NCBI RefSeq assembly: GCF_000526495.1 | Contig: NZ_JAGE01000001.1 | Span: forward strand, 1,486,001-1,550,000 | DNA from: Ruminiclostridium josui JCM 17888 | GTDB taxonomy: Bacteria > Bacillota > Clostridia > Acetivibrionales > DSM-1351 | DNA: 64,000 bases | Direction of reading: 5' to 3' | Shown: one piece after another, positions 1 through 64,000 of the stretch | How positions within the stretch are numbered: position 1 is the stretch's first letter | Layout of the letters: each line of letters opens with the position of its first letter | Position numbers and translations under genes: made by a program | Notes under the pieces: model-generated | Databases searched by the model: none | What the model was told of the DNA's origin: nothing | What the model saw: the letters and a program-made list of their open reading frames with translations, nothing else

Positions 1-76
1 ACAAAACAAGGTGGCACCGCGGGTGAATATTAATGCACTCGTCCTTGACTATTTCAGTCTAAGGGCGGGTGTTTTT
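1..76 (+). promoter_or_regulatory. T-box leader, 3' end (trp operon)
   Basis: The window opens inside a T-box riboswitch. The conserved T-box core (AAGGTGGCACCGCG, about positions 9-22) is present and is followed by a terminator hairpin at 36-76. T-box leaders pair with an uncharged tRNA; the uncharged 3' end then binds the T-box bulge and stabilises an antiterminator that excludes the terminator. The specifier loop lies upstream of the window. Tryptophan specificity is therefore inferred from the trp genes downstream, not read. Confidence 0.88.
36..76 (+). terminator. T-box conditional terminator
   Basis: Arms CACTCGTCCTTGACT (36-50) and AGTCTAAGGGCGGGTG (56-71) pair with one bulge and G-U wobbles, followed by TTTTT at 72-76. 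The hairpin lies between the T-box core and trpE. It is the off-state structure of the leader. Confidence 0.82.
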
Positions 77-119
77 AGTTTCTCGAGAAATAAATCTTGA
101 ACGTAAAAGGAGTGGTATT

Positions 120-1586
120 ATGTACAAACCAAGTTTGGAGGAAGCAAAACAATTGTCGGCAGGATATACAATCATACCTGTCAGTTGCGAAATCTTCTCA
201 GATGTTAAAACACCTATTGCAGTACTCCAAAGTCTTAGAGCTGTAAGCAACCGTTATTATCTTCTGGAAAGTGTTGAAAATGGAGAAAAGTGGGGTCGGT
301 ACTCATTCTTAGGCTTTGATCCCGTAATTGAGCTTTCCTGCAAGGACGGAAATCTTGAAATCAAAGGTGAATGTTCAAAAAAAGTTTTTACAAATGATCC
401 CAACAGCCATATCAGAGAAATTCTGAATCAATATAGAAGTCCAAGACTTAATTTTCTTCCTCCTTTTACAGGAGGCTTCGTAGGATACTTTGCGTATGAC
501 TATATCAAATATTCTGAAAAAACCTTAAAGCTCGACGGAATAGATGAAGCAAACTTTAACGATGTGGATTTAATGCTTTTCGACAAGGTAATAGCCTTTG
601 ATCATTTTAGGCAAAAAATCATTGTAATTGTAAATATAAAAACTGATAATCTGGAAGCAAATTATGAAAAGGCAATTAAAGAAATAGACCGTACAATAAA
701 TCTAATTAAGAGGGAAGTCCCTGTTGAAAAATCTGTTTCAAAATTATTGTCACCCTTTACTCCCAAATTCAGCATTGAGGAGTATTCCAAAATTGTGGAG
801 AAGGTTAAGCACTACATTTTTGAAGGAGATATATTTCAGGCTGTTCCATCCAACAGACAGACAGCAGACTTTGAAGGAAGTCTTTTGGATACATACAGGA
901 CTTTAAGAACCACCAATCCTTCTCCATATATGTTCTTTGTAAAGTTTGAGGATTTAGAGATAACCGGAACCTCACCAGAAACTCTTATAAAGCTTGAAAA
1001 CGGTAATCTTTCCACCTTCCCTATCGCTGGAACAAGACCCCGTGGAGAAACCGAGGAAAAGGACAAAGAGTTGATTGAAGGCCTTTTAAGTGATGAAAAA
1101 GAACTTTCAGAGCATAACATGCTTGTAGATCTTGGGAGGAACGATCTTGGAAGAATCAGTGAATTCGGAACAGTTGAGGTAAAGGACTATCTCAGTATAA
1201 AGAAGTTCTCTCACGTAATTCATATAGAGTCCAAAGTCACAGGCAAGCTGCGCAAGGATATGGATCAGCTTGATGCCATAACCGCTATCCTCCCTGCTGG
1301 AACTCTTTCAGGAGCACCCAAAATCCGTGCCTGTCAGATAATCAATGAAGTTGAGGGATATAAGCGTGGAATTTATGGTGGTACAATTGGATACATTGAT
1401 TTTACCGGGAATATGGACACCTGTATTGCAATAAGAACAGCAATTCTCAAGGATAAAAAAGTATATGTTCAATCAGGAGGAGGAATTGTTGCAGACAGCG
1501 TTCCCGAAACAGAATACATGGAGACTGTTAATAAGGCAAGAGCCGTAATTAATGCTATAGAGATGTCCGAAAGGGGGATTGACTAA
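120..1586 (+). CDS. trpE: Anthranilate synthase component I
   Basis: TrpE converts chorismate to anthranilate using ammonia from the TrpG subunit; it is the first committed step of tryptophan synthesis. The 488-residue product has the N-terminal LLES element near residue 50, part of the tryptophan feedback site, and the chorismate-binding core with GTSPET, PIAGTRPRG, VDLGRNDLGR and the C-terminal GGGIVADSVPETE region. I start it at 120 because AAAAGGAG sits just upstream; an in-frame start at 69 would fall inside the terminator of the T-box leader. The stop codon overlaps the trpG start by one base (TAATG), which suggests translational coupling. PabB is an alternative for this family, but the trp context settles it. 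Confidence 0.95.
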   Translation: MYKPSLEEAKQLSAGYTIIPVSCEIFSDVKTPIAVLQSLRAVSNRYYLLESVENGEKWGRYSFLGFDPVIELSCKDGNLEIKGECSKKVFTNDPNSHIREILNQYRSPRLNFLPPFTGGFVGYFAYDYIKYSEKTLKLDGIDEANFNDVDLMLFDKVIAFDHFRQKIIVIVNIKTDNLEANYEKAIKEIDRTINLIKREVPVEKSVSKLLSPFTPKFSIEEYSKIVEKVKHYIFEGDIFQAVPSNRQTADFEGSLLDTYRTLRTTNPSPYMFFVKFEDLEITGTSPETLIKLENGNLSTFPIAGTRPRGETEEKDKELIEGLLSDEKELSEHNMLVDLGRNDLGRISEFGTVEVKDYLSIKKFSHVIHIESKVTGKLRKDMDQLDAITAILPAGTLSGAPKIRACQIINEVEGYKRGIYGGTIGYIDFTGNMDTCIAIRTAILKDKKVYVQSGGGIVADSVPETEYMETVNKARAVINAIEMSERGID

Positions 1587-2167
1587 TGATTTTACTAATT
1601 GATAATTATGACAGCTTTTCTTATAACCTATATCAGTTTATAGGTACCATAAACAGTGATATAAAGGTTGTAAGAAATGATGAGATTACCATCGAGGAAA
1701 TAGAGGCTTTAAACCCTTCCCATATTATTCTTTCCCCCGGACCCGGTCGTCCTTCAGATGCAGGTATATGCGAAGCAGTAATAAAACACTTTCATAAAAC
1801 AAAGCCCATTTTAGGTGTATGCCTTGGGCACCAGGCAATTTGTGAGACCTTTGGAGCCACTGTTTCATATGCCAAGGTGTTAATGCACGGTAAAAAAAGT
1901 CTCATACACATTGCAAACGGCAGTGCAATTTTTAGAGGTCTGCCTCCCATTATTGAAGGTGCGAGATATCATTCTCTTTCAGCAGTACGCAATACTCTTC
2001 CTGATGAACTATTGGTTATTGGAGAGGACGACAGCGGTGAAGTAATGGGTATCAAGCACAGAGATTACAATGTTTATGGACTGCAATTTCATCCAGAGTC
2101 GGTTTTAACACCCGACGGTATTAAGATATTGGATAATTTTTTAAGAATAGGCGGTGAGGCAAAATGA
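1586..2167 (+). CDS. trpG: Anthranilate synthase component II, glutamine amidotransferase
   Basis: This class I glutamine amidotransferase releases ammonia from glutamine and channels it to TrpE. The 193-residue protein shows the nucleophile motif GVCLGHQ with Cys79, the oxyanion-region SPGPGRP and the C-terminal HPES with catalytic His and Glu. In many clostridia the same subunit also serves para-aminobenzoate synthase; that is possible here but not shown. Its start overlaps the trpE stop by one base and its stop overlaps trpD by four bases (ATGA), so the three genes are probably coupled in translation. Confidence 0.94.
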   Translation: MILLIDNYDSFSYNLYQFIGTINSDIKVVRNDEITIEEIEALNPSHIILSPGPGRPSDAGICEAVIKHFHKTKPILGVCLGHQAICETFGATVSYAKVLMHGKKSLIHIANGSAIFRGLPPIIEGARYHSLSAVRNTLPDELLVIGEDDSGEVMGIKHRDYNVYGLQFHPESVLTPDGIKILDNFLRIGGEAK

Positions 2168-3177
2168 TTCAGGAAGCTATATATCAGGTAATAAATAAGC
2201 AGGATTTAGATCTTGATAAAGCAACACAGGTTATGGAGGAAATCATGGAGGGCCGTGCTACAACAGCACAGATAGGCTCATTCCTCACAGCTATGCGAAT
2301 GAAGGGTGAAACCATTGAGGAAATAACTGCATGTGCAACTGTTATGAGACAAAAGTGCAAACGAATTCACCCTGATAAGGATGTTCTAGATATAGTGGGC
2401 ACAGGCGGAGATGAAGCCAATACTTTCAATATCTCAACAGTTTCCTCTTTTGTAGTTTCAGCCGGCGGTGTACCTGTTGCAAAACACGGAGGACGTTCTG
2501 TTTCCAGCAAATGCGGCAGTGCCGACCTTCTGGAGGCACTAGGCATCAATATTGCATTGACCGCCGAGCAAAGTGCAGAAATATTGCAAAAAATCGGAAT
2601 GTGTTTTATGTTTGCTCCAACATACCATGCTTCTATGAAGTATGCGGCTCCCGTCCGTAAGGAACTTTCAGTGAGAACTATTTTCAATATACTTGGACCT
2701 TTGGCAAATCCGGCAGGAGCAAATATGCAGCTTTTAGGAGTATATGATGAAAATCTTGTGGAACCCCTTGCTAGAGTTCTACTAAATCTAGGAGTTAAGA
2801 GGGCAATGGTTGTCCATGGTCATGATGGTCTGGATGAAGTAACTCTCTGCAATACCACCACAATCTGTGAAGTAAGCAACGGTAATATTAACAGCTTCTT
2901 CCTCTCCCCTGAACAATTAGGCTTTACTAGATGCTCCTTAAAGGAATTGGTTGGAGGTGACCCAAAGGAAAATGCTTTAATTGCTCTAGATATTCTTAAT
3001 GGCAGTAAGGGGCCTAAAAGGGATATTGTTGTATTAAATTCAGCACTATGCCTTTATATGTCATACAATCAGATTACACTAAGGGATTGTGTTAAAATGG
3101 CTGAACAGCTTATTGACAGCGGTGCTGCAAAAGCTCAGCTGGATAAATTTATAGAGCTGTCAAACGCTTTTAACTAA
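2164..3177 (+). CDS. trpD: Anthranilate phosphoribosyltransferase
   Basis: TrpD transfers phosphoribosyl from PRPP to anthranilate. The 337-residue length is normal for the stand-alone enzyme. The PRPP-binding glycine-rich GTGGDEANTFNIST starts at residue 79, followed by KHGGRSVSSKCGSADLLEALG, which holds anthranilate and diphosphate contacts. It follows trpG with a four-base overlap and precedes trpC by 11 bases. Nothing in it looks broken. Confidence 0.95.
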   Translation: MIQEAIYQVINKQDLDLDKATQVMEEIMEGRATTAQIGSFLTAMRMKGETIEEITACATVMRQKCKRIHPDKDVLDIVGTGGDEANTFNISTVSSFVVSAGGVPVAKHGGRSVSSKCGSADLLEALGINIALTAEQSAEILQKIGMCFMFAPTYHASMKYAAPVRKELSVRTIFNILGPLANPAGANMQLLGVYDENLVEPLARVLLNLGVKRAMVVHGHDGLDEVTLCNTTTICEVSNGNINSFFLSPEQLGFTRCSLKELVGGDPKENALIALDILNGSKGPKRDIVVLNSALCLYMSYNQITLRDCVKMAEQLIDSGAAKAQLDKFIELSNAFN

Positions 3178-3188
3178 GGAGTGAAATT

Positions 3189-3977
3189 ATGATTCTGGAT
3201 AGAATTGCTAATAGTACAAAAATACGTGTTGAAAATCTCAAAAAGCAAGTGCCATTTGATTATGTAAAATCTGAAGCTCTCAAATTAGTAAACAAGAATC
3301 CTTTTTCTTTTGAAAAGGCAGTGAAAAATAGTGAACTTACCTTTATTTGCGAGATAAAAAAAGCCTCTCCTTCAAAAGGGCTTATTTCTGAGAATTTTCC
3401 TTATATTGATATTGCCAAAGATTATGAAGCAGCCGGGGCAGGAGCAATCTCGGTTTTGACAGAACCTGAATTTTTCCTTGGCAGTGACGAATACTTGAAA
3501 AATGTTAAAAAAACAGTAAGTATTCCGGTTCTTAGAAAAGATTTCACCATTGATTCGTATCAGATTTATGAAGCGGCTTTAATCGGTGCAGACTGTATAC
3601 TACTCATTTGTGCATTACTGGATACTGATACTTTGAAAGAGTATATAAAGATTGCTGATAGCCTTGGACTGTCCTGTCTTGTGGAAGCCCATGATGAAAC
3701 AGAAGTTAAAAGTGCTATTGAAGCAGGTAGCAGGATAATTGGGGTAAATAACAGGAATCTAAAAACCTTCGAAGTTGATATATCAAACAGTGTACGCCTT
3801 AGAAAACTTGTACCTGCTAGTATAAGCTTTGTATCAGAAAGCGGAATTCGCACTGCTCAGGATATTTCAGTACTCCGACAAATAGGAGCAAATGCTGTTC
3901 TGATTGGTGAAACCCTTATGAGAAGTGGTGATACAGCAGCTGAACTAGCAAAGCTGCGGGGTTCTGTAAAAAACTAA
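3189..3977 (+). CDS. trpC: Indole-3-glycerol phosphate synthase
   Basis: TrpC cyclises and decarboxylates CdRP to indole-3-glycerol phosphate. The 262-residue (beta/alpha)8 barrel has the catalytic lysine motif EIKKASPSKG (Lys57), the second conserved lysine in VLRKDF, then LVEAHDE, IGVNNRNL and VSESGI, all typical of the family. RBS GGAGTG lies just upstream of the ATG. It stands alone, not fused to TrpF as in enterobacteria. Confidence 0.95.
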   Translation: MILDRIANSTKIRVENLKKQVPFDYVKSEALKLVNKNPFSFEKAVKNSELTFICEIKKASPSKGLISENFPYIDIAKDYEAAGAGAISVLTEPEFFLGSDEYLKNVKKTVSIPVLRKDFTIDSYQIYEAALIGADCILLICALLDTDTLKEYIKIADSLGLSCLVEAHDETEVKSAIEAGSRIIGVNNRNLKTFEVDISNSVRLRKLVPASISFVSESGIRTAQDISVLRQIGANAVLIGETLMRSGDTAAELAKLRGSVKN

Positions 3978-4002
3978 GTTATTTCATATAGGAGGAGTTT
4001 TT

Positions 4003-4620
4003 ATGTCTGCGAAAATAAAAATTTGCGGCTTAACAAGGCTGCAGGATATCGAATATGTAAATGAGGCTCTTCCGGATTTTATAGGTTTTGTTTTTGCAAA
4101 AAGCAAAAGACAGCTAACTGCTAAAACTGCAGAACAGCTTAGAAAACTTCTGGATTCAAGTATCACTCCTGTTGGGGTTTTTGTAAATGAGGATTTAGAT
4201 AAAATAACCTCATTATGCAAAAACGGTATTATTGATATTGTTCAGCTTCACGGAGACGAAAGTTTCGATTATATAGAATCATTACGCCAGAAAATAAATA
4301 ACCCAATTATAAAGGCTGTAAGAGTAAAAGATAGTGAATCAGTAAAAACCGCTTGCTCACTTCCCTGTGACTATTTGCTTCTGGACACATACTCAAGTAA
4401 TGCTTACGGAGGAACTGGTCAAACATTTGACTGGGGGCTGATTTCTGATATGGTAAAACCTTTCTTTCTGGCGGGAGGAATATCAGCCGAAAATGCAGAG
4501 ATGGCAATAAAAAAAATAAAGCCCTTCTGCCTGGATGTCAGTAGCAGCGTGGAAACAGATTCATTTAAGGATAGAAACAAAATTTTGAATATAGTAAATT
4601 TGGTAAGGAGTGTGAAATAA
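4003..4620 (+). CDS. trpF: Phosphoribosylanthranilate isomerase
   Basis: TrpF carries out the Amadori rearrangement of phosphoribosylanthranilate to CdRP. The 205-residue barrel has the conserved Cys8 in KICGLTR as general base and the acid Asp in LLLDTYS, followed by the GGTGQTFDW phosphate-loop region and LAGGISAEN. RBS AGGAGG lies seven bases upstream of the ATG. The stop codon directly abuts the trpB ATG without a gap. Confidence 0.94.
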   Translation: MSAKIKICGLTRLQDIEYVNEALPDFIGFVFAKSKRQLTAKTAEQLRKLLDSSITPVGVFVNEDLDKITSLCKNGIIDIVQLHGDESFDYIESLRQKINNPIIKAVRVKDSESVKTACSLPCDYLLLDTYSSNAYGGTGQTFDWGLISDMVKPFFLAGGISAENAEMAIKKIKPFCLDVSSSVETDSFKDRNKILNIVNLVRSVK

Positions 4621-5805
4621 ATGCTAAAAGGTAGGTATGGAAAGCATGGGGGACAATATGTCCCTGAAATTCTAATGAACACTATTAATGAGCTTGAGGA
4701 AAGTTATAACTACTATAAGAATGATTTTGATTTTAATAGAGAACTTGACACCTTATTAAAAGAGTATGCAGGAAGACCCTCCCTCCTCTATTTTGCAAAA
4801 AAAATGACAGAGGATTTGGGCGGTGCAAAAATATATCTAAAACGTGAAGATTTAAATCATACAGGCTCCCACAAAATAAACAATGTTCTGGGGCAAGTGC
4901 TTCTGGCAAAGAAAATGGGTAAAAAGCGTGTAATAGCCGAGACAGGTGCCGGACAGCACGGTGTTGCTACCGCAACTGTTGCTGCTCTTATGGGTCTGGA
5001 ATGTGAAATCTTTATGGGTTTGGAGGATACTAAGCGTCAAGCTTTAAATGTTTTCAGAATGGAGCTTTTGGGTGCGAAAGTTCATCCGGTTACAAGCGGG
5101 ACACAAACTCTTAAAGATGCAGTTAATGAGACATTTCGTGAATGGGCTTCAAGAATGGAGGACACCGCCTATATTCTGGGCTCCGTTATGGGACCTCATC
5201 CATTTCCTATGATTGTAAGAGATTTCCAGAGTGTTATCGGTAAGGAAGTAAGAGAGCAAATTCTAGAAAAAGAAGGCCGGCTCCCTGATGTTGCAATGGC
5301 TTGTGTTGGCGGCGGTAGTAATGCTATGGGACTTTTTTATGACTTTATAGGAGACAAATCAGTTGAACTAATAGGGTGTGAAGCTGCCGGCAAAGGTGTG
5401 GATACCGAATTCCACGCAGCCACCATAGCCAAAGGGCAGCTTGGAATTTTCCACGGTATGAAATCATATTTCTGTCAGGATGAGTACGGTCAAATTGCTC
5501 CTGTATACTCTATCTCGGCAGGACTGGATTACCCCGGCATAGGCCCTGAACATGCATCACTTCATGACACAAACCGCGCCAAGTATGTTCCAGTAACCGA
5601 TGCTGAGGCAGTTGCAGCCTTTGAATATCTGTCTCGAACCGAAGGAATCATTCCGGCAATTGAAAGTTCCCACGCAGTTGCCCATGCAATGAAAATTGCA
5701 CCTAAAATGGAAAAAGACAAAATAATAGTCATATGTCTGTCAGGAAGAGGAGACAAGGATGTTGCCGCTATTGCAAAATATATGGGGGTGAATATAAATG
5801 AGTAA
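4621..5805 (+). CDS. trpB: Tryptophan synthase beta chain
   Basis: TrpB condenses indole with serine using PLP. The 394-residue protein is a canonical TrpB1: [13 protein letters not shown] at the N-terminus, the PLP lysine Lys85 in [17 protein letters not shown] and the phosphate-binding GGGSNAMG. It has no gap to trpF, and its 3' end overlaps trpA by eight bases, matching the need for a 1:1 alpha2beta2 complex with indole channelling. Confidence 0.96.
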
Positions 5806-6568
5806 AATCAGTAATGCATTTAAAAATGGCAAGTCATTTATAGGCTTTCTTACGGCAGGTGATCCGTCATTAGAAAAGACTGAGGAATTTGTTATGGAAA
5901 TGGTAAAGGCAGGTGCTGACCTTATAGAAATAGGCATTCCCTTTTCAGACCCTATTGCAGAAGGTGAAGTTATTCAAAGAGCAAACGTAAGGGCTCTCTC
6001 TAACGGAACAACAATGGATAAGGTTTTTGAAACAGTTAAAAGAATAAGACAAAAGACTCAGGTTCCCCTTGTTTTTCTAACCTATTTGAATTCCGTATTC
6101 ACCTACGGTTATGATCATTTTTTCAGACAATGCAGTGAGTATGGTATTGACGGTGTTATAATTCCTGATATTCCATTTGAGGAAAAAGGAGAGCTAATGC
6201 CTTTTAGTGATAAATATAATATCGACATAATATCATTAATAGCTCCTACCTCCGAAGAACGTATTAACAAGTTAGCTTCCTGCGCAAAGGGCTTTGTGTA
6301 CTGTGTATCCTCAAAGGGAGTTACAGGTGTACGAAATGAAATAAAAACAGACCTTAAGTCAATTGTATCCTCTATAAGGTCTGTAACAAAAGTACCTGTA
6401 GCTGTAGGCTTTGGTATTTCCACACCACAGCAGGCATCAGATATTTCTAAATATGCTGATGGAATTATTGTTGGAAGTGCAATTGTAAAAATCATCGAAG
6501 AATACGGCAATGATGCTGCAAAACCTCTATATGATTATGTCAGTGAACTAAAAAAGTCAATTAAATAA
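5798..6568 (+). CDS. trpA: Tryptophan synthase alpha chain
   Basis: TrpA cleaves indole-3-glycerol phosphate and passes indole to TrpB. The 256-residue barrel has FLTAGDP, the catalytic Glu44 (Glu49 in E. coli numbering) in [17 protein letters not shown] and the GFGIS and GSAIV phosphate loops. The residue at the second catalytic position (Asp60 in E. coli) is Glu55, because the motif reads PIAEGEVIQ rather than the usual ADGPVIQ. It is the last trp gene. No clean Rho-independent terminator follows; the long palindromic repeat 50 bases downstream could end transcription. Confidence 0.94.
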
Positions 6569-6620
6569 AACAGGGTTTTCATGATATACTAGGTTATTGC
6601 TAAATTATTTCTTTTCTTTC

Positions 6621-6872
6621 TTAACCAGTACTTAGAGTATAAATTGTATCAATGATTGCTTCCAAGATATTTGCAAGAGTTTATATCGGCTCATCCTTGG
6701 ATATTTTACCGTCGCTCACATTCATCGTCCTTGATTCATAGTATCGCTAAAAATTACATCGTGTAATTTTTCCGGTAAAATATCCTTGCTTCGCCGGTAA
6801 ACATCTGCAAATATCTATAACCAAGCTTCTATTGATACAATTTATACTCGCACACAGGTTAGTAAAAAACTA
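6621..6872. repeat. Long imperfect palindromic dispersed repeat, copy 1
   Basis: This non-coding element of about 250 bp folds back on itself. The outer arms GAGTATAAATTGTATCAAT (6635 on) and ATTGATACAATTTATACTC are perfect reverse complements, and an inner pair GGATATTTTACCG / CGGTAAAATATCC flanks the centre. Near the ends lie TTAACCAGT and ACAGGTTAG, similar to short terminal inverted repeats. A second diverged copy lies at 26075-26315, with the same layout and the shared phrase CGTCGCTCACATTCA in opposite orientation. It carries no open frame of note. It could be a MITE-like element or a structured RNA acting as a terminator. Confidence 0.8.
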
Positions 6873-6891
6873 ATTTGCAACAACCTCCTCC

Positions 6892-8859
6892 CTATTTTTC
6901 ACAAACTGCAATCATGTTGTTTGCAGTTTTCTTCATTCCTTTTTCTACCTTAAATTTCTCTACTGAATAGAATTCTACCGAATCAAATACCTTGTTCAAT
7001 ATTGTGCTGAATTCTTCAAATTCATATTCTTTTATATGAAAAGGATTATGAACATTTCTTCTCATTGCCTTGTTTGGTGTAGATATAATAAATTTTCCCG
7101 ATTTTTTCAAAACCCTATAGGCTTCTTCTACATACTTAATTGTCATTTCAGCAGGTAAATGTTCAAATACTTCAAATGATACATATATATCAAATTCCCC
7201 GGTATCATAAGGCAAACAAGTGACATCCCCTCTATTCCAATGTATGTTTGACTGTCTGTATGCCTGATTTGCAAATCTTATATTATCCTCTGCTATATCT
7301 ATTGCCTCCACGCTTCTGCATATCCTTGAAAAGTATGCGGCTCCGTAGCCAAAACCACATGGAGCCTCAAGCACTCTGCTTTCTTTATTCATGTAACCTG
7401 CGGCAAAAGTATACCTCTCGGCAATTCTAAGATACACATTTATGGGGAGAAATTGTGAAGCCGGTATTCCTCTTTCCCACATATATGCAAGATAATTCTG
7501 CTCCACATCTGCTTTAATTTCCGGGTCAGATATAAAACCTGCAATATTGTTCTTATACACAACATCTTTTTTTATAATATCACTTGCTATTAATAGAATT
7601 TCATCAGAATTTTTGCTGTTTCTAATCTGCTCAGGGAGTATATACTCTTTATTGTACAAGTCATACCAGATACTATTTATAATCAATTTTTTATTCTGAC
7701 TATTATTTAAAATAAACTCAATTAATTCATATCTGTTAAATCTTTCTCTTTTACCTATGATTGCTTTAGCAGTAGTAAAATCAAAAGAGTCGAAATCATT
7801 AGTTTCATAGGAGATAAACTCATTCATCTTGTCATGTATATACTCAAAGGTGGAATTATCCTCCTTCTCTGAAAATTCACGCCTTAATTTTTGATTTTGA
7901 TTTACTTGCTTTTTAATTTTTATTGAAATATTTTCTAGTAATGATACTGTTGATTTAAGCTGCATATCTAGTGAATAATTATCAACAACAAAATCCCTGT
8001 ATTCACCAGAATTATATTCATTATCTCTAATTGTAAAAACAGCCTCACTAATCGTGTTCCACAAATATTTATTAGGATAAATCTCTGATGCACCTACAAA
8101 GTTATGTATAACCGGCTTTATACCTTTAGCCATTGCTTGCATTACGCTCATATTCTGTGATTCTAGTACGCTAGTGCATAATATGTAATTTTTATCTTCC
8201 AACCATTTATCCAGATTCTTTTGCCAGCCTTCAAAATAATAGTTCTTTTCTAATCCAAACTCAGCTACCATTTGTTTGAAGTACAATGAATACCTAGGGT
8301 CTTGAAACTGACCGGCAATGTAAAACTTATACCGATTATCACTATCATATAGTGCTTTAAAGACCTGTAGAAGCAACATTGGTCCTTTTTTGTAATTAAT
8401 ATATCCCGCATAAGCGATATTAAATCCTTGGTTTCTATTTTCAAAGTTGAAATGTGCTAAATCTACTCCATTTGGTATAACCGTTGTAATTTTTTCATCT
8501 ATTCCGAAAGTATTAATAGCGTATCTACGTATTGTTTCTGATACGAATATGAGGCTATCTACACAAGCCCAATTAACCCTTGCCGGATAATTTGTAAATG
8601 CCTCATAACTGTGAAGTCTGCAAATTATTTTCTTTTCCTTTGCAATATCAAGTCTGCTGGCATATACTAATAGTTCGTCACACCATTCAAACCAGCAAAT
8701 ATCAGCCCATTTCATCCATTCTTCCAACTTTTCCATGTGCAGCATATTGATAGTTATTCTCTTAATCTCGTAATACGCTGAAAGTTTATTAGCTATATCC
8801 TCAATGAATTTATCATCACCCTTTGAAAATATAACCAGTTTTGCATTTTTATCTTCCAT
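6892..8859 (-). CDS. Glycosyltransferase family 4 - SAM methyltransferase fusion
   Basis: The 655-residue protein has two catalytic halves. Residues about 1-320 look like a GT-B glycosyltransferase of family 4: VIPNGVDLAHF, an acceptor-domain start IAYAGYINYKKGP, and an E-x7-E-like region around LESQNMSVMQAMAKG. Residues about 485-645 are a class I SAM-dependent methyltransferase with motif I VLEAPCGFGYG, an acidic residue ending strand 2 (AIDIAEDN) and FEVFEHLPAE, as in the Methyltransf_11 group. The middle is poorly conserved. It is divergent from the collagen-like gene at 9055. I infer that it builds or O-methylates a surface glycan, perhaps on the threonine-rich collagen-like protein. Substrates are not readable. 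Confidence 0.78.
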   Translation of the reverse strand: MEDKNAKLVIFSKGDDKFIEDIANKLSAYYEIKRITINMLHMEKLEEWMKWADICWFEWCDELLVYASRLDIAKEKKIICRLHSYEAFTNYPARVNWACVDSLIFVSETIRRYAINTFGIDEKITTVIPNGVDLAHFNFENRNQGFNIAYAGYINYKKGPMLLLQVFKALYDSDNRYKFYIAGQFQDPRYSLYFKQMVAEFGLEKNYYFEGWQKNLDKWLEDKNYILCTSVLESQNMSVMQAMAKGIKPVIHNFVGASEIYPNKYLWNTISEAVFTIRDNEYNSGEYRDFVVDNYSLDMQLKSTVSLLENISIKIKKQVNQNQKLRREFSEKEDNSTFEYIHDKMNEFISYETNDFDSFDFTTAKAIIGKRERFNRYELIEFILNNSQNKKLIINSIWYDLYNKEYILPEQIRNSKNSDEILLIASDIIKKDVVYKNNIAGFISDPEIKADVEQNYLAYMWERGIPASQFLPINVYLRIAERYTFAAGYMNKESRVLEAPCGFGYGAAYFSRICRSVEAIDIAEDNIRFANQAYRQSNIHWNRGDVTCLPYDTGEFDIYVSFEVFEHLPAEMTIKYVEEAYRVLKKSGKFIISTPNKAMRRNVHNPFHIKEYEFEEFSTILNKVFDSVEFYSVEKFKVEKGMKKTANNMIAVCEK

Positions 8860-8976
8860 AAATACCTCAAGTATTATAAATATATCTATTACTATTTATA
8901 TGCTAAATACATATTACACATAACGTCACTTTTTAATGTTTTTTGTTAACATAAGGAACAAATTCTGCTATATACC

Positions 8977-8984
8977 CATATACT
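8977..8984 (+). promoter_or_regulatory. Possible mother-cell sigma -10 (CATATACT)
   Basis: CATATACT fits the CATANNNT -10 pattern of sigma-E/sigma-K promoters and lies 70 bases upstream of the collagen-like gene start. No convincing -35 was found. The call rests mainly on the expectation that spore-surface collagen-like proteins are made in the mother cell. Confidence 0.25.
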
Positions 8985-9054
8985 GTAACGTAGCATACTA
9001 AATATTTAAAGTATGTCTATCATCAAGACTTTTAAGGAGGTGACAAAATTAAAA

Positions 9055-11358
<2,304 letters not shown>

Positions 11359-11373
11359 TGTTGTATTTTTGCG

Positions 11374-11406
11374 TTAGGATACCCTTTGGGGTATCCTAAT
11401 CTTTTA
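11374..11406 (+). terminator. Terminator after collagen-like gene
   Basis: The arms TTAGGATACCC and GGGTATCCTAA form a perfect stem with a short TTTG loop, followed by TCTTTTA. It starts 15 bases after the stop codon. Confidence 0.85.
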
Positions 11407-11487
11407 CTTATTACACCATAAAACAAATAGACAATATATTGGTTTAACTGAATATAATATTGTAAACATATTGGAAAGGATTGAAAA

Positions 11488-12576
11488 ATGATAAGTATTA
11501 GTCTGTGTATGATTGTAAAAAATGAGGAAGAAACCCTTGCACGATGTCTGGACACAGTAAAAGATATAGTAGATGAAATTAACATCGTTGACACAGGTTC
11601 AACCGACAAGACAAAGGAAATAGCCTCCAGATATACCGACCGCATTTTTGATTTTCCCTGGACCAACAGCTTTGCGGATGCACGGAATGAGTCATATAAG
11701 TATGCAACAAAGGACTATATCCTATACCTGGATGCAGATGATGTAATCTTAGAGGCTGATCAGGTGAAATTTAAAGAGCTGAAGGAAACTCTTGACCCCT
11801 CCGTAGACTCAGTATCAATGTACTATGATGCCGGAACGGACGAATTTGGTAACGTCACTTTAAGATATAGACGTAATCGTCTTGTTAAGCGAGAGAAAAA
11901 TTTTCGATGGTATGGAGATTGCCATAACTATATACAAGTCAGCGGAAAAATTATTAATTCAGAAATAGCAATAACACATAAAAAGATACGTCATTCAGTA
12001 GGGCGTACCGTATCCATATTTGAAACAAAAAAACAGCGTGGGGATGTCTTTAGTGCCAGAGACTACTTCTATTACGGAAACGAGCTAAGGGAAAACGGCC
12101 GGTACCAAGAAGCTATAGATAGTTATAACCAAAATCTTGCATTGAAAGAGGGCTGGGTAGAAGACAAGATTTTTGCCTGTATATTCAAAGGTGACTGCTA
12201 TAGATATTTAAATGATAAAGATAATGAGCTAACGGCTTTATTTCAATCATTTAATTTTGCACCACCGCGGGCAGAAGCTTGCTGCCGTATTGGATATAAT
12301 TTCCATAAGAGACGACAGTACAAAACGGCTATTTTCTGGTATGAGCTTGCAGCACAACAAGTTCCTGATCCTGACAGGTGGAGCTTTATATATATGGCAT
12401 ATTACACCTGGTATCCACATTTACAGCTATGCGTATGTTACTACAATATAGGGGATATGCAAAAGGCCTATGAACATAATGAAGCTGCTGCAAAGTACAG
12501 GCCGTCAGACTCCAGCGTTTTGTACAACAAAGAACTTTTTGCAAAAATGATAGATGAAGGCAGAATAAAGCCATAA
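11488..12576 (+). CDS. Glycosyltransferase family 2 with TPR-like C-terminus
   Basis: The 362-residue protein opens with SISLCMIVKNEEETLARCLDTV and DTGSTDKT, then YILYLDADD: the nucleotide-sugar binding region and DxD-type metal motif of GT-A family 2 enzymes of the WaaE/SunS-like group. The C-terminal half from about residue 200 holds TPR-like helical repeats (YYGNELRENGRYQEAIDSYNQ, YNIGDMQKAYEHNEAA). RBS GGAAAGG lies just upstream of the ATG. It follows the collagen-like gene in the same direction but behind a terminator, so it probably has its own promoter. I infer a role in glycosylating the collagen-like protein; acceptor and donor are not known. Confidence 0.82.
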   Translation: MISISLCMIVKNEEETLARCLDTVKDIVDEINIVDTGSTDKTKEIASRYTDRIFDFPWTNSFADARNESYKYATKDYILYLDADDVILEADQVKFKELKETLDPSVDSVSMYYDAGTDEFGNVTLRYRRNRLVKREKNFRWYGDCHNYIQVSGKIINSEIAITHKKIRHSVGRTVSIFETKKQRGDVFSARDYFYYGNELRENGRYQEAIDSYNQNLALKEGWVEDKIFACIFKGDCYRYLNDKDNELTALFQSFNFAPPRAEACCRIGYNFHKRRQYKTAIFWYELAAQQVPDPDRWSFIYMAYYTWYPHLQLCVCYYNIGDMQKAYEHNEAAAKYRPSDSSVLYNKELFAKMIDEGRIKP

Positions 12577-12580
12577 GCTA

Positions 12581-12613
12581 AAACAGCTGTTGCCGATACT
12601 GCAACAGCTGTTT
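12581..12613. terminator. Bidirectional terminator between convergent genes
   Basis: AAACAGCTGTTGC and GCAACAGCTGTTT form a perfect 13-bp stem with a seven-base loop, A-rich on one side and T-rich on the other. It separates the converging glycosyltransferase and aldo/keto reductase genes and can serve both. Confidence 0.85.
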
Positions 12614-12638
12614 CACTTATATTTATTATTGTTTAGTT

Positions 12639-13556
12639 TTATGGGAGCTTATTCCCTGCCGCTAAGTATATCTCATACCACTCCTGCCTTGTAAGCTCAA
12701 TTGTAGATGCCTTGCAAATGTCCTTGAGTCGGGATACATTGGTTGTACCTACAATGGGCTGCATTTTGGCCGGATGCCTCAAAAGCCATGCAATAGCTAT
12801 CGCTGTATTTGCAACGCCTTTTTTCTCTGCCAATTCATCAATTTTTTTATTAAGTTCAGGAAATTTCTCATTATTCAGAAATACTCCCTCAAAAAAACCG
12901 AACTGGAAAGGTGACCATGGTTGGATTGTAATGTCATTGAGCCTGCAATAGTCCAGTATACTCCCATCTCTGTCAATAGAGCCTTCCACTTTCATATTTA
13001 CATTAATTCCCGAATCTATCATTCCAGTATTTGTAATACTAAGCTGTAACTGATTGATAATAATTTTCTGATTAAGATATTTCTTCAGCAGCTCAATCTG
13101 CATGGGGTTCTGATTGCTTACTCCAAAGTTTCTTACTTTTCCACTACTTTGAAGAATTGAAAAGGCCTCAGCAACCTCTTCTGGTTCAACAAGTGCATCT
13201 GGACGGTGTAGTAGCAGAACATCTATATAGTCAGTCTGCAAACGTTTTAGGCTTCCGTCAACAGCTTCTAGAATATGCTCCTTGGAAAAATCAAAATACC
13301 CTTGCCTTATGCCACATTTAGTCTGAATTATAAACTTCTCCCTTATGCCTGGTCGCATATCAACTGCCTGTGCAAACATTTCTTCTGATTTTCCGCCGCC
13401 ATAGATATCAGCATGGTCAAAAAAATCTATTCCCTCTTCCAAAGCCGTATTAATAAGGTTGGCCGCATCTTTTTTAGACATCTCGCTTATTCTCATGCAA
13501 CCTAAAGATATTTCAGAAGCAGTAAGTGCTCCGTTTCCAATGCTAATTCTTCTCAT
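12639..13556 (-). CDS. Aldo/keto reductase (YdhF-like)
   Basis: This NAD(P)H-dependent carbonyl reductase of 305 residues has the aldo/keto reductase tetrad visible: Asp and Tyr in FFDHADIYGGGKSE, Lys in IIQTKCG and His in LLLHRPDAL. The C-terminal cofactor region includes PIVGTTNVSRL. Similarity is to the single-domain YdhF-type group. RBS AGGAGG precedes the ATG. Its promoter carries a MerR-family operator of the AdhR type in a 19-bp spacer, so a role in detoxifying reactive aldehydes is likely. The regulator is not in the window. Confidence 0.88.
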   Translation of the reverse strand: MRRISIGNGALTASEISLGCMRISEMSKKDAANLINTALEEGIDFFDHADIYGGGKSEEMFAQAVDMRPGIREKFIIQTKCGIRQGYFDFSKEHILEAVDGSLKRLQTDYIDVLLLHRPDALVEPEEVAEAFSILQSSGKVRNFGVSNQNPMQIELLKKYLNQKIIINQLQLSITNTGMIDSGINVNMKVEGSIDRDGSILDYCRLNDITIQPWSPFQFGFFEGVFLNNEKFPELNKKIDELAEKKGVANTAIAIAWLLRHPAKMQPIVGTTNVSRLKDICKASTIELTRQEWYEIYLAAGNKLP

Positions 13557-13592
13557 TAAATCATCCTCCTGATTTATTAAAGCAATAACTGA

Positions 13593-13623
13593 ATTCTACA
13601 CCTTAAAGTAAACTTTAAGTCAA
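13593..13623 (-). promoter_or_regulatory. MerR/AdhR-type promoter of the aldo/keto reductase
   Basis: On the minus strand TTGACT (13618-13623) and TAGAAT (13593-13598) are separated by 19 bases, two more than optimal. The inverted repeat CTTAAAG-N4-CTTTAAG (13602-13619) fills the spacer. A long spacer with a centred dyad is the signature of MerR-family activation by DNA untwisting. The half-sites match what I recall of the Bacillus AdhR operator for aldehyde stress. Confidence 0.75.
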
Positions 13624-13639
13624 TACTGCTATTGTGTAC

Positions 13640-13687
13640 AAAAAAATAGCCGTCCAAACCTGTTTTCTTATTGGCTTTGAGCAGCTA
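13640..13687 (-). terminator. Terminator after hexokinase
   Basis: On the minus strand TAGCTGCTCAAAGCC and GGTTTGGACGGCTA form an interrupted stem with a loop of about 12 bases, followed by seven Ts (A-run at 13640-13646). It starts 27 bases after the hexokinase stop. Confidence 0.75.
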
Positions 13688-13713
13688 CTTTAAAATTCTC
13701 AAATTGATATGAA

Positions 13714-15009
13714 TTATTGTGTTACTGCAAAGGCAGCAGCTATTGCAGCACCTAACCCTGAACCGTCCTTTACCAGCTTTATTTCAATATTAGAAGCATC
13801 TTCACCAAGGGCTTCTTTAAATGCTTCCTCCATTAGCTTAGGAGCATTAGGCATTTTTTCATAAATAGTTCCATCTATTGCAATTACATGCTTATTTTTT
13901 ACAGAAGTGCCACTGTTTTCCTGATGGAACAATATTCCCATATGGGACACCGCCACAAGCCTAACTGTTCTTTTTAGTATAGCCTCAGATATCTTCTTTA
14001 TTACCTCTGCATCTTCCAATGTACATTTATATTGTTCCTTTGTATTAGCTGGATACAGAATAAAGTTCTCAACCATCAGTGCATTAAAACTCTGATTAAA
14101 GAATGCATCTGTATCGACACCTTCCGAAGTAAAGATTGCTTTGTTTTTATATAAATCCTGACAAACCTCTTTTAAGAGACTTCCCATATAGTAACCTGAA
14201 ACCATTTTTTCAAGCAACTGTGCTCCTGGTATCTGACTGTTTTTATCTATTATCTCATCATACTTTGTTACAGGAAGTCCCACATTGTAGTTACCAGATT
14301 CAATATTTACAATCATCTTTTGACCATTAAGAGGGTGGTTATTTTCCAGATAACATGTATTATGACCTGTCCCCATAATGGAGCCAATATCTGCTGTCTG
14401 ATAACTATACATGGCAACCAGCAAGGTACCTACAGTATCATTCAGTATTGCAACCGGCTTAACATTTATGTTTTTTGCCTTCAATGCCTGTTCCAGCAGC
14501 TTATTTATATTCTGACCCTCAACTCCAGAGGTTGTTATTTCTTTGGTCCACTGAATAAGATAAGCATCATTTATTCCTTCCTGCCTGCATGGGAATGAAA
14601 ATGTATTCCCAAGATACAAAGTTTCATCAGGTTCAATCAACTTGCCTATACATTCCGCCATAAATCCGAAGAGCTGCTTTTCATCGGAATCTGACTTTGT
14701 AAGGTCATAATTTTTTTCTTTATTTATGAGCTTCTCTTTTATTTCAGACACTTTTTCAAAATTTCCGTTGCTTATCTTATACTTTGTACATCTAAAGTTA
14801 GTACCACCCATGTCTATGGTCATAAAAGTGCCTTGTTCTTTTCCGGTAGGTTTTCCAATATATGAAGGAAGCATTTTAAGGCAGGTTTTTTCGCCTTTCA
14901 GGCTTTTTTCCATAGTTTCCTTAAACAGTGTTGCTATACGCAGCATATTTTCTCTGTCAACCTCAAAATCATTAATAACATCTTGTATTATTTCAGATTT
15001 GAACCCCAT
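13714..15009 (-). CDS. Hexokinase, eukaryote-type fold family
   Basis: The 431-residue protein phosphorylates hexoses with ATP and belongs to the hexokinase family best known from yeast and animals, not to ROK or bacterial Glk groups. Visible motifs: phosphate-1 DMGGTNFRC, the sugar-site FSFPCRQEG and WTKE, catalytic Asp in AILNDTVGTL, phosphate-2 GTGHNTCY, the glucose-contact IVNIESGNY, and the adenosine loop KDGSGLGAAIAAA. All key residues are present, so it should be active. RBS AGAGGTG precedes the ATG. In a cellulolytic host it would feed glucose or other hexoses into glycolysis; sugar preference cannot be read. Confidence 0.9.
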   Translation of the reverse strand: MGFKSEIIQDVINDFEVDRENMLRIATLFKETMEKSLKGEKTCLKMLPSYIGKPTGKEQGTFMTIDMGGTNFRCTKYKISNGNFEKVSEIKEKLINKEKNYDLTKSDSDEKQLFGFMAECIGKLIEPDETLYLGNTFSFPCRQEGINDAYLIQWTKEITTSGVEGQNINKLLEQALKAKNINVKPVAILNDTVGTLLVAMYSYQTADIGSIMGTGHNTCYLENNHPLNGQKMIVNIESGNYNVGLPVTKYDEIIDKNSQIPGAQLLEKMVSGYYMGSLLKEVCQDLYKNKAIFTSEGVDTDAFFNQSFNALMVENFILYPANTKEQYKCTLEDAEVIKKISEAILKRTVRLVAVSHMGILFHQENSGTSVKNKHVIAIDGTIYEKMPNAPKLMEEAFKEALGEDASNIEIKLVKDGSGLGAAIAAAFAVTQ

Positions 15010-15078
15010 TACACACCTCTCAAATGAAAATTTTAATTATTAAACTGATTGTATTTTAACTCTTAAATCCAGTCAAGC

Positions 15079-15918
15079 TTAAATTACTCCATTTATATAT
15101 GACATTGCCTTAAGAAGTTCATCTGTCTTCTCATTTTGATAAAATAACTCAAAGGTTTTCTTTGTGGAAAACATATATTTCATTAACATTCCTTTATCTG
15201 TGGATTCAAGAGACACACTTTTTACTGAATTTAAAGGTATAAATATTAAATCTCCGCAGATATCCTTATCGTCCATTGGTTCATACTTTTCCTTAAAAAC
15301 TACTATCTCATTATTACTTACAATCGAATAGTGAGTTTGAGTAATGATTTTCCTGAATATTGACCAGTATCTGTCATAGACTCTCCTTTGATAGAGTTCT
15401 AATACAGATATTTGGTGCTTAAATAATGCTTCAGTTGTTAAAACTTTGCCTATATATTCAGGTTCATAGCTAGCGTATTCACTCAATTTAGCTACTTCTT
15501 CAGAGGTTCTCCCCTTTGTTATAAACTCCCGAACTTCCTTTACAATTCGGTTAATAATTTCTTCTGCAAAAGAATCAAAGAATATCCTTTCCCTGCCTTC
15601 CTCCTTATAGTAAATATTCAGACAAACAGGCTTGGGAAGGCCTTCTATAACTATGTAATTGATATCGTTATATTCAATGGAGTATTTTGAAATTCTCCCG
15701 TTTACTTTTTTTAAAACAACTATTTTATTTTCATATAATAATAAAATTTTCTCAAATACACTATGTTTATCGTTTGTAAGCGAGGAACATATTATTATGT
15801 TAACAGGGCTGAGTTCAGCTTGCAACAGGGTATCATAATATTCCTCGTATTCATTTTTAAGAAGTTCTATATCATTTTCAATAAAGTCTTTTGCATTTGA
15901 CCCATCGGTACAAAACAT
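15079..15918 (-). CDS. Hypothetical protein, possible PH-like domains
   Basis: I do not recognise this 279-residue protein. It has no signal peptide or membrane segment. Two stretches (about 45-110 and 215-275) read as beta-rich with a closing helix, including VLKKVNGRISKYSIEYNDINYIVIEG and IFIPLNSVKSVSLES, which would fit two PH-like modules separated by a helical linker. It has a good RBS (AAAGGAGTG) and lies 69 bases upstream of hexokinase in the same direction, so the two might share a transcript. Confidence 0.6.
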   Translation of the reverse strand: MFCTDGSNAKDFIENDIELLKNEYEEYYDTLLQAELSPVNIIICSSLTNDKHSVFEKILLLYENKIVVLKKVNGRISKYSIEYNDINYIVIEGLPKPVCLNIYYKEEGRERIFFDSFAEEIINRIVKEVREFITKGRTSEEVAKLSEYASYEPEYIGKVLTTEALFKHQISVLELYQRRVYDRYWSIFRKIITQTHYSIVSNNEIVVFKEKYEPMDDKDICGDLIFIPLNSVKSVSLESTDKGMLMKYMFSTKKTFELFYQNEKTDELLKAMSYINGVI

Positions 15919-16016
15919 ATCTTCACTCCTTTTACATCTGGGATAAAAAATTCCCCATACCCATAAGTATAATTGTACAAAAATATATAATATTTGTAAA
16001 ACAAAAAAATATGTCT

Positions 16017-16799
16017 TTATTTCTCCTTTACATATTTAATAAGTCCCTCTGTTATACCAGTTACCATTTTGTTCTGATATTCTTCAGTATTAAGAAGCTT
16101 ATCTTCCTCTGGGTTAGTCATAAATCCCATTTCTAGAAGAATTACAGGTACCTTTGACCAATTAAACCCTGTCAATTCTGATGTCTCTTGGATACCTCTT
16201 GATTTGGCTTTTGTGTAATCTATTACTCCTGCCAGAACAAGTTCCCCTGCTTTTCTACTGTTTTCCAGAAGCTCTGTATCCTTTATATACTTATTCCCGG
16301 GTATCATCATTAGTACTCCAGACACACTGCTGTCATTTGTACCATTCCCATGTATACGTATAGTAAGGTCCACTTTCGCGGAATTCCAGAATTCTGCACG
16401 TTCTACATTTGTGAGGTCACATTCCTCAGTTTCCCTAACCATGACTACTTTTGCTCCATTTTGCTCCAAGGATTTTCTAAGCTTTTTAGCTACCGTAAGG
16501 TTAAGACTTGCTTCCGATACTCCTGTAGCAACTCCCATTGTACCACTTGCAATTGCAGCTTTTTGAATTTCAACTCCGGGAGCTATGGGCTCAGTTTTCT
16601 TATTTGGTTTTGAAACTTTGCCATGTCCTGGGTCAATGCAAATAGAAAAACCTTTTAGCGGAGTACTGTTAACAGTCTGAATCTCTTTATTTTTTTGCTG
16701 TGTAGAATTCTGATTTATGTGAATATAATTAGTAACTCCATATCCGAAAAGTACAGAAACTGCAAGGGCTATTACGTATATTTTAATATTTTTCTTCAT
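16017..16799 (-). CDS. N-acetylmuramoyl-L-alanine amidase (Amidase_3)
   Basis: This cell-wall hydrolase cleaves the bond between muramic acid and L-alanine. The 260-residue protein has an N-terminal hydrophobic anchor or signal segment (about 5-25), a short linker, and the zinc amidase domain: ICIDPGHG (zinc His), Glu in SEASLNL, second His in IRIHGNG and the catalytic Glu in LLEMGFMTNPEED. An insertion after GHG is usual for clostridial CwlD/CwlC-like enzymes. RBS AAGGAG is well placed. Sporulation or division roles are both possible. Confidence 0.88.
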   Translation of the reverse strand: MKKNIKIYVIALAVSVLFGYGVTNYIHINQNSTQQKNKEIQTVNSTPLKGFSICIDPGHGKVSKPNKKTEPIAPGVEIQKAAIASGTMGVATGVSEASLNLTVAKKLRKSLEQNGAKVVMVRETEECDLTNVERAEFWNSAKVDLTIRIHGNGTNDSSVSGVLMMIPGNKYIKDTELLENSRKAGELVLAGVIDYTKAKSRGIQETSELTGFNWSKVPVILLEMGFMTNPEEDKLLNTEEYQNKMVTGITEGLIKYVKEK

Positions 16800-16933
16800 A
16801 TAAAACTCCTTGTTATTTTTTTATATAATAGTAGTTTCTGTATTTTTACCTTATTTTATTATATAAAATCAAATAATACTCTTACTTTCATCTCAGCAAG
16901 TAAGACAATTAAGAATTTTATCCTCTCATTAAC

Positions 16934-16966
16934 AAAGGGTCAACCACTTATGTGATTGACCCTTTT
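16934..16966 (-). terminator. Terminator after chemoreceptor 1
   Basis: AAAGGGTCAA and TTGACCCTTT form a perfect stem with a 12-base internal loop just past the stop of the chemoreceptor at 16985. T-rich sequence flanks both sides. Confidence 0.78.
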
Positions 16967-16984
16967 AAGTTATAAACTTTAAAT

Positions 16985-19231
16985 TTACTCTGTCTTGAAT
17001 TTAGAAATCTGGCTTCTTAAATCAACTGACAGATCATTAAGAGTCCTAGCATGATTTGCCAAATCCTCTGCTGATGCCATCTGCTCCTGGGTGCTGGCTG
17101 AGATTTCTTCAGTAGTAGCTGCCGATTCTTCAGCCACTGCAGAAATATTTTCCATAGCTTCCATTACTTTTTCCTTTGAAACCATTATATTCTCAACGGA
17201 TTTTTCAGTTCTTTCAATATTTTCTATAACTTCATCCATAGCACTGAAAACAGTTTTAAACAATTCCTGAGTATTATTTACTGCAAGTATCTGTTCACTG
17301 ACAACTTCATTTGATTTAAATACCTCCTGCACAGTATCGTTTGTTTTTTTCTCAATATCCGCAATAATACTGTTGATACTTCCGGTAAACTCTTTTGACT
17401 GGTCAGCAAGTTTTTTAACTTCGTTTGCTACAACCGCAAAACCTTTACCTGCCTCACCTGCACGTGCAGCTTCAATAGCGGCATTAAGTGACAGAAGGTT
17501 TGTTTGCTCAGATATATTGACCATCATTTTTAGTATTTTTTGTATTTCCTTCATGCTGGAACTTAAATCATTAATATTTTCTGAAACTTTAGCTGTAGTA
17601 TTACTTACCTGGCTTGACTTAGTGTTAAGTTCCTTGATAGTAGCAGTTGCAGTTTCGTTCAGCCCGCTGATTTCACGTGCAATTGATGTAACCTTAGCCA
17701 CATCCTCTCCAACATATTCAATTCCTTGAGCCAGCTTGTCCATGTAACTTACACTTTCATTTATCTCTTCTGCCTGATCTGTAGAACCCTTTGCAATTTG
17801 CTCTATTGTTAGAGCTACTTGTTCTGAAGAACTATAAGCCGCTTCAGAGGCAGTCGCTATCTTCTGTGCGGAGTTAAGTACGCCTTGAGAGGAAGTTCTT
17901 ACGCTTGCTACAAGCTTGTTTATATTGGTTATCATTTCATTAAAGTTATGACATACATCTGATATTTCATCGTTTTCATTGTCATTTATAGTGCCTGTCA
18001 AATCGCCTTCTTTTGCTTTTTTCATAGCAGCTGTGACCTTTTCCAACGGTGTTGAAACACTTCTTGCTATTACAATACACAGAAGTATAGCTATCAAGAA
18101 GCAAATAATTCCAATTATTACTGTCTTGTTTCTAAGACTGTTCGCTTCTTTGTTTAAATATGAATAAGGTACAACTGATGCAAGATACCAATCTTTACTT
18201 CCTAGCTTTGTATACGTAATTAAACTTTTACTTCCGCCAATCTTTAAATCAATATGTCCTGCTTTTACATCTCCATTTGCAGCCTTGGTGATGCCAGCAG
18301 CTAGTTTTTTGGAGTCATCATTTGCATTATTTACAGGATACTTATCTTCTGCTCTGGAAGATATGATTTTACCGTTTGAATCTACAATTAAAATTGGAAA
18401 GTTCTTACCTTTGTCATCTTTTCCTGTATCCATATCTTTATAGCTGGATACAAGGAAATTTGGTTTAGGTATCAGAATTACCTTTGCAATCTCTTTACCA
18501 AAGGTAGTTGATTTTACACTACCTACAAATCCCATGTATATGCTGGTATTTAAAGTGTCAGAAACTTCGATATCAGCCCACTTCTGCTTGGTCTCCACCT
18601 GTTTTATTGCTTTTTCTTTAATTACTTCTAGACTGTTAGTTGTATATATCTGTGATTTCGAAAAGTCATCACCATATATAAAAGTACAGTTCAACACATC
18701 TGGGAAAAGGGTAAACTTGTTTCCTAAAATTGTACCCAATTCTCTGTCTTTTACTATCCTGTCATAGTCATCACCTGACGTATAATAGTTGTTAAGTAAA
18801 TTTTGTACTACTGTACTCATACCAATATCATTTATGTGGCCTTCCATACTTTTTATTTGATTATTTAGTACCACACCCGTTTGCTTAATTGTCTCTAAAG
18901 AATACGTTTTAACATTGCTGTCAATTGTATTGGTTGAACTCGTATAAGAAAATATACCTGTAACCAACAGCATAACCACTAAAAGTAAATTGAAAGACAT
19001 TATTAATCTATTTTTTATCTTGAACCTTCGCAGGAATATAGATTTCCCGGAAAACATGCTACCTATAGCTCTACTGGGTTTTCCAACTCTACCTACTTTT
19101 TCAGCTTTGCCGGCTTTACCAGCTTTCCCTCCCGGCCTTTTCTTTAGCAATTTTTTTACGCTTGATATCATTGTCGATATAACTGAAGAAAGAAATGATG
19201 TGACTTTCTTACCGATAGCGTTTATTTTCAT
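16985..19231 (-). CDS. Methyl-accepting chemotaxis protein with basic N-terminal extension
   Basis: This 748-residue chemoreceptor has a first membrane helix near 75-98 ([15 protein letters not shown]), an extracellular double-Cache-like ligand domain to about 365, a second helix ([18 protein letters not shown]), HAMP, and a long cytoplasmic coiled coil with the CheA/CheW tip [21 protein letters not shown]. It should signal to the CheA kinase in response to a small ligand, unknown here. Unusually about 70 residues precede the first helix, very basic and with the repeated phrase [25 protein letters not shown] lies nine bases upstream of the ATG. A good sigma-A promoter is found about 165 bases upstream. 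Confidence 0.93.
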
Positions 19232-19337
19232 ATGCTTACCCCCACAATTTAAACTTGTATTACAATAATTTTAAGTCTTTTGTCTTTACTTTGAATCAGG
19301 CACCAAAATTACATAATATAATCCGTGGAAATTATTA

Positions 19338-19373
19338 GAGTATTCAAAAAAAGCTAAAAATATCAGAATACTC
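19338..19373. repeat. Inverted repeat in chemoreceptor 5' leader
   Basis: GAGTATTC and GAATACTC face each other across 20 AT-rich bases, inside the predicted 5' untranslated region of the chemoreceptor. It could be a hairpin or an operator; nothing else supports either. Confidence 0.35.
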
Positions 19374-19391
19374 ATTAATTTGTATAATTCT

Positions 19392-19420
19392 ATCATACTT
19401 CACCCAAGGCATTTTATCAA
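19392..19420 (-). promoter_or_regulatory. Sigma-A-like promoter of chemoreceptor 1
   Basis: On the minus strand TTGATA (19415-19420) and TATGAT (19392-19397) are separated by 17 bases. It predicts a 5' untranslated region of about 150 bases. No sigma-D (sigma-28) promoter was seen. Confidence 0.5.
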
Positions 19421-19596
19421 GTACTTTAGTCATATATGAGCAAACCAAAGTTTAGGTAAGTTTATTTTTTGTCAAAAAAACACTAAATCATTTATTTTAT
19501 ATAATTTATGGTAACATAATAGGTAAACAAGCAGAATTATTTTCCAATTACCCAAAGTATACTCCAGCCCTGAATACTGCTCTTTCTAAAAATAAT

Positions 19597-19620
19597 AAAG
19601 CAGCCTATGTGAGCTGCTTT
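19597..19620 (-). terminator. Terminator after small alarmone synthetase
   Basis: AAAGCAGC and GCTGCTTT form an 8-bp stem with an eight-base loop, followed on the minus strand by a T-rich tail (TTATTATTTTTA). It begins 20 bases past the stop. Confidence 0.8.
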
Positions 19621-19640
19621 AATCTAAGATAGTATCTTTT

Positions 19641-20333
19641 TTATAAATCATCCTTATTTAATTCTTCTATTGATTTATAAATACTTTGCATTTTAAGATC
19701 AGTTTTGGCAATGGTATCTGCACATTCCTGAAGTTCCTGTGCAACAGATAGGGGTACAGTGTCATTGGTTTTATATCTTAACTGATGCTCCAAACTAGCC
19801 CAGAAATCCATTGCCATTGTTCTTATTTGTATCTCTACAGGTACTAATTCTTTTCTGTCAGAGAAAAACACCGGTATAGATACAACCAAATGCAAGCTTC
19901 GGTAACCATTCTCCTTTGGATTCTGTATATAATCTGTTACACGAAGCAAAACAATATCATCCTGCTGTGTAAGCAATTTTGCTATCATGTATATATCATC
20001 AATGTAATAACACACAACTCTGATTCCCGCAATATCATTAAGGTTTGCTTTAGCCGACTCTAGACTTATTTCGTGTCCTTTTCTGCTTAGCTTTCCAAAA
20101 ATACTTTTTATGGACTTTATACGGCTTTGCATATGATGTATGGGATTTCTTTTATGTATAACCTGGAACTCATCATCCAGAATTTCTAATTTTGTACTTA
20201 TCTCACGTATAGCTGATTGGTACAAATGCTGCATCTCAAAATAACTCTTTTTAAGACTATTGACATCTTCTCCCTTAAATAATTGCTCCAGACCGTTTAA
20301 AGAACTGATAGTTGCGGTTTTTTTCATTATCAT
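19641..20333 (-). CDS. Small alarmone synthetase (RelQ/YjbM-like)
   Basis: The 230-residue protein is a single-domain RelA/SpoT synthetase that transfers pyrophosphate from ATP to GTP or GDP, giving (p)ppGpp. It has the substrate strand GIRVVCYY, the G-loop-like ENGYRSLHLVV and the signature VEIQIRTMAMDFWASLEHQLRYK. There is no HD hydrolase domain and no TGS/ACT region, so it can only synthesise. RBS AAAGGAGAG is placed for ATG at 20333; an ATG two codons later is the alternative. The leader holds a small inverted repeat at 20361-20377. It is monocistronic. Confidence 0.88.
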   Translation of the reverse strand: MIMKKTATISSLNGLEQLFKGEDVNSLKKSYFEMQHLYQSAIREISTKLEILDDEFQVIHKRNPIHHMQSRIKSIKSIFGKLSRKGHEISLESAKANLNDIAGIRVVCYYIDDIYMIAKLLTQQDDIVLLRVTDYIQNPKENGYRSLHLVVSIPVFFSDRKELVPVEIQIRTMAMDFWASLEHQLRYKTNDTVPLSVAQELQECADTIAKTDLKMQSIYKSIEELNKDDL

Positions 20334-20360
20334 ACTTAATTGAACTCTCCTTTGTATTCG

Positions 20361-20377
20361 ATAGGTTAGTTACCTAT
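20361..20377. repeat. Small inverted repeat in relQ-like leader
   Basis: ATAGGT-TAGTT-ACCTAT lies about 25 bases upstream of the alarmone synthetase start. It may be an operator or a weak mRNA hairpin. Function unknown. Confidence 0.35.
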
Positions 20378-20471
20378 ACCGTCCTTAAGTTGTCGGACAA
20401 AAATAAATCTACTTATATTATATCGTATCAAAATTAAATATGTATGAAAAAAATATGAATATTTGAATAAA

Positions 20472-20711
20472 CTATATGTTCTTCCACGCAGGAAGTTTCT
20501 TCATCATAGCTTCTGCTGCAGAATTGGCAGCCATTTTATCCAATCCCTGTGTTTTGATTATAAAATTTGTCAAAGAATCTAATTTCTCTTCATATGACTG
20601 CATAGTACCATCAGGCCTTGCACAAAATTTGCAATAATCTTTTGACTCATCACCTAATGCGTAATCCGAAATTTCTTGCATAGGCATTCCACATGCTATA
20701 CATTTTTTCAT
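20472..20711 (-). CDS. Small zinc-ribbon protein
   Basis: This 79-residue protein opens with CIACGMPM and later CKFCARPDG, a two-knuckle CxxC zinc ribbon of the 'putative zinc ribbon' group (Zn_ribbon_2 type), followed by a helical tail ending MMKKLPAWKNI. The ATG is two bases after the stop of the TetR gene, and its RBS lies inside that gene, so the two are co-transcribed and probably coupled. Function is unknown; a link to the signal or target of the TetR regulator is a guess. Confidence 0.75.
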   Translation of the reverse strand: MKKCIACGMPMQEISDYALGDESKDYCKFCARPDGTMQSYEEKLDSLTNFIIKTQGLDKMAANSAAEAMMKKLPAWKNI

Positions 20712-20713
20712 TT

Positions 20714-21322
20714 TTAATCATCCTCTCTTTTATTTTTGCAAGTTACCATATCAAGGTAAAATTTAATCATTTTTTCACCACATTTTTTTAAAACAGTACC
20801 CTCCGGTGAGAATAGGTCACTGTTGGCCATATAGTAGTGGACAAGTCCAATCCACCCGTTAAAAACCATATCCTCCGGAAGTTTTTTAATACTTCCTTCC
20901 TCAACTTCCTTTTGAATTGCCTGACTAAGATGAAAGGATACAGTTGACTGAAGCATTAATAAAGTATCTCTGGCCTCTTTCGGCAGCAATCTGTTTTCTA
21001 TTACCAGTCTTGTATAAAAGGGCTCAAATTCCATCAGTACTTCTATGTGAGCTTTAAGCGCCAAACTAAAACCCTTTTGACCCCCGGCAATCTCATGGAG
21101 ACGTGTGTTAATTCTCTCTCCTACGTCTTCTATAACCGCTGTCAAGAGTTCTTCCTGTGTATGAAAATGTGCAAATATTGTTCCATGGGATACACCTGCT
21201 TTTCTGGCAATGTCTGCAGTACGTGTTGTTGTCAGACCATTTACAGCAAACTCATTAACCGCTGCTTCAATTATCCTTTTTCTTGTTGAATTCTTTTGTA
21301 GCTGTCTTTTATTTTCTTTCAC
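20714..21322 (-). CDS. TetR-family transcriptional regulator
   Basis: The 202-residue protein has an N-terminal helix-turn-helix of the TetR type (TTRTADIARKAGVSHGTIFAHF) and an all-helical ligand domain. It starts with GTG, preceded by GGAAGTGG; there is no in-frame ATG before the HTH. Its own promoter carries two adjacent 14-bp TGAGT-N4-ACTCA sites, so it likely represses itself and the zinc-ribbon gene. The divergent alpha/beta hydrolase at 21590 is a possible second target. The inducer is unknown. Confidence 0.85.
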   Translation of the reverse strand: MKENKRQLQKNSTRKRIIEAAVNEFAVNGLTTTRTADIARKAGVSHGTIFAHFHTQEELLTAVIEDVGERINTRLHEIAGGQKGFSLALKAHIEVLMEFEPFYTRLVIENRLLPKEARDTLLMLQSTVSFHLSQAIQKEVEEGSIKKLPEDMVFNGWIGLVHYYMANSDLFSPEGTVLKKCGEKMIKFYLDMVTCKNKREDD

Positions 21323-21342
21323 TTAACCACTTCCATTTTAAT

Positions 21343-21371
21343 TGAGTATTAACTCATTGACTATATACTCA
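21343..21371. promoter_or_regulatory. Tandem TetR-type operators
   Basis: TGAGTATTAACTCA (21343-21356) is a perfect TGAGT-N4-ACTCA palindrome. One base further, 21358-21371 repeats it with one mismatch. The second copy overlaps the -10 of the tetR promoter, a position suited to autorepression. Confidence 0.7.
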
Positions 21372-21399
21372 GTATAATTCTTTAGGAATATATTGTCAA
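21371..21399 (-). promoter_or_regulatory. Promoter of tetR-zinc ribbon operon
   Basis: On the minus strand TTGACA (21394-21399), 17-bp spacer, TATACT (21371-21376): near consensus sigma-A. Two operators lie at and just downstream of the -10. Confidence 0.8.
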
Positions 21400-21589
21400 T
21401 AGTACTGCATTACTTTGTGATAACTGGAAAGGTATGTTTATTGCACTGTTTGGGCATTTTCAGATATAATTATGTATACTAAGATTTATATTTTTTCTAT
21501 GCTTTCAGAAGTATTTTGCAAGTCATAATTTAAATCACTTTGTAATAAATTTATCTGATTAATTAGTGAAGATATAGTGGGAGATATCT

Positions 21590-22561
21590 ATGAAATATTT
21601 TGTAAAAACAAGCATTATAGTTATATTAATAGCTTTTGCTGTAGTTTTGGCTGCCGGTTTCTATTTTTATGATCTATCCGTTGCCCGTACAAAAAAAGCA
21701 TTTTTAGCCGAATACATAGCCACTAAAAAGTCCGTTATGGTAAACAATGAAATTGAAATAAAAAAAGCGCCATCTGAATTCACCGATGACATAGACTGGC
21801 TTAGCAAGCAATCCTATGAGACAGTTGATATTGTATCTTACGACGGATTAAAACTAAAGGGATATTATCTTAGTGCTGAATCTCCTTCTATGAATACAGT
21901 TATATTGTCTCACGGTTATTCTTCAAAAGGTCTATGGATGGGCTTATATGCCAAACTGTATAATATGTTGGGCTATAACGTTCTTATGCCTGACGATAGG
22001 GGGCATGGCAACAGCGAAGGAAATTACATAGGATTTGGCTGGGTGGATAGGAAGGATTATTTAGAATGGATTAATTTTGTTATTAAAAAATCAGGCCCTG
22101 ATACTAAGATAGTTCTTCATGGAGTTTCCATGGGAGGAGCTGCGGTTCTCATGACTAGCGGTGAAAACCTCCCCTCCAATGTAAAGGCTATTGTTTCTGA
22201 CTGTGCTTATACGTCGGTAAAAGATGAACTTTCATATCAAATGAAGAGAATGTATCACCTTCCATCTTTTCCTCTGCTTAATGTCACAAGCATTATTACC
22301 AAAATAAAGGCTGGGTTTACCTTTGAGGAAGCATCAGCTCTCCAACAGGTTAAAAATAGCAAGACTCCCACACTTTTTATTCATGGAGGGAATGATGAAT
22401 TCGTTCCTACCAGTATGGTAAATGAGTTGTTCGAGGCATGCCGCAGTGAAAAAGAACTTTTCATCGTTCCCGGTGCCGGTCACGGAGCCGCATTAGATAC
22501 AGACCCCGATGGCTATATTGCAAAGGTTAAAGATTTTACTGAAAAATATATTAATAAGTAA
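21590..22561 (+). CDS. Membrane-anchored alpha/beta hydrolase
   Basis: The 323-residue protein has an N-terminal hydrophobic helix (about 7-27) followed by an alpha/beta hydrolase fold. Visible features: VILSHGYSS (oxyanion side), DDRGHGNSEG, the nucleophile elbow GVSMGGAAV with Ser, Asp in FIHGGNDEFVP and His in PGAGHGAALD. This is the YqkD-type family of extracellular or membrane-tethered esterases and peptidases of unclear substrate. RBS GGGAG precedes the ATG. It is divergent from the TetR gene. Confidence 0.82.
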   Translation: MKYFVKTSIIVILIAFAVVLAAGFYFYDLSVARTKKAFLAEYIATKKSVMVNNEIEIKKAPSEFTDDIDWLSKQSYETVDIVSYDGLKLKGYYLSAESPSMNTVILSHGYSSKGLWMGLYAKLYNMLGYNVLMPDDRGHGNSEGNYIGFGWVDRKDYLEWINFVIKKSGPDTKIVLHGVSMGGAAVLMTSGENLPSNVKAIVSDCAYTSVKDELSYQMKRMYHLPSFPLLNVTSIITKIKAGFTFEEASALQQVKNSKTPTLFIHGGNDEFVPTSMVNELFEACRSEKELFIVPGAGHGAALDTDPDGYIAKVKDFTEKYINK

Positions 22562-22581
22562 ATTAAGTATGTAATACACTT

Positions 22582-24135
22582 TTAAGTAACTTCCATTTCA
22601 AATGCAACGCAGAAGTTCGGAAGGGGTTTTCCACTGTTATATCCCACAAATGTGTCCGAATCCCGCAGAAGTCCCCATCTGCATGTTCCCCCTGTTCTGC
22701 TTGTACCCGCTGTGAAAGCATATCCTACCTTAACTCCAGTTGATGGTACATCTTCGTCACATGTTATTTTTACTGAATCACCTATTATTTCAACTGACTG
22801 TATGGCTATTCGCTTGCTTTGTGTATATACTTCAAAACCTTTTCCGTTTTTCCATTCTGTAAGAGTGCTTTGATTTGGTTCAGGCATTGAAGTGTCCCAA
22901 ACCAGTGGGCCAACAGGTACATGGAATTTCACCGTTATAACATTCCCGCTCCTTTCGGTACCTATAGGCTGCAATGGCTGCCAGTCATGTCCCAGGACTA
23001 CCCTTTCGTAATAAACCTTGGCAAACTGCTCTCCTAGCTGCTGATATCCGCTTGCTGTCAAATGCACCCCATCAGCGGCATATTGCCTTTGATAATTTGG
23101 TCCAACGCAAACCATATCTCCAGGGTAATCTAAACCTGCTTTCCATTGCACCAGTGTAGATGTAGAAGTTCCTATACTTCCGCATGAATTCTGCTGGACA
23201 ATGAACATAGGTATGTTCTGGGTCTGTCCCGTAATTGCCTTAATATCCTGATTATAGTCTTGCCATAATGTATGTAGCTGATTTTCATAGTTTGTGTTAC
23301 CTGAATCACTTTCACCATGAGTAATTATAATAGCTCCTACTCCATATGTTTTACCTTCTTGCTGTGCTAGTCGTTTTATTGCCTGAACTTCAAATAATGT
23401 AGCTGCATATGCACGTCCTGAATAAGTTGTTTCAGGTGCTCCCTTGATTAGGGCATTAATACTTTGTCCTGTTTCACCTATCGCAGTGTGTACTGAAATA
23501 TAGTCTTTTCCCGAAGCATTTCTAACCAGAGATGTAATTTGATTTGCCATTGCTGAATGTGGTGTTTCACCGAAAATGTTTCCCGGATAAGCACCACCAT
23601 AGTAATAGCCGTATTCCCTTACGGGCTCAACTAGAGGAATCATCTTAAACAGGCTATTATCTGGGTCAAATGGCGGAACCATAACCTTTTCCAGTGAAAG
23701 TTTCAGATTGTTAAAGGGCTGCTGGGTTGTAGCTGGAGGATTCCCTTCCGCACCAACCGAAAGGCTTTGTCCAGTACCTACAATTCCTGCCCAGTCCCAA
23801 GGGATTTTTACATTATTTATTGATTCCACAGGGAATTTGCTAATATTTCCAAGTATATAGCTTTTCAACAAAGCATAGTCCAGAACATCAACAACTCCAT
23901 CCCCGTTTAAATCTGCATACTTAAAGCGATCATCTCCCGGGAAGCCTCTGTCATTATCTAATAAATAAATTTTAAATGCTGCGAAATCAAGTCCGTCAAC
24001 ACTGCCATCACTGTTCAAATCCCCATAAATATCCGTTGATACAGCTGCTTTGGAAATGGATACATTACTTGTGATAGAGCAGATAAGGGCAAGTATTGTT
24101 ATAAAGGCAAGTACCTTTTGCCTTGCTTTTTTCAT
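22582..24135 (-). CDS. Dockerin-bearing SGNH carbohydrate acetylesterase (SASA-like)
   Basis: A secreted cellulosomal esterase of 517 residues. A signal peptide (KKARQKVLAFITILALICS) is followed by a type I dockerin near residues 35-105, with two calcium-binding repeats beginning GDLNSDGSVDGLDF and ADLNGDGVVDVLDY. The catalytic domain follows: block I GTGQSLSVG with the nucleophile Ser, block with THGESDSGN, and the Asp-His pair in DGVHLTASGYQ. This is the sialate O-acetylesterase-like group to which plant cell wall acetyl esterases also belong. I start at 24135 (ATG) because AAGGAC is nine bases away; a GTG at 24144 would touch it. The dockerin is N-terminal, whereas most cellulosomal enzymes have it at the C-terminus. 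Confidence 0.87.
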   Translation of the reverse strand: MKKARQKVLAFITILALICSITSNVSISKAAVSTDIYGDLNSDGSVDGLDFAAFKIYLLDNDRGFPGDDRFKYADLNGDGVVDVLDYALLKSYILGNISKFPVESINNVKIPWDWAGIVGTGQSLSVGAEGNPPATTQQPFNNLKLSLEKVMVPPFDPDNSLFKMIPLVEPVREYGYYYGGAYPGNIFGETPHSAMANQITSLVRNASGKDYISVHTAIGETGQSINALIKGAPETTYSGRAYAATLFEVQAIKRLAQQEGKTYGVGAIIITHGESDSGNTNYENQLHTLWQDYNQDIKAITGQTQNIPMFIVQQNSCGSIGTSTSTLVQWKAGLDYPGDMVCVGPNYQRQYAADGVHLTASGYQQLGEQFAKVYYERVVLGHDWQPLQPIGTERSGNVITVKFHVPVGPLVWDTSMPEPNQSTLTEWKNGKGFEVYTQSKRIAIQSVEIIGDSVKITCDEDVPSTGVKVGYAFTAGTSRTGGTCRWGLLRDSDTFVGYNSGKPLPNFCVAFEMEVT

Positions 24136-24260
24136 AATATTCACGTCCTTCTTATAATTTTGTTAATTATTTATCTAATATACATTAAATGTATTTATTT
24201 GCATATTCTACTTTTGAATAAATAAATCCTCTAACAATATCTATCTGCAATTTAAAGTTG

Positions 24261-24289
24261 TTGATTTATTGGATTATGCATGTTATTCT
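24261..24289 (+). promoter_or_regulatory. Promoter of ABC-F gene
   Basis: TTGATT (24261-24266), 17-bp spacer, TATTCT (24284-24289). It predicts a leader of about 250 bases before the ABC-F start codon. Confidence 0.55.
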
Positions 24290-24295
24290 ATTTAC

Positions 24296-24545
24296 AAATA
24301 AATGATTGGAGTTGAAAAGATGAAGTAATTATTCTTGCTGATTTTAATACACAACCAAACAATGACATTTATGGGAGTAATCCCTTGTTTTGTTGTGCAA
24401 CGCAAGAAAGTTACTTATTTTTTTGGCTCATTCGGTATATCTTTTGTTCCCTGTCGCCCTTAGACAGGGGTCTTGCTGTATTTTTATGAGCTGCGGAAAA
24501 AATAACTTTCTTGCAGCTCATATTATTTATACAGGAGGATATTTA
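24296..24545 (+). promoter_or_regulatory. Structured leader (candidate antibiotic-responsive attenuator) of ABC-F gene
   Basis: This is most of the 400-base gap before the ABC-F gene. It begins with a two-codon reading frame (ATG AAG TAA, 24321-24329) preceded by TTGGAG. Several stems can form: an ACAAC...GTTGT hairpin around 24352-24396; CCCTGTC/GACAGGG at 24449-24469; a long-range stem of GCAAGAAAGTTA (24402-24413) with TAACTTTCTTGC (24503-24514); and GAGCTGC/GCAGCTC (24488-24519), which competes with it. Competing stems plus a minimal upstream frame are typical of ribosome-stalling attenuators of Lsa/Vga/Vml-type genes. No classical U-tract terminator is obvious, so control could be translational. 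Confidence 0.5.
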
Positions 24546-26033
24546 ATGTCTTTAATTAATGTTACTAACCTAACTTTTGCCTATGATGGTAGTTATGATA
24601 ATATATTTGAAAATGTAAGCTTTCAGCTGGATACTGATTGGAAACTGGGCTTTACAGGGAGGAATGGCAGAGGAAAAACTACATTTCTCAATCTCCTGCT
24701 AGGTAAATATGAATACAGCGGTAGTATTTCATCAAAAGTTAACTTTGAATATTTCCCTTATGAGGTGAAAAACGAAAAAAATAATACTATAGATGTTATC
24801 GAGGAAATCTTACCCAATTATGTTCTATGGGAGGTTATACGTGAGCTATCTTTATTAGAGGTTGATGACGATGTTTTATACAGACCTTTTGATACTCTGT
24901 CCAACGGCGAGCAAACAAAGGTCTTACTTGCAACTCTTTTTCTAAAAGAGAACAGTTTTTTGCTTATTGATGAGCCTACAAACCATCTGGATATAAATGC
25001 TAGACAGGTTGTCAGCGATTATCTTCGCACAAAGCATGGTTTCATTTTGGTATCCCATGACAGAGCTTTCTTAGATAATTGCATTGACCATATCCTTTCT
25101 ATTAATAAAACTAATATTGAAATCCAGAAGGGAAATTTTTCTTCATGGTGGGAAAATAAAGAGATGCAGGATAACTATGAACGTGGGGAAAACGACAAGC
25201 TCAAAAAAGATATCAAAAGGCTCTCAGAATCAGCAAGGCGGACATCTGAATGGTCTAATAAAGCCGAAGCAAAAAAGATTGGTTTTGACCCTACCCGTAC
25301 TGAAAAAAGTATAGGACGCAGGCCTTACCAAGGTGCAAAAGCAAAGAAAATGATGAGTCGTTCAAAAGTCATTCAAGAAAGACAGCAGTCTGCAATTGAG
25401 GAAAAATCCAAGCTTCTAAAGAACATTGAAAGCTCTGAAAAGCTTAAAATTACACAACTCAATTTTCATACAAACAGGTTTATCGAGATGGAAAATGTGT
25501 CTATATTCTATGGTGATAAAACAGCTTGCCATAACGTAACCTTCACCATAGAACAAGGTGACAGAATTGCTCTCATGGGTAAAAACGGTTCAGGCAAATC
25601 AAGTATTATAAAGCTTATTTGCGGTGAAGAACTTAATTATACCGGAATCATCAGGAAGCCAAATCAGCTAAAGATTTCCTACGTATCCCAGAATACTACC
25701 AACCTCAATGGAAATCTAAGAGACTTTGCCAGAGCCAACGAAATTGACGAGAGCCTTTTCAAGGCTATTTTAAGGAAGTTTGACTTTTCCAGAGTACAGT
25801 TTGAGAAAGATATTTCTGATTTCAGCGGAGGACAAAAGAAAAAGGTATTGATTGCTAAAAGTCTTTGTGATAGGGCTCACCTGCATATCTGGGACGAACC
25901 GTTGAATTTTATTGATGTAATTTCACGAATGCAGATTGAAGAACTGCTATTGGAGCATCAACCAACTATTCTCTTTGTAGAACATGATATCGAATTTTGC
26001 AATAATATTGCCACAAAGATTGTTCAACTGTAA
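24546..26033 (+). CDS. ABC-F ribosomal protection protein (Lsa/CplR-like)
   Basis: This 495-residue soluble protein has two ATPase domains and no membrane segment. The first has Walker A GRNGRGKTT, signature LSNGEQTKV and Walker B LLIDEPTNHLD. A long charged interdomain linker (about 200-310) follows, then the second domain with GKNGSGKSS, FSGGQKKKV and IWDEPLNFID. The N-terminus DTDWKLGFTGRNGRGKTT closely resembles Lsa-type proteins, which displace lincosamides, pleuromutilins and streptogramin A from the ribosome. Start at 24546 is set by CAGGAGGA; an upstream in-frame TTG at 24390 would cross the leader. The resistance spectrum is inferred from the family. Uup/EttA housekeeping members are less likely. 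Confidence 0.85.
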   Translation: MSLINVTNLTFAYDGSYDNIFENVSFQLDTDWKLGFTGRNGRGKTTFLNLLLGKYEYSGSISSKVNFEYFPYEVKNEKNNTIDVIEEILPNYVLWEVIRELSLLEVDDDVLYRPFDTLSNGEQTKVLLATLFLKENSFLLIDEPTNHLDINARQVVSDYLRTKHGFILVSHDRAFLDNCIDHILSINKTNIEIQKGNFSSWWENKEMQDNYERGENDKLKKDIKRLSESARRTSEWSNKAEAKKIGFDPTRTEKSIGRRPYQGAKAKKMMSRSKVIQERQQSAIEEKSKLLKNIESSEKLKITQLNFHTNRFIEMENVSIFYGDKTACHNVTFTIEQGDRIALMGKNGSGKSSIIKLICGEELNYTGIIRKPNQLKISYVSQNTTNLNGNLRDFARANEIDESLFKAILRKFDFSRVQFEKDISDFSGGQKKKVLIAKSLCDRAHLHIWDEPLNFIDVISRMQIEELLLEHQPTILFVEHDIEFCNNIATKIVQL

Positions 26034-26074
26034 GTTGTGCTATAGTGGGCTGTCGCATAATTGTTTTATCTATT

Positions 26075-26315
26075 TTAACCTGTACTTAGAGTATTATTTA
26101 TCAATGGAAGCTTGGTTAAAGATATTTGAATATGTTTCTCGGCGAACATGGATATTTTACCGTAAAACCTATCACGATGTAGGTTTTAGCGACACGATGA
26201 ATCATGGACGGTGAATGTGAGCGACGGTAAAATATCCTAAAATGAGCCGATAGAAGCTTTTCAAATATCTTAGAAGCAAACATTGATATAGTTTTATACG
26301 GGAGTAGAGTGTTAA
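26075..26315. repeat. Long imperfect palindromic dispersed repeat, copy 2
   Basis: Reverse complement of the 6621-6872 element over about 230 bp with many substitutions. It opens with TTAACCTGTACTTAGAGTAT, as the other copy does (TTAACCAGTACTTAGAGTAT), and has the inner pair GGATATTTTACCG / CGGTAAAATATCC. It fills the gap between the convergent ABC-F and bioY genes and reaches the bioY stop codon, so it may serve as their terminator. Confidence 0.8.
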
Positions 26316-26866
26316 AAAGATACTCTGAATAAATTAGCTTTCATCAAACCCTTGCGAATCTGTGGTCCTACCAAAGCTGCTATCAGAATTTTTATCATAT
26401 CCCCCATAATAAATGGAATTACACCTACTGAAAAAGCTGCACCCAAAGACATATGTGCTTGATATGCCAACCAGACTGTACCAAACAAATAGCAAATTGC
26501 TGTACCTATAACCATTCCAACTAATGACAAATACCATTTATCCCAAAACTTATCTATAAAGCAGCCTCCAATCAGTGCCATAAAAATGAATCCTATTATA
26601 TAGCCTCCTGTTGGACCAACAAGTTTTGGCAAACCACCCGAAAATCCCGAAAATACAGGAAGTCCTGCTAATCCTATCAACATATAGACTATGTAGCTGA
26701 GAGTTCCTTTTCTCATACCAAGGGTATAAAGTGCAAAATATATTGCAAGATTTGTAAAGGTAATGGGCACTACGCCTATGGGTATGGATAATGGCCCCAA
26801 GATGCAGATTACAGCCGTTATAACCCCTATAATTGCCATTTGACGTATTTTCATATTACTTTCCAT
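26312..26866 (-). CDS. bioY: Biotin transporter BioY (ECF S-component)
   Basis: BioY is the biotin-binding membrane subunit of an energy-coupling-factor transporter. The 184-residue protein is almost entirely hydrophobic, with about six helices. It shows the family phrases ICILGPLSIPIGVVPITFTNL, GMRKGTLSYIVYMLIGLAGLPVFSGFSGG and LVGPTGGYIIGF. No EcfA/EcfT genes are adjacent, so it would use a shared module encoded elsewhere. RBS AGGAGGAGAG. The promoter at 26916-26944 overlaps a BirA-type operator, consistent with repression when biotin is plentiful. Confidence 0.93.
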   Translation of the reverse strand: MESNMKIRQMAIIGVITAVICILGPLSIPIGVVPITFTNLAIYFALYTLGMRKGTLSYIVYMLIGLAGLPVFSGFSGGLPKLVGPTGGYIIGFIFMALIGGCFIDKFWDKWYLSLVGMVIGTAICYLFGTVWLAYQAHMSLGAAFSVGVIPFIMGDMIKILIAALVGPQIRKGLMKANLFRVSF

Positions 26867-26897
26867 AGCTCTCCTCCTAACGCTTTATATATAATAT

Positions 26898-26914
26898 TTA
26901 TTACCTGGTAATAA
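26898..26914. promoter_or_regulatory. 17-bp perfect palindrome at bioY transcription start
   Basis: TTATTACC-T-GGTAATAA lies just downstream of the -10, where transcription should begin. It is distinct from the BirA-type site. It may be a second operator or an mRNA 5' hairpin. Confidence 0.45.
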
Positions 26915-26915
26915 G

Positions 26916-26944
26916 AGTATATAATTAATAAAGGCTATTGTCAA
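26916..26944 (-). promoter_or_regulatory. bioY promoter
   Basis: On the minus strand TTGACA (26939-26944), exact consensus, 17-bp spacer, TATACT (26916-26921). The -35 lies inside one half-site of the BirA-type operator. Confidence 0.82.
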
Positions 26945-26978
26945 CCATTATTTTAATATTGGTTAACAATAGCCTTTA
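26930..26978 (-). terminator. Terminator of the C45-type hydrolase gene, embedding the BirA operator
   Basis: AAAGGCTATTGT...AACCA and TGGTT...ACAATAGCCTTT form an 18-bp stem with one mismatch and a 12-base loop, with A and T runs on the two sides. It lies 28 bases past the stop of the gene at 27006. Confidence 0.78.
26938..26969. promoter_or_regulatory. BirA-type biotin operator
   Basis: TTGTCAACC-N14-GGTTAACAA matches the dyad bound by the biotin repressor BirA in Firmicutes (TTGTTAACC-type half-sites about 14-16 bases apart). It overlaps the bioY -35 and is also the upper part of a terminator hairpin. Confidence 0.75.
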
Positions 26979-27005
26979 CTTCAATAGAAATAGAGCTATT
27001 CTTAC

Positions 27006-28283
27006 TTAAAATAGAACAGGTATCTTTTCAAAGACAGGTATTTTAGGCAATTCACCTGTAACAGGTCTGAAAAATACTTCATATCTGTTTATTGCAGGCT
27101 CAAAAACAATTATTTGTTGGGTTCTGGTATTATATAAGTCTCCATCGTTCTGAAGTCCAGGTTCCTCACCTTGATAATATGATGCTACAGCTTTCATGTT
27201 ATCAAATGTAAACTTTTCCCCTTGCTCCTTTAATACTTTTTTCATACTATAAAATCTATTGGTATTAAAAGGGTTATTGGAGTAGTTATCCAAATTACCC
27301 TTTAACATAAAGGAATTCACAGTGCCAACTGAATCAACAATGTCCCAGGTAATACCTTCATTTAATTCTGACTTCTCAGTTCTTACATCTCTAATACTGT
27401 TTTCTTTTCCGCTTATATTGTTCTCCAATACCTTAGTTACTTTGTCGTCACTTAAAAGTATTAAATGTCCATATGTATAATTTCTTATTGGAGATTTCAG
27501 ATAAGACGCAACTCCATTAATTGTTGTGTAATTTTCAAGTGCATATCTTAAGTCAAAGGGATATGAACGTTTGCTCTTAGAACTGTATTCTTCTCCCGTA
27601 CTTGAATCCAAAATTGCACCAAATACCTTATTATCATTGAAGGCAGATATACATCCCATATATCCTAAATACCCTATAGTACAGATTGATTTTTTAGAAT
27701 TTTTAAATGTAACCACTGACTGGATTCGTGCCAATTGATTTTCAGACCCAGCATACCAATCCAATATTCTCATGCTTATATTATCATTCTTTTCAGTTTT
27801 GCTTCCATATACTCCTGCCCCACTGCATTGTGAAGGCCTGACTACATCTGGGCATAAATTCATTAAAAACATCTCACCTGTTGAGAGTTTGCCATCGCCT
27901 CGTACATTCTTATCCTTACCTGTGAAATTTGAAGCAATTCCCTTTATTTCATCAACATAGTCTTTATCTATTTGAGAAACAATGTCATTTATCCTTTGCA
28001 GCATTAAATTATAAACTTCATCACTTGACGTAATTTCCGCCAAATATGAGTCTATAATGGCTTCATATTCAGGAACGGATTTTAAAATTTCAGAGCCGTA
28101 TTCCTTTCCGATTTTTTCGTGAGATTTTTCACCTTTAAAATTTAATATTACTTCATAGTGTGACCCCTTGTTAGTGATAGTAACTCTTTGGGTAGTTTCT
28201 GCTGCATTTATTGTAATGAACCCCAAATTTAAGCTCGTAACCAATACAATAATAGATAATAAATGTAATAATCTTTTTTTCAT
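27006..28283 (-). CDS. Secreted C45-type (acyltransferase/linear amide) Ntn hydrolase
   Basis: The 425-residue protein starts with a signal peptide (KKRLLHLLSIIVLVTSLNLGF...NAAE), then a domain resembling C45-family Ntn hydrolases (acyl-CoA:6-APA acyltransferase-like). EYEAIIDSYLAEI and MFLMNLCPDVV precede the probable nucleophile Cys in PSQCSGAGVYG, followed by ISMRILDWYAG and FGAILDSSTGEE. Enzymes of this group cleave themselves before the Cys and act on linear amides. I start at 28283 because AGGAGGAAGG sits directly upstream of that ATG; a longer frame from 28313 lacks an RBS. Substrate unknown; it should be exported. Confidence 0.7.
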   Translation of the reverse strand: MKKRLLHLLSIIVLVTSLNLGFITINAAETTQRVTITNKGSHYEVILNFKGEKSHEKIGKEYGSEILKSVPEYEAIIDSYLAEITSSDEVYNLMLQRINDIVSQIDKDYVDEIKGIASNFTGKDKNVRGDGKLSTGEMFLMNLCPDVVRPSQCSGAGVYGSKTEKNDNISMRILDWYAGSENQLARIQSVVTFKNSKKSICTIGYLGYMGCISAFNDNKVFGAILDSSTGEEYSSKSKRSYPFDLRYALENYTTINGVASYLKSPIRNYTYGHLILLSDDKVTKVLENNISGKENSIRDVRTEKSELNEGITWDIVDSVGTVNSFMLKGNLDNYSNNPFNTNRFYSMKKVLKEQGEKFTFDNMKAVASYYQGEEPGLQNDGDLYNTRTQQIIVFEPAINRYEVFFRPVTGELPKIPVFEKIPVLF

Positions 28284-28413
28284 ACCTTCCTCCTTGTATA
28301 TCCATTTTTGCAATATTATAACACATTATTAGTATTTATTGCTTTTTCCCACGAAATAATATAATATTATTTATGAATGATTGTTCATATGTTCATTTAT
28401 AGGAGGTTTTCTT

Positions 28414-29061
28414 ATGCAGACAACTGATTTCATTTCTTTGATGTTGCTTATCATCTTTGGATTAAGCTATATTCTAAAGCTTGTAATATTAAAGAAAAAT
28501 AACAGAATTAAAGCCAATGTTCTTGCTAAAGGCAATAAGGAATTTTCCATTTACTTCACGGAACTGTTTGTCAGGACTTCCAGTACGTTGTGGTTAGTAT
28601 CCTGGATATCCGAGATTGTATTTCATAACAAGATATCTCATATTACAGGTAATATATTTAAAAGTATGTTTATTACATATACAGGTATCCTTATAACAGC
28701 TTTAGGTTCAGGCATTTTTATTTTGGCAATTGTTTTTATGAAAACTTCATGGAGAGTGGGTATAGACAAAAGTTCACAGACAACCCTTCTTACCAACGGA
28801 ATCTATAAATATAGCAGAAATCCTGCTTTTGTTGGCTTTAATCTTATGTTTTTAGGTGTTTTCCTTAGTTATTCCAATATTATTACCTTGGGTATATGGT
28901 TTATTAATATAATTGCCTTTCATTTACTTATTCTACAAGAAGAAAAGCACCTCTCAACTGTATTTGGAAAGGAATATGAAAAATACAGAAGAAACGTTCC
29001 AAGGTACTTACTAGTGTTTAAAATTGGCAGCTATAAAGTTAAAAATTCTTGTAAAAAATAA
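28414..29061 (+). CDS. Isoprenylcysteine carboxyl methyltransferase-like membrane protein
   Basis: The 215-residue protein has about five hydrophobic helices and the C-terminal SAM-binding half of the ICMT/PEMT group: LTNGIYKYSRNPAFVGF, then EEKHLSTVFGKEYEKYRRNVPRYL. Bacterial relatives methylate small molecules or lipids of unknown identity. Start at 28414 is set by ATAGGAGG; the frame is open 33 bases further upstream but only with a TTG. It is divergent from the C45-type hydrolase. Confidence 0.72.
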   Translation: MQTTDFISLMLLIIFGLSYILKLVILKKNNRIKANVLAKGNKEFSIYFTELFVRTSSTLWLVSWISEIVFHNKISHITGNIFKSMFITYTGILITALGSGIFILAIVFMKTSWRVGIDKSSQTTLLTNGIYKYSRNPAFVGFNLMFLGVFLSYSNIITLGIWFINIIAFHLLILQEEKHLSTVFGKEYEKYRRNVPRYLLVFKIGSYKVKNSCKK

Positions 29062-29158
29062 AGGAATTTAGGGAAAATTGTCGAATAATAACTGTGAATG
29101 ATGTGTTTTAATCTATTCTTATATATTAACAACTTGTTCCTCAAAATTCAAATTAGAC

Positions 29159-29186
29159 TAAATAAAGTAAACGGCAATACAGATAA
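29159..29186 (+). promoter_or_regulatory. Weak sigma-28-like promoter candidate for chemoreceptor 2
   Basis: TAAA (29159-29162), 16 bases, ACAGATAA (29179-29186) resembles TAAA-N15-GCCGATAA imperfectly. It lies about 140 bases upstream of the chemoreceptor ATG. Confidence 0.22.
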
Positions 29187-29328
29187 ACTCATGTTATAAA
29201 TTTAATTGCTTCTACTATGTAATAGTTCGGTAAATCTGCATCAGGATAATATACTACCGATAGACAAATTAATAATTTGCTTATTGGTGTAAATTATACA
29301 ATATTCTTCAAATAACAGGAGGTAACAG

Positions 29329-31365
29329 ATGCGTATTAAAAATGCAATCAAATTCAGAGGGTTGAGTTGGAAAGTGTTTACGGTGTCTGTGTTGTGTATG
29401 CTAATACCTATGATGATAAGTTTGTTTATAGCAAGTTATTTTTCAGAAAAGTATTTGGGCGACTCAGCCAGTAATTCATTGCTAAATATTGCCGTTGAAA
29501 AAGCAAACCAGATTGAATTAGCCTTGACTGATTTAGAGAAGCAGGCTCAGTCAATTGCAATGCAGCCTAGTATAGTTGATCCTCTTACTGATGCAACTAT
29601 TAACTCCACTAACCCGGATACGGCAGTTGTTCAGAAGATTTCAAAGAATTTAGAGGATAATTTTAATCTGGCAAACGGTCTCTTCGAGAATGTATTCTTA
29701 ATGTACAAAAACAAAGATATAGCTGATGGTATCGGGGGTAAATCTGTAGGTTGGGAAGATGAAACAATGGGAAGCGCAGATAAATTACTGGTACGTAAAC
29801 CAAGAGTATCACCTACTACCGGTCGCCCTGTTATTACAATAGTAACTCCTGTAAAGAACAATGACAAACACCTTGGTACAGTAGCAATGGCAATAGAATT
29901 GAATAATGTGTCCAAAAATATCATTAATAGTAATTCTTCTAAAAGTGATTTTAAAACACTTATTTTAGATTCTGAAGGACTTGTTTTATCATCAACAGAA
30001 GAAAAATTAGTTTTATCCTTGAATTTCCAGGACAAGGCCTTAGGATTGCAGGATTTCTACAATACAATAAAATCAAACAAATCAGGTGTTGGTACTTTTA
30101 CCCTTGATGGAAATAAATATATGGCAGCTTACAGCAACAGTGACAAGTACGGTATGTATATATTATCCTACAAGCCAGTTTCTGCATATATGAAAATAAT
30201 AAATAATCTGAAATTAATATTATTTATGGTTATTTTAGTAAGTATTATTATCTCAGCAATTGTTATTTATCTGTTATCCCGAAAAATAACAAAACCTATA
30301 CTTGCAGCCGCTAATCAAGCAGAACGATTGGCAAATGGAGATTTAACGGTTTATATCCCCGAAGCTTCTCTAAAAAGGAAAGATGAGCTAGGTATGCTGG
30401 CAAATTCTTTCTCAGGCATGATTCAGAATTTTAAGACAATAATAACTCAGATAAATGAAACAGCTGACAAAGTGGCTGCCTCCAGTCAGGAATTGTATGC
30501 ATCCGGCGAGCAGGTTGGTACAGCAGCCGAGGATGTAGGTAGAACAATTCTTGGTATTTCCACCGGTGCTGAGGAGCAATCGACAAATATTAATTCGGCA
30601 TTGTTGAATTTGAGAAATTTAATAAACCAAATCAACGAAGTAAATACAAGTACACATAATATGCAAAAAACTACTGTACGTATGATAGATGATATTACAA
30701 GAGGAAGCAAGACTGCTAGTGAGTCCATTGATAGTATCAATAACCTTAAAGCTGATACTGAAGGTGTTTCAAAGGTTATTTTCAATTTAGGGAACACTTC
30801 CAATCAAATAGGAGAGATTATTGAATTAATCACCGGTATAGCTGAACAGACCAACTTACTCGCCTTAAATGCAGCTATTGAGGCGGCAAGAGCAGGAGAA
30901 GCCGGCAGAGGCTTTAGTGTAGTCGCCGATGAAATAAGAAAACTAGCTGAAGAATCTGCTGACGCCAGCGGCAGGATAGCAAAGTTAATTGTTGAAGTAC
31001 GAAGCGGAGTTGACACAGCTGTTAATAAAATGGATAGCAGTATAAAATCTGTAAATTCAAGTGTAAAAGCTATTCAGGAAAATGGAGAAACTTTCTCTGT
31101 AATTTACCAACAAGCTGAACAACTAAAGGGTATCGTAGCTAATGTAACCGAAAGTGTAAAAATAATGACCGAAAGCAGCCGTGACTTTGAGGATACAATG
31201 CAGCAAATAAATGAGACAAGTCATGAGTTTGCCGCTAACGCAGAAGGGGTATCAGCAGCCAGTGAAGAACAAATTGCTTTGACAGAAGAAATAGTCACTG
31301 CTTCAAAAGCAATGGCAGAAATGTCTGAAGAACTATCGGAACTTATTAAAAGTTTCAAACTATAG
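29329..31365 (+). CDS. Methyl-accepting chemotaxis protein
   Basis: This 678-residue chemoreceptor has a first membrane helix at about 18-40, a double-Cache-type extracellular domain to about 290, a second helix ([21 protein letters not shown]), HAMP ([23 protein letters not shown]), and the signalling coiled coil with tip [23 protein letters not shown]. The ligand is unknown. Unlike the receptor at 16985 it has only a short cytoplasmic N-terminus. RBS AGGAGG. It ends just before the biosynthetic cluster but on the other strand and is probably unrelated to it. Confidence 0.93.
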
Positions 31366-31377
31366 AAGATTATATTT

Positions 31378-31407
31378 AAGGCTATGGGCAGTTTTGTCCA
31401 TAGCCTT
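31378..31407. terminator. Terminator at chemoreceptor 2 / cluster boundary
   Basis: AAGGCTATGG and CCATAGCCTT pair across a ten-base loop, followed by TTTGCT on the plus strand. It ends the chemoreceptor gene. It is also the first strong hairpin after the last cluster gene on the minus strand, although with a weaker T tail there. Confidence 0.78.
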
Positions 31408-31472
31408 TTGCTAATCAGTAAACCATGCGCACCTATGCAAAAATACTGTTAAGAAACGGGCAAATTATGGTG

Positions 31473-32486
31473 TTAAAAATGCGCCAATTTATCAAGCAAA
31501 TCAGTTACTAATTTTTTTTCCGTCTCAACCATTTTCTCTAAACCGGCGATTACCATTTCAACAAGCCTTCTATTTTTATTAATATTAAACTTTATTATCA
31601 TATTTCTGAAACTAAGAGCCTTGTTTCGCAACTGGCTATAACTTTCAAGCAGATTGCTATCCCTATTTATATAGTTGTTATCAATAAGATATTCAATACG
31701 GGAAACCATAGTTTTCTTATGCTCCCAAAGTACATGCAAGGCTATCATATTACATTCTTTTTTATCCTCTTCAAGGACTGATTTAAAGTTGTTTATTATC
31801 TCCCTGTAAACAGACATACCGAAAATCACATTTTTTGTAGGATTATTTATTATTCTAAGCCTTTCCGACGTATTTCTAGAAAGCAAAAAGTCCTCCAATA
31901 AATTTTTAACATTTACTATATCGAAATCGAAGGATGGTAAGTAAGAATTTTCATCCTTTGGCCTTAATAGTATCACATCATTTCTTCTTTCAACAGAATG
32001 ATTGTATGAACTTTCAAATTCCGAAAAACTGATACATGATTCATTATATGCATATTTATCAGTATATCCTATAATTTTTAGTATCTTTCTACTTAAATCA
32101 TATCCAAATATCATGTTATCATGCCTAAAATGTCTCTTTTGATATGCCTCTCTATCTGGAATATAAAACTCATCCAGATACGTGGTTACGTAATACCCCA
32201 TATCAATACTGCTCACAATAAAATCAATGATATTGGTGTTACTTCTATGTATAAAATCTAAATCCAAGATTCTATAATCTAATAACGGATTGTAAATACA
32301 GATACCGGCAATTACAAATTTAAAAAAATTTAACGTATTATCTTCCAAAACATACTCTAGCTGTATATAGTTACTTAAGAACCATTTTTGAAAATCTTTA
32401 TGATCAATTGATGCCGTGAGAGAATAGGCATGATGTAAATAGCAATATATCGGAGGCTTAACAATCTTCAGATTCTTTATACACAT
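31473..32486 (-). CDS. BtrH-like acyltransferase/C39-like protein (A)
   Basis: The 337-residue protein looks like the BtrH family. BtrH in butirosin synthesis moves an acyl chain from an acyl carrier protein onto an aminoglycoside amine. Here I see a Cys near the N-terminus (IYCYLHHAYSL), then TTYLDEFYIPDR, and the H-x-x-HD-x4-GYD region (RHFRHDNMIFGYDLS) followed by a helical C-terminal half. A second protein at 45295 shares this plan, although overall identity is low. It is the last gene of the cluster, 46 bases after the GT4 gene. RBS TAGGAG. A role in attaching a carrier-bound acyl group to an amine is inference. Confidence 0.6.
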   Translation of the reverse strand: MCIKNLKIVKPPIYCYLHHAYSLTASIDHKDFQKWFLSNYIQLEYVLEDNTLNFFKFVIAGICIYNPLLDYRILDLDFIHRSNTNIIDFIVSSIDMGYYVTTYLDEFYIPDREAYQKRHFRHDNMIFGYDLSRKILKIIGYTDKYAYNESCISFSEFESSYNHSVERRNDVILLRPKDENSYLPSFDFDIVNVKNLLEDFLLSRNTSERLRIINNPTKNVIFGMSVYREIINNFKSVLEEDKKECNMIALHVLWEHKKTMVSRIEYLIDNNYINRDSNLLESYSQLRNKALSFRNMIIKFNINKNRRLVEMVIAGLEKMVETEKKLVTDLLDKLAHF

Positions 32487-32532
32487 AAATATTATCTCCT
32501 AATTTTAAGTTCTTACATTTGCTAACAAGATA

Positions 32533-34233
32533 TTACGATAATTTTAAGTCCGTTAGCCCTTGCTTTACTAACCACATAACACTTCTTCGGATTAAACTCT
32601 TGTGGTATTTCTCACTATATATCGTTAATATTTCAGCTAATGATATTCCCTTTGTTCCTACATCTTTAACCGTTTTCAGAATCTCCGGTGCTAACTGGAA
32701 CTCAAGCAAATGATTTTCAATAGAATAGTGAAACGGCAAAGGGCTATTCCCTTCAAGTACACTTTCCCCGTCCCTAGTTATATGAATAAAAGTACTATCA
32801 TTAATAAAATACGTTGGATATCGAGAAAAGGCCTTACAGTATATAGGTTGTATAAACCTCAATTTGTTACTCATATCCTGTTCAGGTGTTATAGTTCTTA
32901 AAAAACATAATTCTTCCCAAAGTTTCTCATATTCTTTGATTACGCTCTGCCAACTAAACTTTTCCCTTGCTCTTCTAAACGAATTCTCAGACATTTGTTT
33001 GCAAAGCTGTGGGTTATCTAACAATGTCTGTATCGCGTTTTCGTAGCGATTTAAGTCAACAACAACAGACTGACTTAATAAAAGATGATGAAGTCCTACT
33101 CTATGCATTGGTTCCGATGGAAACAATGCTGCTTCCTTAATATCTTCATCACAATTTGCCCAGTAAGTCGGAATTAAGAAGCCTGTAACTCCATCTTCTA
33201 CAGTGTCTCTATAGCCATCCCAGTCAGAAACAACCTGGGGTACTCCACAAGCCATAGCTTCAATAGGAGTTATACCAAATGTCTCCTGAACATTATCAAT
33301 TGGTGAAACAAAAACATCTGCTGTCGAAAACAATAAATGGCGTTTTGAAACATCATTTTGAGAGATAATTTTTACCTTGTCACTTATACCTAATTCAGCT
33401 ATATATTTTTCTATTTGTGGTATCATGGGCATATTTTTTCTATCATGTCCTGCAAGAACAAATAATAACTTCTTATCCGGGTTTTTTTCAAGAAGACGCT
33501 TATACACCAAAAGAGCGGGCAATAAGTCAGCTTTATCATACGCAGATATCCTTCCTACCCATAGTAATACAAATGCATCTTCAGGTATTCCACATTCCCT
33601 GCGAACTGCTACTTTGTCCCTCGGAGTAAACTTCTCAGTATCAACCCCAAGTGGGATAATATCTAATCTACCTTCATATTTGATATCACTGTTATATACT
33701 TCATTTAGTGAATTGCTTATATTATCAAGCATTTCTTTCACTACGTGTTTTACCGCCCTTGATGTACATATCAGAGAATCATATTTTCTAAACGGCATAA
33801 GTAGCTTCATTAAATAAAAACTTTCAATATAATTTGGATAACTTGCTCCATGAATAGTATATGTTATAGGAATTTTAAAATCAGTAAAAAACTCCCTCAA
33901 AAATACCAACGGTATAAATTCCATGCTTACATTATGTAACAAATCTATATTAGCTTTCTTTTGATACTGTAGGACATCAAGTTCAGAAAAAATACTTAAT
34001 TTAGTTTTTGCTTTTCCCCGACGACTCAAATTATTATACTTTCTCTCAATAGCACTTTTTTGAAACTGTAAAGAATCACATATACATGTAATCTCTTCTA
34101 AGGAACTATGGCTTATCAAAGCTTTGAATACATCATCAACAGCAATATCATATCCGAAAACGGAATCGAGGACAGGCATAACTCTAAATGCATTCCCCAT
34201 AATTCCTAAATTGTTACATAATTTCTGTTGCAT
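32533..34233 (-). CDS. Glycosyltransferase family 4
   Basis: The 566-residue GT-B enzyme has LLWVGRISAYDKADLLPAL at the start of the donor domain and the E-x7-E segment in FGITPIEAMACGVPQVVSDWDG, followed by DTVEDGVTGFLIP. The first 190 residues hold the acceptor domain. The last 120 or so residues, after WEELCFL, are an extension without recognised motifs. The ATG overlaps the 3' end of the peptidase-transporter gene by 20 bases, with RBS CAGGAGG. It probably glycosylates the cluster product or a precursor; the sugar is unknown. Confidence 0.82.
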   Translation of the reverse strand: MQQKLCNNLGIMGNAFRVMPVLDSVFGYDIAVDDVFKALISHSSLEEITCICDSLQFQKSAIERKYNNLSRRGKAKTKLSIFSELDVLQYQKKANIDLLHNVSMEFIPLVFLREFFTDFKIPITYTIHGASYPNYIESFYLMKLLMPFRKYDSLICTSRAVKHVVKEMLDNISNSLNEVYNSDIKYEGRLDIIPLGVDTEKFTPRDKVAVRRECGIPEDAFVLLWVGRISAYDKADLLPALLVYKRLLEKNPDKKLLFVLAGHDRKNMPMIPQIEKYIAELGISDKVKIISQNDVSKRHLLFSTADVFVSPIDNVQETFGITPIEAMACGVPQVVSDWDGYRDTVEDGVTGFLIPTYWANCDEDIKEAALFPSEPMHRVGLHHLLLSQSVVVDLNRYENAIQTLLDNPQLCKQMSENSFRRAREKFSWQSVIKEYEKLWEELCFLRTITPEQDMSNKLRFIQPIYCKAFSRYPTYFINDSTFIHITRDGESVLEGNSPLPFHYSIENHLLEFQLAPEILKTVKDVGTKGISLAEILTIYSEKYHKSLIRRSVMWLVKQGLTDLKLS

Positions 34234-37200
34234 ATATACCTCCTGTTTTTTCCTTATTTTTGATATTTACTTCATCCACTTTTCCCATATTCAGTTTTAT
34301 TATTTTGTCTGCAGTATGGAAATAATGGTCATCGTGTGTAATAGCAATAACACATTTATTAGCCTTTTTCAGTTGAGGCAAGAGAGATTCATAAAAATAC
34401 TTTTTAAATAACGGATCTTGATCTGCAGCCCATTCATCAAATAGAAATACACCTCTATCTTCCAAATAGCTTACGAGAAGTGCAACTCTTTTTCTTTGTC
34501 CAGTTGATAATTGAATGGTACTAAATTCACCATCTTTTACACCTAATTTTTTATCAATTTGTAGCATTATTAAGAGTTTATCTGTTTCTTCCACCTTTTT
34601 TTCGTAGTCTATTCCGTATAGCTTGTTAAACAAATAATAATCACTAAAAACTGTTGAATAATATTCACCAAGCTCTCTATACCCCATTTTTTTATTTTCG
34701 ATTATTATGCTTCCGCTGTCTGGCTTATAAAGGCCTGTTATAAGCTTTGCCAGAGTTGTTTTTCCGCTACCGTTTCCTCCGGTAATAAACGTTATTTCTC
34801 CTGCCTGAAAAGCTAAGTTTATAGGCCCCACAATAAATTTATTATCATCATTACAATATGTATACTTTACATTATCTAATCTGATATTTACCCCTTCACT
34901 GCTTATTATATCTTTTATATTTTTATTCACTTCTTCAATTAGTTTTATAGTATTATCCTGAGGTAACTTTTCAATTAACTCGTTTATCCTTTTCCAACTC
35001 ACCCTGATTCTGAATATTTCAGGTATATTGTCTAACACTGAGTGGATAGGATTGGTCATATATAAGAACACAAAAATGTATGCCCTTAATGAGTCTGTCT
35101 GAATGTTATCAAATATTAGAGGAAAGACAAAGGCAACGGCACCTATTACGAAAGTGAATAAAAGTTCTCCAATAACAAAGACGTTTACAAATTTATCTGA
35201 TGCAGCAATATTCTTTTCCTTATATTCAGCACAACAACTTTCCATGTCATCTCTAAAATCTTTGCGTTTTGCTACTTTAAGAGTTAATTCCTTAAACCCC
35301 TGTATAAAATCATTTATGAATTGTATGAAAACATTTTGAATATCCCTGGTTTTCTCCCAAAGCTTATTTGCAGATTTTCCAATAATATAATATAATCCTG
35401 CTGCTATGATAATTATCAACACTGACAATAGTAAGCCAAAAATATTAATTGTCCCCAAGTAAACAAAGCAACATAGCAGTGTAGCAATTCCTGTCAACGC
35501 TCCTATAGTCACACCGGGAAGCCTGCTTATAGTCTCTGTATCGTTATTTAATCCTGTATGAATTTTACCGCTCTCAATCTTTTCAAATTCATAATAGGGC
35601 ATTCTCAGAGTCTTTTCAATAAGCTCAATCCTCTTATCGTAAATTATGTTATTCATTAACCTTATCATTTCTTTTCTGATAAGCTTTTGTCCGAATACAT
35701 ATAACATTATCCCAAGGAAAAAATAAAATAACAGTCCACTTTGGATTGCATTCTTTCTATTTAATGCTTCATTAATTACAAAAATAATAAATGCATTCCC
35801 AAAACCACTTATGAAGCTTAATACAATCAATGGAAAAAATGGTTTATCTTTTTTCTTTGGAAAAAGGTTATCAAGTTGAAAATAAGCCAGAAAAACAATT
35901 GATGTAGCAAATAATGAAATAGTACAAGGTATAAAACTAGACGGCGCCCATACAGAAACAAAATTCCAGTTTAAGCCATTATAAAGAACTCTTGGAATGA
36001 TGTATAGGCAATAACCCAGACCAACAATAGAAATAAGTGTAATAAATAAACCTATATAATTTGCTTGCTTTGTAGAAATAACCTTTCTTTTTTTACGAAT
36101 CAGTTCTAGTACAAAAATAACTAAAAAAACTACAGTAAGTACGAATAATAAAATAGAAACACAAAATATTGTGAATGCAATATTATCTATAGACAACATC
36201 ATATCAACAGTCTTATTATAAAGCTTTCGGTCCATTATAATATCCATAATTCCCCGAGCAATAGCCCCGGTAAAATCAGAATTCAAATTTGCAAGAACAG
36301 CTACACCTACTTTATCTTCTGGTCTAAATGTGATATATGATGCAAAGTTTGGATTTGAACCTGCATGACTTATTTCCCCTGAACCCTTTTGGTAAATTTC
36401 CCAACCTGCGGCATATGAAGAACCTCCATCAGTTGGACTTACCGTCCTATCTGGAATATGAGACTTCTTAATTAAATCTATATATTTTTCCGGAAGATTA
36501 TATGAAAGCATCTGAATTTTCAGCCACTTTTCCATTTCACCAGAGTCCATTATAAAGTATCCAGCAGGAGTATTTCCTCTAAAAGTAGGTGCATAGTACT
36601 CTTGTGCTCTTAAAAATCCCGGTTTATACCCTGTTGCCATGTTTGCTTTTGAATATGCCTCATGTCTGTCTAATAGAGTTCCATTAAGTCCCAATGGGTT
36701 CAATATGTTCTTCTGAATAAAGTTTTCATAAGAATCTCCGGTTACCTTTTCAATTATAAATCCTAATATATCATAGTTAATAGTTGCGTATAGAAAGCTT
36801 TCTCCCGGATAGTGTTCTAATTCCTGGTCTTCCAATGTTCTTACACAGTTTTCAAGAGCTTTATCACCCGTATCCACGGAAATTTCCCCAATAGATTTAA
36901 AAGGTATTCCAGATGTATGATATAAGCATTGACGAAGCGTAATATCCATAGATTTTCCTTTATACTTCGTACTGAACCAAGGTATATATTTACGTACTGG
37001 ATCATCCAGATTAATCAATCCTTCTCTTTCCATATATAATATGCCCAAGCCTGTAAAAGCTTTGGAAGTAGAACCAATTTCAAATAGTGTTTTATCTGTT
37101 ACAAATTCTTTTTTATCTAAATTTTTATATCCAAAGCTTTTTTTATAAACTGTTTTTTCTCCATCTACAATAATAACTGATATTCCCGGTATTTTTCCCT

Positions 37201-37363
37201 TCTTCATTGTTTTACTGATATGCTCTTCAATCTTCTGAATTTTATTATCAGTAAAAAAGTTCTCCATTTTATCTGCCAATGCAATATTGGGTAGTATAAC
37301 ATTTACAAGTATCATTGCAAAAAACACTATTAATTTTGTTGCATTATACATTATTCTTTTCAT
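34214..37363 (-). CDS. Prodrug-type serine peptidase fused to ABC exporter (ClbP/ZmaM-like)
   Basis: This 1049-residue protein joins three parts. After a signal/anchor helix (10-30), residues about 40-390 are a beta-lactamase-fold hydrolase with S98-T-S-K101, a Tyr in FLYATINYD and HAG in SHAGSNPNF, as in class C enzymes and ClbP. Three membrane helices follow, as in ClbP. Then come ABC-transporter helices and an ATPase with GGNGSGKTT, LSTGQRKRV and FDEWAADQDP, the last typical of SyrD/PvdE cyclic peptide exporters. ClbP removes N-acyl-D-Asn from precolibactin; the zwittermicin protein ZmaM has, as I recall, the same peptidase-transporter fusion. The next gene upstream is a C-A(Asn)-T-E module, which fits a cleave-on-export role. 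Resistance to beta-lactams is unlikely. Confidence 0.85.
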   Translation of the reverse strand: MKRIMYNATKLIVFFAMILVNVILPNIALADKMENFFTDNKIQKIEEHISKTMKKGKIPGISVIIVDGEKTVYKKSFGYKNLDKKEFVTDKTLFEIGSTSKAFTGLGILYMEREGLINLDDPVRKYIPWFSTKYKGKSMDITLRQCLYHTSGIPFKSIGEISVDTGDKALENCVRTLEDQELEHYPGESFLYATINYDILGFIIEKVTGDSYENFIQKNILNPLGLNGTLLDRHEAYSKANMATGYKPGFLRAQEYYAPTFRGNTPAGYFIMDSGEMEKWLKIQMLSYNLPEKYIDLIKKSHIPDRTVSPTDGGSSYAAGWEIYQKGSGEISHAGSNPNFASYITFRPEDKVGVAVLANLNSDFTGAIARGIMDIIMDRKLYNKTVDMMLSIDNIAFTIFCVSILLFVLTVVFLVIFVLELIRKKRKVISTKQANYIGLFITLISIVGLGYCLYIIPRVLYNGLNWNFVSVWAPSSFIPCTISLFATSIVFLAYFQLDNLFPKKKDKPFFPLIVLSFISGFGNAFIIFVINEALNRKNAIQSGLLFYFFLGIMLYVFGQKLIRKEMIRLMNNIIYDKRIELIEKTLRMPYYEFEKIESGKIHTGLNNDTETISRLPGVTIGALTGIATLLCCFVYLGTINIFGLLLSVLIIIIAAGLYYIIGKSANKLWEKTRDIQNVFIQFINDFIQGFKELTLKVAKRKDFRDDMESCCAEYKEKNIAASDKFVNVFVIGELLFTFVIGAVAFVFPLIFDNIQTDSLRAYIFVFLYMTNPIHSVLDNIPEIFRIRVSWKRINELIEKLPQDNTIKLIEEVNKNIKDIISSEGVNIRLDNVKYTYCNDDNKFIVGPINLAFQAGEITFITGGNGSGKTTLAKLITGLYKPDSGSIIIENKKMGYRELGEYYSTVFSDYYLFNKLYGIDYEKKVEETDKLLIMLQIDKKLGVKDGEFSTIQLSTGQRKRVALLVSYLEDRGVFLFDEWAADQDPLFKKYFYESLLPQLKKANKCVIAITHDDHYFHTADKIIKLNMGKVDEVNIKNKEKTGGIYATEIM

Positions 37364-37376
37364 TTATTAATCACCT

Positions 37377-40300
37377 TTATAAAAATAATAAATCCAGCTC
37401 ATCTTGTAACAAGTCTATAGTCTCAAAATCTGATGGCGTAAAACTTACACTTTCTTTACTTGAACAATGCTCAATTATTTTAGTTATGCTATCCATATAA
37501 AGTTCTGCGAATCTCTTTATACTATCCTTTTTAAATTCTTCTTTGTTATATATAAATGTTACTTTTAAGCAGTTGTCAATTACCATAGCGTTTATTTCCA
37601 CTAAACATGTAAATTGATTTTCAGTGGCTGTATCAATACTTATATGTCCATTTGATATACTAAAGTATTCTGTTTCCGATATTCCCGTCATATCACCTAA
37701 ATAATTAAATCTTATAAACCTTTTACCATTACTTTGTATCTGTGGAGACATATATTTTAATACTCCAAACCCTATACCTTTGTTGGGTACCTTTCTTAGC
37801 TGTTCCTTAACGTTTTTAATGGTTTGTGGAAGTTCTTCTCCATTGATTTCAAAAGCAATAGGATAAATACTAGTAAACCATCCCACAGTTCGGGTAATGT
37901 CTACTTCATCAAATATTTCTTCACGGCCATGTCCTTCAACCTCAATAACAATACTGTTCTTCCCTGTATATTTATTTATAGCTAATGAAAGGGCCGTTAT
38001 TAATAAGTCTTTTGTTTCGGTATTATAAGCTCGGTTGGCTTTTGAAAGTAACAGCTTTGTATCCTTCTCGGATATTACATCAGATAAAGCAATGCATTCT
38101 CCTTGATAAGCCACAGCAGTAATATTATCCGTGGGAAATGAAAAATTCTTCTCTAAAATACTATTCCAGTATTCTGTTTCCTGAACTGCTTCACTTTCAC
38201 TAAATTGGATTAGAGCCTCGGACCATTTCTTATAAGAGCATGTCTTTTGCGGGAACTCAAAGTTAATATTACCTTCTTTAGCTCTTAATAGATTCTCTAG
38301 ATCTTCTAGAATAATTCTCCACGACACCCCATCAACCACAAGATGATGCGCTGTAAGCAATAATTTTTTTCCGGCAGGCCCTAAATCAAATACACAACTG
38401 TTAATCAACAAATCCTTTTCTATGTTAAAACCCGATTTGATTTGCTCTTCAATACTTACGATTTTTTCACATTGTTCCTCATGGGAAAGGTTTGATAAAT
38501 CAAATACTTTTATCCTACTAGATGATTCCATATGTCGATTATTATAGAAGAGTTCATTTGTTAAAGGGTTATAATTAAGTCTTAAAGAATCATGATATTT
38601 AATAATTTGATCTATGGCACTTTCAAGTTCTTTCACTCCTACTTGTTTCTTAAGTTCAAGCATAACTGACTGATTATAATAGTTTTGATTTATAAATTCT
38701 CTGGAAAAAAACCACGAAACTATTGGAGTTAATTTTAAATTTCCACAGCATAATTCGTTATCAGACTTATTCAAGTTTCTATGGTCTTTCACCAATGAAG
38801 CTACTTGTTTTAAAATTGGATTTGCCAAAATATCCTTTACTCTTACTTTCAATCCTATATTGTTTAGTTTTGCAGCAATTTGAATTGCCTTTATAGAGTC
38901 ACCACCAAGGTAATAGAAATTATCTTCCTCTCCAACTGAATTTAATTCTAGAACCTCACTTACAACTTTATATATAATCTCTTCTAAACCGCTAACTTGG
39001 ATATTTTTCACTTCTTGGTTAAAACTATTAAAATAAGGTTTAGGTAGCATTTCAAAATCTATTTTGCCATTTGATGTCAACTGTATTTTGTCTATCCAAA
39101 CAATGTATTGGGGTATCATATAGCTTGGTAGGCTAACCATAAGAAATTCCCTTATATCCTCTTCAGATATCCTTTTATCTTCAACAATATATGCGCATAA
39201 AACTTTATTTTTCTGTTTATCCTCTTGTATTGTCACAATGGCATCTTTAACATATTTGTGAAGTAATATAGCTTTTTCTATTTCTCCAAGTTCTATTCGA
39301 TACCCCCGTAGCTTTACCTGCCGATCTGCTCGTCCTACATATTCTATTATATTGTCATCATTAAATCTCCCTAGATCCCCTGTCTTGTACAGACTCTTAC
39401 CATCTATAAACGGATTAGCTATAAATCTTTCTGAGGTAAGCTCAGGCATATTTATATACCCTCTGGAAACCCCATCACCTGAAATAAAAATTTCGCCTGT
39501 TGCTCCAGGGGGTACAGGCTCAAGTTTGCTATCAAGTAAATATATCTGAACATTATGTGCAGGTTTACCGATAGGTACCGAAGTCCCTTGGTCGGCATTG
39601 GGATCATACTTATGAATCATACAACCGACAACCGTCTCAGTAGGACCATATTCGTTATATATTTCTATATCCCCGTTAAAACTGTCATATACCTCTTTTG
39701 CAACTTTAACTTTTAAGTCCTCTCCACCAACAATAAATCTTTTCACAGAACTCCCTGAATTATCAATATCCTTCAAAAGACATAAGTGAGATGGTGTTAA
39801 CTTAATAACTGTCGATTTGTTTTCCCTCATTATTCGGTATAAAACATACTCATCATCATCATTGCTATAAACTTCAATCCTACCTCCGCAAATTATAGGT
39901 GTAAAAATAGATGTAACAGTAAGATCAAAGGCTAAAGATGAATAGAACGGGAATACTTCCTTTTCACCTCTTGTATACATCTGTTTAGCCCACCAGATAT
40001 AATTGACCAATCCACGATGCTCTACCATTGTACCTTTTGGTTTTCCGGTAGATCCTGAAGTATAAATTACATATACTAAATCGTCAGGTTCATTTAAGAA
40101 ATCAAGATTGCATGTCTCTCCTGTATATATTTCCGCTAATTCCAAATTAATAACTTGACCTTTATAATCAAGTTCTTTTGCCATATCGCCATTTGTAAGG
40201 ATAATTGATATCTTGCAATCATCCAACATATATTTGATTCTATCCTCCGGGTACTCAGGATCAATAGGCAGATACGCCGCACCTGCTTTTAATATTCCGA

Positions 40301-41864
40301 GTATACCTATGACAGACTCAATGGAGTGAGTGGTTATCAGTCCTATTATTGCTTCCCTATTTACACCTTTTTTAATAAGGTACCTGGCTAACTGATTTGC
40401 TTTTTCATTTAGCACTCTATATGTCAGCTTCTCATCACCATAGCAAATAGCTATATTGTCAGGGGTTTTTTGGGCCTGCTCTTCAAAAAGTCGATAAATT
40501 GTTGTGTTCTTAGGATAATAACTTTTTGAGGAGTTGTATTCAAATAGTATTCGATTCATATCGGCTTTGCTTATCACTCTTAGCTGATTGATGGTGGTAC
40601 AAGAGCCATTCAAAATCTGGTCTGATAAGTACATTAATTGCGTATAAATACGTTCAATTTGCTTTGGTGTATAATCTTTTACTTTATAATCAAAATCAAG
40701 TTTCAGTCTTCCCGTATCTGACCAGTCTTTAATTACCAATTGTAGAGAGTATATTTGATTTCCATTATAAAATTCTGTGTTTTCAATGGGCAACCCGTTA
40801 ATTTCATTATTTAACCTTGTGTTATAATAATTCACACAGGTATTAAATAAATTGTCATACCCTTTTTTCTTTAATTCAAAGTCCTTAAACAGTATGTCAT
40901 AGGGATACTTCTGGTTAAAATAACAGTTCATAAGATGAGATGTTACTTTTTTAAACATTTCGGATATTTCTTCGTTGCTATCTACCTGAAATCTAAACAT
41001 CATAGTAGTAGTGAACATACCGATCATTTTCTTTTCCTTGCTTCCAGACCGGTTTAGTACCGGAGTTCCTATAATAATATCATCTTGTTGATAAGTTTTA
41101 TGTAAATAGATTAGGAATAAGGAAACAAAAAAAGTGTTCAAAGAAAACTTTTTTACTGAACAATATTCTTTTATTTTATTTGATATTTTCTCGCTAAGTT
41201 CATATGTCTTTCTTTCACCTTCTATACAATCAGAACTCTTATTTAAAAATGCATCAGGCAAATCTTTTAACTGCTCACTCCAAAATAACTTGTTCTTTAT
41301 AAACCGATCGGACTCAATGTATTTTCTCTCATTGTCTATATATTGTAAATAAGAAAATTCATTGGCTTCAGCTACCTCTTCACCATTTACCAGCTTAACA
41401 TATATATCACATATTTGCTGTGTCATTATATTCATAGACCAGCCATCGGATATAATATGATGAAATCTCACAAAATAGCCTGTATCCTTTTCAGTAATTC
41501 TAAACAACGCAAAATAAAAAAGACAGTTGTCTTCTAATATGAAAGGTGTCCTTGCTTCAGTGTCCACCCATTTTTGAAATTCTTTTTCCGGTTTATCATA
41601 GCTTGTAAAATCAAAGAAATTTATTTTGGTTTCTTCATAATCTGTCAAGTATTGCATGGGTTCGCCTTCGTTAGAAGTAATTCTGAGTCTCAAACCATCG
41701 TTTCTTTTTATGAATATATTTATGGATTTTTCAAGTAATTCAAAATCAACATTTCCCTTTATATGTACAGGTCCTCCGATATTATATAGTGATGTTCCGG
41801 GATAAATTTTCTCCATATACCATATTCTTTTTTGCGGGTGTGTTAGTGGCAACAGACTTCTCAT
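37377..41864 (-). CDS. NRPS module C-A(Asn)-T-E
   Basis: The 1495-residue single module has a condensation domain (about 1-430, HHIISDG at 135-141), an adenylation domain (about 450-945), a carrier domain with LGGDS Ser990, and an epimerisation domain (about 1045-1485, HHLVVDG at 1173-1179, then EGHGRE and VGWFTSIYP). The specificity residues are D647, L648, T651, K688, I711, G713, E738, V746, G747 and K934, that is DLTKIGEVGK; asparagine codes read DLTKLGEVGK. The C domain begins the protein without an upstream module and resembles lipoinitiating starter C domains. The expected product is an N-acyl-D-Asn thioester, the prodrug unit for the peptidase encoded 13 bases downstream. RBS AAAAGGAG. 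Confidence 0.9.
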   Translation of the reverse strand: MRSLLPLTHPQKRIWYMEKIYPGTSLYNIGGPVHIKGNVDFELLEKSINIFIKRNDGLRLRITSNEGEPMQYLTDYEETKINFFDFTSYDKPEKEFQKWVDTEARTPFILEDNCLFYFALFRITEKDTGYFVRFHHIISDGWSMNIMTQQICDIYVKLVNGEEVAEANEFSYLQYIDNERKYIESDRFIKNKLFWSEQLKDLPDAFLNKSSDCIEGERKTYELSEKISNKIKEYCSVKKFSLNTFFVSLFLIYLHKTYQQDDIIIGTPVLNRSGSKEKKMIGMFTTTMMFRFQVDSNEEISEMFKKVTSHLMNCYFNQKYPYDILFKDFELKKKGYDNLFNTCVNYYNTRLNNEINGLPIENTEFYNGNQIYSLQLVIKDWSDTGRLKLDFDYKVKDYTPKQIERIYTQLMYLSDQILNGSCTTINQLRVISKADMNRILFEYNSSKSYYPKNTTIYRLFEEQAQKTPDNIAICYGDEKLTYRVLNEKANQLARYLIKKGVNREAIIGLITTHSIESVIGILGILKAGAAYLPIDPEYPEDRIKYMLDDCKISIILTNGDMAKELDYKGQVINLELAEIYTGETCNLDFLNEPDDLVYVIYTSGSTGKPKGTMVEHRGLVNYIWWAKQMYTRGEKEVFPFYSSLAFDLTVTSIFTPIICGGRIEVYSNDDDEYVLYRIMRENKSTVIKLTPSHLCLLKDIDNSGSSVKRFIVGGEDLKVKVAKEVYDSFNGDIEIYNEYGPTETVVGCMIHKYDPNADQGTSVPIGKPAHNVQIYLLDSKLEPVPPGATGEIFISGDGVSRGYINMPELTSERFIANPFIDGKSLYKTGDLGRFNDDNIIEYVGRADRQVKLRGYRIELGEIEKAILLHKYVKDAIVTIQEDKQKNKVLCAYIVEDKRISEEDIREFLMVSLPSYMIPQYIVWIDKIQLTSNGKIDFEMLPKPYFNSFNQEVKNIQVSGLEEIIYKVVSEVLELNSVGEEDNFYYLGGDSIKAIQIAAKLNNIGLKVRVKDILANPILKQVASLVKDHRNLNKSDNELCCGNLKLTPIVSWFFSREFINQNYYNQSVMLELKKQVGVKELESAIDQIIKYHDSLRLNYNPLTNELFYNNRHMESSSRIKVFDLSNLSHEEQCEKIVSIEEQIKSGFNIEKDLLINSCVFDLGPAGKKLLLTAHHLVVDGVSWRIILEDLENLLRAKEGNINFEFPQKTCSYKKWSEALIQFSESEAVQETEYWNSILEKNFSFPTDNITAVAYQGECIALSDVISEKDTKLLLSKANRAYNTETKDLLITALSLAINKYTGKNSIVIEVEGHGREEIFDEVDITRTVGWFTSIYPIAFEINGEELPQTIKNVKEQLRKVPNKGIGFGVLKYMSPQIQSNGKRFIRFNYLGDMTGISETEYFSISNGHISIDTATENQFTCLVEINAMVIDNCLKVTFIYNKEEFKKDSIKRFAELYMDSITKIIEHCSSKESVSFTPSDFETIDLLQDELDLLFL

Positions 41865-41931
41865 TACTATCTCCTTTTGAATAATTATAATAATATTCTT
41901 AAAATTGTAATTTACTCAAAATAGGTTATTA

Positions 41932-42363
41932 TTAGGCAATACTATTTTTATTAATTAAGAATGCTACAATATCAGTAAAGTTTATATTATTAAAATCAAA
42001 CATCATTAATGCCGGTGAAAACTGAATGTGCTGATATCCTCTATACCTTTCCTGAATATTGCCTTCTGTAAACAAAACAGCATCAACTTTATAGGACATA
42101 CCATAAAAATCTTCAGCTGTTATGATAGAAGTATTTATATCCGGAATGTCGGTTGATATAACGATAACTGATACATTTTCTTTTGATATGTTATTAAAAT
42201 CTAAAGTATCAATAAATAACACATTGTTCGTCTTTAGTTCTTCAAGTTTTTCAGATACACTATAGCCCCAAATAAGAAATTCCTTTTTCAATCCTTCTTT
42301 AAATTGAACAACTTTTTCAGAGTCAACACCCGAGTGATTTAATATATAAAATATATGGCACAT
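41932..42363 (-). CDS. Small cluster protein of unknown function
   Basis: I do not recognise this protein of 143 residues. It starts MCHIFYILNHSG, has no membrane segment, and shows alternating hydrophobic strands (NVLFIDTLDF, VSVIVISTD, VDAVLFTEG) compatible with a small alpha/beta fold. Start at 42363 is supported by TAGGAGGAAC; a longer frame would begin with TTG. It lies between the GT9-like and NRPS genes in the same direction. Confidence 0.55.
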   Translation of the reverse strand: MCHIFYILNHSGVDSEKVVQFKEGLKKEFLIWGYSVSEKLEELKTNNVLFIDTLDFNNISKENVSVIVISTDIPDINTSIITAEDFYGMSYKVDAVLFTEGNIQERYRGYQHIQFSPALMMFDFNNINFTDIVAFLINKNSIA

Positions 42364-42390
42364 TAATTTGTTCCTCCTACCCAATATACA

Positions 42391-43881
42391 TTATTCTAAG
42401 TCTAGCATTTCTACAAACACGCCTGCTGAAGTTTCTTCAGCAGATATTCTATTTTTACTAAGAGTTATATCCCCGGATAATACTTCCTGTAATCGTCTAA
42501 AAACAAGTTCCGGCTTTATATTTTCAGGTTTTAAGGTTCTTGTGCAAATGCTATAGTTCATCCTAAGTGGCCTGAAACTTCTTAGAATATAATATTGGTC
42601 ATAGGGGTTTAAAATATCGGGATACTGCTTTACCCAGATAGTAATATTGGGTATACCCAACAGAGCAGCCATATGTCCGCAAAAACTATCTACACCTACT
42701 ACCGCGTCAAGCTTTGATATTAAATAAAATACCTCATTCTTCTTTAGAAAACTTGCGTCTATCATTCCTGTAATTTCTCCATATGGATTTGGGCTAAGAT
42801 TTATTAGAGTAATACCATTATTTCTCGCCATATCAGCAAATTCTATTATACTTTTATATGTCCAATTTTTCCCTTCGTCCATTCCCTCCGACATGGTATG
42901 TAATTGAACTCCCACTATAGGCCTCTTGTCCTCGGTAATTTTATCTATAAGTTCTTTATTTTCTATATTTGATAAACATTTAACAAGCAACGAGTCTCTC
43001 TCCACAGCTCCAAAGTAATCAAAGTCTTCTTTAATCCCAAGTTCTATAGCCCATATATCAGTTATATGCATAAACTTACCGGGAAACTTGAATGGGTTCA
43101 TTGAAATACAGTAACAATCCGCATAATACCCTGACTTCATTACTATTTCATAAAATCTTGCGTTTATATAAGCAATCTGACAGCCAAAAACTTTATAGCC
43201 CTTATCATACATATTTAGTGAAATATATAACCCAGAGTCCTTGACAGTCAATATATGTACATCATTTCCTAATTCCTTTTGTCTTTTTATAAACTCATCA
43301 ATATATGGATATATTAAATAAAAATCTCCGCTTCCGGGACTTTCATTCATAATTATTGCCACAGGTTTTTTATTAGTTTGTAGATTCTTATAACTTTTTA
43401 TATTTGTAAATTCAAATTGACATAAGCAGTTGTCAATCCATTTAATACCCTTAACATAAAAAGTTTTCGGAAGGCTTTGCAGCATGTATTCAAAACCGAT
43501 TTCCTTAAGAATATTCTCGTATGTATTGCTTACTTCGAACATGACAGCATACACAGGTTCATTATTTTGAGTTGCGATATTATAAGAATCGCCATCAAAA
43601 TCATCACAATTGAATAGGTTGTCAACAATGTTTAATATATCGTTTTTTGTTGAATTTTCAGATAGAGTAATTATATTTATATCTTTTTGAGCCATTAATG
43701 TACTAATATCACCTATTTCAAGGAAAATAAATAGTTCACTATATTTTCTCAAAATATTAATAACATCATTGTACTTATCTATAGGAAAAGTTAATAAAAT
43801 CACTCTATGTTTTAATCTAAAATATTTTTTAATTAGTCCCCTTCTTAATATAGGTTCTTCATTATCATTTATGTTTAGCAT
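42391..43881 (-). CDS. Glycosyltransferase family 9-like protein
   Basis: The 496-residue protein has an unassigned N-terminal part of about 170 residues, followed by a GT-B core like heptosyltransferases of family 9. KKPVAIIMNESPGSGDFYLIYPYIDEF opens the core, PIVGVQLHTMSEG starts the donor domain, and the nucleotide-sugar loop reads DAVVGVDSFCGHMAALLGIPNITIW. The N-terminal half resembles the tails often found on peptide- or protein-modifying GT9-like enzymes of Gram-positives. RBS GGGGGGA. A sugar transferase of the cluster product is the simplest reading. Confidence 0.68.
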   Translation of the reverse strand: MLNINDNEEPILRRGLIKKYFRLKHRVILLTFPIDKYNDVINILRKYSELFIFLEIGDISTLMAQKDINIITLSENSTKNDILNIVDNLFNCDDFDGDSYNIATQNNEPVYAVMFEVSNTYENILKEIGFEYMLQSLPKTFYVKGIKWIDNCLCQFEFTNIKSYKNLQTNKKPVAIIMNESPGSGDFYLIYPYIDEFIKRQKELGNDVHILTVKDSGLYISLNMYDKGYKVFGCQIAYINARFYEIVMKSGYYADCYCISMNPFKFPGKFMHITDIWAIELGIKEDFDYFGAVERDSLLVKCLSNIENKELIDKITEDKRPIVGVQLHTMSEGMDEGKNWTYKSIIEFADMARNNGITLINLSPNPYGEITGMIDASFLKKNEVFYLISKLDAVVGVDSFCGHMAALLGIPNITIWVKQYPDILNPYDQYYILRSFRPLRMNYSICTRTLKPENIKPELVFRRLQEVLSGDITLSKNRISAEETSAGVFVEMLDLE

Positions 43882-43941
43882 AGTATATATCCCCCCTCTA
43901 GTTATACACAGGAACTTTTATAAAAAATCAACTTGACTCTA

Positions 43942-45279
43942 CTATTTTTTCAAATTTAACGGGTCAATACTATTTACATCAAAGTCATGTTTTAAAAAGA
44001 AGAAGCCTATTTTTTCCTCAACATATGGAAAATTAACTCTATCAAAGTATTCTTTTATTGGTGCTTTGTAATCTTTGTTTTTAAGAGCAGGCTTCAGCCA
44101 TATAAATTCTTGTACAACAGCTTTATCAAGAAACGGATATCGTGCCTCAAGGCCATAAGCGCCGCAAATATACTCTTCTCTGGCAAGATAACATTCCTGA
44201 CTTCCGTAGTAAAAATTATCCCAGGGAAAAATTGCAGATAAATCCTGGGGAAAAAGTCCACCGAATTGACTGTTATTATTCAATTTAACCCCTCTAAAAC
44301 CATAATCAGAAATTATCTCATCTGCCCCTGAACCTGATAAAAATACCTTTCTTCCATCTTTAATAGCTTGCATGCATAGTAGTCCCAACCCCCAGCTGGA
44401 TTCATCTTGCAACATATCATAATACGGATGTTTGTACTTTTCGCAGTTCCTTGCAATGTACCTTATAATTACGTTGAGATTATCTTTGCTATTATCTAAA
44501 ACAACAGTATTATTATGCATTTTGTGGCGTTCTAACAGTAATGCCTCATTCTCTTCTCCAACTATTGAATAAGCAGCAAAATCCACCCGATTTTTTAGCA
44601 ATTCGTTGAAGATGGCTCCACTATCATACCCGCTACTGAGTCCTATAAAAAACTTTTCATCGGTATTCGCTGTACGCTTTCTTATTGAGGCTTCAAAAGC
44701 CCGAATCCAATCGTCAAAGGAATCCTTATATTGCGTGAGTTCAAATTCATATAGAACTTCCTCTTTTAGTTTGAAGGTTTTTAAATCATAATTATATATT
44801 GTATTAGGCTTTGCTTTAACGATATCTGAATGTCCCAAATACTCTAGATCACTTTTATATGAGCTTACTCCTATATCATTACCATCCAAACTAAACCAGA
44901 GCGGTTTTGTTTTAAAAATATCTGTACTAAACACAATACGTTGATTTACAAGATCTACTATGCAAATTGCGAACTCTCCATCCAGTTTACGAAAAAAATC
45001 TTTTCCATACTCTTTATATAGTTCTATAAGACATTCTCCATCGCTGGAAAATTTACCATAATCCTTATAATTATATATTTCCCCATTGTAAAAAGCTGCA
45101 ATATCGCCCTCTATGAAAGGCTGTTTAACAAATGTTCCAGTTATACTCAGAAGATTATGAATAATGGTATACCTATCAAATTTTACCTCTTCAGTATGAT
45201 CTGGTCCTCTTTTAGCTGAAAAGCGATTTACTTTTTTATTATTTATAATATCTTTAGTTGTTAATATAAAACTACACAT
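43942..45279 (-). CDS. Asparagine-synthase-like glutamine amidotransferase
   Basis: This 445-residue, two-domain protein has an N-terminal Ntn glutaminase with the nucleophile Cys2 (MCSF) once started at 45279, then RGPD, YNGEIYN and DGEFA. The C-terminal synthetase has a PP-loop written SSGYDS instead of SGGLDS, and GSGADEIISDYG. I reject a start four codons earlier because it would bury Cys2; TGGAG lies seven bases upstream of the chosen ATG. It could supply asparagine for the adjacent Asn-loading NRPS, or form an amide on the metabolite itself. Shorter than housekeeping AsnB. Confidence 0.83.
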   Translation of the reverse strand: MCSFILTTKDIINNKKVNRFSAKRGPDHTEEVKFDRYTIIHNLLSITGTFVKQPFIEGDIAAFYNGEIYNYKDYGKFSSDGECLIELYKEYGKDFFRKLDGEFAICIVDLVNQRIVFSTDIFKTKPLWFSLDGNDIGVSSYKSDLEYLGHSDIVKAKPNTIYNYDLKTFKLKEEVLYEFELTQYKDSFDDWIRAFEASIRKRTANTDEKFFIGLSSGYDSGAIFNELLKNRVDFAAYSIVGEENEALLLERHKMHNNTVVLDNSKDNLNVIIRYIARNCEKYKHPYYDMLQDESSWGLGLLCMQAIKDGRKVFLSGSGADEIISDYGFRGVKLNNNSQFGGLFPQDLSAIFPWDNFYYGSQECYLAREEYICGAYGLEARYPFLDKAVVQEFIWLKPALKNKDYKAPIKEYFDRVNFPYVEEKIGFFFLKHDFDVNSIDPLNLKK

Positions 45280-45294
45280 ATGACACTCCAAATT

Positions 45295-46308
45295 TTATAA
45301 TTTAAGCATACTACCATAGTATTCTAGCTCTATATTACAGATATCTTTGAGGCTATTTTTCGCATTAAAAAAGGATTTTTGTCTATATATATTGGAATAA
45401 ATATACCTCGCAAATACTGCCCTTACTGCTTTCCAATGGGTTGCAACCTCGTCAAGCATAGCGATTTTCGTATTGCTTTCACCAAACAATCTGGTTACTA
45501 AATATTTTTCTGTTCTTTTAGCTTCTATAATGTCATTAAAACCTAATAAGATTTTTTCGCATTTTTGACTTAACAAATCTTCATCGTCTATCAACTCTAA
45601 TAATTTATCGATTGTATCTTTTAGAGTTACCAGTCCTTTATCTATTTTCTTTTTGGATAATCTAAAATTCTCAAGATATTTGTTTTTATATTGCTCCATA
45701 TCCACTTTATCTGATATAAGATTCAGACAGCTAAAATCAATATAAGACATAGTATTATTTTGATGAAAATGCTTAAGATACCCTTGGTATGAGTTTATGA
45801 CATCTTCGAATGATATGGTTTTTTTTCGATATTCAATATCATCCCTTTTATCATGCTCAATAATATAGAAAAGCCTTTCGGAAAGATCAAAACCATAATA
45901 TAATATAGAATGACGCCAATGTTCCTTCATATATAAGTCATCTCTTATTGATTCATAGAAGCAGTCTACCCAAGTGATAACAGGTCTTTCTGAAGATATT
46001 GAATTGATAATGTCATCTATAATGCAATTTGACTTTTCTTTTGCATTAAGAACTATACCCTGTTCATTTAAAATATCCTTTAAATTAGTTATGTGTTCAT
46101 ATCCGGCACATAAACACAAATCATCTATTTCATGGTTAATTCTATACGTAAATATACCATTTATTAATATTGGCATAATGCTTTTATTATAGAGTAGAAT
46201 AACCGGAATCAAGGAACTGTAAAAGCAATTAAAGTAATAGAATTCACCAAATGGTTCAATTTTAGGTATTATTTTTTTGCATATCTTGTCGCGGATTTCT
46301 GCTTCCAT
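45295..46308 (-). CDS. BtrH-like acyltransferase/C39-like protein (B)
   Basis: A protein of about 337 residues of the same type as that at 31473. Key segments are the N-terminal FYYFNCFYSS with Cys28 (counting from the start chosen here), a TWVDCFYESIRDD strand, and HWRHSILYYGFDLSERL, matching the C...D...H pattern of the BtrH N-terminal domain. The C-terminal half is helical. Start at 46308 places AAGGAG nine bases upstream; an ATG three codons earlier directly touches the RBS. It stands 15 bases before the asparagine-synthase-like gene. It probably transfers an acyl chain from one of the cluster ACPs to an amine or alcohol. Confidence 0.62.
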   Translation of the reverse strand: MEAEIRDKICKKIIPKIEPFGEFYYFNCFYSSLIPVILLYNKSIMPILINGIFTYRINHEIDDLCLCAGYEHITNLKDILNEQGIVLNAKEKSNCIIDDIINSISSERPVITWVDCFYESIRDDLYMKEHWRHSILYYGFDLSERLFYIIEHDKRDDIEYRKKTISFEDVINSYQGYLKHFHQNNTMSYIDFSCLNLISDKVDMEQYKNKYLENFRLSKKKIDKGLVTLKDTIDKLLELIDDEDLLSQKCEKILLGFNDIIEAKRTEKYLVTRLFGESNTKIAMLDEVATHWKAVRAVFARYIYSNIYRQKSFFNAKNSLKDICNIELEYYGSMLKL

Positions 46309-46342
46309 CGATGTCATCTCCTTAATTATATTAAAAGAAATG

Positions 46343-47776
46343 TTAAATTGAACGAATATACTTCAAGGTACGCTCGAAAACAAAAGATAAATTCCACTTC
46401 AAAATCAAATATGAAGATAACTTTATCCTAATGTGCTGAAACTTACTTTTTGCATATACATTAGCAAAGAAGTTGTAATACTCCTTTTGAACCTGCTTCT
46501 TAGAAAATCCTTCCATATCAAGGGAAGCAACACTTCGTCCCTTTTCGTGATAAGTGTCCTTAGATATATAATTGTTTTCAACACAATAGTCGTATAATAC
46601 TGTTCCGGGATAAGGTGTAAAAATACCTAAGTGAATAAAACTTGGACGACACTCTTTTGTAATTTCAAGTGTTTCTTCGAATTCTTGATATGTTTCACTA
46701 GGAATGCCTAACAGTACAAATAACATAGTATGCCTGTGATATTTTTTTGCTGCACGTACGGCACGCCTAACATCATCATTAGTGTATTCTCCTCTTTTTA
46801 ATATATCTCTTCGTACCCTTTCACTGCCTGATTCCAAGCCGATATTTACGATTACTATATTTGCCTTTGTAAAATACCGCATTGTTTTCTCTGCGTCAAA
46901 GTTAGCAATCAATCGTATATTAGCTCCATATGATATTGGTTTTTTAAGAGTTTTATTAAATTGAGCAAGCTGGTCGCAAAAGTCATACAAATATTCTTGG
47001 TTTAAATTAAGAGCTTCAGCTTCTAAAAAGATGGTATCGGTATCCGGAAATTTTTCAATAATCTCTTTAATCTCACCTATTACATTTTGAGGGGAGCGAA
47101 ACCTTACATATTTACCTTCAGCAACTTGCCTTAATACATGGTTACAACAATATGTACAGTTAAATGGGCAACCCCTTCCTATTATGACATTATGAATACT
47201 CTTTTTATTCTTTATCCACTTTTGCCAAATGTCTCTATCTGGATATGGAAGTTCATCCAGGTTTTGTACGAACTGTCTCGTTGGGTTTTTTTCAATAGTC
47301 CCATCTGTTTTTTTTATCCATAAATTATGGATTTTTGTGGGAGTTTGTCCACTTTCAAGCTGTTGAACCAACTCCAATATAGGATATTCTCCTTCTCCTA
47401 TGCATACTATGTCGAAGCTCGCATTTATTGCTTCTTGGGGTTCTAAAGTTGGGTGAGCTCCACCGGCAAGCAGTAATATTGAAGGATGTGTTTCATTTAT
47501 ATATTTAGCTATTTTAGCTATACTTTCAAATTCTCTAAAAACTGCTGAGAAACCAATTAACTGCGGTTTAAATTGATTTATAGCTTTATCAATTTCTGCA
47601 TTTTTTGTATATCTTGTAACTACAAACACATCTGTATTATAACCATGCTTTTTTAACATGGCAGATATGTATGAAACTCCATAATGAATTTCTTCCTGGT
47701 TTCTTAAAGGCTTCAAGGGATTTGTTCCCCCAAGACGTTTTTTTAATGTTTCAGAAACAATAAATAAAATATTCAT
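46343..47776 (-). CDS. B12-binding-type radical SAM enzyme
   Basis: This 477-residue protein has an N-terminal Rossmann-like cobalamin-type domain (about 1-155, with AGGAHPTLEPQEA and CIGEGE) and a radical SAM core with the cluster motif CPFNCTYC (CxxxCxxC). It has the architecture of class B radical SAM methyltransferases and of HpnJ/BchE-type enzymes. The DxHxxG cobalamin motif is not evident, which is common in this group. The likely job is C-methylation of an unactivated carbon, or ring or oxygen chemistry, on the cluster product. RBS GGAG precedes the ATG. Confidence 0.8.
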   Translation of the reverse strand: MNILFIVSETLKKRLGGTNPLKPLRNQEEIHYGVSYISAMLKKHGYNTDVFVVTRYTKNAEIDKAINQFKPQLIGFSAVFREFESIAKIAKYINETHPSILLLAGGAHPTLEPQEAINASFDIVCIGEGEYPILELVQQLESGQTPTKIHNLWIKKTDGTIEKNPTRQFVQNLDELPYPDRDIWQKWIKNKKSIHNVIIGRGCPFNCTYCCNHVLRQVAEGKYVRFRSPQNVIGEIKEIIEKFPDTDTIFLEAEALNLNQEYLYDFCDQLAQFNKTLKKPISYGANIRLIANFDAEKTMRYFTKANIVIVNIGLESGSERVRRDILKRGEYTNDDVRRAVRAAKKYHRHTMLFVLLGIPSETYQEFEETLEITKECRPSFIHLGIFTPYPGTVLYDYCVENNYISKDTYHEKGRSVASLDMEGFSKKQVQKEYYNFFANVYAKSKFQHIRIKLSSYLILKWNLSFVFERTLKYIRSI

Positions 47777-47827
47777 TACTTATAACTCCTATTATTAATT
47801 TATAAAAATATAAAATACTCATGAAAT

Positions 47828-48538
47828 TTAAAATAGTAATTCTATCTTCATACCCTCTGGATCTCTTACTACTTCTCCCAAACTATATGATAAATCTTTT
47901 TCAAAATAATCAGCACCTACAAGTGATGTATGAAATTCCCCGTTCTCTCCAAACGGATCAATTCCTAATTTGATAAAATATTTGTATGCCTCTTCATCAA
48001 ATTGTTTACCAAGCCATTCAAGAGGTATTTTAGGCGATCTAATAAGCGTTATTATACTTTTAATCTTTCTTTTTTGAACCTCTTGTATGAGGGTTTCTTC
48101 TGGTATTTGCCATAATGGCATTCTCGGTATTAGGCCGGCACATTTACAAAGTGCAACTTCCAGTTTAGCTTGCTTTTCCTCAAATAAATCTCCGAAAACA
48201 ACACTTTTAACACCTTTTTTAGCATAGTCCATTAACATATGAATATATTTTGTCCGATGGTACCATACACTTGAATACGAAAAATTTACGTTCTTCTTTA
48301 TTTCAACTGCCTGTTTTTCAACTATTTGTCTCGATTGACTGTGCCAAATAGACTTTTCGGTTTCCTTATGTAAGCAGTGAACAATTTCGAATAACTTACC
48401 TTTATCAAGGGCAACAGACAAGGCTAGTCCGCAGTCTTTTCCCCCACTGAACATACATATAAAGGGTTCACCTTCTGGTATATTTCTCAATTCCTCTGCT
48501 GGAACAGGCCAATAATTTTCATCGTTTTGAATATTCAT
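47828..48538 (-). CDS. Dph6-like ATP pyrophosphatase (amide-forming)
   Basis: The 236-residue protein belongs to the PP-loop family that includes diphthine-ammonia ligase Dph6. The PP-loop reads MFSGGKDCGLAL, followed by VVFGDL and the family signature NGEFHTSLVGA. Dph6 adenylates a carboxylate and joins ammonia to give an amide. Diphthamide is not made in bacteria, so here the substrate is probably the natural product or a precursor. RBS GGGGGA, six bases from the ATG. Together with the asparagine-synthase-like gene it gives the cluster two amide-forming enzymes. Confidence 0.77.
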   Translation of the reverse strand: MNIQNDENYWPVPAEELRNIPEGEPFICMFSGGKDCGLALSVALDKGKLFEIVHCLHKETEKSIWHSQSRQIVEKQAVEIKKNVNFSYSSVWYHRTKYIHMLMDYAKKGVKSVVFGDLFEEKQAKLEVALCKCAGLIPRMPLWQIPEETLIQEVQKRKIKSIITLIRSPKIPLEWLGKQFDEEAYKYFIKLGIDPFGENGEFHTSLVGADYFEKDLSYSLGEVVRDPEGMKIELLF

Positions 48539-48580
48539 ATTAATTCCCCCTTGACTTGATTTAAGATACTTTTTTGATCA

Positions 48581-49624
48581 TCATAGAGAATCCCCACAAT
48601 AATCACAAATTTTCATGTTATCATAATTCTCACAATACTTTTTAGTAAATTCTTCAAACCTACCAGATTTATATATTTCTTTTAATGTCATATCTCTAAC
48701 ATTACCCAGTGTGAACCTTAACATTTCACATGGAATTACATTACCAAAAGCGTCAATACTACAGTTGTGGTAAAATGCTCCACATACTCCCTTATCACGT
48801 TTCACACCCTTTGAAATAGTTTCTGGAGAAACTGTAGTAAACCTAGTACGAACAACTTTTACACCAAGTTTCCTTGCCTTTTCTTTTATTTGTTGTCTTT
48901 TCTCTTCTAGCATTGCAATATTTTTGGGGAGTAAATCTTTTGAAAGAACTGTACGATAAGAAGCAACTTTTTCGCCAAATATACTATTGGTTTCTTCTAC
49001 ATTTTCTTCGTCAATGACAGAATGAAATGTAAAAGTTACACCATCGATTTTATAGTAAGCTGCTATATCTAGCACCTCATCGATTCTATGGAGATTATAA
49101 TCTGACACCATAGTACCTATATTTTTCAAAACCCTGTTAGAATGGTCTGCCTTTGTCACACACTCGATAGCATAAATTTGCTTGTCAAAAGCATCTTCTC
49201 TTCCCCGCATAAAATTATGGCATTCTTTAGGGCCATCTAGAGAAAAATTGATTCTGCTAATTCCAGCATCTATGATAGACTTCGCCAAATCAGGTGTCAT
49301 TGATAATCCATTTGTAAAAAAATATGTAAAAATATTCAGAGATGAACAATATTTAATTAGCTCCGGCAAATTTGCATATAACGTTGGTTCACCCCCGTGG
49401 AGTTCAATCTCCTGACAACCAAGTTCTTTTAATTCTTTAACAATTCTAATATGGTCCTCAAAATTAATCTCATTTAAGTTTGTTTCTTTTTTTGTTAAAA
49501 GACAATCTGGTAACTCCCATATTTTACAACTAATGCATTTGGAATTACATTTTTGAGTAACTTCCAAGCTTGCCGACTTTAATTCAAGAACTTTATAGCA
49601 TTTATAAGCAACACTTTCGCTCAT
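48581..49624 (-). CDS. Radical SAM/SPASM enzyme
   Basis: This 347-residue enzyme has a canonical radical SAM motif CNSKCISC, the GGEPT-like HGGEPTLYANL, and a C-terminal SPASM-like cysteine set (CGAFYHNC, IPCEM, CENYDNMKICDYC) that would bind auxiliary iron-sulfur clusters. SPASM enzymes typically modify peptides or carrier-bound substrates through radical chemistry. RBS GGGGGA, six bases upstream of the ATG. It lies between the U32 protein and the Dph6-like gene. Confidence 0.85.
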   Translation of the reverse strand: MSESVAYKCYKVLELKSASLEVTQKCNSKCISCKIWELPDCLLTKKETNLNEINFEDHIRIVKELKELGCQEIELHGGEPTLYANLPELIKYCSSLNIFTYFFTNGLSMTPDLAKSIIDAGISRINFSLDGPKECHNFMRGREDAFDKQIYAIECVTKADHSNRVLKNIGTMVSDYNLHRIDEVLDIAAYYKIDGVTFTFHSVIDEENVEETNSIFGEKVASYRTVLSKDLLPKNIAMLEEKRQQIKEKARKLGVKVVRTRFTTVSPETISKGVKRDKGVCGAFYHNCSIDAFGNVIPCEMLRFTLGNVRDMTLKEIYKSGRFEEFTKKYCENYDNMKICDYCGDSL

Positions 49625-49653
49625 TACAATTCCCCCTAAAACTTTTGCAATTC

Positions 49654-50670
49654 TTAAGATTTAGATAACCCTGTCGGATAGTAACAAAGATATGTACACA
49701 TATTGTTAAAAAATTCAGATCTTATTTTACTTATATACTCTTCAGAGGTTAACGGCTCATTAGCAATATTAATAGCTTTATTAGTATATTGTATATCTTT
49801 GATAAGAGTTTCCAGTATGCAACCTCTTCCTACCACTTTCAAATGTGTAACTCCTATGTCCATCAGCTCCTTTATTCTACACAACCCACATCCTGAAGAT
49901 GCCAGAGTATAGGAAAAGTTTCCTTGCCCAATTTGGGGATTTTGCTTGTTCTGTTGTGAATAATTTTGTAGATTTACCATTTTGTTTAATGCTTTTTCAG
50001 CGGTTCTAAACTTATTACTACCCCCTTTAAACCTTTTCACTTGAAAAGGAATTTCACATATAAAAGGTAGCTCATCACTGTGAATACCATTACAAAAAGC
50101 ACCTGAGTAGAGACACATTGCATTTAATATAAACGCTTCATATTCCATAGTATTTAATTTACTATTACTAATCAAATCCTTAATATTTTTCAAAGTAACT
50201 TTCCGTGGGAAAACCACTCTAGATATATCAAACTGATTGAGAAACTTTACGGCATTACTGTTATATACCTCCATTTCCCCGCTAATATGTATATTACAAT
50301 CTATTCCTTTTTCTCTTAGGTAAATAATAAATGCAATGTCAGCTATAATAAATGTGTCAAAACCCATATCCATTAAATCTTTTACTACATCCATTAGTAT
50401 GGGATAGAGACTTCTTACATAATAGTGAGAGTTAAATGTTATTTTTATAGGAACTTTATACTTCTCTACCATTCTGCCTAGGATCTTCATGGAACCTTTT
50501 TCAGTAATATTATGATATCCCAATAAAGATTCCCGCCTATTAAACGGTACAATATTTGTATGTTTCTCTAGCCATTGTATTGGTACATACCCGCAAAAAA
50601 ACTCATCCGCTCCCGCTTCTACAAGTTTCTCATAGGAATCTGTATTAGATAATGGGGCAACAATTTTCAT
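49654..50670 (-). CDS. U32-family Fe-S protein A (UbiU/YhbU-like)
   Basis: The 338-residue protein matches the peptidase U32 family: MKIVAPLSNTDSYEKLVEAGADEFFCGY at the N-terminus, barrel strands such as DTFIIADIAFIIYLREKG and HISGEMEVYN, and clustered cysteines (MCLYSGAFCNG, FICEIPF, SGCGLCRI) that in UbiU/UbiV-type members hold a 4Fe-4S cluster. UbiU and UbiV act as a pair in oxygen-independent hydroxylation, using prephenate. A second U32-like protein is encoded next door at 50699, so a similar pair is plausible. Start at 50670 places GGAAGG nine bases upstream; the ATG three codons earlier is too close. Confidence 0.75.
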   Translation of the reverse strand: MKIVAPLSNTDSYEKLVEAGADEFFCGYVPIQWLEKHTNIVPFNRRESLLGYHNITEKGSMKILGRMVEKYKVPIKITFNSHYYVRSLYPILMDVVKDLMDMGFDTFIIADIAFIIYLREKGIDCNIHISGEMEVYNSNAVKFLNQFDISRVVFPRKVTLKNIKDLISNSKLNTMEYEAFILNAMCLYSGAFCNGIHSDELPFICEIPFQVKRFKGGSNKFRTAEKALNKMVNLQNYSQQNKQNPQIGQGNFSYTLASSGCGLCRIKELMDIGVTHLKVVGRGCILETLIKDIQYTNKAINIANEPLTSEEYISKIRSEFFNNMCTYLCYYPTGLSKS

Positions 50671-50698
50671 TATTATCATCCTTCCAAATTAATTCTTT

Positions 50699-52063
50699 TT
50701 ATGAAACTGAATAAACAAGCCTATCGATGCCCGCCTCAATATATTTTTTTAACATTTCGGCTTCTATAAAAAGCAATTTATGAAAACCAAAAATCGAATT
50801 GCCTTTGCCAATCATATTCAAATGTTCCGGATATTGTAAATAAAATTCACTACAGTAATTAGGACAACCAGAAACTATTAAATCCGGCATTTTAAGGTTG
50901 CAATGTGCATAAAGAAGGCAAAATGGAGATGTATTAATCTGATAAAATGGGAAATGCATACTATGTTTGCCTTTTGATATATAAACTTCACCAGGGCTGG
51001 ATTCATACTCTAATCTACTAATACCCATTTCTTTTATAAACTTAATAAAGTGATCGGTATTTAAGCTATTTTCTTTTAAATTATCACTATTTTTATTATA
51101 TCCCCACCACCAATTAAGACGGGGATCCTTTTTCCTTCTATTTAGCAACCTTCCTATAACAGGCTTCAGGTTTGAGTATTTCTTTAATAATTCCAACATA
51201 CCCCAATCATTAACTAATATTTCAACGCTTTTATCTTTACTCTTACACCAATTATCAGTTTCGTTAAGTATTTCGGTTAATTGTCCATTGTAATTTTCAT
51301 TAATAAATGGAAATGCAAGAGTTATGTCAAAATTACTCTCATATGCCTTATTCATTAATTTGAGCAACTGCTTGATATTCGGAAAAATATTAGAGCAGAA
51401 CTCATTTCCAATATATACTCTTGAAAAACTCTTTGAAAAAATCCCGTGAGTTTTAAGACCATCATTGTCTAGGTTAGCCTCTATTGCTGTGTCAAAATCT
51501 TGATCTTCAAATTGTTTAAATAATTTCAGACTATTAATGTTAAATGCTAAATCTAAATTTTGCATAAGATCTGCAAATTCTGAATAGTTTAGACTGTATT
51601 CATTGAAACTATACCAATCATTTCGTTGCTTTTCTATATTTTCAGAAAAAACGGTATCCTTTTCATATGGATAAGTTTCATAGTTCTCACCTAAAAATTT
51701 ACTTGCAGCTATTTTACGGAAAACTCCAACCTTTTCTTTAATTTCAAAGAATTCCATAGTTTTATCAATGATTTCATAATATCTATCAATTTCCTGTGTA
51801 TGTATACTGCCGATTTTTACTTTATATATATACGAAAAAGTATTATTTGTAACTCCAATAATCTTGCATTCATCTAGTATAAAATCTTCATATGCATGAA
51901 TCTTAAAGTTCAGAATCTTGATTCTACACTGAAAAGGATCCTCTAGCTTGTCCGCACTCTCAAACTGAATCTTCTCTTTATCGAGATTAATTATTCGTAC
52001 TTCTTGTTCATTAATGTAGCCTATTGCTAGTGCAGGCGGAAATATTAAATCATCTTTGAGCAT
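50699..52063 (-). CDS. U32-family-like Fe-S protein B
   Basis: The 454-residue protein has an N-terminal region of about 190 residues that I cannot assign. A U32-like barrel follows: SFSRVYIGNEFCSNIFPN, DITLAFPFINE, VEILVNDWGMLELL, KPVIGRLLNRRKKDPR and IGKGNSIFG. Four cysteines near the C-terminus (SPFCLLYAHC, SGCPNYCSEF) could bind an iron-sulfur cluster. The NDWG and GRLLNRRKKDPR phrases resemble UbiV-type U32 proteins. It stands 28 bases before the other U32 gene, suggesting a heterodimer. The chosen ATG at 52063 has GGAGG five bases upstream; the GTG at 52075 is rejected. Confidence 0.65.
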   Translation of the reverse strand: MLKDDLIFPPALAIGYINEQEVRIINLDKEKIQFESADKLEDPFQCRIKILNFKIHAYEDFILDECKIIGVTNNTFSYIYKVKIGSIHTQEIDRYYEIIDKTMEFFEIKEKVGVFRKIAASKFLGENYETYPYEKDTVFSENIEKQRNDWYSFNEYSLNYSEFADLMQNLDLAFNINSLKLFKQFEDQDFDTAIEANLDNDGLKTHGIFSKSFSRVYIGNEFCSNIFPNIKQLLKLMNKAYESNFDITLAFPFINENYNGQLTEILNETDNWCKSKDKSVEILVNDWGMLELLKKYSNLKPVIGRLLNRRKKDPRLNWWWGYNKNSDNLKENSLNTDHFIKFIKEMGISRLEYESSPGEVYISKGKHSMHFPFYQINTSPFCLLYAHCNLKMPDLIVSGCPNYCSEFYLQYPEHLNMIGKGNSIFGFHKLLFIEAEMLKKYIEAGIDRLVYSVS

Positions 52064-52075
52064 AATTACCTCCAC

Positions 52076-53839
52076 TTACTCATATAACATTTTATAGTAA
52101 AGAGAGTATCGGCCATTTAATTTTAGCAATTCATTATGACAACCGGTTTCGATAACACGCCCGTTATCTAAGAATATGATTCTGTCTGCATTCTTTGCCG
52201 TTAATAATCTGTGGGCAACTACAATTACAGTTCTCCCTTTCATCAAGGCTTCTAAAGCCTTTTGAACTTCATATTCAGATTCTGAATCTAAAGATGCTGT
52301 TGGTTCATCAAGCAATAAAATTAATGCATCCTTTAACAGTGCACGAGCAATCGCTATTCTTTGCCTTTCCCCTCCTGATAAAAACGCACCCTGTTCACCT
52401 ACTTGAGTGTCGTATCCCTGAGGAAGTCTAGTTATAAAATCATGAGCATAAGCCGCTTTAGCGGCTTGGATGATCTCTTCTTCCGAGGCTTCCTTCTTGC
52501 CATACGCGATATTCTCTTTTATCGTACCTGAAAATAAGTAATTTGATTGGCTCACGTAACTCATTATTTCTCTTCTTGTGTTCAAAGAATACTCTCTTAT
52601 ATCATTACCATACAAATAAATATTCCCATTTTTATTTAGTAGGGGATAAAAACCCATGGTTAATTTGAAAATAGTTGTCTTCCCTGCCCCACTAGGCCCT
52701 ACAATCGCAACCTTTTCACCTTTTTTAATTTGGGCGGAAAAACTCACAATTACTTTCGCTTCATTCCCATAAGTAAAAGTTACATCTTTAAACTCAAGGA
52801 CATCATTTTTAGAATAGTCAGGTTTTATATCAGAACCATTCAAGTCTTCCTCGGGTAAATCCAATATTTCCATAACTCGGCTGGCACCAACCATACTTTT
52901 TGAAATCTCAGAAAGTACCCAACCAAACCCGGTAAAAGCAAATACCAGTTTGCTCACATACCTAAAAATAGCAAGTAGTGCACCGGGTGTAAAGTCTCCC
53001 TGAGCCAACAAAAGTGCTCCGATACCAATTACCCCCACATTACACATATTTTCAACCATTCCATTCATAGATTTTTGAATAGAAGAAGCATTTATTAACT
53101 TAGACTGCCAAAAAAGTATTTTCTTACTTTCATTGTCATAACGGTTATATATCCAATTCTGTAAATTAAATATTTTAATTATAGATATTCCGTTAATTAT
53201 ATCTGAAAATCTTTCTGTAGCAGCTGATATAGTCGATTGTATTTTTGAACTAGATTGTTGAATTCTCTTTAAAAATACAAAATTAAGTATAATTATAGAA
53301 ATAACCAAGATAATACAAATAAAGGCCATTTTCAAGCTAATAAGTGCAATAAGAATTAAATTAACTATACCAAGAACCATAAAATTTATCGGATCTACAA
53401 GTGTAAAAGAAATAGCATTGCTAACCGCAGCAAGATCGTTTGTAAGTCTACTTTGGAGTTCACCTGAGTGTTTCGAGTCATGATACTCAGAAGAAATATG
53501 CATAACTTTATCCAACAATTCGCTTTTAACTTTTGTCACTATCATCTCAACCCTTGTTTGCATCAAATAGCCTTCAAAAAAGTATAAGATTGAGTTAATA
53601 ACAAATGCAATTACGGCAAACCATGCAGCTTTCTCAAACTCTTCCCAATTCCTATTTATTGCACTGTCAGTTACCCATTGAACAGAAAAACCTATAACAA
53701 AACTAAATCTTATCATTGTAAAAGCATTTATAATTAAAGCTGCAATATAACTTTTACGGAAACCGCGTGAATATCTAAATAGTCTTAATACTACTTTATA
53801 GTTTTCTTTTAGTATCTCAAATGTATTTTTATGCTCCAT
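52076..53839 (-). CDS. ABC exporter, fused permease-ATPase (1)
   Basis: This 587-residue half-transporter has six membrane helices in the first 320 residues and an ATPase with Walker A VGPSGAGKTT, signature LSGGERQRIAIARAL, Walker B LILLLDEPTASLD and the H-loop AHRLLTA. All catalytic positions are consensus. Its start overlaps the stop of the neighbouring ABC gene by 11 bases, so the two are likely a coupled heterodimer or sequential exporters. Role: export of the metabolite or self-protection. It is separate from the peptidase-linked exporter at 34214. Confidence 0.88.
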   Translation of the reverse strand: MEHKNTFEILKENYKVVLRLFRYSRGFRKSYIAALIINAFTMIRFSFVIGFSVQWVTDSAINRNWEEFEKAAWFAVIAFVINSILYFFEGYLMQTRVEMIVTKVKSELLDKVMHISSEYHDSKHSGELQSRLTNDLAAVSNAISFTLVDPINFMVLGIVNLILIALISLKMAFICIILVISIIILNFVFLKRIQQSSSKIQSTISAATERFSDIINGISIIKIFNLQNWIYNRYDNESKKILFWQSKLINASSIQKSMNGMVENMCNVGVIGIGALLLAQGDFTPGALLAIFRYVSKLVFAFTGFGWVLSEISKSMVGASRVMEILDLPEEDLNGSDIKPDYSKNDVLEFKDVTFTYGNEAKVIVSFSAQIKKGEKVAIVGPSGAGKTTIFKLTMGFYPLLNKNGNIYLYGNDIREYSLNTRREIMSYVSQSNYLFSGTIKENIAYGKKEASEEEIIQAAKAAYAHDFITRLPQGYDTQVGEQGAFLSGGERQRIAIARALLKDALILLLDEPTASLDSESEYEVQKALEALMKGRTVIVVAHRLLTAKNADRIIFLDNGRVIETGCHNELLKLNGRYSLYYKMLYE

Positions 53840-55631
53840 TTTTTAACTCCTCAACCTTCCCACATTGCTGCTGATATAATTTATAATAGAGTCCCTTTTT
53901 GTTAAGCAAACTCTCATGGTTTCCTTCTTCGACTATTTTTCCATTATTCAAAACAAGGATTCTATCAACATTCTTTATAGTACTAAGCCTATGAGCAATA
54001 ATGAGCGTTGCTCTATTCTTCATTAAATTATCAAGTGATTTTTGAATTTCCTGTTCTGTTTGTGCATCGAGAGCGCTAGTTGGTTCATCCAAAATTAAAA
54101 GATCTGAGTTTTTAACAAAAGCTCTTGCAATAGCAACCCTTTGCCTTTGTCCTCCTGATAACTTGCTACCAAGTTCTCCCACACTCGTTTGATATCCAGT
54201 ATCCAATGAATTTATATAGTCGGTAAGAGATGATTGTTCTGCTGCTTGATATACCATTTTTTTTAATTCTTGTTTGTCAAGTTCAGACTCATTTTCCACC
54301 TGACCATATATTCCACTAGCAATGTTGTCAAATATGCTCCCCGGAAATATATGTGCGTCCTGATCAACTATAGAAATGCCCCTACGTAACAACTTTTTGT
54401 CCCAATCATCATATAAAAACCCTTTATAGAGATATTGTCCTGAATCAGGCTTTAAAAACCCACATATTATCTTCATTAAAGTTGTTTTTCCGCAACCACT
54501 TGGTCCCACTAATGCAACAGACTCATTTCTTTCAATATCAAATGAAATACTATCAAGAACTTTCTTTCCTTCTTGTTCTGTGTTGCTACTATCATACACT
54601 TTGTAAGAAAAAGATACATCTTTTAAGGATATGATTGGTGCATTTTTGTCATCTTCCTTTTGTTTTCCTTCCATTTTTTCAGGCTCTTCATCCCAAAGTT
54701 CCACAATCCGTTCAGATGCTGCAACTGCTTTACGAATGTTTATGTAATTTACATTAAATATATTCCTAAGCATTTCCTGAATCTGTTGAAATACAATTAA
54801 GTCACCTATTGTCATTTCATTTCTTATGACAAAGAACAAACAAAGAAATACTGTTCCTATTTGTACGCCTATAGAAGCCGTTATCTCAATTGCTCCCCAT
54901 AAACATTCTATACGAGACATTTCTATAACCTTTTTTAAAGATAAACTTAATAAATTTCTAAATTTATACTTAAAGGCATCATATAACCCAAAGGTCTTGA
55001 TTTCTATATGTCCATTTATAGAGTCTTGAAAAATACTGCTGACTTCTCCAGCGATGCTCTGTACTTCATCCTGTTTTTTGCCTATGGGTTTTGACATTTT
55101 ATAATTAAGTACATTGATGGCAGAGCACACAGCAATGAGAAGAATTGTTACTTTGTAGTTTATGAAAATTCCATATATTCCTGCAAACAGCCCAATAAGA
55201 ATTTTATATATTGAATCCTGAGCTACAACTCTAAAAAAATAGTCAATCAATCCTAAATCATTGTTCATACGACTCAATAAATCCCCTGTGGAATATCTTG
55301 ATATTGTAGTAAGTGGGAATGATTGTACTGCTTTTATTGTTTTTGCTCTAATACGGTAAAGGCTCTCGTTGGTATACTTACCAAATAAATAACTATTTAT
55401 AAAATCCATTACCAATAGTACTACTATGCCAATGAGTAAATATGCAAACACGTGTATAGCCTTTTCTATACTCTTATTAAGTGCAATATTTACTAAACTT
55501 CCAAGATAGTAAGTAACAACTTGACGTACAATCGCTGCCAAAATAACTGTAACAACCGCAATTGTAAGTATATTGTATCGTTTTGTCTCTTTAATTACAT
55601 AAAAAAGATTAATTATTTTGCCTTTTTTCAT
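53829..55631 (-). CDS. ABC exporter, fused permease-ATPase (2)
   Basis: This 600-residue half-transporter has membrane helices up to about residue 310 and an ATPase with VGPSGCGKTT, LSGGQRQRVAIARAF, LLILDEPTSALD and AHRLSTI, all consensus. I start it at ATG 55631; the longer frame begins with TTG without an RBS, and the RBS for the ATG is itself weak (GGG). It is paired with the exporter gene that overlaps its stop. Two full consensus ATPase sites argue against the degenerate-site type of heterodimer. Confidence 0.86.
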   Translation of the reverse strand: MKKGKIINLFYVIKETKRYNILTIAVVTVILAAIVRQVVTYYLGSLVNIALNKSIEKAIHVFAYLLIGIVVLLVMDFINSYLFGKYTNESLYRIRAKTIKAVQSFPLTTISRYSTGDLLSRMNNDLGLIDYFFRVVAQDSIYKILIGLFAGIYGIFINYKVTILLIAVCSAINVLNYKMSKPIGKKQDEVQSIAGEVSSIFQDSINGHIEIKTFGLYDAFKYKFRNLLSLSLKKVIEMSRIECLWGAIEITASIGVQIGTVFLCLFFVIRNEMTIGDLIVFQQIQEMLRNIFNVNYINIRKAVAASERIVELWDEEPEKMEGKQKEDDKNAPIISLKDVSFSYKVYDSSNTEQEGKKVLDSISFDIERNESVALVGPSGCGKTTLMKIICGFLKPDSGQYLYKGFLYDDWDKKLLRRGISIVDQDAHIFPGSIFDNIASGIYGQVENESELDKQELKKMVYQAAEQSSLTDYINSLDTGYQTSVGELGSKLSGGQRQRVAIARAFVKNSDLLILDEPTSALDAQTEQEIQKSLDNLMKNRATLIIAHRLSTIKNVDRILVLNNGKIVEEGNHESLLNKKGLYYKLYQQQCGKVEELKNGA

Positions 55632-55694
55632 ATTTAATAACCCATCGTGCAAACCTTTCTGAAAAATTTTAATGGAATCTAGAATTATTGAAAA

Positions 55695-56546
55695 TCACCT
55701 CTGCCAATCACATCTCTGACAAAGGTGTAGCTTTCTTTTTCCTTTCGCAAGGTCTATATATGCTTTGGTAAATGTTTCTTTATTCATAATTTGTTCAAGT
55801 GATTCTTCGTATAGATTTCCAAATGAGTGCATATGTTTCCAATCTAAGCAGCAAAGTGTCAAGTCTCCTGTGCACGAAACTGATATATCGTTCAACAATG
55901 CAAAACAGCTTTTAGTACTATTGACTGGTTCTCTATTATACATGTGTTTTCTGGAATCTAAAATTGAGAAAAACACACGGTATGGAAATTCGGCATTCAG
56001 GCTGCATAACCTTTTATATTCTTCCATACTATATGCAGACGCCATTAGTAGCCATAACTTTGCTTCGTAAAGTTCATCTATCATTATCTGGTTCAAATAG
56101 AAGCCATTTGTCAGTATATGTGTCTTTGCATTCGTGCATTTTTCTGCAGCATAATCAAGAAATTTAAATAATCTTGGATCAATCATAGGCTCATTATCAA
56201 TATGGAATGCGATAACTCCTCTATAATCAATTCTTGAAAGCTCGTCAATAACCTTATATACCACCTTAGCAGAAAGTATAACTTTCTGCTTTTCCCATGC
56301 TGTAGGACATCTTTTATGAATATAAGAGTAGACGCACATATTAGATAGCTCAAATGAAATTCGTCTCATTTGTCTATAAATAGACGTAGATTCCATATCC
56401 TCAATCTTTATATTTCTAGACAAAGTGCTATTTATAAATTTTTCTTCAGCCATATAATACGAATTTTTATAATCTTTCGGTATCTCTCCATCATTTCTTT
56501 CTACTTCTGGCATATATGGTTTGTTTTTGTTGTTTGCGACTTCCAT
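55695..56546 (-). CDS. Radical SAM-like protein with noncanonical cysteine motif
   Basis: The 283-residue protein reads like a radical SAM/SPASM enzyme over its length: ISFELSN at strand 1, FHIDNEPMIDPRLF at the GGE position, THILTNGFYLN, and a C-terminal SPASM-type set (CTGDLTLCCLDWKHMHSFGNLYEESLEQI, LCQRCDW). But at the expected CxxxCxxC it has MCVYSYIHKRCP: only two cysteines, nine residues apart, with a His between. Either the cluster is held in another way (Cys-His-Cys), or the protein no longer performs SAM cleavage. RBS GGGGGA. It lies just downstream of the two carrier protein genes. Confidence 0.7.
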   Translation of the reverse strand: MEVANNKNKPYMPEVERNDGEIPKDYKNSYYMAEEKFINSTLSRNIKIEDMESTSIYRQMRRISFELSNMCVYSYIHKRCPTAWEKQKVILSAKVVYKVIDELSRIDYRGVIAFHIDNEPMIDPRLFKFLDYAAEKCTNAKTHILTNGFYLNQIMIDELYEAKLWLLMASAYSMEEYKRLCSLNAEFPYRVFFSILDSRKHMYNREPVNSTKSCFALLNDISVSCTGDLTLCCLDWKHMHSFGNLYEESLEQIMNKETFTKAYIDLAKGKRKLHLCQRCDWQR

Positions 56547-56583
56547 ACAATCCCCCTAAGAAGAATCTTAATTATTGATAGCA

Positions 56584-56847
56584 TTATTTAGCTGTTTGAA
56601 ACATTTCATATATTCTTTCAACAACGAAGTTTAAGTCATCAATATTATCAATAGTCAAGTCATCATCATCAAATTCAATGTCAAATTCTTGTTCAAGTGA
56701 AACTAAAAACTTAATGAATGTAATAGAGTTAAATAAATCACCAACTTTTGTGTCAAAGCTGATTTCACCACAATTTTCGAAATAATTACCGTTCTGTAGT
56801 ACATTTCTTACTTTTTCTTTAATTACTTCGTAATCCATAATTGACAT
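56584..56847 (-). CDS. Free-standing acyl carrier protein (2)
   Basis: An 87-residue acidic helical protein of the phosphopantetheine carrier family. The attachment Ser lies in DLFNSITFIKFLVSLEQEF, where the usual GxDSL reads LFNSI, followed by the acidic helix III region FDDDDLTIDNIDD. The ATG overlaps the stop of the preceding carrier gene (TAATG). An in-frame ATG three codons later has better spacing from AAGGAGGAG and is the alternative start. It probably carries an intermediate for the neighbouring PLP, radical SAM, U32 or BtrH-like enzymes. Confidence 0.82.
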   Translation of the reverse strand: MSIMDYEVIKEKVRNVLQNGNYFENCGEISFDTKVGDLFNSITFIKFLVSLEQEFDIEFDDDDLTIDNIDDLNFVVERIYEMFQTAK

Positions 56848-57104
56848 TACTCCTCCTTATTATTTAATTCTTTTTCAACAAGTGAAACTATATCCTGTAC
56901 ATTACCAAATAGCTCATAATTAATCTGCGAATCATCAAATACAATATCAAACTCTTCCTCAATTGCCACAACAATTTTGATAAAGTTTAATGAATTTACT
57001 CCTAACCCACGGAAATCATTATTAAGTATTTGTGCACCACTTAAATCTTTTTTATCAGAGTACTCCTTTAAAATACTTACTACTTTCATCTCTACATTGT
57101 TCAT
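56847..57104 (-). CDS. Free-standing acyl carrier protein (1)
   Basis: This 85-residue carrier protein has the attachment Ser in LGVNSLNFIKIVVAIEEEF, where Asn replaces the usual Asp before Ser (GVNSL for GxDSL). The following helix has the acidic character typical of ACPs. RBS GGGGGA, seven bases upstream. It overlaps the second carrier gene by one base. Two adjacent free carriers suggest that a starter or side chain is assembled off the megasynthase, as in butirosin, and later transferred. Confidence 0.85.
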   Translation of the reverse strand: MNNVEMKVVSILKEYSDKKDLSGAQILNNDFRGLGVNSLNFIKIVVAIEEEFDIVFDDSQINYELFGNVQDIVSLVEKELNNKEE

Positions 57105-57121
57105 AAATAATTCCCCCTAGT

Positions 57122-58504
57122 TCAGTATTTTTGTTCTAAATATTCATTGACTTTGTTTGTTAATGAATAAAAACTTTCATTAAAAAAAGCAGCTGTTATC
57201 CTTATCCAAAAAGGAGTTGACTCCTTTTCTGATTTATGATTATTAAACATAATCTCCGGTAAAAGTGTAATTTTTTTTTCGCGAAACAAATCTATACAAA
57301 AGATATCTTGTAAATTATAACTTGTGTTCTTAAATTTTACGCAAAAGTTATAGCCTCCTTTCAATTCCGTAATTTCTTCTATATGACGGTATAATTTGTC
57401 CTTAAACCATTCATAATTTTGGTAAATAGTTTTATAATTTTGACTGATTTCTAATTGAAATTTAGTAATTTCATTATTAATATCACAATTTTTAATAATA
57501 GGCTTTATAAATTCCGTATAAATTTCATTACCGGAAGTTTCAAGAATACTGAACCTGAATAATTTTAATATGGTATTAGTATCTTGAATATTTTCTTTTT
57601 TTGAACTATTTATGTATAGAATCCTGTATAGCAAATCAGTTATTATCGGTACCACATACACACTCGGTGGACAGAAATAGCTAACCTCGTATATATACTT
57701 TAAATAGCTGGTGATTTCTTTATTAGCCAATATATATCCAATCCTGGCACCCGGTAAGCTTCTTGTTTTTGAGATACTGTTAATAATAACTGTATTCTCC
57801 CAATAATCAGCTTTATTTACGATTTTGTTTATTGAAATAAAAGAATATATATCAGCAAACTCGTCCATCTGTATCTTATCTATCAGGAGCATTGTATTCC
57901 ATTTTTTGCAGATTGCTATCATTTGAGACAGTTCAGTTTCTGAGTACACCTCACCTGACGGATTTAATGGCAAGGTTAGTATTACCAACTTCGGTTTATG
58001 ATGCTCCATTTCTTTCTCAAATTCATGTAGATTAGGTGCCACCCTGTTTTTTTCTTTAGATTTTACTGTAATATTATTGATCTGAAAACGGTTACAACAT
58101 TCATAAAAAAGATAATAATTCAACCCTAAAAGCATAACTGTTGAATTTGGATAGCTGTAAGAATAATATTCCATAAATGATGTTATTGCTGCAGTAGCAC
58201 CCACAGTAACGCAGACCTCTTGTGACCAAGCATTATGTATTGAAAACTCTTCATTTGCCAAATACATTTCATATAACAAAATTACTTCTTTAAGCACAAG
58301 ATTTCCGTCGATGCCCGAATAATTTTTTACAAACCTATTACTTTCTATCTCTCGTATAAAATTATCCGTATATAATGACGGAGGCAATAGCTGGTTTATC
58401 CCTGATGATAGATTATTTCTTAATGTACCAGATGTAAAATTTATAAGTGAGGTCAATTTGCTATTTCTATCATTTCTTTCCTTGATATACTTTAACATAT
58501 CCAA
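57122..58504 (-). CDS. PLP-dependent class I/II aminotransferase
   Basis: This fold-type I PLP enzyme of about 460 residues has VTVGATAAITSFMEYY at the phosphate-binding turn, TLPLNPSGEVYS (the NPxG motif), LLIDKIQMDEF carrying the Asp that pairs with the PLP ring nitrogen, and the Schiff-base Lys in NSISKTRSLPGARIGY. Most aspartate-aminotransferase-like enzymes share this plan. The start is probably TTG at 58504, seven bases from GGGGGA; ATG at 58498 is the alternative. It may make an amino acid or amine for the cluster, or act on a carrier-bound substrate. Confidence 0.8.
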   Translation of the reverse strand: MDMLKYIKERNDRNSKLTSLINFTSGTLRNNLSSGINQLLPPSLYTDNFIREIESNRFVKNYSGIDGNLVLKEVILLYEMYLANEEFSIHNAWSQEVCVTVGATAAITSFMEYYSYSYPNSTVMLLGLNYYLFYECCNRFQINNITVKSKEKNRVAPNLHEFEKEMEHHKPKLVILTLPLNPSGEVYSETELSQMIAICKKWNTMLLIDKIQMDEFADIYSFISINKIVNKADYWENTVIINSISKTRSLPGARIGYILANKEITSYLKYIYEVSYFCPPSVYVVPIITDLLYRILYINSSKKENIQDTNTILKLFRFSILETSGNEIYTEFIKPIIKNCDINNEITKFQLEISQNYKTIYQNYEWFKDKLYRHIEEITELKGGYNFCVKFKNTSYNLQDIFCIDLFREKKITLLPEIMFNNHKSEKESTPFWIRITAAFFNESFYSLTNKVNEYLEQKY

Positions 58505-58539
58505 GTTTGATTCCCCCAATGCTGTCGTACTTTGAAAAA

Positions 58540-61500
58540 CTACTGCAATTCTTCTCTATTTTCAATTATATCTAAAATTATATTTTTATAACTTCTAAGT
58601 AATTCAGCAACATAATCTTCCGATAATAGGGATTTGTCATACTGCGCAACGACTCTATAATTAGCATAGGGTTCAATATAAACTCTCAAAGGAACATTTA
58701 CATAGCTTTTTTCTTCTTCAAGTTCAATACTTATATCCAGTTCTTTGATTCCTACACTTTTTGGAAAATTTAAATATACTAATGTTTTGGTGTATACTGA
58801 TTCTTGTAATAATTCGATAGGTATATTACACCAGTGTGAAATTTGGCTTACTGTTACATGTTCAAAATTCCGCAGCTTTAAATTGTTTTCTTGAATTTTT
58901 TTCAACCATTCCACCAAATTTGTCTTGGATACTGCTATACGTAATGGTAATACATTTGAAAACAGTCCTACAACTTTATCAATACCTGGAATACTAGTTG
59001 GACGCCCTGAACATATTGTGGATATTATAACGTCATCTCTTTCTTCTTTATTACTATGCAGTATTGCCCATGCTCCTAAGAATAAGGTATAAACTGTTAA
59101 GTTATTTTGGCTCGTAAATTTTTTAATATTATTTAATTCACTTTCATTTATATTTATTGAATATTCACTTGGTTCAATTGAACCTTTAACTTGATACTTT
59201 GCAGAATAGTTGTTAGTATCAAATTTAAAGTTCTGAAATACCCTCCCCCAAAACGCCCTAGCATCCTCATCTTTTTGTGTTTTCAGCCAAGAAATATAAT
59301 CCATATAAGAACTCAAATTTATATAATTAATTTTCTGTTGAGTTACCAGCGACTTGTATGTATCTAATAATTCACCAAACATTAATCCTGAACTCCATCC
59401 GTCGAATAAAGAATTCAGATATTTTATAATGAGTTTGTGTTCTGACTGGCTTACTTTTATCAAAATTACTTTCATCAATGGATAAACAGTTGTGTCAAAG
59501 CTTTGCATTTTTTCTCTTTCCAAATACTCTTTGGAGCGCTCAAGCAACTCGTCTTTATTAACATCTGTGAAATCTACTTCTTCAAAGAATGTGCCTACTT
59601 GACCATTAATCACTTGGAGTGGGTTTTTTAGCCTCCTCCATAGAATTGTAGTTCTTAATATAGGATGCCTATTTACTATAATATCCCATGCTCTTTTAAA
59701 ATCAGCAACATTAATATTACCGTCTATTTTATATGACAATATTGAGATATCGTTACCAGTACCTTTGTAATTTATATTTTGAGAAAGAATTCTTTCCTGC
59801 ATGGGTGACAATGGATAAATGGCCTCAATATTTGGGGCTTTTTCAAATAGCTCTTTAGCTTTTAATCTATCTGATTCATGATAAATTAACGATAGACTTT
59901 CACTTATAAACCTGTTATTTTTAAGGCCCATAAAAATGTCATGCTTAATGCTAGTTACATCTGCCGGCTTAAATACATTTTTAAAATGAAAGCAACCTTC
60001 CTGAACTAATTCATAACAACATTCCTGTACTGCCTTAGCAAAAGAAGCAATTTCATCTACTGTATGGGCAGTAGATATGAAACATGTAGCGCCTTCCCAC
60101 AAATAGAAACCTTTCTCTATCAACTTGTAGAATAAAAATCTCAATAATGTAGTTTCTTTATCAATTTTAAAAATAAATAAAGAGCCGAAATGTGCAATTT
60201 TAAGCGGTATTTCACATCTTTCAAAGTAGGAATTAAGGTAATTGGCCAGTAATGAAGTCTTTTCGTTCAAGTCTTCCTGTATTGCATTTCCGCCCTTCTT
60301 AATTAATTCCAAAGTTGCTTTAGCTGCAACCATGGCAAGAGGATGATGGCAGAATGTTCCTCCAGTGTGTGCAAGAAAACCGCTTGGAGCCGAATCATCA
60401 TGATAATTCCATGTTCCACCATCGACGCGGTCCATGAATTTGGACTTACCGGCAAAAACACCAATAGGCAGTCCTCCGCCTAATATTTTACCGTAAGCTA
60501 CTATATCTGCTTCAATATTAAAAAATGCCTGTGCTCCACCAATGTTTATTCGAAAACCTGTTATTATTTCATCAAATATAAGAGCAATCCCAGCATCAGA
60601 TGTTATTTTTCTTAGATTAAGTAAGAATTCTCGCGGCTGTAAGTCAGGGGTCCTGCTCTGTACAGGCTCTACTAAGACCGCCGCTAACTCATCTGCATGT
60701 TGTTTAATTCTTTCAAGAGACTGCTCATCTCCATAGTCTAAAATGATAACATCATCAACCATATTGTAAGGAGTACCCAAACTTAATGGAATAGCTTTTT
60801 CATTTAGGCTTGTAATATCTTTTAAGGCATATACACCATCAAACGTTCCGTGGAATGAACCTGAGAACAATACTATCTTATCTTTACCAGTGGTTGCTCT
60901 CGCTATTCTTACTGCATTCATAATTGCCTCTGTACCCGAATTGCAAAAAGCTACTCTTTCTACCCCAGTTATTTCTGATATCATTTCGGCTACTTCTCCG
61001 GGTGATGTAACTAATGAACCCAATATAATTCCGTTATCTAGTTGGTTTTGTATTGCCTTTGCTATTTCAGGATTATTGTAGCCAAATAAGTTAACACCAA
61101 ATCCCATTGCAAAATCAACATACTCGTTTCCATCAACATCCCACATTTTCGAGCCTTTTGCTGCCTTAGCAAAAATAGGGTATACTAATTCCTTCCATGG
61201 TTTGCTAAATCCCTGTGTCATCCTACCATTTGCCCATTTTTTTCTGTATTCTTGTGCTAAATCCTTAGATCTTTGTGTCTTCTTCACGTAGTTTTTAATA
61301 AACTTGTCAATATAAGCTTTTTGATTTTCTGTTAATTCAAAGGCTGATTTTACAATAAATTTTTGAAGTAAGCGATTATCATCATTTTTTGGTGCTCTTA
61401 TAGTAGTTTTGTTATGTATATTAGGTACACTTTTATTAATCGAATTTGATGTAGGGTTAGCGCCTTTCAGTAGCTGAAGCTGTTGCGACATAATTTCAAG

Positions 61501-63849
61501 TTGGGTTTTTATTATCTCTTCAAATCCGTTCCTTCCCTCAACTTTGAGGTTCTCTACAACAGTTCCGGGGTTCTCTTCTGTACAAGTATCTAACGAAGTT
61601 TCATCTTTAGTATCAACTTGAAAAGGTTCCTTTATGGTATAAGAAGGATTTTGTTCTTTAGGCTTGTTTGCACAAATGTATTTTGAAAGGTTTTTTAAAG
61701 TATTTATCTCACCAAACAGCTTTTCCGCAGATATATCCATATCGAAATTATTCTTTATTTCTTGCTTAAGCTGTATTATGGAAATTGAATCTATTCCTAA
61801 CTCAAAAAAATTAACGTTTTCATCAACTTCTGCTATTTCCATTTCAAATAAACTAGCTACAAACCTTTTGAGTTCAGTCAATATCTCATTCTCTTCATCA
61901 ACATTATTAATTAAATGTGTTTGTTCCATAAATAACCTTTCTTTACTTTCGACTTTACATTGAAGATTTCTATTCTCAGTTATTTTCAGCCAGCACCTTT
62001 TTTTCTCAAATGGGTAGAGAGGCGTACTAACTTTTATTAAGTATTCTCCATCGTGTATCAGTTTCCAATCTAATTCTGTCCCGGTAACAAATTTTTGTGC
62101 TAACTCAATCATGTATTCCGTGTTTATATCTAAAGTCTTCTCACCCTTTAATTGAGAAATAGCTGTTACGGGTTCACCTTTTAAAGAACCAAAGTAAATT
62201 CCTAATTTTTTATTGGTAATAAATTTATTTCTCGTTATATACTCAAGCTTTGAAATAAAATCCTCTCTACTATCACCCAAAAGAGCTAAACGATATGTAT
62301 AATGCTCCTTTCCTTCCTGAGCTGTATAACATATGTCTCTAATATCAAAATCTTTATTTATTTCAAGAAAGTCCCGATATCTTTTTACGTATTCCATTAA
62401 TGCTACTTCTGTCTTTGCCGAAATTGGCAATAGATAACATCTTGTATCGCTAACCATGCGTTTACTCTCATTATTAACGTACTCTTCCAGAATAATATGA
62501 CAATTTGTACCGCTCAAACCAAAAGAACTAATTCCACATCTTCTTGGATTTTTACCAAAATTCTCCCATGGCTGAACCTTGTCAACAACATATACAGCTG
62601 AATTTATAAAGTTAATATTTTTGTTTGGTTCGGAAAAATTGATAGTTGGAAATAATGTGTGTGTTTTTAACCCTATTACACATTTAACCAATCCCAGTAA
62701 TCCCGCTGCGGAATCTAAGTGCCCGTAGTTTGTTTTTATTGATCCTATTCCACAAAAGTGAGCTCTAGAAGTATATTTTTTAAATGCATTTGTAATTGCC
62801 TCAATTTCTATAGGATCCCCGAGCTTTGTACCTGTACCATGAGCTTCCACATAACTTATAGTCTCCGGGTTAACATTACTATTTTCAAAAGCCTGAGTTA
62901 TTACTTTTTCTTGTGCTGATACACTAGGTGCGGTAATCCCTATAGAAGCTCCATCGTTATTGCAGGCACTACCTTTTATTACGGCATAAATGTTATCTTT
63001 GTCCCTAATAGCTTTATTAAGAGATTTAAGTACAATGGCAATACATCCTTCTCCTTGTACAGTCCCATCAGCATCATCACTAAATGTCTTAACTTTATCT
63101 GTTGGTGACGCTATATCAGGTACTTGCTCACCTTTATATCTTATTGGTTCAAGTAGCAGGTTAATCCCCCCTACAAGAGCCATTTCACATTCATTATTTT
63201 TTATGGATTGGCAGGCCAAATGAACTGCTACCAGAGCTGAAGAACATGCTGTATCAACTGATAAAGAAACACCTGTAAGGTCAAAGATATAAGCTATTCG
63301 ACTCCCTATTATAGAATCAATATTTCCGGGCCCTGCCATAATAGCCATTTCAGGTTCGATTTCCTTCACACGTTTATAGTACTCAGTTGGATAAGGATGT
63401 CCCAAAAACACACCTGTTTTTGTACCTTTTAACTTTTGTCTCGTATAACCCGCATCTTCAAAAGCATGCCATGAAGTTTCAAGAAAAAGCCTTTGTAACG
63501 GGTCCATTAAACTTGCTTCCTTTGCAGATATCTTGAAAAACGGGAAATCAAATTTATCTATTTCCGGTAAAAACGCTGCATTTATGAATTGATAGCTTTC
63601 CTTACTAACTCCTTTAAAGCCAAGATAATCATTTACATCATCCATTCTTTCCTTACTTAAGGATGAAATACAATTCGTACCGTTATACAGTACATTAAAT
63701 AACTCACTTAAATTTTCTGCATTAGATAGCTTTATTGATATACCTATAATAGCGATATCATCGCTATTGTTAATTTTCTCTAATTTTACCTTGTTAGTTA
63801 ACTCTCCAGATTTCAATTTATTTAATAACTCAAAACTTCCATTGTTCAT
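58540..63849 (-). CDS. Hybrid PKS-NRPS: KS - ACP - aminotransferase - C (AT-less)
   Basis: This 1769-residue megasynthase has a ketosynthase (about 30-455) with DTACSSA Cys202, EAHGTGT His337 and NYGHLDSAAG His377. A KS-AT-type linker and post-AT-like LYPFEKKRCW (to 620) follow, with no AT between. Then come an ACP with GIDSIS Ser688, a glutamate-semialdehyde-type aminotransferase (about 840-1285, PLP Lys1121 in AYGKILGGG), and a terminal condensation domain (about 1340-1769). KS-ACP-AMT-C is the arrangement that gives beta-amino acyl units in mycosubtilin and iturin synthases. The C domain has L1478-N-S-L-F-D-G where HHxxxDG is expected. A trans-acting AT is needed and not seen. I start at 63849, after GGTGG. 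Confidence 0.9.
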   Translation of the reverse strand: MNNGSFELLNKLKSGELTNKVKLEKINNSDDIAIIGISIKLSNAENLSELFNVLYNGTNCISSLSKERMDDVNDYLGFKGVSKESYQFINAAFLPEIDKFDFPFFKISAKEASLMDPLQRLFLETSWHAFEDAGYTRQKLKGTKTGVFLGHPYPTEYYKRVKEIEPEMAIMAGPGNIDSIIGSRIAYIFDLTGVSLSVDTACSSALVAVHLACQSIKNNECEMALVGGINLLLEPIRYKGEQVPDIASPTDKVKTFSDDADGTVQGEGCIAIVLKSLNKAIRDKDNIYAVIKGSACNNDGASIGITAPSVSAQEKVITQAFENSNVNPETISYVEAHGTGTKLGDPIEIEAITNAFKKYTSRAHFCGIGSIKTNYGHLDSAAGLLGLVKCVIGLKTHTLFPTINFSEPNKNINFINSAVYVVDKVQPWENFGKNPRRCGISSFGLSGTNCHIILEEYVNNESKRMVSDTRCYLLPISAKTEVALMEYVKRYRDFLEINKDFDIRDICYTAQEGKEHYTYRLALLGDSREDFISKLEYITRNKFITNKKLGIYFGSLKGEPVTAISQLKGEKTLDINTEYMIELAQKFVTGTELDWKLIHDGEYLIKVSTPLYPFEKKRCWLKITENRNLQCKVESKERLFMEQTHLINNVDEENEILTELKRFVASLFEMEIAEVDENVNFFELGIDSISIIQLKQEIKNNFDMDISAEKLFGEINTLKNLSKYICANKPKEQNPSYTIKEPFQVDTKDETSLDTCTEENPGTVVENLKVEGRNGFEEIIKTQLEIMSQQLQLLKGANPTSNSINKSVPNIHNKTTIRAPKNDDNRLLQKFIVKSAFELTENQKAYIDKFIKNYVKKTQRSKDLAQEYRKKWANGRMTQGFSKPWKELVYPIFAKAAKGSKMWDVDGNEYVDFAMGFGVNLFGYNNPEIAKAIQNQLDNGIILGSLVTSPGEVAEMISEITGVERVAFCNSGTEAIMNAVRIARATTGKDKIVLFSGSFHGTFDGVYALKDITSLNEKAIPLSLGTPYNMVDDVIILDYGDEQSLERIKQHADELAAVLVEPVQSRTPDLQPREFLLNLRKITSDAGIALIFDEIITGFRINIGGAQAFFNIEADIVAYGKILGGGLPIGVFAGKSKFMDRVDGGTWNYHDDSAPSGFLAHTGGTFCHHPLAMVAAKATLELIKKGGNAIQEDLNEKTSLLANYLNSYFERCEIPLKIAHFGSLFIFKIDKETTLLRFLFYKLIEKGFYLWEGATCFISTAHTVDEIASFAKAVQECCYELVQEGCFHFKNVFKPADVTSIKHDIFMGLKNNRFISESLSLIYHESDRLKAKELFEKAPNIEAIYPLSPMQERILSQNINYKGTGNDISILSYKIDGNINVADFKRAWDIIVNRHPILRTTILWRRLKNPLQVINGQVGTFFEEVDFTDVNKDELLERSKEYLEREKMQSFDTTVYPLMKVILIKVSQSEHKLIIKYLNSLFDGWSSGLMFGELLDTYKSLVTQQKINYINLSSYMDYISWLKTQKDEDARAFWGRVFQNFKFDTNNYSAKYQVKGSIEPSEYSININESELNNIKKFTSQNNLTVYTLFLGAWAILHSNKEERDDVIISTICSGRPTSIPGIDKVVGLFSNVLPLRIAVSKTNLVEWLKKIQENNLKLRNFEHVTVSQISHWCNIPIELLQESVYTKTLVYLNFPKSVGIKELDISIELEEEKSYVNVPLRVYIEPYANYRVVAQYDKSLLSEDYVAELLRSYKNIILDIIENREELQ

Positions 63850-63892
63850 TAAAACCACCATTATCTATTTTTAAAATTTAGTACTCTAATAA

Positions 63893-64000
63893 TCAAACAG
63901 TAATATTATCAAGTAACCCAGCAAACATCTTGAAAAATTCCTCCATCTTATCCTCTCGTAAATTACAATAGCTATAACTACAATTGAATAAAATTTCATT
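63893..64000 (-). CDS. C-terminal end of a further cluster protein (condensation/epimerisation-like), partial
   Basis: On the minus strand the last 36 codons up to the window edge stay open and end with TGA at 63893. The text ILFNCSYSYCNLREDKMEEFFKMF resembles the final strand and helix of NRPS condensation or epimerisation domains, and aligns in pattern with the end of the E domain at 37377 (LKVTFIYNKEEFKKDSIKRF). Stop and next start are 43 bases apart, so it is probably the preceding gene of the same operon. The rest lies beyond the window. Confidence 0.6.
   Translation of the reverse strand, partial: NEILFNCSYSYCNLREDKMEEFFKMFAGLLDNITV

Follow-up and report, generated by a model that had tools for sequence, protein, structure and literature searches.

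We propose that a gene cluster of Ruminiclostridium josui JCM 17888 makes a peptide-polyketide that bears sugar and a beta-amino group, in the form of an inactive N-acyl-D-asparaginyl prodrug, and that a UbiU/UbiV-like protein pair encoded within it hydroxylates a carrier-bound intermediate without oxygen; we regard this reading as evenly balanced between right and wrong. The cluster consists of 29 adjacent minus-strand genes spanning 46.7 kb, 20 of which (31473-63861) lie inside the window, by which we mean the whole 64,000-nucleotide stretch of DNA that was analysed, and nine past its end. An initial annotation had described about 20 genes running in one direction with short gaps or overlaps. 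This holds for the window, where 20 of 20 genes are on the minus strand and intergenic gaps range from -20 to 67 bp, but the cluster is not over at 64000: the leftward extension that the annotation suggested as a check meets nine further same-strand genes and runs on to C1:1564162 (78162 in window numbering). Across the 29 genes, 26 of 28 gaps are below 70 bp, and the run is likely to be one biosynthetic cluster. The host had been taken for an anaerobe, and the genome does fall in the genus of R. papyrosolvens. The initial annotation knew of no described cluster with this gene set; partial relatives of the cluster occur in Paenibacillus tritici, in Cellulosilyticum ruminicola, and in three other genomes of the genus.

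What identifies the core of this cluster as a prodrug assembly line? The zwittermicin, edeine, paenilamicin, and colibactin clusters contain a C-A(Asn)-T-E starter module. The starter NRPS encoded at 37377..41864 had been annotated as C-A-T-E, which agrees with the Pfam layout C-A-T-C/E. HHxxxDG is present in both its C and C/E domains, and the last domain is probably of E type, as judged from its position behind the carrier and not from a dedicated model. Its A-domain code, DLTKIGEVG, which we take to specify Asn from the A-domain code table, recurs unchanged in the starters of P. tritici and C. ruminicola. The adjacent gene (34214..37363) encodes a ZmaM-type fusion of a ClbP-like S12 peptidase (PF00144, 214 bits), three membrane helices seen as hydropathy peaks, and an ABC half exporter that scores above the cut-off of NCBIfam model TIGR01194. 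The S12 part aligns over the full length of the ClbP structures and keeps the ClbP SxxK motif (98-101), the catalytic Tyr, the NPNF stretch, the membrane Trp residues, and the Asn that binds D-Asn; Thr occupies the position of ClbP S188. The S12 peptidase with three membrane helices is thus of the type found in ZmaM, EdeA, PamJ, and ClbP, and the fused ABC half exporter resembles that of ZmaM-type prodrug clusters (PMC9889268). Together with two ABC exporters carrying PF00664 and PF00005 (52076..53839 and 53829..55652), the fusion makes up the three exporter units, one joined to a peptidase, that had been noted initially. The Asn code, the retained ClbP residues, and the fused exporter also bear out the acyl-D-Asn form suggested at that stage. 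That the product is made as an N-acyl-D-Asn prodrug is well supported by these features, and by its domains and motifs the core belongs with the assembly lines of zwittermicin, edeine, and colibactin that build N-acyl-D-Asn prodrugs. In comparison to the known prodrug clusters, the one described here additionally encodes the U32 pair, a radical SAM enzyme that binds B12, two SPASM proteins, enzymes akin to AsnB and Dph6, glycosyltransferases, and a ferredoxin oxidoreductase; none of these is known to occur in the zwittermicin, edeine, paenilamicin, or colibactin clusters.

The polyketide part centers on an AT-less KS-ACP-aminotransferase-C synthase (58540..63861). The KS, ACP, and aminotransferase III domains are as initially annotated, but the C domain reads LNSLFDG where HHxxxDG is expected and is, by this motif, one whose catalytic motif has been lost. 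Mycosubtilin synthase A is the nearest solved relative of the aminotransferase (E 2e-134; next family E 8e-59), in keeping with the beta-amino acid unit predicted earlier, and YGKI at 1123-1126 contains the presumed PLP lysine. MycA shares the order in which KS and ACP precede a beta-aminating aminotransferase; compared with the MycA domain layout, the KS protein here lacks an AT or loading part (Pfam) and its C domain is degenerate. Next to it are encoded a class I PLP enzyme (57122..58519; PF00155, 84.5 bits; SISKT motif) and both of the free acyl carrier proteins noted before, ACP1 (56584..56847) and ACP2 (56847..57104), with PF00550 scores of 23.9 and 35.1 bits. Upstream lies an extension NRPS (63893..70141, of which the window holds only the end, 63893..64000) with the layout half C-A1-T-C-A2(Asn)-T-half C, the half C domains being read from the sequence; the A2 code is of the Asn type and the A1 code is non-diagnostic. 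Eight genes follow it to 78162: a lone C domain, an aminotransferase, a PaaK-type ligase, a four-subunit 2-oxoacid:ferredoxin oxidoreductase, and a SpoU methyltransferase.

Do these last genes belong to the same pathway? It is conceivable, and we give it rather less than an even chance, that the core prodrug cluster merely adjoins an unrelated SpoU/ferredoxin oxidoreductase/PaaK operon of anaerobic 2-oxoacid metabolism. Gaps of 204 and 237 bp flank PaaK, and BLASTP against the window set finds no such genes in the 60 kb stretches from P. tritici and C. ruminicola. Against this, both parts are on the same strand, and the G+C content of the part beyond the window (33.3%) is close to that of the window part (32.2%) while the flanks have 37.2% and 36.8%. 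Moreover, in ten other genomes of the genus the best match is only 42% for the alpha subunit of the oxidoreductase and 36% for SpoU, so the copies in the cluster do not belong to the core genome of the genus. A phenylglyoxylate-type oxidoreductase, which would offer a direct route to phenylglycine, was rejected: the PadG score (307.5 bits) is lower than that of PorA (461.3 bits), and both are under the model cut-offs. The best score being of the pyruvate type, the sequence does not favour an aromatic substrate.

The U32 pair is the part of the cluster that we consider novel. Two U32-like proteins had been annotated. U32a (49654..50679; PF01136, 103.9 bits) is clearly, by its sequence, related to UbiU, a protein of oxygen-free hydroxylation: hhalign against E. 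coli UbiU gives a probability of 96.8 and an E value of 2.6e-10, although the NCBIfam UbiU model scores 62.4 bits, under its cut-off of 440. UbiU has four cluster cysteines; three of them align with C189, C196, and C208, which are invariant in 19 of 19 sequences. The fourth is unaligned and may correspond to C264 or C267, invariant but displaced. The second protein, U32b (50699..52075), earns its name solely from a predicted fold and its cysteines. It has no Pfam match at E<=0.1, PF01136 is found in 0 of 38 alignment members at that threshold and in 0 of 7 compact relatives that lack the PilZ-like domain, NCBIfam gives none of eight compact relatives a U32 name, and hhalign finds no match to UbiV alone and only 26.9% against U32a. 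Its predicted structure (pLDDT 88) comprises a PilZ-like domain and a TIM barrel. The U32 peptidase Mk0906 ranks second in Foldseek (E 1.5e-3, no hit reaching E 0.001) and is the best TIM barrel by Z score, with the next barrel 0.2 Z behind. The c-di-GMP motifs of PilZ domains are RxxxR and [DN]xSxxG, and neither is present within the first 120 residues. Four cysteines, C227, C386, C404, and C408, are conserved in 38 of 38 alignment members as CXnCX17CX3C; the UbiV pattern is CXnCX12CX3C (PMC6747719). The pair resembles UbiU-UbiV in its adjacent genes, in the homology of U32a, and, with a different spacing, in the cysteine order of U32b, and differs in the displaced fourth cysteine, in the PilZ-like domain of a partner that Pfam does not call U32, and in that no ubiquinone gene is among the 29.

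How is the pair distributed? An earlier scan of genome contigs with a single protein query returned no relative; a profile search of contigs with the alignment confirmed 96 places, of which the best 80 gave 79 loci. The U32a and U32b genes adjoin on the same strand in 60 of these 79, and the 19 others include contig ends and ORF-picking faults. Within the sequence retrieved around the pair, at most 10 kb on each side, 75 of the 79 loci have no co-directional C domain; an S12 protein is present in 4 of 4 loci with such a domain versus 2 of the 75 others, and is only 27-28% identical in L024 and L047. The associated Fisher p of 1e-5 is descriptive only, since the label was assigned post hoc and the loci are related. 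The pair is mostly free-standing, but P. tritici and C. ruminicola both have clusters that again combine it with an Asn starter and an S12 peptidase. In the U32a tree, a clade of 50 rows (support 99/97) contains no NRPS-labelled row, and the five rows so labelled lie outside it, each on its own branch; the label requires five changes, about the number for shuffled labels (mean 4.9), and hence is not clustered on the tree. Among 391 genomes of the class, U32b (E<=1e-20) and the S12-ABC protein (E<=1e-100) are matched in six and five, respectively (at most 4 and 2 candidates per genome scored), and together in three (G000, G005, and G007); the two are far apart in G005 and G007, which leaves the window's genome as the one in which they lie near each other.

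A close parallel is the cluster of P. tritici LMG 29502 (L077, L114-L116), which shares the starter (44%, same Asn code), S12-ABC (49%), U32a (48%), U32b (36%), A-T-C-A(Asn)-T (37%), and lone C (35%) proteins as well as a KS protein; at 1169 aa, the latter has no room for an aminotransferase. Peculiar to P. tritici are a third U32-like protein and an A(Ser), ACP, 3-hydroxyacyl dehydrogenase, acyl-CoA dehydrogenase, and AT set, presumably an aminomalonyl-type pathway of the kind named for zwittermicin.

We envisage the following pathway. The C-A(Asn)-T-E protein would first acylate D-Asn with a fatty acid. Two residues would then be added by the lone C domain together with the A1-T-C-A2(Asn)-T protein, after which the KS-ACP-aminotransferase protein would attach a malonate unit, delivered by an acyltransferase that comes from elsewhere, and aminate the beta-keto group. 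The amino acid for A1 likely comes from the PaaK-type ligase, the 2-oxoacid:ferredoxin oxidoreductase, and the aminotransferase, by reductive carboxylation of an acyl-CoA. Tailoring of the product would fall to U32a/U32b together with the radical-SAM-type proteins, both amide-forming enzymes, and both glycosyltransferases; the S12-ABC protein would export it and, outside, relieve it of its acyl-D-Asn and so activate it. Oxygen-independent tailoring by the U32 pair is plausible; prephenate would, by analogy, be the oxygen donor, and an aromatic ring is our first guess for the hydroxylation site. The known sites of action of described U32 oxidases are ring carbons.

Is the pair then part of the assembly line, or a guest? 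The prodrug cluster could be just as described while the pair leaves the product untouched, being a two-gene module of general clostridial use that lies in the operon by chance and perhaps hydroxylates RNA or a cofactor. The 75 loci lacking a co-directional C domain imply that the pair serves some other purpose in many Clostridia, so that it may be a guest in this cluster, and the 50-row clade free of NRPS labels points the same way. We nonetheless think this somewhat unlikely: the labelled rows lie outside that clade on separate branches, the pair lies 0-29 bp from its neighbours in the window, and the association with Asn starter and S12 peptidase recurs in P. tritici and C. ruminicola. Unlikelier still is that the pair oxidises the product at an aliphatic position, such as a beta carbon in Asn or the polyketide, or carries out a non-hydroxylating oxidation. 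The building blocks do vary among clusters, whose A codes we assign to Asn, Ser, Tyr-like, and Gly- and Pro-like types, and P. tritici has its third U32-like protein; but the described U32 oxidases serve anaerobic ubiquinone synthesis and RNA bases (PMC11574389).

We return to hydroxylation of a carrier-bound intermediate. A broader form of the proposal, offered tentatively, is that N-acyl-D-Asn prodrug lines in three or more genera recruited a heterodimeric U32 oxidase as a prephenate-driven, O2-independent hydroxylase of carrier-bound aromatics, its PilZ-like part docking substrate or carrier. In the open-access papers searched, no U32 oxidase is described from a prodrug cluster of this kind. 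If the proposal is true, anaerobes gain a counterpart of the P450s and flavin monooxygenases of aerobes, natural-product hydroxylation in strict anaerobes being an open question. U32 oxidases are a young group of enzymes for which few substrates are known, so far ubiquinone and RNA, and a pair in a bounded assembly-line cluster would offer a small-molecule substrate for studying their chemistry. The combination of U32 pair, Asn starter, and S12 peptidase would also serve as a genetic hook for mining anaerobe genomes for prodrug antibiotics.

Among the other tailoring genes, the three radical SAM-type proteins of the initial annotation reduce to two with CX3CX2C: a B12-binding enzyme (46343..47776; PF02310 and PF04055; motif at 203) and radical SAM/SPASM enzyme 1 (48581..49624; PF04055 and PF13186; motif at 26). 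The third, SPASM2 (55695..56546), has the BtrN fold but, unlike butirosin BtrN, no CX3CX2C; the motif is likewise absent from 15 aligned relatives, as read by eye from the alignment, and C71-x5-H77-x2-C80, invariant in the alignment, stands in its place. Both amide-forming enzymes were correctly recognized. One is an AsnB-like glutamine amidotransferase (43942..45279; GATase_7 and Asn_synthase); the listed ORF extends to 45291 and its protein begins LECHMCSF, and an internal ATG (45279), which places Cys right after Met, is the likely start. The other (47828..48538) is a Dph6-like ATP-dependent ammonia ligase of the adenine nucleotide alpha-hydrolase type (PF01902, 74.8 bits; SGGKD loop); searches of ten other genomes of the genus at E<=0.001 gave no match to it. 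CtaC-type thioamide synthesis, known from closthioamide (PMC6772006), was considered for this protein and provisionally set aside, the Pfam match being Dph6. Two glycosyltransferases are present as annotated, of the GT4 (32533..34233; PF00534, 93.7 bits) and GT9-like types (42391..43881; PF01075, 28.6 bits against a cut-off of 22), and from these the product is predicted to be glycosylated; a plasmid search with the GT9 protein gave no match. A 150-aa protein (41932..42384) has no Pfam or NCBIfam match. The two BtrH-like proteins of the initial annotation do not reach the BtrH_N threshold: in contrast to butirosin BtrH, the C39/BtrH-like putative acyltransferase b (45295..46317; Peptidase_C39_2, 24.7 bits) scores 17.3 bits with BtrH_N against a cut-off of 29.7, and the likewise BtrH/C39-like putative acyltransferase a (31473..32486; 337 aa) has no Pfam match at E<=0.001 and no BtrH_N even at E<=5. 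Acyltransferase a is 26% identical to a protein in the P. tritici stretch and 50% identical to one about 28 kb from the U32 pair of R. papyrosolvens.

What could two U32-like proteins contribute to an assembly-line cluster? In the R. josui genome (G000) the window occupies G000:C1:1486001-1550000, and 20 genes at 31473-63861 all lie on the minus strand with gaps of −20 to 67 bp, bearing out the initial annotation of about 20 one-direction genes with short gaps or overlaps. Its advice to extend past 64000 in transcription order proved sound: the minus-strand run continues to 78162 (window numbering), for a total of 29 genes and 46,690 bp. An NRPS gene (63893-70141) is the first to run past the window end; beyond 70141 the same strand encodes a lone C domain, an aminotransferase, a PaaK-type ligase (separated from its neighbours by 204 and 237 bp), a four-subunit 2-oxoacid:ferredoxin oxidoreductase and, last of the 29 and ending at 78162, a SpoU methyltransferase. 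Against flanks of 37.2% (left) and 36.8% (right) G+C, the run has 32.2% inside the window and 33.3% beyond it.

The core of the cluster is of a familiar kind. Domain search gives the NRPS starter (37377-41864, minus strand) the order C-A-T-C/E, and alignment of its A domain yields the code DLTKIGEVG, which we take to specify Asn. The protein at 34214-37363 (minus strand) combines, by domain matches and alignment to ClbP, a ClbP-like S12 peptidase and an ABC half exporter in one chain (S12-ABC). The alignment spans full-length ClbP and shows SxxK, Tyr, the NPNF stretch and the membrane-part Trp residues conserved, with Thr at the position of ClbP S188; the acyl-D-Asn prodrug first suggested for this cluster is thus well supported. 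The same fusion is described for ZmaM, and the clusters for amicoumacin, colibactin, edeine, paenilamicin, xenocoumacin and zwittermicin reportedly encode homologues of ClbP (excerpts of PMC9889268). Given the starter code, the fused exporter and these homologues, the cluster very probably uses a prodrug route of this known kind. Elsewhere in the genus, the genomes G002, G005 and G007 each encode an S12-ABC protein (52-54%) next to a protein homologous to the starter over its entire module (53-54%), and no U32 gene was found nearby in the 40-60 kb read. The G002 stretch (G002:C1:2830000-2889999, in a 4,068,724-bp genome) is a big NRPS/PKS cluster in which a B12 radical SAM protein joins the starter homologue and S12-ABC, with no U32 gene in the stretch.

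The protein at 58540-63861 contains a KS with Cys and two His motifs, an ACP, a class III aminotransferase and a C domain; domain search found no AT in it, in agreement with the AT-less synthase originally described. AT domains elsewhere in the genome (10 matches) could serve it in trans. The genome, that of an anaerobe, is very rich in polyketide synthases: it has 48 ketoacyl-synthase matches, and contig C2 (880 kb) accounts for 25. Since the aminotransferase has its closest relative in mycosubtilin synthase A (E 2e-134, against 8e-59 for the next family), beta-amination giving a beta-amino group is quite likely. The terminal C domain reads LNSLFDG in place of HHxxxDG and is therefore likely inactive; its Paenibacillus tritici homologue has QHSLIDG. 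The 63893-70141 protein is ordered half C, A1, T, C, A2, T, half C (halves read from sequence), and its A2 code is identical to the starter's DLTKIGEVG (Asn). The A1 code is DIFHLGMTF, of which the first six letters, DIFHLG, are presumably those of 4-hydroxyphenylglycine domains; the remaining letters differ. The PaaK-type ligase, oxidoreductase and aminotransferase may supply A1's amino acid, a reading to which we give slightly less than even weight. The oxidoreductase has a best match of 42% among ten other genomes of the genus and SpoU one of 36% in other genomes of the genus; judged by sequence, neither copy belongs to the core gene set of the genus. A possible role for SpoU is self-resistance at the ribosome.

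What is the basis for assigning the U32 pair? U32a (49654-50679, minus strand) matches PF01136, and it matches the UbiU model at 62.4 bits, far under the cut-off of 440; hhalign against E. coli UbiU gives 96.8% (E 2.6e-10). UbiU C169, C176 and C193 align with U32a C189, C196 and C208, invariant in 19/19; UbiU C232 has no aligned partner, C264 and C267 being candidates. U32b (50699-52075, minus strand) has no Pfam or NCBIfam match, and none of its 38 alignment members matches PF01136, so that of the two U32-like proteins initially annotated one stands by family match and the other by predicted fold and cysteine order. Its predicted model (pLDDT 88) has a PilZ-like domain (~6-114) joined to a U32-like TIM barrel (~171-458); the c-di-GMP motifs of PilZ domains are absent from the former. 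Foldseek with this model gave no match at E<=0.001; the U32 peptidase Mk0906 ranks second (E 1.5e-3) and is the best barrel by Z (10.8; next barrel 10.6). Cysteines C227, C386, C404 and C408, invariant in 38/38, follow the order of UbiV's CXnCX12CX3C (part of PMC6747719). A profile of nine compact, PilZ-less relatives aligned to UbiV at C39 (0.7 bits, E 0.026) and near C180-C197 (−3.3 bits), each time in the right place but without statistical weight. Given the cysteine order and barrel, but no family match, we describe U32b as predicted to work like UbiV and claim no membership of the UbiV family.

We propose that the pair would hydroxylate the cluster's product without O2, by analogy with described U32 oxidases, which do so and probably take the oxygen from prephenate (part of PMC11574389). 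This is the simplest reading of a dedicated pair within an anaerobe's assembly-line operon, and we give it an even chance; for the target, an aromatic ring is a first guess, at less than even odds. Among the papers listed by searches of open-access PMC, none reported a U32 oxidase in such a cluster. What is new, as far as we found, is a putative U32-type oxidase in a prodrug cluster, the cluster kind itself being known. Three proteins (P0002, P0004, P0005) share 67-83% identity with U32a. Three relatives (64-70%) of the SPASM protein at 55695-56546 apparently come from the same three contigs, so the same cluster is probably present in at least three further assemblies. That SPASM protein belongs to a small family that has a BtrN fold and a SPASM domain but carries C-x5-H-x2-C instead of CX3CX2C (invariant in 16/16 aligned).

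How often does the pair accompany such clusters? We fetched 79 named loci with U32a, the best of a longer list of relatives. Among these, U32b is the direct same-strand neighbour in 60, before U32a in 55 (median gap 17 bp) and after it in 6, L091 counting in both; most pairs are free-standing, in Clostridium and Lachnospiraceae. A C domain occurs in five of the 79 (L024, L025, L047, L073, L077), on the other strand in L073, and an S12 protein in all four stretches with a co-directional C domain versus 2 of the 75 others (L034, L082). In L034, a Clostridium MAG stretch with no C domain, the S12 peptidase-like gene immediately precedes the pair. The P. tritici pair accompanies a starter module with the same Asn code (44%) and an S12-ABC fusion as in the window (49%), whereas that of Cellulosilyticum ruminicola accompanies a same-code starter (39%) and the peptidase alone (39%); the S12 proteins of Aminicenantes L024 and Eubacteriaceae L047 reach just 27-28% identity. 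The U32a tree has 68 rows; the five with the NRPS label each occupy a branch of their own and cluster no more than shuffled labels do. The window, P. tritici and L024 rows fall within one set of 11 (95/77), and all five labelled rows lie outside a clade of 50 (99/97).

Several of these loci hold further genes. P. tritici encodes a third U32-like protein (L077:13951-15162; PF01136, 40.2 bits) between a lone C domain and an NRPS. In C. ruminicola, one stretch (L117-L118) contains the pair, the Asn starter, a 2-hydroxyglutaryl-CoA-dehydratase pair with its activator, a carbamoyltransferase and a 3-dehydroquinate synthase II. Finally, in R. papyrosolvens (G005:C63:262000-301999, L104-L105) and G007 (L102-L103), the pair adjoins a lone A-domain-like protein, a further, distant U32-like gene and five proteins resembling the window's B12 radical SAM enzyme, which together look like another cluster for anaerobic tailoring.
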